From Heterotrichella gracilis (Eukaryota > Sar > Xanthophyceae > Tribonematales > Xanthonemataceae), in assembly GCA_032358255.1 (NCBI GenBank), contig JAULBX010026896.1:1-42215 (forward strand): 42,215 nt of DNA. Direction: 5' to 3'. Below the pieces are notes generated by a model. The model was not told the DNA's origin, did no database searches, and worked only from the letters and a program-made list of their open reading frames with translations. Below are positions 1 to 42,215 of this stretch, piece by piece. The position numbers and the translations under genes were made by a program. The stretch's first letter is position 1; each line of letters opens with the position of its first letter.

Positions 1-3000
1 CCCCTCCCCCGCCTTGCACCCCCATCCCAGGCTCATCTGCCCCTTGCACCCCCTCCCCCGTATGATGCACACCACCTTGTGCACCCGCCCCTTGTGCCCC
101 ACCCCCACTAGGCCCATTCGCCCCCCCCATGTGGTGTGCGCGTGTGCTTCGTCGGTTGCGCAGCCACAGCACCAGCGACAGCATCCCCACCAGCACAGTG
201 ATGGCCCAGGTGTCGGTTTCAATGGAGGACAGCCACCACAGGGAGGGGTGGGGGGTGGGGGCGGGGGTTCGCGGGGCGACGGGGGGCGCGGGCTGCAGGC
301 CTGTCAGGAGACGATGGGGAATGGTCAGTGAACAACCAATGTCGTGGTTCAATGAATCATGTACAAGGGGGGGTTGGGGGGGGGCTGCTTCAACAGATAC
401 TTTTCACCTCCTGACATTCTCACGATTACAGAAAATGTATACAGAAAAGCTTACAAGCAAAGAACCAGCTGATATCATTGTCATGTCCCTACTACAAGTG
501 CACCCTTGCGCTCTCTTCCCCCACCGCCCACCTGCAAACAGCATGAGCCCGCGCGCCGCCACCGCCAGCGCCGCCCCCCAGTTTGCCAGGTACAGCAGCA
601 CCAGCCCCGCCACGGCAGGGGTGCGCATGTGCATGGAGGGGCTCACGCGGTAGGCGCGCCAGTACAGCTCCTCAGCAGTCGACACCTGGCGACAGGGAAC
701 ATGGGGCATTTTAGGGTTTAGGGTCTACAATGTGCATGGAGGGGCTCACGCGGTAGGCGCGCCAGTACAGCTCCAGCTCCTCAGCGGTCGAAACCTGGCG
801 ACAGGGAACATGTCATTTAGGGTATAGGGTTTAGAAATTGTCAAGGTTTAGGGTTTCGGCTCCGTAGTGTGGACGCCAAAAAGCGCCTGCCGCACAGCAG
901 GAGGTGGACACTTGATCAGGGATGTCATCACATGGGCAGTGGTCAGTGCCATCGCATGTGCAAGGGCCGTTGCCACCAACACAAGGCTTACAAATTGGAA
1001 AACCAAGGTAACGTAATGCCCAAAACTGACACGTTAAAATCCATAATTTGACTATTATCATGGGCACTGACCAGGGGTACCATCCCGTGGGCGCAGCGAT
1101 GAGTCAAACTCTGTGTGTGCCCCACCACATGCGGCATGTCGGTTTCAACCTCGTCTGCACTTTTCTTATCTGCGATGTGTCCCTCACCTGGCGTGGCACC
1201 CCATATCCGTACGCGTAGCACCATGCCAGGTTGACCATGCCCTCCACATCACCGGCTGTGGCAGCAAGCTGATACAGCTCAGCCGCACGCGTGTAGTTGG
1301 TGCCTGTGGGGGGTAGGGGGAGAGGTGCTGGGTAAGAGGCCCTGAACCCTAATGATGTGGAAGTGGCAACGTGCGGATTGAGCAGGATGGCGTTGGTGAT
1401 CGACTGGTCTGCACTGGGTTTGTATTCCGCGATGCGCCACCAGGTCGGTGTTTTGCACAGCTTGAGCATGCTAGCTCAGTACCTTGCATCCGTCCAAACC
1501 TGCGCCTCCCGTTGAAACCACACCCTTGACAACCCCTCACCCCCACCCGCCCCTCCCCACACCACCGCCGCCACTCACCTCCCTCCAGCTTGTACCTCGC
1601 CCCGTGGAAGTGCAGGTCCCCGGCATAAGCATAATTTTCAACCAGGCCCAGCTGCCCGGCACGCAGCAGCACAGGCAGTGCACGCGCGTGGCGCTCCTGC
1701 CCCTGCCCTCCCGCCCCCTGCGCCATGAGCCAGCCCAAATTGGCTGCCGCAACAGCGCTGCCCTGCTCCGCTAGGAGGGCGTAGTGGACGATGGAGGCCC
1801 AGTGGTCGCCTGGGGAGGAGAGGTGGGGGCTGGGTCAAGGTTTCTTGGGCGGCGGGAAAGGAGTGGAATGCAGCACATGCAGCACATGCAGTTCCAAGCT
1901 CCATTTTGTGGGGCACTGGGTGGATGTCAGGGCGGGTGTAGCGTCGGTTGAGTTTGTGGGCAAAGTCCGATGGATCACAGGAGGTATCATTGCCGCACCA
2001 GCAGGCGGGTGAGTCCCACCAGCCCCCACCCACCCATCCGCCCACCCACCTCTGTCGTACGCCTCCACCGCCGCCCGGTGCGCGTCCGGCCAGTGCCCCC
2101 GCTCCGCCAGGAACATGCGCACCAGCGACTGGGCGCGGGTGGCGTTGAGCGGCACTCCCCTGCCCTCCTGGTGCAGCACTGCCAGGCTGTAGGGGGCGCG
2201 CCAGTGGCCGGCATCCAGGGCCTGCTCGAACAGCTGGGCGGCGTGGGTGGCGTTGGTGGTGACATCGGTGCCGGCTGCGGAGGTGGGGTGCGTGTGGGTG
2301 TGGCGGTTTGCCGGTGGTTTGCCGGTGATTTGGCTGTGGGCGGGTGGTATGTGGGACATTGCATACATACGTCCCCTCTCCCAAAGGGCAGCATCAAATT
2401 AATTTGTGGTGCGGGCAAAGGAAGGGGTCCTATTTGGGAGGCAGGGACCCACCCAGGTAGAACGATGCCAGGTTGTAGAGTGAGTCTGGGTCCTTGAGCG
2501 CTGCCCCCGCCTCAAACGCCTCCCTTGCCAGGGTCATATTTTTTTCCACCCCTTGGCCCTGTAGGAAGACAGCACAAGGGGGAATGCTCATGACATGGGG
2601 GCAAAATTCCTAAAGCAGGGTCACACGGCAGAGTGCTATAACGCTATGGTTGGATGCCAGCAATACAGCCGGATCAGCAGTCCCCCTTGCATAGCCAGCG
2701 TTTGCCAGCCCCATACCATGTGTGAACGCGCATTAAACACGCATGTAAAACAGAGGAGAAACATCCGTCAGCATGGCGGCAGGCAAAATCTGGGATCAGA
2801 CACACCGCGACCTCCTCAAACAACCACAGCAACAACCACAGCAATCCAAACCCCACCATCACTGCCACATTACAAGCCATCCAGCCCCCACCTGAAAACG
2901 CAGCACCCCGAGGCCTTATACCCTAAACCCTAAACCCTAAGCCCTTAACCCTAAGCCCACCTGGAAGTACAGCACACCCAGCCCGTTGTAGGCCGCAGCC

Positions 3001-6000
3001 ACCCCCTTGCCTGCCGAGGTCTGGAACAGCTGGGCGGCGCGCGTGTGGTTGGTGGCCACGTGGATGCCCCTCGAGTACATGTACCCCAGGTTGTAGATTG
3101 CGTACTCATCCCCCTGGGCAGCTGCCAGCTGGAACTCCCTGAATGCCCGCTGGTGGTCCAGCTCCACCCCCCTCCCAATCAGGCGCCGGATGCCCACCAG
3201 GCGCTGAGCCAAGGCAAGGCCCCTGCACAGGGTAACAGGACAATTCATGACCTCGGGCTTCCTTTCCAGCCCTGAATCCCAAAATATGAAATCAGGCGCC
3301 AGGACAGCGTACCAGCAAGATTTCGACAGAGACGGTTAGGGTTTGTGGTACTGGGGAGTGTGGCGGTACAGCAGCATGCGGGCATGTAGGTACTATATGA
3401 TCAGCCCAGCTGGAAGTCAAAGCTGAGTAACGACAAGAGTGACGAGAGTGGGACACAAATGTGGGCCAATCTGAGGCCACATGTGGCAAAATGCTGTACG
3501 AAGTGTCGTTAAGTGTGGGTGCCTAGTGCCTAACATGGCGCCAGGTGTGGGCATGTGGCCTCAAAATCCAACCATGGGGTATGGGTGATGCCACAATGTG
3601 GCACCAAATGCCAAGTATATATGATGCTGAAGTGTTGAACATGCAGTCTCCATGCCCCCACCTCCCCACCACCATCACCACCACCACCTGTTCAGCCAAG
3701 TCCTCCTCCATTGCCGAACCACCCCATCACCCACCTGTTAGCCAGGTCTTCCTCCATTGTCCCATCCACCCCACCCCTCCTCCACCACCACACCCACCAC
3801 CCACCTGTTAGCCAGGTCCTCCTCCTTGCCCACCACCACCACCACCACCGCTCACCACCTCTTTATCATGCCCTCCTCCACGTCCCCCCCATCCCCCCAC
3901 CCACCCACCACCACCACCATGACCTACTAAGCCAGGCAATCCTCCAATGCCCCCATGCACCCCCCACCACCTCCTCCACCACCCACCCGTTAGCCAGGTC
4001 CTCCTCCCTTAAGCCCGCTCCCCCATCCCTTTAAAACCCCCTCCTACACCGCTTTAATCCCCACTCCTCCACCACCACCACCCACCTGTTAGCCAGGTCC
4101 TCCTCCATTGCCACCACCTCCGCACCATTCTCCCGCTCCTCCTCAGCAGTGTACCCAGCATCCATCCACCGCTCGCGCAGGTACACGGGCTCCGGGGGCA
4201 GGTGGAAGGAACCCGCGGCCTCTGCACCGGCAACCAGGTCATCGGCAACAAACTTGGCGCGCCTGTGGGGAATGGGTGGGGGGATGGGATGGGAGGGTAT
4301 GGAGACCCTGAGGCAGCAGATACATCTTGATTTGGCTACACGCCCAAAATAACTCGACATTGCGGCACTGACAATGTGCCTGATTGAAGGGTATACGTGC
4401 AAGTTGCTAGGATAGACATGGGGATGAGGGTGCTACTTTTGGCATGTGAGCCTCATCTTGCTTGTTCCCAGCCGGCAAATGGATATGCCGCCACAATCCC
4501 TCAACCATGCTTAGTACCGGCCCACCCCTTGCCGCTGAATGGGTGACTAGGATCTACCATCTCTTCAGTCTAGTGTTCCCCTGCTCCTTCCTACACCACC
4601 CCCTCAATCCCCCGACCGCCTCAGTCCCCACCTCATCCCCTCTGAAAAGCTCTTTGGCACCCCCCTGCCGGTGAAGTAGCGGTCGGCCAGTGCCAGGTGT
4701 GCTTCCATGGAGCCAGTGAGCGCAGCGCGGTGCAGCATGTAGGACATAGGGTCCTGTCCCCGGGAGCGCAGGGAGGCAAACAGGGTCTTTACCTAGGGAT
4801 GGGGATTTCGATTCATAAGAGAAATAATTTGTGAAATGCGCCTCCATTTATACTATAACGCCGGCCCGGTCAAATATTTACTCCTTTAAAGTCATTGTGG
4901 CATGCCGTTTCCTGGACGCAAATGCAGTGGAGCTGGTAGGTGACAGGGCCCTGGCCGCAAGAGCACAGGTTGCCAAACAGGGACTTGACCTGGGGATGAA
5001 AGTTCGATTTGCATCACTAACTAGTGATGAATGCGCCCGCGTTTTTGTACCAGTTTGCACAATTCCCAGGTCGCATGGCTGCACTCAATGTGCAAATCGC
5101 TGCCAACCCCGTGTTTGCACACCATGCCATCAGTGGAAACAAACCCCTGCTGGTAAAACCCCAGAGTGGGTTTGAACCCCAACTAAAGCATCCCCAGTCT
5201 GGGTAAACTACCCTAGCTCGAGTGTGGGACAAAACCCCGAGTTAGGGTACCCACCTGTGGCGTGAGCTGGCTGTCCTCAACCAGTCCCGCTGCCAGCAGT
5301 CCAGCAAGGGTGAAAGTGGCGTCCGAGCAATCTAGGAGGTCGTTGCCAATCGGGCCGGTGAATGGGCCCCCCTTGGGGATTGTGTCCCAGGGTGGTGGGG
5401 GCTCAGCAGGGTCAGACTGCACGCGTGGGGGTGGTGAGTCAGTGCCTCAAGTGCGGCAAAAATGGTGGGACTTGGCAGTGGGATGGTGGCAACCATGCCG
5501 TATATTGCATATATTGATTGGAAACATATTTATTGGAAACATACATTGGAAAACATTCTCGTCTGTGCCGCGAAGGGTATATTATTATCCTAAACCTTGA
5601 CACTCTCCGTTCCACAAGTGATGGCGTGATCCTAAACCCTAAACCCTAAACCCTAAAACAGTGAAGTGTCTTCCATGGATTCGATACGCGTGATCACAGT
5701 GGCCTAAATAGGACACTCAGGCCACATTTGAATGCACATTTGCTACACATGGAGGTGCACATGTGGGTAGAACGTATGATGCTCCTGCATGGCTGGCAGT
5801 GCACCCTGGAAATCAAGTCCCTCTGCTCCCTGCACGCCATCATACTCACCGCATCTGGGTAGCCCGCTGATTCCAGCCCGCCCTCCCCAGGATCTGCATC
5901 CCCGCCTGCTCCAGGCCCCTGCTGGGATGCACCCTCATCCCCGCCACTTTCTGCAATCTGCTCCTCCCCACCACCCTCTGCTTGGGCGCCAGCGCTGGCT

Positions 6001-7318
6001 GTGCTAGGGTTTTGGTTGGGTTTTAGGTTGAACAGGGGGTCCAGGTAAGCGAGGTCACGGGGAGGATTGGTGTAACGTGTGCGGTGCTTGGGAGCGCGTG
6101 GCAGTGCTGCATCCAACCGACTGAACATGTGGCACAGCCCGTAGACACCTGCACCATGCAAAAACCAATGACCAGTAAAATCCACTCATTATTCAAATGA
6201 ACAGTAAAATCAACATTTTTTAAAAAGTGTATTGTATCAGATTCATAACAATGTTGATAATTAAATCGATAAATTCGCTGTAATCTATAGTGATACAACT
6301 TGTATCATACAAGTAATGATCCTGGTTTGCACCACATGCTGCCCGCTGCACCCGCGAATGTTTTGTCCTGTTCCTGTTTTGAGTCGCCCACCCACCTGCT
6401 CCCACATCCCGCACAGACTGGTTCAAAAAAACCTGGTCCTCGTATGCCACCAGCATATCGGCGAACATGCGCTCCACTGCCTGCTGCTCGTGCCAGCTGG
6501 CATCCTCCTCCTCATGCCCTTCCCCATGCGCATCGCCATGTGCATCACCCCTGGCAGTCAGGTCGGGGATTGACCCACCGCGGTGCCGCTTGCTGCCGTG
6601 CTGGCTTGCGCCTAGCTTGGATGCAAACGATGCTGCGGCGCCAGTGCTGGCGGGTGTGTCGTCTGCTGCTGCGGTTGTGGCTGGTGCAGGTGAACCATCC
6701 TGTGCGGTGTGGATGTGTGTGACTGACAAAGGCTGCTCCTCGTCTTGTGTGTCGTAAACCCCCTGCTGCAAATGCGTACGTGCGTGTGAGAGGGCGTCGG
6801 TGGTGGGGTTGGGCCACACCCGGCTGGAAATGACAAAGCGCGAGAGACTGCATCATTGCCAAGGTCAGAAATAACAGCAGTGCATGTGGCACTACACAGC
6901 GTGCCGGACACGGCTAAATTTATACCAAACTGACCGACCCAACGCATGTCGGGTGTGCACAGTAAATGGGAGGTTGGTCCCCCGCATGTATGCAATGTGT
7001 ACCTGCGATGCGGCAGCTTAAAAGCGCATGACACACCTGTTTTTGTTCCTGTTGGTGCGCAAGCTGACCCGAGACGCACAGCAGCCCTGCAAGCGTTGTA
7101 TGCGTTGTATGAGTGGGTAGCGGTACGCTGGGTGTGCATCGCTTGCCGGTATCATGACACTGAGTCATGGCCTTTTGACTGCTGAAGTGCATGCCCGAGC
7201 ACTAGTGAAGGTGAGGCACCCAATAAAGGCATGCCTGACAGCTCGCATTGCAAGAGGGCAGGCATGCAGCCGTACCAACGAGGGCACCCAACAGCTGTTG
7301 GCGCGACCAGCGTGTCAT
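1..7318 (-). CDS. HRD3: HRD3/SEL1L-type Sel1-repeat ER-associated degradation protein (3' end outside window)
   Basis: Adaptor subunit of the ER-membrane HRD1 ubiquitin-ligase complex; in this family the lumenal Sel1 repeats recruit misfolded glycoproteins. Exons joined by splice consensus and phase: 6396-6823, 5850-6148, 5255-5416, 4632-4792, 4086-4262, 2961-3222, 2453-2558, 2050-2274, 1579-1809, 1188-1303, 532-685, and 300 to beyond base 1. The frame stays open throughout, giving about 870 residues. Sel1 units are clear: ALADRYFTGRGVPKS (4632-4792), YNLGYMYSRGIHV (2961-3222), SLAVLHQEGRGVPLN (2050-2274), NLAWCYAYGYGVPRQ (1188-1303). The last exon encodes a hydrophobic anchor, WAITVLVGMLSLVLWLRNRR, as in HRD3 C-termini, then a Gly-rich tail with no stop before the edge. 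The 5' end is provisional: ATG 7318 opens a signal-peptide-like exon (7220-7318), and a 50-nt exon (7037-7086) joins it in phase. Family assignment is strong; the first two exons are inference. Confidence 0.87.
627..830 (-). repeat. Tandem duplication of an HRD3 exon start with its 3' splice site
   Basis: Bases 627-713 and 730-830 are two copies, period about 103 bases. Each holds about 20 intronic bases, the acceptor (cctgtcgccag in sense) and the first 55-65 coding bases. The 627-713 copy is the working exon start and reads VSTAEELYWRAYR. The upstream copy carries a 6-base insertion, reads VSTAEELELYWRAYR, and then meets a TAA supplied by a CCCTAAA unit at the junction. Both copies contain an internal GTGAGC that could act as a 5' splice site. 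Confidence 0.9.
2921..2958. repeat. Interstitial telomere-type repeat beside an HRD3 5' splice site
   Basis: About five CCCTAAA/CCCTTAA/CCCTAAG units lie a few bases inside the intron after the donor at 2960, so the transcript sense strand carries TTAGGG/TTTAGGG units directly after gtgggc. Confidence 0.9.
3684..4110 (-). repeat. Array of six copies of an HRD3 exon end plus 5' splice site
   Basis: The real exon end at 4086 (sense ggaggacctggctaacag, then gtgggt) recurs in diverged form near 3690, 3738, 3808, 3928 and 3990. Spacing is irregular (about 50-120 bases), and CCA/CCACC-rich low-complexity DNA separates the copies. Several copies keep the intact ctaacag/gtgggt junction, so the intron between 3223 and 4085 contains a series of decoy donor sites. 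Confidence 0.88.
4742..5020 (-). repeat. Diverged duplicate exon upstream of HRD3 exon 4632-4792
   Basis: The first part of exon 4632-4792, with its acceptor, resembles 4925-5010 at about 70 percent by eye. In sense the true exon reads VKTLFASLRSRGQDPMSYML and the upstream copy reads VKSLFGNLCSCGQGPVTYQL from a similar AG acceptor. The upstream copy then loses similarity and reaches a stop without a clear donor. It is probably a relic or alternative exon inside the intron 4793-5254. Confidence 0.75.
5627..5657. repeat. Interstitial telomere-type repeat, CCCTAAA units
   Basis: Three perfect CCCTAAA units and flanking partial units lie in the HRD3 intron 5417-5849. The telomere type is the one found in plants and many trebouxiophyte algae. 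Confidence 0.93.
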
Positions 7319-8625
7319 GGTGGTGAGCCCTTCATCCCCTCAAGGTTGACCAATGGCTCCACAGGAAAATGCTGAATAACGGCAACTCTTCAACCTGTGC
7401 GAAGATTTGCGATCAACCACGGGTGTGGAAGTTGCCCCGAGCCATCCGCAGAAGTAGAATGCATGCATATGCATGCATAACTCAGGCATGCACAGTATAC
7501 GTCGGCTTTGACCAATAACAAACACAGGCCGTTGAGAATAAGATCCCGACTGCGCACAGTTGTTACGAAGTGTTAGAGGAATGAACGGGTGGAAGGCGCA
7601 TCATCACAACAACGCAGGGGTTCAAATACTCTTGTTCTTGTGCAAAAAACAACCTCTTGCCGATGATCAGCGAACGGCCGACACGGTGGCCGAAGGGGGC
7701 GCTGTCACCACAACTGTGCATATCATACTACTACCAGACAGTTGAAAGCCTACCTGGGTGAACTCCGCTCAGCGATGGAGTGGAGAGTATGCTCATGTTA
7801 CAACGCTGTGTCCTGGGCTGTGTCTTGGGCAAGGGTTGCAGTGGTGCTGAAACATATCCCAGCGTAACGTTGTATGTGCTGCTCGCCTTCTATCCAGTGG
7901 CAAGTGATCTCAACACCCCAAATCAGTGACTTGTCTTGCAGTAATACTGCAACTTTTATGGTATGTAACGTAGCAGGCAGGCTATGTCACTTCAGTAGCC
8001 TGTGGTGTACTACAGGAGGAACTGGACTTCAGCCTGAAGTCCAGGCTAACAAACCACAGGGCGCGCTTTCAAGCTTGAATAAATTTTTCACGCTGAAAAC
8101 GTTTGCCAAATAGGACTGTCATTGAACGGCATTCTTCAACACGTGGCTCCTTTTTACAAAAAGTATTATTCCCAAAGCCAGCCGCAACATGCATCACCGT
8201 GATCACCGTGGTTGTGCGGTTTCTACATGCAACACCTACCTGTCACCCTGTGCATATTCCACGAGATATACACATATAAGTACACAGTCCACATTCCGTG
8301 ATTACAGATATAAATAAACCACAACAATTTTAATAAAAGGAAACAAAATGCAAAACACAGCGGCAAACCACAAAAGCAAAGAATACTGTATTTATATACC
8401 AACAGATATTATTGATTGATTTCATTAATTAAGTAAAATTTAAGCGAATAAAACTAGCAACATTTTCTAAGTACATAATCTGATGCCAAACTTCAACAAT
8501 TCTACGGAATATCACATGCGTGGTCAGCGTCAAGTGTATTTCAAAGCCAGCAGCAACATTCAGCGTTAATCACATCAACTAGCGACTAATGATACCACAC
8601 AGCTGTGTACATGGCATCGTGGGCA
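7319..8625. other. Intergenic region between HRD3 and FL-A
   Basis: No coding exon could be supported. It contains the 5' side of HRD3 and the 3' side of FL-A. It includes a 20-base perfect palindrome of ATGCATGCAT units at 7459-7478 and an 11-base inverted repeat with a one-base spacer at 8022-8044 (arm ctggacttcag). Bases 8270-8480 are clearly more AT-rich than the flanking genes. Confidence 0.7.
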
Positions 8626-10957
8626 TCATGACACCGCAGGCAACCCCCTCCACTTGTCATCCGCCATGCGCTGCAGGTTGTCTACCAGCATGTCAGGTGG
8701 GCATTGCAGCTGCCACCCATCCTCCACAAGCGCCTCCATTTCCGGGCAGGGCTCAAAGGAGTGCACCCACACCCTCCTGCTGACACCATCAGCCTCCAGC
8801 CTCAGCTGGACAAGTGGCGGGCAGTCCTCCAGGCGCTCCCACAGCCACACCAGCACAGGCGCTGCTTCAGCCATGACCGCCTTCATGATCATGGCCTCAA
8901 CATATTCCGCGGTTGCTGGTAGAGGCTCCCAATCCCTCTTGTGAGCTTGAATGTAGCAGTAGTGGCCCCGCTCCCCTCCCACTTCCAAACCAGGGCCATC
9001 CAACGCCAAGGAGGTCATTGGCTCGAGCTGGTCAGTTGCGCCTTGCACCACCCCAACACAGCTCAGCTCCAGATCCACGCAGCAGCCCATAGGTCCTGTC
9101 AGGCAGCCGCTGCCATCCCTGCACTCGCTGTGCGCCACCACCAGCCTCTCCAGCGCTGTCAGGGTGGTCACTCCCTCGCCCAAAGGCAGGACCCTTCTCT
9201 TGTCGTAGCCAATCACAAGCTCTGTCAGGCACGACAGGTTGGGGAAGCGGAGGTCCAAGGTGGGCTCATGGTCGACTAGTTCATCAGCTGCATACATCGG
9301 GTGCCTTGACAGCTCCTTGATTACTGTCAGGCTGTGAATGTTGGTGAGGGACGCCACGCATGGCGGCAAACATCTTTCCCAAGCATTATGTAGCAATTGC
9401 AACCCAGCTGCAGCGCCATAGAACATGTCTGGGTAAACCCACAAGCCTAGTGCCGTGAGGGCACTGAGCCTAGTGAGGCAACTGAATGACTCCCCACACA
9501 AGTCCACGCTCTTCAGCACAAGGTGGGAAAGGCTAGGGAGCATGGAGGGGAGGCTGTCCAGCTCTGAAAGCATCAACCCGCCTCCCAGGCACCCTTGGTA
9601 GCCCACCCGGTTCCCAAAGGTGAGGCTGCGCAGGCTGGTGCTGCTGCTGGGGGAGAAATACCAAGGAGCGCCCTCCTCGTGTCTCATGAAGGCCGCCATG
9701 GAGTTGAAGAACTGGGCAAGATCCGCCCCCAAGGCAAGGTCATACTCCTCCAGGTGCGGGAAGCACTCGAGGCTGGCGGGGGAGAGGAGGCCAGCCAGGT
9801 GCAGCGAGGTGAGCGCTGTCAGGGTCTGCAGGCTGTCTGACACGGCTTGGTAGGTGTCTATCATGTCGCGAGCGTGCGCACTGGCACCCTCCGTACTCAG
9901 CTCTGGTACTTCCAGCGCCAGGTGCCGCAGCTGTGACAGGCTGGGCAGGCAGGCCAGCTGCCCTGCCAGGCCGAGAATCCGCTCACGGTTTGTTTCCCAG
10001 TCTTCCCACATGCCCCACCCGCTCATGCCCGCTGACAGCGCCAGCTCCAGGTGGGTGAGGTGCGGGGCCCGGGCGAGGGAGGGGAGGGCAGCTGCGGGTG
10101 CATCAGTGATTGCCAGGTGGCGCAGGCTGGTGGCGCAGGCCAGGGAGGGCGGCAGAGTGGGGAGATCAGGTTCCATCCACGTGACTGCCAGGTGGCGTAT
10201 GCTGGGCAGCACTGACTCCAGCCAGGGGAGGAAGGAGGGGTGGGAGGCGGCCGCCTGCGCGCACAGGGCAAGGTGGTTAGTAAAGTGCAATCCAACTATT
10301 TTAACCAATAGAGATAGAACAGTGCAGTATTACCAGTGCACAGTAGGCATGTGCTTGGCTGTCAGGTGGTAAGGGAGAGTGCCTTATAACTTTTCATCAA
10401 AAAACCATGGAATGTTAGCATCCCGAGCCGCAAACCTAGAGGGAGGTCCAGGGCCACTCAGGCTGTCCTAGTATTTAGGGACCTTTGCAGCAAGATTCAG
10501 ATGGTACAAGCACTGCAAGGATAGTCCTGGCTGGCGCTGTACGTACAGGGGTGAATAATAGACTTGCTTGTGAGCGGGATTGAATCTAATGATATGAAGG
10601 AATTAATACCAAACGTGATGATGTGCTGCAGAAAACACCTAGACGCTGCACCATTGGCAGGTCAACCCCATTTCTGCATCTGTGGGCAAAGTACCCACGC
10701 CCTCCAACCTCCTGCCCACGCACCTCTACTGTGTCCCACAGTGGCGAGGGTCCCTGGCTGAGCGCGCGCCACTCCTTGCACACCAGCGGCACCACCAGTG
10801 CCCTCTCCTGGGTGGTGAGGTGGGCCAGAAGGGGCCTCAGCACGTCGCCGGGGAGGCGAGGAATGTGGGGAGGGGGCGGGGGAGGGGGCGGGGGTGATTT
10901 CACGGGGGTTGGTGGGGAGTGGGGGATTGCACTCGGCTGGTGGGTGGCTTGGGCCAT
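8626..10957 (-). CDS. F-box/leucine-rich-repeat protein FL-A (intact member of a four-copy family)
   Basis: Probably a substrate receptor for an SCF-type ubiquitin ligase; the substrate is unknown. Exon 1 is 10724-10957 (78 codons from ATG 10957) and exon 2 is 8626-10254 (543 codons with the stop). The join is phase 0 at GAG/gtgcgt and gcgcag/GCG, giving about 620 residues. Exon 1 has a Pro-rich stretch (SPPPPPPPPP) followed by an F-box-like segment with LPGDVL, RALVVPLVCKEWRAL and LWDTVE. Exon 2 carries irregular LRRs (LPSIRHLAVTW, LTALTSLHLAGL, LSALTALGLWVY). It ends in a module shared with the paralogues (MAEAAPVLVWLWERLEDCPP, then RVWVHSFEPCPE). It is the only copy of the four without a visible disabling change. 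F-box and LRR calls are from motif reading; substrate and SCF membership are inference. Confidence 0.85.
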
Positions 10958-12600
10958 TGTCCAGAGGTTGTGGGGCTGATGCAGGGTGGAGAGTCTCCAC
11001 TGGAGACTGGCTGCAGGGGGGGAGAGGGTGTGTCAGGAGGTGGGCACTGGAGCTTGCATGGGGTAGGGTCTCCATGGCCAGGCAAAGCAGCGTGATCAGC
11101 AAGTGTGTGGCCTGTGTTAAAAATGTTTCATCAAGCGCACTCTCAGGCCAGCCGATATTGGGGGCCCGGGGTTTGAGTTCAAACCGTGGTCGGCTTGACT
11201 GCCATAAACGCAGAAAGGTGGCGACGATTGCCAAATCAGACATGGGCTGGGCACCTCCTCACCCCGTTGTTCTCAGCACGCTGGCAAGCGATGGTAACGG
11301 GCAACTCTATACATAGGCAAACAGGACACTATGTGCCGGAGAGGTGGCGGGTAAGCTTCTCCACGGGTCGAGGACGCAGTGCATGCACTTGCGTCAGAGG
11401 TTGCTGGGCACATGGACAACGTACCAAAGCTAGCGCACGCAACACGCGCTCGAAGCCTCGCGGTCTGGTCTCAGCTCACAAGTGTATCAACCTTGTTCTC
11501 TGCAGGTAGTGCTTCGCAAAACCTTGTGGGTCCGGGTTCCGGTTCCAGTTGCAGGCAGGCGCATGCATGCAAGCGGGATTCACTCGCTATGAGCTCACAG
11601 CAGTCGAGTGCCTGGCCAGGGGTTCAATGACCCAGCGATAACAACGTTGTGCTTCGTTTGCTCGCCCCACTGATACGCGGGCTCCGTATTCAAAGCGCGT
11701 GGAATTGGTTCCTGGTGAGGTAGCCAACTCATGCAGATGTAAACCCTAAACCCTAAACCCTAATCCAGTACTGCACACAGTGTGAGCAACCAACCATGAC
11801 AGAAATGGCTGAACCACGCTCGGCATCGTTGGTTGCTTGCATCTCCCGATGTCCCAGATCTTGCCCTTTCTTCCTCTGGCAGTGTTTATCTTGTCGCCAC
11901 GGCATACAATTGACCTGATAAGTTGCGCTGTCCAAATCGAATGGCTGCTATCAGTGCACCTAGGTGGCGCTGCAGGGGTACTGTGCATCCGCTTGCATGG
12001 CTGTTGGTATTGTGCAATACCAAACTGCAGAGACCCACACAATGATTCAAGTTTGACTGTGTTAGAGCAGGTCCATGGTCGTGCATCGACATGCGTATTG
12101 ACTGCTCCTTCAATCACAGCTCCCACGGGCGCTGCAGGACTTATGCATGCTGTCTGCGCCAGCATTGCTCTATCTTGCCAACAATGGGACCATAATTACA
12201 GCTTTTTTTAGGAGTGAAGTTGCTGGTCAACATCTATATGATAGTATAAATCTATCAACAAACAAGTGGCTGTTTACGAAGTTTACGGTATCCGTCTCCG
12301 ACAGCGGCGGCGCAACCACAGAGCTGCAGCGAAACGGCGGCGAAACGGCGTCGAGCATACAGAGCTGCAGCGCGTCGGCGGTCCGCGGCCAGTAGGAAAA
12401 ACGACGGTGGGCTAGCTGCGGAACTTGTAAGGTGAAAGAACGGCGGCGATCAGGTGCAAGCGGGGTCGGCGATACCAAGGATGGGCGGAGCTTTCGACGT
12501 GGGCGGAGGCTTCGAAGACTAGAAAGCCTGTACAACCCGTCGCTATAAATCCTTACCTTTGTTTCAAGTGCAATTACATACGTAGCAATGACGTTCGAAC
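10958..12600. other. Intergenic region upstream of FL-A, with telomere-type repeat
   Basis: No convincing gene; open frames here lack family features or splice support. Three CCCTAAA units and a partial lie at 11742-11763. Bases 12300-12540 are unusually GC-rich (cggcggcg motifs), with the 13-mer acagagctgcagc occurring twice (near 12318 and 12359). This may be mobile-element or gene debris, but no ends or domains could be recognised. Confidence 0.6.
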
Positions 12601-12609
12601 CAAACGCAT

Positions 12610-13375
12610 GCGAACATGCCGAGCTAGCTCTGCTCACAACTGGCACACATCAGTGGAGCAGTTCGTAAAACTTGTTAGTATAGACTGTGCATATATATGC
12701 ACTCAGTAGCGATATCACTTGGTAAACACCCTTCAGGCTTTCCTGTACTATTGACTACCAAGGCACCCCTAACCCCCCTGTACTAGGCAGTGCCCCTTTC
12801 ATTCCCTAGCTATGGCATATAGGTCACCTGCTTCTACAGCTATCTTGCAGATGCTTAACCTGTGCATCAACAGCAAAACTGTGGCAACCAGTGCAAACCT
12901 ACAGATGTAGAAGATACGCACATATGTGCACCTTCATTATACACCCTATACACCCACTACACAAGGGTTAAAATTGCTGCACAAAATATCCCAACGTCTA
13001 GCAGAACATGTGCCCACCCAGTGCTCTGCTCAGAAACGGCACACACCAGCGCAGCAGTTGCTGACCTTGTTAGTAAATATACTGTTCATATATGCACACA
13101 GTAGCGAGTTCACCTGGCAACCACCCGTTAGTTTGTGTGTTCCTTTACGATACTATTGACTACCACCTTTAACCCCCTGTATGCATATGCTGCCCCTATT
13201 ATGCTGAAATTCACCTGCAGCCTGCAAACGAATAACCTTTGCAGCAGCAGCAGCACGACTGTGTCAACCAGTGCAAGCCACAGATGTCCCCAAAACCAGA
13301 GATGGCATATATGTACAGACCATAATTATGCTTGCACACGGTTGCAATTGCTGCACAGAAATCCCCTAGGGTAAG
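12610..13375. repeat. Diverged tandem repeat, two units of about 390 bases
   Basis: Unit 1 (about 12610-13000) and unit 2 (about 13001-13375) align end to end with a period near 397. Shared landmarks in the same order are gctctgctca (12626, 13023), cttgttagta (12669, 13065), cagtagcga, tactattgactacca and aaccagtgcaa. Similarity is moderate, with small indels. No coding frame is conserved between units, so this is a noncoding tandem duplication. Confidence 0.8.
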
Positions 13376-14536
13376 CTAAACAAGGTTTTTAATTGTCAGG
13401 TTGCGGCCATTAGTGCCTTTCATATATGTCCCCAATGCATGTTGTGGCAAGACTACAGCTTGGAGGGTACAACGTCACCCAGCCTAACACCATGTGAGCG
13501 GTTGTTCACCTGCAAAGACATGACTACTGCAACTGTGAGGATGCAATAGACTTGCAAGGCTTGGCAATGCACTGTATCTATACGCTGCATTAAAAATTGA
13601 AAATGCTGATCACCCTGGGATCCCAACGGGCAAGCCAAGTAAACTTCTCAGTATGTTTTGGGTACAAATTCCAATCTTGCTACAACAACGAGGTCACACC
13701 ACACGAAAGGAAATCATTTCTAGATGTGACTCAATGAAATGTTATACGGCCATGCCATGGACTCACATAGTAGGGCCATATGCATGGGCTGCACAGCATT
13801 GAATCGTCAAAAGGACGAAACAACAACGTTTCAAACCAACCCAAAACGTTACCTACAATACTCGAATACCCCCAGGTGCAGGTTCAAGCTGAAATACCAA
13901 ACCCCTGCCATGGCTTGCCATTAATATTGGCTTGCACCACAGGAACACCAGTCACTGCTAGCATTCACTACGTACTCGACAATTCCACGTGCACTGTATT
14001 TCGAAAGTCTGCATAGTCCTGCTGATTGCCACAATAATTTATTTAGGCACCTGCCTCACACAGCCTATGTTGTAAATACTGGGACTGGTTGATGATGGCC
14101 ATACAAGGCTCATAAAATATTACATACACATATAATGACAGTGTCATGTGTGGTGATGTCTGATATATCTGGCTACCTGTTCATCATGCTCCACCGTCCA
14201 GTGGATCTCACACATCATCTAGCAGCCGTCATGGCATACTAATACCAATAACCAACGCCGTCAAAATCCAGCAACCAAGCCTAGTCATCAACTCAACCCT
14301 TCTCACTACACAATGCAAACTTTGTTACCTTTATAAGTAAAATAAATCTAAGTACAACCACAAGGACATGGCGTAAGTCGGTGTCATCTATCTCTAAGCA
14401 GTGCCGGGACTGGGCTAGTTGGCGCAAGGCATGTAGGACTGGCTGCAAATCTGGCTATTTTTGCTGGAATGCATGTAAGTATCTATCTCCTCCAGGGAGA
14501 TCATTTTTTTGTAATTCTACTTTCAGAGCTATCGCC
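13376..14536. other. Intergenic region downstream of the six-exon LRR gene
   Basis: No gene, RNA or repeat could be supported. The region is AT-richer than neighbouring exons and short open frames show no family features. Confidence 0.6.
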
Positions 14537-17500
14537 TCACCAAACCCAGTCAAGCCTGGACCTCAGCCCCAGGGGCCAGTGGCCCAGCACAGCGCTCCGC
14601 ACATTCTCTGGTGGCGGCGGGGCATCGCCGCAGGTGCCCACCTCCAGCAGCTGCAGCCGTGTGGCCCCACAGGCAAGCCGGCTCCAGTGCTTCCCGCTCG
14701 CCTGAAACAGCAGCAGGAGGGTTGGCTGGCCATGTATAATGCATGGGTGAAAAAAACAGTGGACATCCCAACATGTCTGATGTTTGGAGATCTTGCAGGA
14801 TGGCAATGCCCTTGGCTAGCTCCGTTTCCTTTATTTCCTTTATTTAGCTTATTATTTATGCCCGTGTGGGTGACAAGGTTAAACCATTGTCCTAACACGA
14901 TCCAACCTTGTAACCTCTGCCCATAAACCTTGCAATGGGCAGATACAACATTCTCTTCACATTTCGCACCTGGGACAGCAGCCTGGTGGTCGGGTTGGGG
15001 ATGTGCAGGTGGGTGAGCTGGGACAGGGCTGCCAGGCAGGTGAGTAGGGCAGAGGGGGTCTCGCAGACGCTGGGCAAGGTGAGGTCCCTCACGCCGGTGA
15101 GGAGGGAGAGGGAAGCAATGGCTTGCTTCCACTTGCGCCACTCCACCTTGGTGGGCTGGTGGGAGGGGTCGGGGTTGCTGTGTGGAAGGGGGAGTAAAAT
15201 GATCAAGAGAATGTAAAGAAATTGAATATATTGGGCTAGTGGGAGGGGTCGCGGTTGCTGGGGAAGGGAAGCAAACAAATTTACAAGATTGCGGCCCACC
15301 AATCGTGCCGCTCCCAGATGAGATGAAGCAACTCCAAGCCCTAAATCCTAAAACCCGCACAGTGCCACCCGTCTCACCTGTGGAGAGATGGCGGCATGGA
15401 GTTTGACCCCACGCCGGTGCGCTCATCCTCGAATCCCAGCTGCGTCAGGTGGGGATGCTGCAGCAGGGTGGGGATGAGCGCTGGGGAGGGGAGGAACAGG
15501 CTGTTGACCTTCAGCTCCCGCAGCCCCGTCAGCACTGCAAGGCCCCCTGCAGCATCATTGGCTGCCACCAGCCAAGGGTGGCAAGGGTCTGTCCCGTCCC
15601 AGGCATCCGCATCGTGCGCCCACTCGGGCGTGGATCCTCGGGTTGCTGGGTGTGTGCACAGGTGCATGTCCTCCCACATGATTTTCAGCGATGACAGACG
15701 CGTCAGATGGCCTGCAATTGGACAGTACATATATAAGTGGATATGCACGCATCTGCAACTGGAAATTGTGCAAATGCGGTCAAGCTTTTGTCTGCAGTGC
15801 GCTGCAGTTGGAATAGCGATAGTGCACAAGCGGTGAACTTCTATCTGATATATACATCAGGACGGCAAAACCACAAATAAGCAAATTAAAATAGAGCGTG
15901 TAAACTACAAGGCGTTTGCTGTAACCAAGCGCAGACACCGGTACGGCAGATGCACCCCTATATCTGCATGTACAGCACGTGGCTATGGACGACATCACAG
16001 GCAAGGCCTACCTGTAATACACTCCCACAAGGTCCTGAACAGCGCCAGCGTCCCCTCAGGCGTCAGCCCCTCCACAGCACACTGGAACATCGTCAGCTTG
16101 CACAGCCCCGTCAACCCGCTCAGCCCCCGCAGCGCGCCGTGGTTAGTCCCCAGCGTATGCAAATTCTCAATCTGAAGCTGCGTCAACCCACCCAGGCCAG
16201 GCAGCATGTCCAGCCAATGGGTGGTCATGGTGGCTGGGTCCCAGGAGGGATCCCGAACATCCTCCACAAACAAATATTTCAGCTGAGAGAGCGATGCCAG
16301 TGCGCTGGGTGCCGGCCCCTGTGCGCCTGGGCTGGTGACCTTGGCGTGGAGGCTGGTGAGGTGGGGCAGGGCTTCCACCAGGGACGCGTGGGCGGGGGGC
16401 GGCCAGTCGCAGTCGGGGCGGGCGCTGCGCAGGTCCTGGAGGCTAGCCAGGCATGCCAACATGCGGTCCAGGTCTTGGGAATTGACGCCTGTGGTTTGGC
16501 ACGGAGGGTGGGTTGATCCAAAACACAAAATTATTTGTTTTCCAATTTTTAGTTTCATCCTATAGGTTTGGATGCTCAGGCAATTTGGTGGTACATGGTG
16601 CATCCAGCAAGCAGATGGACTTGGTTTTGTGCGGGGGTTTGAATTTGCTCAGGTGGTTTGCCATGGAAGTGTAATGTATTGGATGTCACATTAATGATTT
16701 ACGGTCTGCTACCACACAGGAGCACAGCATGGAGGTCAAATGCTGATCTCATTACAGGAGACGATCCCATATATGGCACAGGCAATTATGAACAACTTTG
16801 CAGTCTGCTCTTGAACAGGCGCATTGGCTAAGGCAACGTAAAAACAGTATTTGCCCTCCTGTCCACTAATTCACTTTACAACAAATATACGCCCCGCCAC
16901 CCACCTTGAGAGTTGGATGGCCCCTGCCACGTCAGCTCCCTCAGCCCCTGCAACGCCGCCAGCTGGCGCACCGACTCCAGCCACACCCCTTGCTCGTCAA
17001 AGTCAAAGTACAGCCCTTGCACGTTCAGCCCCGTCAGGCAGGTGAGTCTGCTGACTGCACGCAGCACCTCGCTCCCGGGAATTACGTGGTAGGAGTGGGA
17101 GAGGTCCAGTGCCACCAGTGAGACCAGGGGGGTGAGGAAGTTGGGTCGGTCCTCTGGGGAGGTCAAGCCCAGATTGGGGATTGCCTCGGGCAGCATGCAG
17201 CCCTGTGGGCATAGAAATCCATAAATGAGACATTATATTAAATAAACAATATATTTATGCAGCTCTGTGAGGTGGGCCCAGAAAGTAGTATAAAATTGGG
17301 TTTGTGAAAAGGCACTGGTTGGTGTTTATGCACGGCACTGATATACCATTACTGCAGTACAGCCAGCATAGCAGGTCCCGGGCACAGCTTATGTCACTTG
17401 CTTTATATATTCTCACACAAGATGCCATGCGCCAAATGCATGCAAGGCTTTGTGCATGCTTGTAACCAAACCCTAGGCAAGGGTTTAGGGTTGATCACCT

Positions 17501-18341
17501 TGATCGCCAGGTCCTGGAGGTTGGTCAGTGCAGCCAAGGGGGGCACATCTTCTTCGATGATTATCCCCCCCAGGAGCAACGATGTCAGCCCCGTGAGGGC
17601 TGCCAGGGGGAGCAGTGACAGCCGCAAAAACAGGTGGCGCTCATACACCGGTGACTGGCCTTGGGAGGTGAGGGAGAATGCCTTCAGCTGGCGCATAGCC
17701 GAAAGCCCTTCCAGGGTTTGCACCGCGCGCCAGGTGTTCAGCAACTGCAGGGCTGTGAGCTGCGTGAGCTGCCAAAGCATGGTGATGCCATCGGGGCTGG
17801 ATTTGTGGTGGAAGCACACGCTGCGCAGGCTTGGGTAGTGGGTCAGGGCAGCAATGGAGCGGCTGGTGCTCTCGGGATCCACCCAATCCAAGGCAATCCC
17901 TATGTGGGAAAGGTTTGGGAACCGCTCCCCCAGGCGCTGCACGTCCCCTTCCCCTGAACTGAGGCTGTGCTGGCTGCCATCCATGGGGACCAGAACCCCA
18001 GCGAGGGTTTCCAGGTGGGTGAGGTGCGGGTCGAGGGTTTGGCGCCAGGATTGGCACACGGAGCGCAGCAAGGGGGCGAGGCTGGCGTGGGAAGGGCTAC
18101 TGGGTAGGGGGTCTTCAGTGTTGGCGTTGGTGTCGTGGCTGCCAGGAGGGAGGGTACCTTGGACATCTGCCAGCTCGTGGATGAGGTCTGGTAGGACCAA
18201 CTGAGCCCAGTCCTGCTCTGGATCCATGCTGTGGGCTGGGGGCGGTGCGAGATGGGATCCAGGGGCAGTCATTACTAGCACGGCAGTGGCAAAAGTGACG
18301 CAATAAAGACCAGAGCTCACGTTGCGTGGCTGCTGACTCAA
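14537..18341 (-). CDS. F-box-like/leucine-rich-repeat protein, six exons
   Basis: Exons 17499-18341, 16905-17202, 16012-16488, 15378-15711, 14970-15177 and 14537-14701 join at canonical GT-AG sites. Phases close exactly to 775 codons including the stop. The N-terminal part holds an F-box-like segment (LVLPDLIHELADVQG, then LRSVCQSWRQTLDP). LRRs follow (LAALTGLTSLLLGGIII, LAALTNLQDLAIK, LVSLVALDLSHS, LTRLSSLKIMW, LTGLRELKVNSLFLPS, LSQLTHLHIPN), with a last repeat LQLLEVGTCGD before the stop. It is distantly related to the FL family but has a different intron structure. The start is uncertain: a TATA-like stretch at 18367-18378 is so close to ATG 18341 that ATG 18272 or 18227 (MDPEQDW, about 736 residues) is more likely. 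Role as an SCF receptor is inferred. Confidence 0.82.
15150..15262 (-). repeat. Duplicated exon start plus acceptor in the six-exon LRR gene
   Basis: The exon start at 15177 (sense cag/caaccccgacccctccca) has a copy about 76 bases upstream in the intron (cag/caaccgcgacccctccca, near 15243-15262), including a usable AG acceptor. The region between the copies is AT-rich and contains no other similarity. Confidence 0.85.
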
Positions 18342-19331
18342 GGCTGTTCAACTGGACAAGTACACCGATATATATAAGGGGATGTTTAAAATGAAGTTCT
18401 CAACTCAATAGTTGCCCTCATAGGCAGGTTGCAGATTGGTACTTGTACCCCACTGGCGGCAAAGTATCAAAGGACGAGCCAGCACACGAATAAACGTCCG
18501 CAGCGTGGGATCCACAATGTAACGCCTAACCTGTTCGACAAACCGCTAGTCCCAAGCAGTTTGGCATACTGGAGGCTCCTGGTGGAATACCTTGTACCGG
18601 TCGCTTGACTTTTAGTGGTCGTTCATTGGCGCCGGTTTCGCATACGCTTCCGTAACCCATAACACATAACTGCAGCATCTGGGTGGCCCCTCACCAAACG
18701 AAGTCCAGATCAGGGTGGTCCTTTCCTAGAGACAGTGAACTTCGCATAGGTTGTAAGCTGCAGACTCTGCACTATTACAAATTCTGTGGAAGTGGGTCCT
18801 CTGGCTATTCACATCAGAGCTGTTCCACTGCCACATGCCTACAGGCTGTCACATGCATCCGGCCAACTGGAACAGTTTCGAAACCACGCACTTGAGAGCT
18901 GAAAGCAGAAGCCTGCAGGGCGCCATCAGTACTGATTGCCCGATATCAAGGTATTCCTTTAGACCTTGGTTTGAAAGAGTGCTTGCTTCTCCCAACTTCG
19001 CAAGCTGCAAATGCTGTATGCATGCATTTTTGCCACAATGCATACATTGCGCCATTCATTGGCTTATTGAGGAGGTGAGGATAAAGGAACACCCATAACT
19101 CATGGAAATCGAAATCCTACTTGGTACGTTAGTGCTTAGACCTATGCAGATAACATTCATAGGCATGGGTTAACACCCCATGAACCACAGGGTTAGGGTT
19201 AGGATTTACCTGGGTGTCATGCAGCCTTCATTCATCACCGCCCTTCCCTCCTTGCAGCTGCTCCCCACCTCGCGTTGCTCTTCCACCTCTAGTCACCCTC
19301 CAGCCTAGTCAACCACTCATCGCCTGATCCC
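18342..19331. other. Intergenic region between the six-exon LRR gene and FL-B
   Basis: Shared upstream of the divergent pair (minus gene at 18341, plus gene at 19332). A short TTAGGG-type run occurs at 19191-19208. Nothing coding could be supported. Confidence 0.6.
18367..18379 (-). promoter_or_regulatory. Possible TATA box of the six-exon LRR gene
   Basis: On the minus strand the sequence is ccttatatatatc. A start of transcription about 30 bases downstream would fall near 18340, which favours a translation start at 18272 or 18227 over 18341. This is a sequence match only. Confidence 0.35.
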
Positions 19332-21569
19332 ATGGCGCCACAGCTGGAACCCCTGCGATGCCCCCCTCCGCTCCCCACCCACGTGCTGCAGCCCCTCCTA
19401 TCCCCCCTCACTACCCAGGAGCGGGCAACAGTGGTGCCGCTGGTGTGCAAAAGGAGTGGCGCGCACTCAGCAAGGGGCCCTCGCCACTTTGGGACACAAT
19501 AGAGGTGCGTGGACAGGGGAGTCAGTGCTAATCCTGGCAAGTTACTATTGCAGCTATTCTTTGTGGTTGTGATGCCTGCGGGGGAATTGCATGATTGTAT
19601 TGGTCTGGTATCGTTGGGGTTTGGGAGTGCCGAAACCAAGACTTCTAACATTCTCTGATTTTTCCTGAGTCAGGAAACCTCAGGAAATCTCAGCAAATTT
19701 CAGGAATATGAGGAGTCTTGCCATTACCTCATGGCTGCCAAGGCTACTGCGCAATTAATGTTGTGGCTGCTAGTTGCAATTACTCGGCATATGCGCTCTG
19801 GTATTAATGTGTTCCATTGCCAATTTATATGTACTATGGTGACCAGGTTCTGCTCACAAAATGCTCATGCAACGCTACCATGCCAATCACTCTTCCTGCA
19901 GGCCAATGCCTCCCACCCCTCCTTCCTCCCCTGGCTGGAGTCAGTGCTGCCCAGCATACGCCACCTGGCAGTCACATGGATCACGCCCGCCCTGCCGCCC
20001 TCTATGGCCTGCGCCACCAGCCTGCGCCACCTGGCACTCACCGATGCGCCCGCGGCTGCCCTCCCCTATCTCGCCCACGCCCCGCATCTCACCCATCTGG
20101 AGCTGGCGCTGTCAGCGGAGGCGAGCAGGTGGGGCATGGGGCAAGGTGTGGCGGTGATGTGTGCGCGCTTGCATGGCCTGGCAGGAGCACTGGCCTGCCT
20201 ATCCAGCCTGTCACAACTGCAGCACCTGACGCTGGGCATGCCAGAGCTGGCTGTGGATCTGTTTAATGGTGGAGATTTCAATTTCGAAGGTCCCCGGGCC
20301 ATGGTGCGCGCCTACCAGGCCGCGTCAGACAGCCTCCATGCGCTGACAGCCCTCACATCACTGCACCTGGCTGGCCTCCCCTCCCCTGCCAGCCTCGAGT
20401 GCTTTCCCCACCTGGAGGAGATTGACCTGGGCTTTGGGCGGGACCTGGCCAAGTGCCGCAAGGTTATTTATGACCGGCCTGCTATGTGGTCTGCAGGCCG
20501 GGAGGGCATGCCACATCTACTAGTCGCCAGCCGTGGCACCAGCCTGCGTAGGGTCACCTTTGGCATGCGCATGGATGCCCCAGAGCCTGATAAGTGCAGT
20601 GTGGTCTTCCCGATACTGGACAACCTCCCCTCCATGCTCCCCAGCCTTTCCCACCTTGTGCTGCGGCATGTGGACATGTATCTTGACAACCTGGCGTCCA
20701 TCAGGGGCCTCACCCAGCTCAGTGGCCTGACAGCACTGGGGTGTTGGGTCTATCAGCTTGTCGAAGGTCCAGGGGGGCCTTACGATGATTGGGACAGGCT
20801 GGTTCCTGTCTTTGTCGCCTCCCTCACTCACCTTCAGAACCTGACATACATCAATGTCCTCCTAGCAACACCTGAGCATGCAGAGGATTACCCATTCAGC
20901 ATGGATTCCCTGGAACAACTGGCTTGGGCGGACTTGGACATCGGCGTCCCTGAGCTTGAGGGCCTGACAGAGCTTGTGGTCAGCGTTGACGAATGGAGTC
21001 CTGTGCGCATGGACGATGGGATAACCACCCTGACAGCGCTCCAGAGGCTGGTTGTGGCCAACACCAAATACATTGTCAGCGTAGGGGACCCTATGGGCTG
21101 CTATGTGAACCTTGGACTGTGCACCATTGGGGTGGTGCACAGTGCACCTATGTCAAGAACGTACTCCCCACTTAGCCCTAGGATGGAAGCGCTAAGGGCG
21201 CGGGGCGACTACTGCTTCATCAAAGCGCACAAGTGGGATTGGGCGACTGCACCAACGCCAGTGGAATATGCAGGGGCAAATGAGTATGCACAGGTGATGA
21301 AGGCGGTCATGGCTGAAGCAGCGCCTGTGTTGCTGTGGCTGTGGGAGCGCCTGGAGGACTGCCCACCACTCGTCTGTGTGTACTTGGGAGAAGCGGTTGA
21401 TGGGGCCGGGAGAGGTGCACGGGTGCACTCCTTTGTGCCCTGCCAAGCTGGATGCGTATGTGGAGGGAGGGTGGCAGCTGCACTGCCCTCATGCCATGCT
21501 GGCAGACAACCTGCAGCGCATGGTGGATGCAGATTGGGAAGGGCTGCCTGTGGTGATGTGATGCGTTGA
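19332..21569 (+). pseudogene. F-box/LRR paralogue FL-B, two frameshifts
   Basis: Same two-exon plan as FL-A: exon 1 19332-19504 (ATG 19332), intron 19505-19901, exon 2 from 19902. In exon 1 the conserved LVCKEW segment is broken by two extra A residues near 19449-19452, and the shifted frame meets TAG at 19500. The LRR exon stays open for 556 codons, with typical repeats (LTALTSLHLAGLPSPA, LSGLTALGCWVYQ) and the shared module MAEAAPVLLWLWERLEDCPP. A two-base loss near 21442-21446 then shifts the end of the protein; the conserved ending (LDAYVEGGWQLHCP) continues in another frame to about 21561. An LRR-only protein from an internal start is possible, since the frame is open from 19731 through the intron end. 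More likely it is a decaying copy. Confidence 0.78.
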
Positions 21570-23639
21570 ATAACGTATACACATCACTACACTTAGAAGC
21601 AGTTGGTATGTTGCTGCTGGTTTTGAGATTATGTGTTGACAACGTGTCTTCAACGCAACTAAGATTGATCATCATTGTGATCCAGCATCAGAGTCTGGAC
21701 TGAGGGTATATGCAGTTTAACTGGAAATTACAGTGATATGCATCACTGTTTATTATCAATGGGTGTGACAATTGGTTGATTGCGTGTCTGGCTGTATTAT
21801 TGGAACGCATGTAAAAAAAAGAAAAAAGGGTAATTGGTTGTGCGGATGTAGTGCATGCATGTTTCAGTACGCCACTGCTAATTATTGCAGCTGTAAAATG
21901 AATGCCTCATTGCTTACTCATTGCGTTTAATTGCGGGCCCCGCGCAATCATGGGTTAAAACAGGAAATTTCCGCGGGGCAACGCACGCATGGCGGTCTGC
22001 ACTGGAGAGCTTTGCTGTGGGCAATGCTTGAAGGAATGCATGGGAAGGGCATATTAACATCAAAATGTCACCAGTGGTTGCAACTGCACCCTAAATCCCT
22101 ATTAGTATTCATGCTTCCATTCTGAAACCCTGGTTTAGGGTTTCCGCTGTGTGCAATCGGTGAATGTTTGTTGCCACAGTTGCTTGGCACTGCTGCCAGC
22201 TGGGTTGCAAGCACAAGCTTTTGTTTGCATACTATCTGGTACATGCATTACTAGTCATCTGGACCGTTCTCGAAACCAACTGCCAATGTGTGATGCCAGT
22301 TTCCTCAGGAGTCTGGTCCCAGGTTACATATTCCATCGGAAGGGGCAATCGGATGCTGCAGGCCGACGCTTGACATATCGTGCATATAAAATAGGTAGCC
22401 TCCGTAGCATACACAGTGACTGACGCCAAGGTCACGTACGGTGTATTTGACATTGCACAAGCTTGCATAGAAGACAACAAGATACCTTTTGGAACCTCCT
22501 ACTGCGTGTACAAGGAGCTGAGTTTTCTTGGAGTTTGGCACACACCGTGGCATACGTGCAAAGGTGTTGTAATATACTAACACGTCCAAACGGACAGTGC
22601 GTAGCACAGCACAGAAAATCGCGCTATGCCTTTATTATGCGTATGCAGTGCAATGCAGTCCACTCAGTGCACAGGTGTAGTCAGCTTAGGAGAGGTTTGG
22701 GCCCCGACATGTCATAGGCATGTCTAGTTCCAGAGTCATGGTGTAATCAGTGGTTACACGGATGGCGTATGCCATGGATAGGGGAAAGCATATTGCCACG
22801 ATGGGCCAAGAAGGATCTGTAGAACAGGGGTGCGAGCTAGGAGTCGGAAAAGAGTATATATAGTGTGCACTGTAAATAGCTTCCAAACCAGGCTGGAAGT
22901 TCCAAGCAAGTGCTACGCCTGGTAGGTGCAAGGCACGTCCAGGTGCCAAGCATGTGCAAGTGCTGAGCATCCCCAGGTGCTGAGCATAAACTGCAAGTAC
23001 TAGGAATGAACTGCAGGCTAGTCAAAGAGGTCAAAAAGGTGCTTGATGGTAATGCATGCCTACACATGCGGGTCGCATGTGCAAATCAGTAAAATAGATA
23101 GGTGCTTGAAAAAGGTGAGTGCTATAAAATATTATGTGGCAAGTGCATGTGCACCACTAAGTATTCAGGGCACGGCATGTCCTGCCACAGTGTGCTCAGC
23201 AGGCCTTGAGCTAATTCAGATCATTGGCAAGGTGAGGAGTTTAGCTGTTGTCTCCTTGATGCCAATTGGTTGAACCTGCTAACAACGTGCTGTCTGTCGT
23301 TGTGAATGATAGCTTGGTATGTGGCACATCGAAGTGGCTTGCCACAGATCCACCCCACAAGGTCACTAGCAGCTGCATGTGCCCCATGATCTGCTCACAA
23401 ATCCAGAGCTGAGAGTGCATTGCATGCATTTGACACTGCCAAAGGTCATATAAATGCTGCTAGTTTCATCAAGTCTTGCTGGTCTCACCTGTCAGCCCAA
23501 TGCAGGCCGGCCCAATGGCCCATATAGAGTCCCTTATAAGGGCGCTGGTGACCCTCATGTGAACCCCACCTGTCAGTGAGCCTTCACTCCCTCCTGCAGC
23601 TGCCATCCACCCTGCCACACTACACCACCTCTTAACGAT
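21570..23639. other. Intergenic region between FL-B and FL-C
   Basis: No gene supported. A short TTTAGGG run is at 22132-22143. Bases about 22450-22570 and 23380-23600 are recognisably similar to the upstream region of FL-D (about 26725-26840 and 27040-27300), so the duplication unit includes upstream DNA. A TATA-like ccttataagg lies at about 23533-23543, roughly 100 bases before the FL-C start. Confidence 0.65.
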
Positions 23640-25912
23640 ATGAACCAAGCCATACACAAGCCACCTGCACTCTCCACCCCTTCTGGAGAGCAGGGTGAAT
23701 CACCTGCCTCCATGGATCGACCCGAGCCCCCGCCTCCTCTCCCCTCCCTCCCTTCCCTGTTGCTGCAGCCCCTCCTGGCCACCCTCACCACCCAGGAGAG
23801 GGCACTGGTGGTGCCGCTGGTGTGCAAGGAGTGGCACGTGCTCAGCCAGGGCCCCTCACCACTTTGGGACACGGTAGAGGTGCGTGGGCAGTAGCTAGGA
23901 GGGTGTGGCTACCTTCCACAATTTACAACAATGGGATTCAATCCAATTTGGCAAGTGAACAGTACAGCATCTGTTGTCATGATGATGCCATTGGTGGGTT
24001 CAGCACGTCATGTGTTTAAAATTTGCCAAAGATTTAGTCACCCATGAGCTTGTCCAGGTTGGGATAGGATGATATCAATTGTGCAAAGTTGCAGGACTTG
24101 AAGATAGGTATATTGACCACCCACCTCCACCGCCGCTGCTCCGCCTGATTGCCAACCACTGCCAGCCAGGGTGCACTTGTGAATAGTGCACTCTAAACAC
24201 ACCCATCTACTCGCCCAAATGGTCATGGTAAACAGCCATTTGTACTGACCACATAGCCTGCCTGTCCTCATAGGCGGCTGCCTCCCATCGCTCCTTCCTC
24301 CCCTGGCTGGCGTCAGTGCTGCCCAGCATACGCCACCTGGCAGTCACATGGATCAAACCCGCCCTGCCGCCCTCCCTGGCCTGCGCCACCAGCCTGCGCC
24401 ATCTGGCACTCGTCGATGCGCCTGCACGCACCATCCCCTCCATCGCCAGCGCCCCACATCTCACCCACCTGGAGCTGGCGCTGTCAGAGGGAATGAGCGG
24501 ATGGGGCAGGGGTCATGACCTTAACACAAACCTGAAGGGCATCCGTGGTCTGGCAGTGCAACTGGCATGTCTATCGAGACTGTCTCAGCTGCAGCACCTG
24601 ACACTAGAAATACCGGAAGTGAATTGGGAGTGGGATACTGGGCACACTCAGGCTATAATGCACAGCTACGATGGCATGTCAGGCAGCCTTCATGCTCTGA
24701 CAGCGCTTACGTCACTTTACCTGGCTGGCCTCCCCGCGCCCACCCGCCTCGGATGCTTCCCCCACCTAGAGGAGATAGACCTTGCTTTTGGGCTGGATCT
24801 GGCCAACTGCAGCAGCCACCGCAACATGATCGAGCTGGTATTCCCTCAAGTTGGCACCTAGCAGCAACACCAGCCTGCGCAGCCTCACCTTTGGGAACAG
24901 AGTGGGCTACCGAGGGCGCCTAAGAACCGGGTTGGTGCTTTCAGAGCTGGACAGCCTCCCTTCCATGCTCCCTAACCTTTCCCACCTTGTGGTAAAGAGC
25001 GTGGACGTGTATGGGGAGTCATTCAGTTGCCTGTCTAGGCTCAGTGCCCTGACGGCACTAAGCTTGTGGGTTCACCCAGACATCCTCTACGCGGCTGCAG
25101 CTGGGTTACAACACAACGATTGGGACACATTTGTGCCGCATTATGTGGCGTCCCTCACCTATATTCACAGCCTGACAGTAATCAAGCACCTGTCATGGCA
25201 CTTGGGCAACCCAATGTATGCAGCTGATGAAGAAGTCGACCATGAGCCAACCTTGGACATCTGCTTCCCCGACCTGTTGTGCCTGACAGAGATTGTGATT
25301 GGCTACGACAAGAGAAGGGTCCTGCCTCTGGGCACGGGCATCACCACCCTGACAGCGCTGGAGAGGCTGGTAGTGGCCCACATCGAGTGCAGTGAATCAT
25401 GTGACAGCGGCTACCTGACAGAACCTATGGGCTGCCGTGTGGGTCTGGAACTGAGCACCATTAAGGTGGTGCACGGATCAAGTGGGCCAACCTATTTTGA
25501 GTTATATGGCCATGGGTATGAAGCGTACCCAGAACAGGAGCGGGGCCACTTCTGCTGCATCGAAGCTAACGAGGGGGGTTGGCCACCTGAGTCAACAGAG
25601 TGTGCAGAGGGGATGATAGCAGCCATGGATGAAGCAGCGCCTGTGTTGATGTGGCTATGGGAGCGCCTGGAGGACTGCCCGCCACTTGTCCAAGTGAGGC
25701 TAGCAGAAGGGGATGAGGGGGTCAGCAGGAGGGTGTGGGTGCACTCCTTTGTGCCCTGTCCTGAGCTGGATGCGCATGTGGAGGGCGGGTGGCAGCTGCA
25801 CTGCCCACCTGACATGCTGGTAGACAAGCTGCAGCGCATGGTGGATGAGGAGTGGAGGGGGCTGCCTGCGGATCATGATGAGCTTGAGGTGCCGCAACTG
25901 TTTGTGTGGTGA
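23640..25912 (+). pseudogene. F-box/LRR paralogue FL-C, 29-base deletion and premature stop
   Basis: Exon 1 is 23640-23879 (80 codons) with a complete F-box-like segment (LLATLTTQERALVVPLVCKE). The intron is 23880-24273 and exon 2 runs from 24274. By comparison with FL-D and FL-A, 29 bases are missing near 24850; the shifted frame stops at TAG 24859-24861 after about 275 residues. The remaining LRR region stays open in the original frame to 25912 (LSALTALSLWVHPD, LTEIVIGYDKRRVLP, VLMWLWERLEDCPP, LPADHDELEVPQLFVW). The change could be recent, because nothing else in the copy is damaged. A truncated F-box protein or a separate LRR fragment might still be made. Confidence 0.8.
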
Positions 25913-27302
25913 TCAGTGCCATGGTAGTGTAGTTGTCATGACCGTTGGCTAATGGAAAACCGTTACATTTTTACTACTAGTAGTCTGGAGTCCACTACAA
26001 GTCCACTGCCAGATGGTGATTGAACTGGTGGAAACATACAATGTATGCCATATTATGTCTTTCAACGCCATTCATCATTGTGAATAGCATCGAAGTCTAA
26101 ACCGTTTAGAGGGCGTATGCAGTGTTGCTGAGAGTTTCGTGACAATGTCATGCATCCAATTTTTCAATTTTGGGTGCGACAAATGGTTGCTTGGTGAAGT
26201 GTATGGTGATATCAAATTTCCACCACAGTGACTGCAGCCTGGCTCATTGATAAGCCATCATGATGCAGCTAGGCTGGCAACACTGTCAGCCTGAAAGCCT
26301 CGTTACAAACGGTGGTCTGCTGCATAGTTTTTCAGGTATTCAATGTGCACAGCATGCCGGAGGGAAATTCCTTCATTCAATGCAGACCATGCCATGTAGG
26401 GTTTAGGGTTTCAATTGTGTAGAGGGATCCTGGGGTTCTCATTGGGATTATGAAACACCAGGTGACCTCGTCACACAAGTGTTTGGGCTGTTGACATCAA
26501 CTTGAAGGCAAGAGTCGGCTTGAATTTTAAGCTTCAAGCTCTTGCTTGCTCTCCATACCAGTCAGCTGCCACACTGTCTTTGGAAGCAACTGTGTAAGGA
26601 AACTGTCACTTACCTCGTATCCTAAAAGAATCGGACGCCGATCTGTCAGAGGTGAGAGGTTGCATGTCGTGCATAGAACAAGGTCCTCAGTATGCTTTGA
26701 CGTCAAGATACAAAGTTTGACGCTGTTTGATCAGAAGCTTGCATGTAAGACAAGAAGACGTTTTTTGGCCCTGAGGGAGGCTCCCAGTGCGAATACAAGC
26801 CCCTGCGTCTTGGAGTTTGGCACTTGTGCATAGGTGTGCTCAGCAGGTACTGAGGCCAAGGTGAGTAGGTTTCAGTTAGTTGTCGCCGAAGGTTATTGTA
26901 ACATAACACGTTTGCTACTTGAACCCATGCAGCCTTGAGCAACCTGCTACTAGAAACGATTCACGTTCGTGCACTCGGTCTGATTGGCAGCTCAGGCTAA
27001 ATCATAACCATTGCCAGAGCCTTCCACGCCACACAGGAATTGCATGTGTCCCATTCTCTGCTCTCACAAACCTCTGAGAGTGCCACTGCATGCATCCAAA
27101 CTGCCAAAAGTCACCCACATGCTGCCAGTGCCACTGGCTTGTCAGCTCACTGGCCTCACTTGGTGTTGCCCATACCACTGATGTCCCTCCACTGTAAAAC
27201 CCTCCACTTCATGGTGAAAGCCACCTATCAGTGAGACTTTCACTCCCTCCTGCAGCTGCCAGCTTGAATCTATTCTGCCAGGCTCCACCACCTCTATAGA
27301 CC
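25913..27302. other. Intergenic region between FL-C and FL-D
   Basis: No gene supported. A TTTAGGG pair is at 26397-26411. From about 26720 the sequence resembles the upstream region of FL-C, including the shared gtcttggagtttggcac-like stretch at 26807-26823 (compare 22528-22542). Confidence 0.6.
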
Positions 27303-29511
27303 ATGATGGACCAAGACATCAACCAGCCACCTGCATTCCCCACCCCTTCTGAAAATCAGGGTGACTCACCAGCCCCCATGAATCCACCCGAGCCCTCGCC
27401 TCCCGTCCTCTCCCTCCCCTCCCTCCTGATGCAGCCCCTGCTGGCCACCCTCACCACCCAGGAGCGGGCAGCGGTGGTGCCGCTGGTGTGCCGAGAGTGG
27501 CAGGCTCTCAGCCAGGGGCCATCGCCGTTGTGGGACACGGTGGAGGTGCGTGGGCAGGGGTTACTGGAGTATAGATACTTGCACAAATTACAAAAATGGA
27601 TTGGCAAGTCAACATAGCAGCATCTGTTGTCACGATGGTTGTGCCTGCAGCGTGTATTGTATTTTGCCAATAAATATGGTTTTTATTAATGGGCTAGTTT
27701 AGGTGCGGATTGGACCGATTGGTAGTGCAATTGTATCAACCAGGTGAATAAAACAGAACCTTGAAAAGTATTAGCCACCCACCTCTACAGCCTGACTGCC
27801 AAATACCTAATCAGATGGTTGCACCCTACAATATACTGTCTGCCTGCCCAAGTGGTACTGAACACCGTGCATGTTCTCACAGGCGGCTGCCGCCCATTCC
27901 TCCTTCCTCCCCTGGCTAGATTCAGTGCTGCCCAGCATACGCCACCTGGCAGTCTATTGGATCGCACCTGATCTGCCTGCCCTGCCGCCCTCATTGGCCT
28001 GCGCCACCAGCCTGCGCCACCTGGCGATCGCCAATGCGCCCGCAGCCGCCCTCCCCTCCCTTGCCTGCGCTCCGCACCTCACCCACCTGGGGCTGGCGCT
28101 GTCAGTAGAGGGATACGGGTGGGGCATGGAGCGAGACTGGGCAAGAAATCTAGAGGGCATGCATGGCCTGGCAGTGCAGCTGGCATGTCCATCCAGATTG
28201 TTGCAGCTACAGCACCTGACACTGGAGATCCCAGAGCTGAATGTGGATTGGCGTGCGCCCGCTCAGGAAGTGATGAGCACATACCATGCCATGTCAGACA
28301 GCCTCCATGTGCTGACAGCACTCACGTCCTTGTACCTGGTTGGCCTCCCTGGTCCCACCCGCCTTGAGTGCTTCCCTCATCTGGAGGAGATGGACCTTGC
28401 TTTTGGGTTGGATCTGGCCAACTGCAGCCGCCACCACAATCTGATGAGGCTAGTGCTCCCTCAGACAAGCGCCATGATAAACCAGCCGTGGTATTTGGCC
28501 CCCAGAAGCAGCAGCAGCCTGCACAGTCTCACCTTTGGGAGCCGGGTGGGCTACCGAGGGCAATATGGAAGCGGGATGGTGCTATCAGACCTGGAAAGCC
28601 TCCCCTCCATGCTCCCTAGCCTTTCCTACCTTGTGCTGCGATGCGTGGGCGTGTGTGGAGAGCCTATCACTTGCCTCTCCAGGCTCAGTGCCCTCACAGC
28701 ACTAGGCCTGTGGGTTTACGGTGACTCAGGCATGCGTCACGATGCTGCTCAACTTCGGCACAATGATTGGGATGCATTTGTGCCACAATGTGTGGCGTGC
28801 CTCACCAACCTTCAGAGTTTGACAGTACTCAAGGACCTGTCGAGACCAGGGTACAACACGAGGTATGCAGCTGGTGGACTGGTCAACCCATGGCATGGCC
28901 CAACCTTGGACATCCGCTTCCCCGATCTTCCTGGCCTGACAGAGCTTGTGATTGGCTACAACAGCAGAATGGCCCTCCCCTTGGGCAAGGGAATGACCAC
29001 CCTGACAGCACTGGAGAGGCTGGTGGTGGCGCACGGCGAGTGCAATGATATATATGACAGCAGCCACCTGACAGAACCTATGGGCTGCTGTGTGGGTCTG
29101 GCACTGAGCACCATCGGGGTGGTGCACGGCAAGGAGCCAGCCTACTTTGAGTCATATGGCCCTGAGTTCAATGCTCACTCTGATCAGGAGTTGGGTCATT
29201 ATCGCTATATCGAAGCTCGCAAGGGGTATTGGACGTCTGCACCTGAGTCAACAAAATATGCAGAAGCGATGAACTTCAAGGCTGTCATGGCTGAAGCAGC
29301 GCCGATGTTGGTGTGGCTGTGGGAGCGCCTGGAGGACTGCCCACCACTGGTCCAAGTTAGGCTGGCAGAAGGGGGTGAAGGGGTCAGCAGGAGGGTGTGG
29401 ATGCACTCCTTTGTGCCCTGTCCTGAGCTGGATGTGCATGTGGAGGGAGGGTGGCAGCTACACTGCCCACCTGACATAATGGCAGACAAAGCTGCAACGC
29501 ACGGTGGATGA
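27303..29511 (+). CDS. F-box/LRR paralogue FL-D, late frameshift
   Basis: Exon 1 is 27303-27545 (81 codons) with a Pro-rich lead and an F-box-like segment (LLATLTTQERAAVVPLVCRE, LWDTVE). The intron is 27546-27882 and exon 2 is 27883-29511, phase 0, giving about 623 residues. The LRRs and the shared C-terminal module (MAEAAPMLVWLWERLEDCPP, RVWMHSFVPCPELDVHVEGG) are intact. A single extra A in the run at 29488-29490 (gacaaag against gacaag in FL-C) shifts the last residues and stops at TGA 29509-29511. FL-C continues for about 25 more residues, ending VPQLFVW, and the corresponding bases of FL-D run to about 29574. FL-A also ends short, so the shorter tail is probably tolerated and this copy may be functional. 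Confidence 0.8.
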
Positions 29512-30671
29512 CAAGTGGAGGGGGTTGCCTGTGGATCATGATGAGTTTGAAGTGCCGCAACCGTTTGTGTGGTAATCAGTGCCGTTATAGTATCAATGTC
29601 ATATGTCAAATGTTCACCATCGTTGGCTGCAGCATGGAATCATTGAGTCACAGCACAGGTCCAGTGAATGGATAGTTAATGGTCAACCGTGAATGAGTTG
29701 GTGGGAGTATACAGGTGTCACTGGCAGTGTCTGTGCTGCAGCAGGCTTGCTAAAGCTCTGAAGCTGTTTTACAATTGTTACGGCCCCTAACGTTTGGGTG
29801 CCGCTTAGCTTGTGTACAAGTCGTATCACATTATTATTATGATTTTTGTGCATGTCATTTCACACCATCATCCGGGATGCATTGAGGCCCTCTGGATGCA
29901 TTAAGGCTTGTCCAGTATAAAAGTGTATATAACAAGTGTATACTATGTGACAGGTGTACACGGTGACCGTGCATTGCGGAAGTTGGTTCTTAACTGCAGA
30001 TTCAAACTTTTGTCATGACTGTCATGACACATGAGCGTTGCTGAGCATGATATTGGGTTGACAATGGAACCCCAAACACTTTGATAGGACATGTATAATT
30101 ATGTAATTACAAAGAATGAACGCTTTTTTTATATTTTGTGGTTGGTTTGTGAATCATTCCATTATGGAGGTGGATGATTCATTGGCCTGTTGCAGCTGCA
30201 GCTTGGCATGTGAATGCCAATCTCTGCCTGTAGGTACTGTTTTGCCATTTATGAAGATCAGCACATTGTCAATACTTGGAAGTATTGACAATGTGCTGAT
30301 CTAGCACACTTCAGAAGTTCAACTGGAGTTCACAACTGGCGTGTAGCACGCCTGTACACATCTTGGGGTTGCTCAGACTGTCCGTGCCTTGTGTATCGAT
30401 GATACCATCATTGCATTACAAATGTATTTCACGCTCATGAACGTGCTTAGCCTACCAAACTGAAAGCACATGCCATTGCCTCTATCACATCATGCGTGCA
30501 CCAAGAGTCCTTTGCACCGAGCGTCGGACTCCCCTTTCTTTTTTTTCTTATCTATTGAGTTGTGACAAATGAAGTATTATACTCAGCATACAACCCTGCC
30601 ATGGCACGTGGAAAGAAGAAAAAGGACTCCTCCCAGCACACCCATGCGGATGGATTTCACTCGACTGCGCG
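29512..30671. other. Intergenic region between FL-D and RPAP3 (convergent 3' ends)
   Basis: No gene supported. AT-rich, with the perfect hairpin at 30255-30302 described separately. An open plus-strand frame over the RPAP3 end is only a shadow. Confidence 0.6.
30255..30302. repeat. Perfect 22-base inverted repeat (hairpin)
   Basis: Arms 30255-30276 and 30281-30302 are exact reverse complements (arm starts agatcagcacattgtcaa) and are separated by tgga, whose outer bases also pair. There is no mismatch in the stem. It lies about 370 bases beyond the RPAP3 stop, between two convergent genes. Confidence 0.97.
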
Positions 30672-33600
30672 CTACAGCCTGTATTTCCCTCTGAGCTGCT
30701 CCATAGCCTGCCCCTCCTCCGCACCACACCCCGCCTCTGCAACCCCCCATGCCTCGCGCAACCCCGCCCTGTCCCGCCCCGAAAGGCACATGGTCACCAT
30801 GTCGAACCTGGCCACACGAAAAAAAAGCAAATGAAGTTAAGCTCTGCCTGTCCTTGAACAAGCGCTTAGGTTGATAGCACCTGCAGGCGGTGATGAGCAC
30901 CGTCCCCACGTGGATACACTGACCAGATGTGGCCACATGCCGGAGCACTTCTATCTTTCACATCCAGCTGCCAAGTGCCCCTCCCAAGGCAATATGAGAA
31001 AATGAAGGAAATGTATCTATCGATGCATGATATTATAGCTCAATGTCAAATTTATCCCAGATACCACCACTATATTCATTAAATAATTGTTTTAGATATT
31101 TGGTTGTGCACTGGCTTTCCAAATTACTTACATGAAGCTGTACAGCCAGATTAGCATATAGAACGGATTGTATTAGATAACAACAATACGAAATTTGGCC
31201 ATTTCAGGGTTTATGGTTTAGCGTTTATCGTACCTGGCCACCCCCGCCAGCTGCTGCAGAAGCCTGAGGCGTTGCTGGCCTGGCCCCATGGCCAGCGCGG
31301 CGTGGGTCACGGCCACCAGGAGGGCCCCTGAGAGGATGGTTTTGAACAGCGCGGGTACCGCAGTCGGATCCAGCAGCTGCATGTAGCGCTGCTGGAGGTC
31401 TGGCTTGTCCTTGAGGCCCCGCCAGGTGCGCTCAAAGTCAACGCCTGGGGGGGTAAAATGGGGGGCACGCACATGTGAGTTTGCTTGGGGTGGATTGCAT
31501 GTAACAATCAAACAGGAAACGTGAAACGCATGCAACATGCGGCTGTAATTGCAAGCGGCTAACTATGTAAATGTGGGCTATTAAATGGAATGCGCTGTGA
31601 TCACTCGTTGCCATTGCATTCCGCAGCGTGCCATAGCCCATCCATCAACATCTCCACGGGCCAGCCCTCACCAGCCCCTAACCCCAACGCCCATGTGGGT
31701 CCCTCAAACACCTCGACCTCGCCTCCCATCCCGATCCCCCACCCACCTGACTGCGACACCCTCATGCCCACATAAACCCTAAACCCAAAACCCAACACCT
31801 AAGCCTAAACCCGCTCCCCAAACCTAACCCACCTGACTGCGGCGCCCTCATACCCTCTTGTGCCGCCAGCCGAGCCGCCAGCTTGACCCCCTCCTCCTTG
31901 TCAGACGCCACCGCCGCTGCCTCCACCAGTGGTGCGCGGCCCTGCGATGACTCACCACCCGCCTGTGATGCCTCCGCACCGCCTGGTACACCCGCCTCCA
32001 CTCCTTGCATGGGTACTGCCTTGGAAGGGGCTGTGACAGTAGGCTGTGGCAATGAGGTGCGTGCCTGAGGGGGTGCAGCTGGTTGAGATTGGCTCCCTTC
32101 CTGTGCCACACTTGCCTGGGCTTGTGCCCCAGATTGAGCGTGTCTCCCCCCTTGCTGTGGCCCCGATTGGGTGTGTTTCCCCCCTTGTTGTGTTCCACAT
32201 TGGGCGTGCTTCGCGCCCTGCTGTGCCGCTGCCCGCAGCTGTTGGGCTGCGCTGAGTGAGCCGCTCTCCTGTGGAATGACCACCTTGGTGGTGCCAAACA
32301 GGCCGGTGGCGTCGTCGTCACCTGCGGCCCTGGGCCGGGTGGCGATACCCTCGGAGGGTTTCGTGGAGGGATCCAGGAGGAGGCTGGAGGTGGGCTGGCG
32401 CCGGGCGGCGGCGGGTTGCGGTGGCTGCACATGGGGGGCCTCTGTGCTTGCGGTCGCATGGTGCAGCCCCCCTTGGCCACTGGCGGCGGCTGCGCTGGGA
32501 GCGGGTTTTCCAATTGCCACTGGGGAGGTTGGATCAGCCAGTGGCGTCATGGCCGGTGATGGTGGCGGGGCTTTGCTACTGGAGGCACCAGGCTGTGGCT
32601 CCGCACCTCCAACCGCACGCACCCCACTCAATGGCACCGCACTGCCTGGTGCCTCAAGGCTGGTGCGCCCACCCCCAGGCTGTGCACTGGCTGTACCCGC
32701 AGGTGGCTCCATGGTCACGGGTATGCGGGTCCTGGCACTGGAGGTTGATGGCGGGCCGCCGCTACTGGCAGCAGGACCCTGTGGCTTTGCTGCAGTATCC
32801 CCCACCACACCCACTGTCCCTGCACCTCCTGGGGCCAGGCGGCTGGTGTCCCCAACCCCGCCTTGTGCAGTACTGGAGGTACCTGGGGGAAAAGAATGCA
32901 AATTTGAGGAAATGGGGTGAACAAAAAGCAGGAATTGGAGAGACAAGAAGCAGCTGCTGAAGGCTAGTCAAGATCAGGATGCGTAACATTTGGCAGGTAC
33001 CTGCGGGTGGCTCAATGGTGACGGGTATGCGGGTGCGGGTAGCTGCAGGCACCAGTCCCTCTTGGGCTGTCAGCAGTGCCAGGCATGCCCTGCGCTCCTC
33101 CTGGAGGGCCTTGCTGCTGGGCTGCAGGCGGACGGCCTCCTCAAAGTCGCGCGTGGCATCCAGAAGCCTGTTAAACAGGGGGTGGGGTGGGGATATGTGG
33201 GGGCATCGTTCGTTGGAGGGGCCATTTAGCGGGACAGCTTGTTGGCCGTGCTTTTGCATGGCTGTCATCACCTAACTGCCCCAAAATATGCTCCCAGGCT
33301 CCAACAAATTGGAGCTTACTGAACAGGATCAGGTCCATCAACTCAGCAAGATGTGGGCACAGGATGGACCCTCAATTGTCTAGCAATGTTTTTGAGACAA
33401 GGTGCCTCATAAAAGAATCTGCACACTAAGCAACCATAGTCCTATTCACATGCATACAGCAGGTTTGTTGAGCCGCGCATGTGCGGACCTGCCCAGCGCC
33501 TTGCGTGCGGTGGCTCGCCGCTGGTAGGCCTTGAGGTAGCCTGGGTCCAGCTGTAGAGCCTCAGAACAGTCACTCTCAGCTGATGCATGCTCACCCAGCT

Positions 33601-34267
33601 TCAGGCTTGCCATGGCCCGGTTGGCAAAGCCCAGGCAGGAGGGGTGCAGGCGCAGGCTGGCTGAGTAGTGCTCCTTTGCCTTGCGGAACTCACCCTTTTT
33701 GAAGTGGTCATTGCCCTTGGTGCGCAGCACTTCAGCATCTTGCTGGGGGTCGGTTGTGCTGGGTGCTGCCTTCCTGGATGGTAGTGTGCCTGTCCCAGGT
33801 TTGCTGCCTGGCTGTGCTGCTTGCCTGACTGGGGCCAGTGGTGCTGGTGAGGGGGGGCTGGAGGCTGCCTGGGAAGCTGACGCATGGAGAGCTGCTGGTG
33901 TGTCTGGAGCTTTCAGTGGCAACTCTGCATCGCTTGGTGAGTCTGAGTCGGAGCCTGAGGGCTCATTCAGGGCTGCATCAACGTCGAACTGGTCCCATCT
34001 TTTATAATAGTCGTAGGTGTGTGTGGCTGCCTTGGCTGCCTGCTTGGCTGCAGGCTTTGCAGGTTTTCGCTTTTGTGGCAATGGCTGGATGGCTCCACCG
34101 CTGTTTCGCACCGCAGGAAGCTTTGCAGTTCTGTCAGCTGTGCCCGCTTTACGAGACTGTAAGACTGCCCGCTCCTTTTGCTTTTGCTCCTTCTCCCACG
34201 ACTGCAGCTCTTTCAAATAGTCTTGCATCTCCAGGACATTCTGCCGTATTTGGTGTTGAGCGTCCAT
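30672..34267 (-). CDS. RPAP3: RPAP3-like TPR scaffold of the HSP90-R2TP complex
   Basis: RPAP3 binds HSP90/HSP70 by its TPRs and RUVBL1/2 by its C-terminal domain, helping assemble RNA polymerases, snoRNPs and PIKK complexes. Exons 33489-34267, 33001-33167, 31833-32882, 31234-31444 and 30672-30807 join in phase to 781 codons with the stop. A coiled-coil-like start (YLKELQSWEKEQKQKERAV) and the family motif YDYYKRWDQFDVDAAL come first. Three TPRs follow (EVLRTKGNDHFKKGEFRKAK, LGFANRAMASLKLGEHASAE, YLKAYQRRATARKALGRLLD). A Pro/Ala/Gly/Gln-rich stretch of about 350 residues comes next. The RPAP3_C domain closes the protein (FERTWRGLKDKPDLQQRYMQ, LLDPTAVPALF, LLQQLAGVARFDMVTMCLSG). The low-complexity middle is longer than in animal RPAP3. 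ATG 34267 fits the conserved N-terminus. Confidence 0.92.
31741..31860 (-). repeat. Duplicated RPAP3 exon end plus 5' splice site, separated by telomere-type repeats
   Basis: The exon end at 31833 (sense tgagggcgccgcagtcag/gtgggt) has a copy about 87 bases into the intron (tgagggtgtcgcagtcag/gtgggt, at about 31743-31772). Imperfect CCCTAAA-like units fill 31776-31812 between them. Both copies have an intact donor. Confidence 0.9.
32120..32225 (-). repeat. Coding tandem repeat in RPAP3 low-complexity region
   Basis: Three consecutive 11-residue units, QQGAKHAQCGT, QQGGKHTQSGP and QQGGRHAQSGA, are encoded by near-identical 33-base repeats. Confidence 0.9.
32690..33045 (-). repeat. RPAP3 exon end and donor copied into the next exon
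   Basis: The end of exon 33001-33167 codes TRIPVTIEPPAG and is followed by the donor gtacct. A close copy at 32697-32737 inside the following exon codes TRIPVTMEPPAGT, including a cgggtac sequence where the donor would be. Here the copied junction has become coding sequence. Confidence 0.88.
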
Positions 34268-35394
34268 GGCAATATGCGTGGGTGACTGTTTATCACAGAG
34301 AGACCAAATACAGGCTGTCAAACGTCAAGCAACACGCGTCATATGAATGCATGCATACCCACATCAGCCATGACTGTTCGGTTCCTGGCACATGCAGTGG
34401 CTGGGCAACGCACATGTATACGAGTTGCACACTATCAGTATGGAAAATAGATCCAGAGATAACGCTGTCTAGATGACCGTTCTTGCTTATGCCCGGTCCC
34501 AGCTGGGCGCACACTTCGTTGGCATGCATATGCCCAGTGGAAACCCTTCTAGGGTTTGGCATCATGGCGTGGTCATCCAATGGCAGTCGTGCAAGGCAGC
34601 CAAACAAGGCCTGGCCAGTCAATGCTGGCCCAGTCAATGGCACCTGGTCCACTCAATGTGCATACAGTGCACCGGACCTGGCACTTCCTATCCAAGCATG
34701 CCTATCTCATCATCCATGCATAGCCAGAAAAACTTTCAGCTGAAAGTGGCCACCTTACTACTCAATGCCATTCCCCGCAACGGTGCTGCAAACACAAGGT
34801 ATCTATTGCTGATAGCATCACCCCTAGCAGCGTTTGGTGTTACAGCAGAAGTCACTGGCAAGCGACTCGTCCCTTGGGCCATTTGCGTAGGCGTTGACGC
34901 CAATACCAGGTTACTGCAAGGCTGCCGGTCAGTACAGTGTGTTTCAGGAAATCAGTAAACGAATGAAGCTACAATTAACTGGTGTAGTATAGAATCGATC
35001 ACAGCATTTCGGAGTTAGCAAATGAAGTCAACGCGGCTAATTTACGCTGCAGCAGCTACAAGGTGAGCAAATGTACTACTGTAATAAGTAATGAATTTTA
35101 CGTTTTGCTGGCACCTGAAGCTACTATCCCTTTGCACGTTCGCGTTTGTATTTTATACTGGCGACCAAGCGAAATCCATTCAGTCCCAAAATAATAATAA
35201 ATAATGATGTATCTTCTATCAGAAAAGCTACCTGCTAAGCATTAATTGAACTATTGATAGGCAAAGACGATTTTGGCTGATTTCTTGTACAGGGATATAA
35301 CATGCACATAACATGCCATGCAGTATTTGCAGCCTAGGAATCATGAACCTCCTCGACGCAGCAATTTGTTTGCATCGATGGTGTTGCCTCGTGG
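34268..35394. other. Intergenic region between RPAP3 and the minus-strand membrane protein
   Basis: Holds the RPAP3 upstream side and the 3' flank of the next gene. No coding region, RNA gene or clear regulatory motif could be supported; 34980-35340 is AT-rich. Confidence 0.6.
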
Positions 35395-38300
35395 TCACGA
35401 TGGCTGCGCTGTCAGCACCACATCCTCCTCCTGAGCGCTGGCAGTGATCGTCTCAAGCTGCACCATGCTCTTGAGAACAGTATCCCATGCAGGGTTGGAC
35501 AGCCATGCCTTCTTCAGGTTGGAATCATCCTGCAGTGTGCAGAACAAATTTACAAAAAAAGCACACATGCGCAAAATACTGTATATAAGGTGAAGTAACG
35601 CGTAGCATGCGCAAACTGGGTGGGCACTGGCATCATCGTCCCCCAGCAGATTGCCAAGCATTGAATGTTCATTGTAATAATATTAATAATATTATTATTA
35701 ATAATATTACAATGAACATTCAATGCTTGGCAATTGAATGTTCATTGTGCATGCTACAATGATCCCATGCAGCATGGAGTCTCAGTGCAGCACTCTGTAC
35801 CATCCAATGCTTGGCACATGCTGTATATATAGACAGCCTGAGACATGCATTATTGAGATGAAACGGGGACATTCTTGCAAGATATGTCCCCATGGTATGT
35901 ACCATTGAAATTGAATCACTGCACTGACCTGGGCAGCTGGCGCAGTTGTTGCAGGTAGCGCAGCACTGAGAGCATCCACTGCCACCACCAAGTCAACCAT
36001 CTCGTGGCATATCCTCTCCAGCAAGAACATGAAGTTGAAGAAGCGGATCTTGGCAAGGTATCCTTCCAGTGATTCTGGGAATGTGAGCGTCTCCATTGCT
36101 TCCCCCTGTAAAGGAACGGAATGGCTGAATTGTGGACCGTGCTGGCACGTTACGCGCCCACACAATTGCATTATTGCCAGCCAGTTCAGTAAGTGGGACA
36201 TGGTATGTGACACGTATATTGCTGTGGTGCAGCCTTGGTCATGAGCACCGCCATGTGCACAGGACTCACCCGATACGTGGGGCTTGTGCTGTCAAGTGGT
36301 GTCCCTGCATATCCTGGATCGGCAGCACTTGAAGCTGGCTCTCCATTCCGCAACTTGGGCAGGTGAATCCTCAGAAATGGACTTATTTCAAGCGATGCCT
36401 GAACAACAGGTCCTGGGTCAGGAGATGCTGAAGGGGCGTCCCAGTCACCATGCCCGATGCTCTCCCCAGGTGCCGAAACTGAAGGAACCACTGAAGGGGA
36501 CGACTCTGGCGGCGGATGTGAGTTTGATTCAAATTTGGGCTGTTCCATCAGAGCTGCGGCGCCCAGATCCTGCTGACACTCTGAGCCTCGTTTGGTGCTT
36601 CGGTCAAAGCCGAGGTTTGACATCCTCGCCCGCGTTGGGGTGCATGGACTAGCTGCTTGAGAGCTGTGGGCTGTCATGGGTGACTGCTGGATAGTCGGCA
36701 GCCGAGAGAACCCCTCATCCAACAAGGGTCTGGAAGGCACCCTAATCAAGAGCGACGAGGTTGAAGAGCTTCCCTCTGGAGCGAATGAGCTGACAGAGTC
36801 CTGGTAGCCTCCCATAGCTGCTGAACCTGCCTGAGAAGGCTCGTTGCTGTCTGGGACGCCAGCGCTGTGATCCGTGTCTCCATCTCTGACCTTGATCTTG
36901 GAAACATCTGGTGCACAGTGGGTGTACTTCTTGATCTGCTTCTAAACATGCTGGCCCATGGGTGTGAGTCTCAATGTGTTACACATTGTGCTGGAAATGG
37001 AACCCACCTGGGTCCGTGCAATGCAAGAAGAAGGGCCTACCCACCTGGTGCACTCTTGCTGCGAATCACACCCAGGACTTGGTGCCGCTGCTCCTCTGAG
37101 GTTGCCATGAGGGCATCCACTGCCTCCAGGAGCAGCTTGAGGTTGTCACGAGGCACGGGGCTTTCAGGAAACCCATCCTGCAGCAGGTAAAACATAAGGG
37201 ATTATCACGTGATACAGCTGCATGGCTGACGGTCATCATTGTCTTGATCATCATCATCCTCTTCTTCTTCTTCTTTATTGATTTATTTCTTCAATTTTAT
37301 CATGAGATGTCGTCGTCAAATGTTCATCATGATCAACATCAGCTTCTTTATTGATATTTTTTCTTTTCTTTTCATGTGATGCCATCGTCAAAAGTTCAAC
37401 ATGCGAACGACCACCTTCCCATGGATGCATCAAGGCAGCTCCATTTGCTGGATAGACAGCAATGGCGCTTTTCGATAACAGCCAATCATGCCAGTTCAGT
37501 TGCAGTGTGTCTCAAACAAGCTGGTATAAAACCCTGAACCCCAAACCCCAAACCCTAAACCCTAAACTTTAAAACAGTACGTCTCAAGCACACTAGTTTG
37601 ACACCCAACCCTGTGAAGTAGCAGTACCTGTGGAAACAATCCCAGGATGTCAAGCAGGGTTGATTCAGCATGTGTGACTTTATACGATGCAAAAAATCAC
37701 TCTTCATTCATTTTTTGTCATGATGCACCCGCCAACCATGCCAGTGTGCATCATGCAAGGTGATACACCACGCAATGATGTATTTCTGGTAGCAGTACCT
37801 GTGGAAACGACCCCAGGATGTCAAGCAGCGCTGCCTCAGCATGTGTGATAATGTCCTGCAGCACTCGAGCTGGGTACCGGCTCTGCAGCTGGCCAATCAT
37901 CAGCGACTCAAACCCCTCGTGCACGGTGGTGTGCATGGTCCACAGGTGGCGCCCCAGCCGGCGCAGGTGGGACTCCACCTGGTCAAGTGCCGCAATGGGC
38001 ATGTGCCACGCGTCCTTGGTTGCAATGCTGAGAGTGGGGGCAAAGTACCTGTGCACAATGTCACATGTCACATGAATGTCCACAACGATTACCACATTTG
38101 GTGTCAGTCCAGCCAGCAACCTTAAAGACCATAGAGAAAATCCATAAAATAAAGAAAAGAAAACAGACGCCGAAGGCGTGAATACATGAACCACCATCAA
38201 CAAGCATCCACATTGAGGCTGATCTGGTATCTCATAGCTGTGAACCACGTCAATTGAGAGACATCGCATACCTAGAATTGTTCTTTCGCCCAACGAAGAC

Positions 38301-40229
38301 CTCAGAACGTGCGTCAAGCATTTGTTCGTTGTAGGTGTTGAGAGTGGCACTGAGGCTCAGCAGCAGCGCCTCTACCTCAAGCCGATTGGGTGCTTGATGT
38401 GGCTGCGGTTCCACAGGCACGCCATCCGGTAAACCGTTGATGGTTATAGGAACATCGTCTGCATTCTGGGGATTGCAGGCTGCTTCAAGCTGTGCCTCAA
38501 ACTCCTTTTGGCGCATATAGTCTGCAGAACACGCATGTTAATTGAGCTGGATTTGAAGCAGGTACAAAAAGGATGTCATGTCAGCAACAAAAGGCAGGAT
38601 TATTAAGCCGACAGCAGCTTGAAATGCTTGAAAGTATGAATTGTGTTTGCAACATGGATTCTGTTCATTATGTCCATACCGTCACTCAGGCTGACTCTGG
38701 GAGTCGAGAGCAAACTGCTTGCCCGACCCAATGGCATGATGCCCTGCCATACCATGGCGTTGAGTTCGCACAGCTTGTTGACTGCAGCATGGAGGCTGTC
38801 CAGTGCCTGCGCCAACCATACACACATTAGTCATATTCACTACCAACGGTGGAGGACGAGGGGCATTTCTTTTACAAAAACTGCAAAATGCAACATTTGC
38901 ACTTTAAAAAACTTATAAGTGAGGGACACAGTGAAACTTATCTATATACTGAAATATAAATAGATCACATTGTTTTGCGAGCATGGGAAAGCACACTCGG
39001 GGCATACCTGCATGCTGGATGCAGTCTGGAAGATGAAGGTATATGACAGCAGGGTGATGACAATGCCGGTGTTGGCCCCCGCCGCTTCAGCCACAGCGAC
39101 CTCCCATGGGATCGGGAAGGAGGAATTCCTGTTGGTGATCATGACTGCAGCGGCACACACACCCAGGTTCAATCCTAGGCTAGTGATGGTGCAGCACGCA
39201 GCAATTAGAATGACGGACGTTGACATGACCTCCAGATTTGAGTGAGCCAATCAGTTGTGATCAGTGGATGTCATGACGACTGGTTTGAAGAGACTATTCC
39301 AAACCAGAGACAGCGTTTTGACAAAAGGGGACAAGAATTGCTTTTGGGCTACCTCACTAATGCATCCAATGGGGTGAGCAAGTACTGTTTCTTACCTATC
39401 CAGCTCCCCAGCGCCACAAACTTAAAGGGCACCACCAGCTTCAGGTGGGCACCAATGGACAAGCTCACTAGGGTGACCAGCCCAGTCATCAGGCCACTGT
39501 ACACCGGGTGGGTGGACACGTAGCACAGGGCCATGCCCACCACCGCCCCCGAGGTGAAGCCCGTGCACATGAACAGCGCTGAGCGGGCCACTCTGCCTAT
39601 GGGGTGCGCCTGGATCATGAGGCATGCGAAAGCTGCCCACTGCACCACACAGGAACAACTTTGGTCTCCTTTCTTGCTTTCTCCCTTTACCAGTTACGGC
39701 GGTACAGTAAGATGAGCAGGTATCCGTGCCCAGTGCTAAACCCTAAACCCTAAACCCTAAACAGCGCCGCTCAGATCTTTCTTGACATGCCTTTGGAGTA
39801 GACAGAATAGTGCCTCGTGTACATTGGGCAAAGCAGCTCACGGCACTGGTAGTATGGATCCAATTGGATGGGGGTGGATGTGCTTGTGGTGGAACTGTGT
39901 GGACCTCACGCAGAGCGGGAGGGTCATGGGCCATGACTAATAGCCCAGGCCACTGCTGTAGCAAGAGCCAGTGCTGGTGTGCTGGAGCTGGCGCTTACCG
40001 AGCAAGCAAACAGGAAGTAGCTGGCAATGTGGGTGGAGGCTTTCAGCGGCTGGTACAGTGCACAGCCAAGCGTGACAGTGATGAGTATGCCAACAGCATT
40101 CTGAAGTCCAAACTTGACAGGTGCAGGCCACCTGCCTGGATTGGGTTTCATCTGCAGTGAATGGAGGGGTTGTTGAGGGTCGGCCAATATGGTACTTATT
40201 GCTAGTGGGAGAGCTAGGGGGACACCCAT
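35395..40229 (-). CDS. Multipass membrane protein resembling the FUSC/aromatic-acid-exporter superfamily
   Basis: Likely exons, joined in phase: 39999-40151 (or up to 40229 if ATG 40229 is the start), 39358-39639, 39008-39229, 38680-38806, 38272-38521, 37799-38048, 37045-37177, 36270-36826, 35929-36105 and 35395-35529 (TGA). Total is about 760 codons. Six or so hydrophobic segments come first, e.g. FGLQNAVGILITVTLGCALY, TGFTSGAVVGMALCYVSTHP, TGLVTLVSLSIGAHL, STSVILIAACCTITSLGLNL and GIVITLLSYTFIFQTA. A long cytosolic-type part follows, with helices (EVEALLLSLSATLNTYNEQM, FFNFMFLLERICHEMVDLVV) and a Ser/Pro-rich linker in 36270-36826. This layout (membrane half plus helical soluble half) matches FUSC/ArAE transporters, but the substrate is unknown. 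The donor at 39358 and the acceptor at 39229 are the least certain junctions. Confidence 0.72.
35650..35749. repeat. Long inverted repeat with AT-rich loop and an extra arm copy
   Basis: Arms 35650-35678 and 35706-35734 are exact 29-base reverse complements (arm begins attgccaagcattgaatg). The loop 35679-35705 consists only of A and T and is itself nearly self-complementary. Part of the left arm (ttgaatgttcattgt) is repeated directly at 35734-35749. It lies in the last intron of the membrane-protein gene. Confidence 0.95.
37262..37403. repeat. Short tandem repeat in an intron, two units of about 70 bases
   Basis: Units 37262-37331 and about 37340-37403 share cttctttattgat, a T-rich stretch, atg-gatg, a cgtcaaa core and gttcancatg. 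They are diverged direct repeats within the intron 37178-37798. Confidence 0.8.
37546..37567. repeat. Interstitial telomere-type repeat
   Basis: CCCTAAA units preceded by degenerate CCCCAAA/CCCTGAA units (from 37529), about 50 bases from the duplicated exon end at 37617. Confidence 0.9.
37615..37850 (-). repeat. Duplicated exon end plus 5' splice site in the membrane-protein gene
   Basis: The exon end at 37799 (sense ctgcttgacatcctgggg ... tttccacag/gtactgcta) has a copy at 37617-37675. That copy keeps ctgcttgacatcctggga, tttccacag and the gtactgcta donor. The copies are about 173 bases apart, the extra one lying downstream in the intron. Confidence 0.92.
39737..39762. repeat. Interstitial telomere-type repeat, CCCTAAA units
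   Basis: Three perfect CCCTAAA units within the intron 39640-39998. Confidence 0.95.
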
Positions 40230-41019
40230 GCCACATCCACCACTGTGTCATGCCAGTGGGCATGGACTACACATGTGTTGCATCAACGTACGGTCAAGTG
40301 GTAACAGATATCGGTGGACTAAACCTCTGTTGGGAGGCACCGATTACAGAGCAAGACAACGCAACAGGGCAGCGCAAGCATATGCAGAACGTGCTGCCCT
40401 ATGACTCACCGCTGCAGACACAGGCGAAATCCTACCGCTGGAGAGAGAAACCCTTGTTGGGCATATGCATGCTGGGCAGGGCTAGCCCACTAGTCTGTAA
40501 TTCATAATAATAAGTGTTCGTGGAGAAAAGAGCTATGCGGTTTTGGATGAACCCAACTGTGTGGCATGCCATGCCGGGCGCCGAAAGGCAAGGTTCAAGC
40601 TGGATATAGGACAGTTACTCCACGTTTGGTTTACGATGCAAACAATAGTGACTTTCGTTGCAAACCCATATCAGTTGCAAGTTATTTGCCGAGGAAACAG
40701 TTGTAGAAGCCGTCGGGTGACGTGCCAGGCTCCGACTTCCCGCCATCCTTGTGGGCCGTCAGGCAACGCATATCATACTTTATGGAACTGCAGTCCTTGC
40801 AAAGTGTGATAGACACAGAATTTGGCTTTTCTACGATACCCTACCAGTAGATACTCAGCACCAGCAAGACTAGGTCGCCGATGGTTCACCATGTCCCTGG
40901 GATGGCCACCATGCCCAACGCACGAATCGCTTGTCTTTGCGCAGCTGCAGCTGGTTGTGAAGACACCTCGATTGTCTAAAAGGAAGGGGCAAGTATACAC
41001 TTCAAGTCTGGCACCGTAG
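40230..41019. other. Region between the two divergent membrane-protein genes
   Basis: Should hold both promoters and perhaps their first exons. No convincing exon, repeat or motif was found; the open frames at 40543-40809 and 40822-41019 show no family features. Confidence 0.5.
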
Positions 41020-42215
41020 AACCTTCGCCCAAGTGTACCTGTCTCTTTCAAGGGACTTGTGCCATGCCCTGCAAGGCAACCGGTTGCATACTGGACAGCC
41101 AGGTTTGATGGTAAGTAGCCACCTGAAAGAACTAAGCACACCTTGATACTTTTCCCTCTGCAACCAACATGAAGAACCAGGGGGTATGCGAGGAGCCACC
41201 TGTCTTGAGTTTAACTACCTCCATGTGGGCAGAAGGAGGATTGGGTCCACTGTACAGGTGGTTCCTGACTGTGTTCTGGACCTGACCTGCTGTCACTACA
41301 AGAGTTGGTTTCCTGCCTCTACAGGGGACCCCTAAGATACCACTTTCGGTCCAGTTCGGGCTGCAGAACGCTGTTGCGGTCACCGTGTTTGCTCTCCTGG
41401 GCAACACCCTGTATGAACCCCTGGGAGGGCATAGGGACGTGGGCCGATACTTCCTCTACGGTAGGATTAGATGCTGGCAGTCACTGCCGAGCATAGCATA
41501 TGAAAATTCCACCACATACACCCTTGTTTCTCTCTTCATTTGGGCTGCACCTGTTCCGTTCAAGTACCAACACTACCCTATGCGCAACCCCACCCCCACC
41601 CCCATGCTTTCATCCCACCCCACCCCACCCCAACCTCATACATGACGGGGATGAATATATAACAATATATATATCCACAGGGTGCCAGTGGGGGGCCATC
41701 GCTATCTTCATTGTCCAAGCGCAAGTGGTGGGTGGCGTGGCAAGCACCGCAGTCAAGCTGGCCCTGGGTACCTTGGCAGGTGGACTGTGGGGAACCGCGC
41801 TGTGGTACATATGGGACAACCCCTACTTTCTGGGGATTGCAACATCCCTGTCCATGTTCGCTGCCATGGCTGCGGGGATGGCATTCAAGCAGGAGACCCC
41901 CGCAAAATTCTGCGTCCTGGTGGTGGTTGCAGGTACGCGCCGGGCTGCTAGTGTTGATCAGTTTGGGGCTTAGGGTTTAAAATTTTGGGCTTAGGGTTTA
42001 AAATTTGGGGTTCTGGGTCATGGTGGGCTGGTACACGCTGCTGTAGGCCTTGATTGGGGTTGTGTTGAGGGTTTAGCATTAGGATTCAGAGTTGGAACCA
42101 GGTTCGAATCCGAAGGTTAGCGATATTTTTCGAATTTACCTGAACTTTGCGACGGGATAAAATGGGTAGCACGAAAGTGCGGTAAGCGGCACGACTGGTT
42201 GGCCACCATCTGCCA
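41020..42215 (+). CDS. Second FUSC/ArAE-like membrane protein, divergent paralogue (3' end outside window)
   Basis: Exons 41325-41460 and 41681-41932 join in phase (TAC G/gtagga ... cacag/GG TGC). They align with exons 39999-40151 and 39358-39639 of the minus-strand gene: VQFGLQNAVAVTVFALLGNT against VKFGLQNAVGILITVTLGCA, then the paired hydrophobic segments VGGVASTAVKLALGTLAGGL and FLGIATSLSMFAAMAAGM. A probable upstream exon, 41020-41110 (SLSRDLCHALQGNRLHTGQP), ends phase 0 at gatg/gtaagt and fits the next exon. The true start and any first exon are not resolved. The donor at 41932 is followed within 40-70 bases by TTAGGGTTTAAA units. Substrate unknown; family membership is by resemblance. 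Confidence 0.68.
41966..42003. repeat. Two gggcttagggtttaaaatttt units (telomere-like)
   Basis: A 21-base unit repeated in tandem, containing TTAGGGTTTA, in the intron just after the donor at 41932. Confidence 0.85.

Follow-up and report, generated by a model that had tools for sequence, protein, structure and literature searches.

In the genome of the xanthophycean alga Heterotrichella gracilis, a piece comprising an exon end and its splice site is copied nearby more often than chance across the genome sample analyzed, and these junction duplications are accompanied by telomere-like tracts, a feature absent from the preliminary description of this DNA. The sample comprises the window, i.e. 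the whole stretch of 42,215 nt analyzed here, and 28 other 10-kb stretches of the 68.5-Mb genome, about 0.5 percent of it, and the duplication scan took in all 322 kb (322215 bases). Splice junctions and gene models are the predictions of a self-trained, unsupervised predictor working from sequence alone; a looser run of the gene finder overfitted (1985 exons in 232 kb) and a stricter run was used, later retrained with the added loci. Two complexity filters were applied, including (i) a strict filter (0.85), which loses strong examples, such as those in locus L017, and underlies the tract-polarity counts, the codon-position mismatches, the intronic and intergenic cover, and the simulation; and (ii) a lax filter, also reported. 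Placement tests compare the observed junction-spanning clusters with 1000 random placements, and nine of the 28 loci, fetched later, were also analyzed as a separate set. Homology checks cover 12 of the 20 gene models listed, 8 of them run against Pfam. First-order Markov shuffles yield 3 raw pairs (three shuffles, all 322 kb) versus 359 in the real sequence, and no RNA family was found at gathering score within the window.

The preliminary description had listed seven intervals of the window in which an exon end and its splice site are copied, and all of them are recovered by the unbiased scan as local direct duplications, with the scan pairs starting at 627/730, 3785/4066 (an array), 4727/4924, 15152/15232, 31741/31827, 32693/32997, and 37618/37789. 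Among the best 20 of the 35 repeat families, sites 1, 2, 3, 6, and 7 correspond to D16/D19, D1/D2, D10, D18, and D13, and site 5 to D20; at site 4 (15150-15262) the duplication is plain on reading the sequence. The copies and their neighboring tracts are as follows:

627..703, minus strand: site 1, copy adjoining the exon body in a Sel1-repeat gene (Sel1, PF08238), comprising the acceptor (CCAG/GTGTCGAC) and the first part of the exon
709..724, plus strand: telomere-like tract TTTTAGGGTTTAGGGT separating both site 1 copies
730..812, minus strand: site 1, second copy, upstream, carrying a decoy acceptor, identity 100 and 95 percent over the ungapped pieces (D16, D19)
3659..4110, minus strand: site 2, seven-copy array of exon end and donor (GCTAACAG/GTGGGT) (D1, D2)
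4727..4801, minus strand: site 3, exon start, acceptor at 4792/4793 (D10)
4924..4998, minus strand: site 3, second copy, within the intron upstream, identity 75 percent (D10)
15152..15180, minus strand: site 4, exon start, acceptor at 15177/15178
15232..15260, minus strand: site 4, second copy, within the intron upstream
31741..31769, minus strand: site 5, second copy, downstream
31773..31812, plus strand: degenerate telomere-like tract between the site 5 copies, 20-60 nt after the donor
31827..31855, minus strand: site 5, exon end and donor (CAGTCAG/GTGGGT) of an RPAP3-like gene (D20)
32693..32730, minus strand: site 6, second copy, coding, within the next exon
32997..33034, minus strand: site 6, exon end, donor at 33000/33001 (D18)
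37528..37569, plus strand: telomere-like tract past the outer copy of site 7, 54-99 nt downstream of its decoy donor
37618..37677, minus strand: site 7, second copy, intronic, a decoy donor, 90 percent identical (D13)
37789..37848, minus strand: site 7, exon end, donor at 37798/37799 (D13)

Reading the sequence bears out the original division into four donor-type and three acceptor-type sites, and the automatic junction labels disagree with this reading at two of them: a doubtful donor predicted at 749 gives the best pair of site 1 the label donor, the other pair being of acceptor type, and the site 2 array receives both labels, since the predicted gene is interrupted at that point. The copies of site 2 share 61-81 percent identity with the reference copy across 54 nt, the one beside the exon being 4086-4109 by reading, with the predicted donor set at 4072. 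The statement that four genes are involved holds if the two adjacent models containing sites 1-3 are one gene, as may be. Site 6 (32690-33045) is unlike the others, both copies being coding with an intron between them and no intronic decoy; it encodes an in-frame peptide repeat, TRIPVT[I/M]EPPAG, of the RPAP3-like TPR protein. The gene holding site 7, one of the 8 models run against Pfam, matched no family there.

The placement tests disclose an excess of duplications at junctions both inside and outside the window. Within it, a predicted junction is spanned by 7 of the 15 clusters obtained under the lax filter against 2.25 expected, a number reached in 2 of 1000 placements; under the strict filter the figures are 4 of 9 against 1.1 (13 of 1000 placements), and three of the seven therefore depend on the laxer filter. 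The conjecture of a genome-wide habit is upheld by the 28 other loci, where 47 of 114 clusters are junction-spanning (29.0 expected; 0 of 1000; lax filter), and the nine later loci alone give 17 of 45 (9.5 expected; 5 of 1000). Donor-spanning clusters account for 29 of the 114 (14.0 expected; 0 of 1000; lax filter) and, under the strict filter outside the window, for 21 of 70 (8.2 expected; 0 of 1000); for the nine later loci the donor count by itself does not reach significance (7 versus 4.7 expected; 175 of 1000), and acceptors alone show no placement excess in the 28 loci (12 versus 12.8 expected). Exon ends, compared with segments that do not span junctions as the preliminary description had proposed, are more often covered by duplications overall, the covered share being 55/481 for donors and 40/483 for acceptors versus 14/317 for midpoints of exons and 23/407 for those of introns; relative to intron midpoints, p is 0.003 for donors and 0.15 for acceptors, and within the nine later loci alone the differences in cover are not significant (donors 14/154 versus 7/127, p 0.36).

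The accompanying tracts are (TTTAGGG)n or (CCCTAAA)n, with a median length of 20 nt, and the same TTTAGGG repeat found inside introns forms the arrays that open contigs C70, C140, C526, C609, C717, C770, and C824. Introns make up 160674 of the 322215 bases and contain 168 of the 182 tracts. These are most frequent at 0-60 nt on the intron side of donors and at 20-60 nt upstream of acceptors; tracts occupy 4-6 percent of the sequence within 0-40 nt of the donor versus 1.2-2.5 percent beyond 60 nt, and the donor-side peak persists with duplication spans excluded. Tract and duplication are linked. A tract lies at most 60 nt from 62 donors, 54 of them scorable, and a second exon end is found beyond the tract in 18 of these 54, compared with 10 of 363 scored donors in tract-free introns (Fisher, 3e-11); within-locus permutation keeps the link (18 versus 9.5 expected; 0 of 10000), and acceptors behave likewise, with 7 of 35 versus 10 of 343 (p 3e-4). 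A tract separates the copies in just 25 of the 52 events at donors and 13 of the 38 at acceptors, and many duplications are therefore without a visible tract; counting tracts between the copies or beyond the outer one gives 32 of 52 and 18 of 38.

It is unlikely that these patterns reflect a plain background in which duplications arise everywhere, those inside exons are purged, those in introns or across junctions persist, and constraint on the exon makes the junction-spanning class easier to detect. Such a background accords with the possible splice neutrality of junction-spanning duplications, with the neutral decay of intronic copies, and with exon-exon pairs near their placement expectation (17 versus 15.8). 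A simulation of uniform duplication on the predicted gene models, with exon-internal events removed by a splicing filter, gives, however, a donor to intron-intron ratio of 0.24-0.27 and an acceptor ratio of 0.12-0.27, whereas the observed counts against intron-intron pairs are 21 to 15 for donors and 9 to 15 for acceptors (strict), or 29 to 28 and 12 to 28 (lax); the simulated donor share being too low, this model was rejected. In addition, intergenic duplication cover is low, 339 of 42628 bases versus 4749 of 141621 intronic bases under the strict filter, although the intergenic cluster count is only mildly so (6 versus 10.9 expected), and the background predicts neither the link between tract and duplication nor the tract peak at intron edges.

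The reading that we prefer, and place slightly on the probable side, is a recurrent local tandem duplication of units comprising exon end, splice site, and tract, with the spare copy spliced out. An ongoing mutational process would duplicate short stretches of genes locally and in tandem, the unit often comprising 13-95 nt of exon end together with the splice site and the neighboring telomere-like tract at the intron edge. The tract would probably stall replication or break, and template switching or unequal exchange during repair would re-copy the adjoining exon edge. Since the unit contains a splice site, the mRNA would be preserved and the spare copy left in the intron, the 5'-most donor or the 3'-most acceptor being used, and the spare copy would then drift as a decoy. 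That the tract provokes the duplication, and that tolerance by splicing is the cause of retention, we infer. Among the 25 donor events whose copies enclose a tract, 13 carry another after the outer copy; under a slightly looser criterion a tract follows both donor copies in 19 events, with agreeing orientation in 17 of them (p 0.001), as expected if the tract belongs to the duplicated unit. The far joint is no closer to the tract than a random position in the gap, 8 of 25 donor events and 4 of 13 acceptor events falling within 5 nt (8.4 and 3.5 expected), and the tract is therefore not established as the breakpoint; for acceptors the mean distance between joint and tract is smaller (18 versus 43 nt). 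The shared telomere-like tracts lend support to the suggestion that one mechanism lies behind all copies, short of proof.

A different order of events, possible and yet rather doubtful in our estimation, is that staggered double-strand breaks at exon edges acquire telomeric repeats, by telomerase or by capture of telomeric DNA, and that fill-in of the overhangs duplicates the flanks, tract and duplication being simultaneous. The copy-tract-copy anatomy and the identity of the tract with TTTAGGG, the repeat that opens several contigs, speak for it, and telomeric insertions with direct target duplications are reported for mammals (PMC2246262, PMC7215372). Telomerase polarity, by which a G-rich tract abuts the left copy and a C-rich tract the right one, is nevertheless absent: plus tracts are nearer the left copy in 9 cases, as expected, and nearer the right in 17, and minus tracts are nearer the right in 14, as expected, and nearer the left in 10, on which counts the polarity rule was rejected. 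A tract past the outer copy, present in 20 of 52 donor events, is unpredicted by simple insertion. According to these studies, flank duplications concern a minority of the mammalian loci, 3 of 66 in horse, 6 of 130 in rodents, and 4 of 25 in primates, the last two as the table reads (PMC2246262, PMC7215372). The interstitial telomeric sequences described there at double-strand breaks of primates, rodents, and horse resemble the present tracts in being short, near-absent from exons, and sometimes flanked by duplications, and the intronic share of the human ones, 31 percent, is called compatible with random insertion; the H. gracilis tracts differ in that they are overwhelmingly intronic (168/182) and crowd intron edges, and flank duplications seem far commoner.

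The spare copies bear on the consequences foreseen in the preliminary description. Decoy splice sites do arise from the duplications, the splice dinucleotide being kept in the spare copy at 40 of 52 donors (40.5 expected from identity) and 32 of 38 acceptors (28.8 expected). Where one copy is coding, the mismatches at the three codon positions are 43, 47, and 69 of 410 each; where both are coding, they are 23/245, 18/245, and 58/242. When only one copy is coding, the exonic copy lies on the 5' side in all 12 donor pairs and on the 3' side in all 9 acceptor pairs, an arrangement partly forced by geometry. As regards the foreseen alternative exons, the counts by codon position and of splice dinucleotides agree with neutral decay of intronic copies; judged from sequence, the spare intronic copies look neutral. 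It is quite improbable that the copies are retained for function, as alternative donors, acceptors, or exons. Codon-like constraint in both-coding pairs and, in the DUF389 gene of locus L008, a copied exon part differing mostly at third positions by eye are in keeping with function, but the intronic copies are without a codon signature, and their splice dinucleotides disappear as fast as neutrality predicts. Moreover, copies would be insertions relative to solved proteins: in PRPP synthetase a spare copy predicted as exon corresponds to extra residues, as do the spare copies predicted as exons at two places in NRAMP. In the ThrRS and pyruvate kinase models the alignment crosses the duplicated junction with no insertion of the copy. 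The FBPase/SBPase-like protein of locus L024 has as its closest solved entries 7b2o and 5iz3, which we take to be Chlamydomonas and moss proteins; around the duplication this model fits its solved relative poorly, and it was excluded from the homology support.

Birth of introns, whether from tandemly duplicated exon sequence containing AGGT or from an introner-like element with telomere-like sequence, is the explanation to which we give the least credence. In-register likeness of donor and acceptor flanks (score at least 9) is found in 9 of 496 introns versus 2.1 expected from other introns of the same gene, and site 5 (31741-31855) is readable in this manner, the predictor treating the 86 bases between its copies as a small intron whose donor and acceptor flanks are in register; the exon called after this intron (31672-31746) is doubtful. 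Only one of the nine in-register introns holds a tract, and AGGT intron gain is therefore at most a side branch; the in-register likeness is a modest excess rather than the general pattern. A dispersed element carrying the tracts was sought and none was found in the sample: with the tracts masked, the flanks of 1 of 182 tracts match another sampled locus, compared with 16 of 182 random intron pieces. As regards known systems, the AGGT case of a potato RdRp (PMC4974935) shares local tandem duplication of splice-signal DNA inside a gene; here, however, introns pre-exist and receive most of the spare splice sites, in-register creation is rare, and tracts are involved. Introners (PMC9860276) likewise provide a recurrent genome-wide supply of splice-site-bearing sequence, forming dispersed families, some with 3-9 bp target duplications, whereas the present copies have no shared body in the sample, the duplicated piece being 13-95 nt of local exon. 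Minisatellite-type tandem duplication and exon duplication resemble them in units of tens to about 150 bp, some of them arrayed (D1; loci L006, L012, and L014), but the units here preferentially straddle exon/intron junctions.

Returning to the preferred tandem duplication of exon end, splice site, and tract, a bolder proposal, which we advance tentatively and hold as a minority view, is that junctions, chiefly 5' splice sites, would be preferred targets of a telomere-repeat-linked process of break and re-copy, by which telomere-like DNA would be added at intron edges, the exon edge duplicated, decoys produced steadily, and introns lengthened. If true, this would be a junction-directed intron growth of which no description was found in the titles and opening abstract lines of the open-licence papers searched, where a connection between interstitial telomeric repeats and intron edges was likewise not found. 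By repeated copying of exon edges, mutation alone would furnish the material for alternative donors, for boundary shifts, and perhaps for the occasional gain of an intron, and, if the mechanism holds, the process would be a directly testable source of splice-site competition and intron growth, of which this genome supplies many natural cases.

The assembly comprises 68.5 Mb in 903 contigs, with the window representing the entire contig C438, and 29 further 10-kb stretches were taken at fixed positions on chosen contigs. One of them, L002 (G000:C1), from an 894-kb contig, is set apart from the other stretches by a GC content of 36 percent and an open frame of 839 codons; since both features point to a contaminant, which this contig probably is, L002 was left out and 28 stretches were kept, giving an analysed total, including the window, of 322 kb, ~0.5 percent of the genome. 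Genes were predicted from the DNA sequence alone by a purpose-written self-training exon-chain gene finder, the final version of which discloses 109 genes and 690 exons in the 322 kb, with the donor CAG|GT(G/A)nGT, a median internal exon of 133 and a median intron of 237; an earlier run on 232 kb, with otherwise much the same result, gave the acceptor TGCAG|G. A homology check covered 12 of the 20 gene models listed, 1 of these 12 being without family, and the predicted proteins match (i) the families amidase, GH18, DUF389, AAA_12, FBPase, Sel1, and TPR/RPAP3_C, and (ii) the solved proteins PRPP synthetase, ThrRS, pyruvate kinase, NRAMP, and SBPase, so that the models tested appear broadly sound. 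Conflicts between model and homology at duplication sites involve a spare copy (the one away from the exon body) or a read-through intron called as exon by the predictor.

Local duplications were scanned at offsets of 20 to 800 by ungapped alignment with a score of at least 16 (+1/-1.5), yielding 359 raw pairs in the real 322 kb versus 3 in three shuffles combined; removal of simple repeats left 284 pairs in 129 clusters. Under the lax of two complexity filters, the window comprises 15 clusters, 7 of which span a splice junction versus 2.25 expected (2/1000 placements), and these are exactly the seven duplications of the preliminary description, recovered here by an unbiased scan. The possible genome-wide habit that it raised is supported by the other 28 loci, where 47 of 114 clusters are junction-spanning versus 29.0 expected (0/1000; lax filter), distributed as follows.

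Placement of duplication clusters in the 28 loci outside the window (lax filter)
Donor-spanning (5' splice site): 29 observed, 14.0 expected
Acceptor-spanning (3' splice site): 12 observed, 12.8 expected
Spanning both junction kinds: 6 observed, 2.2 expected
Intron-intron: 28 observed, 35.7 expected
Exon-exon: 17 observed, 15.8 expected
Exon-intron without junction: 14 observed, 17.4 expected
Intergenic: 6 observed, 10.9 expected

The strict filter gives 33 of 70 junction-spanning clusters versus 16.7 expected (0/1000). Nine of the loci were added once the hypothesis already existed; taken alone, they give 17 of 45 versus 9.5 (5/1000) with the lax filter and 11 of 23 versus 4.8 (4/1000) with the strict one, the donor-only excess in these nine not being significant (7 versus 4.7 expected with the lax filter; 175/1000). 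When the other copies were scrambled, 45 of 49 junctions were still predicted, and therefore the copies are not the source of the junction calls. Duplications cover the junction itself in 55 of 481 donors and 40 of 483 acceptors, compared with 14 of 317 exon midpoints and 23 of 407 intron midpoints; the difference from intron midpoints is significant for donors (p 0.003) and not for acceptors (p 0.15), and in the nine later loci the contrasts are not significant (donors 14/154 versus intron midpoints 7/127, p 0.36).

The window also contains other repeats. Alike segments ~4 kb apart, predicted to be coding (families D5 and D9; 19951-20041, 24323-24413, and 27932-28031, also 20706-20970 and 28672-28942), resemble tandem paralogues of a single gene, and ~100-bp direct repeats at 12627-12736 and 13023-13131, 395 bases apart and 76-85 percent identical, are predicted to be intronic. 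At 35660-35750, a palindrome-like arrangement is observed, in which the sequence before an AT-rich TAATAA run recurs after it as reverse complement, followed by a further direct copy.

Telomere-like tracts, (TTTAGGG)n or (CCCTAAA)n, number 129 in the first 232 kb versus 8-27 for eight shuffled-heptamer control units, and seven contigs begin with (TTTAGGG)5 at the very start. Introns hold 168 of the 182 tracts, intergenic DNA 11, and exons 3, in a sequence comprising 160674 intronic, 47714 intergenic, and 113827 exonic bases. The human genome differs, its intronic share of interstitial telomeric repeats being described as compatible with random insertion (PMC7215372). Within introns the tracts peak near the ends, at 0-60 nt on the donor side and 20-60 nt on the acceptor side, and these peaks persist when duplication spans are excluded. 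On the sense strand of all loci, the 5' half of introns carries both orientations (62 C-rich, 43 G-rich) and the 3' half few G-rich tracts (13 versus 50 C-rich), a scarcity that may be due to splicing, since TTTAG|G is acceptor-like and CTAAA branch-point-like. Tract counts are regional: two stretches of the same contig, with starts separated by 50 or 180 kb, correlate at 0.79 (p 0.01, nine pairs), and tract density differs strongly between contigs (C41, C61, and C29 versus C21, C33, and C57).

Tracts and duplications are linked. Their per-locus correlation is 0.75 (20 loci), and tracts lie inside 19 of 47 duplication spans, versus 6.2 expected for any locus and 10.9 in the same loci (500 placements, largest 21). 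Where a tract lies no more than 60 nt from the donor, a second exon end is found beyond it for 18 of 54 scored donors, compared with 10 of 363 scored donors of tract-free introns; permutation of the donor-tract link within loci gives 9.5 (0/10000).

Dissection of 52 events at donors and 38 at acceptors reveals that the exon part of the donor pieces measures 13-95 nt, and that their intron part is at most 13 nt in 32 of 52. The copies have a tract between them in 25 donor and 13 acceptor events, and a tract follows the outer copy in 20 of 52 donor events; with a looser criterion, 19 donor events carry a tract after both donors, in the same orientation in 17. The unit therefore looks like a tandem repeat comprising an exon end, its splice site, and a tract, the tract part changing too fast for alignment. 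The main rival, staggered breaks repaired with telomeric filler, is known from mammals, where it is reported for a minority of insertions (PMC2246262 and PMC7215372), and we regard it as rather unlikely here. The tracts between copies do not follow the telomerase polarity rule and the duplication joint lies no closer to the tract than chance; therefore, the tract is not claimed as a breakpoint.

Most spare copies appear intronic and neutral. Where one copy of a pair is coding, the mismatches by codon position (43, 47, and 69, of 410 each) are close to the expectation for an unconstrained copy combined with synonymous change in the exon. GT is retained by 40 of 52 second donors (40.5 expected from identity) and AG by 32 of 38 second acceptors (28.8 expected). 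In PRPP synthetase, both the exon end and the spare copy align with residues 116-126 of the solved protein; in NRAMP, two spare copies represent insertions of 17 and 11 residues relative to the solved protein; in ThrRS and pyruvate kinase, the alignment crosses the duplicated junction without insertion of the copy. Two classes differ from this pattern: (i) coding-coding pairs, with mismatches of 23/245, 18/245, and 58/242 by codon position, such as window 32693/32997 in the RPAP3-like gene, which also contains three 33-bp coding repeats (family D15, 32123-32221); and (ii) the DUF389 gene of stretch L008 (6022-8715), where several exons have partial tandem copies and telomere-like tracts, and one copied exon part, by eye with mostly third-position changes, may be in use.

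Tandem duplication as a source of introns (PMC4974935), interstitial telomeric insertions (PMC2246262 and PMC7215372; reviewed in PMC6410037), and introners (PMC9860276) are each described. A search of open-licence papers, judged by titles and abstract beginnings, found none linking splice-site duplication to both intron edges and telomere-like repeats, weak evidence that the combination, as it appears here, is new. Regarding its origin, a simulation in which duplications are limited by splicing tolerance alone predicts a donor to intron-intron ratio of ~0.25 versus ~1.0 (lax filter) to 1.4 (strict filter) observed; splicing tolerance alone is thus disfavoured as the cause, and the excess makes it seem that the duplication process is drawn to donors, or to the tracts beside them. 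We lean, with modest confidence, towards tract-linked local tandem duplication, in which fork stalling or breakage with template switching would generate the copies in this alga and neutral retention would preserve them.
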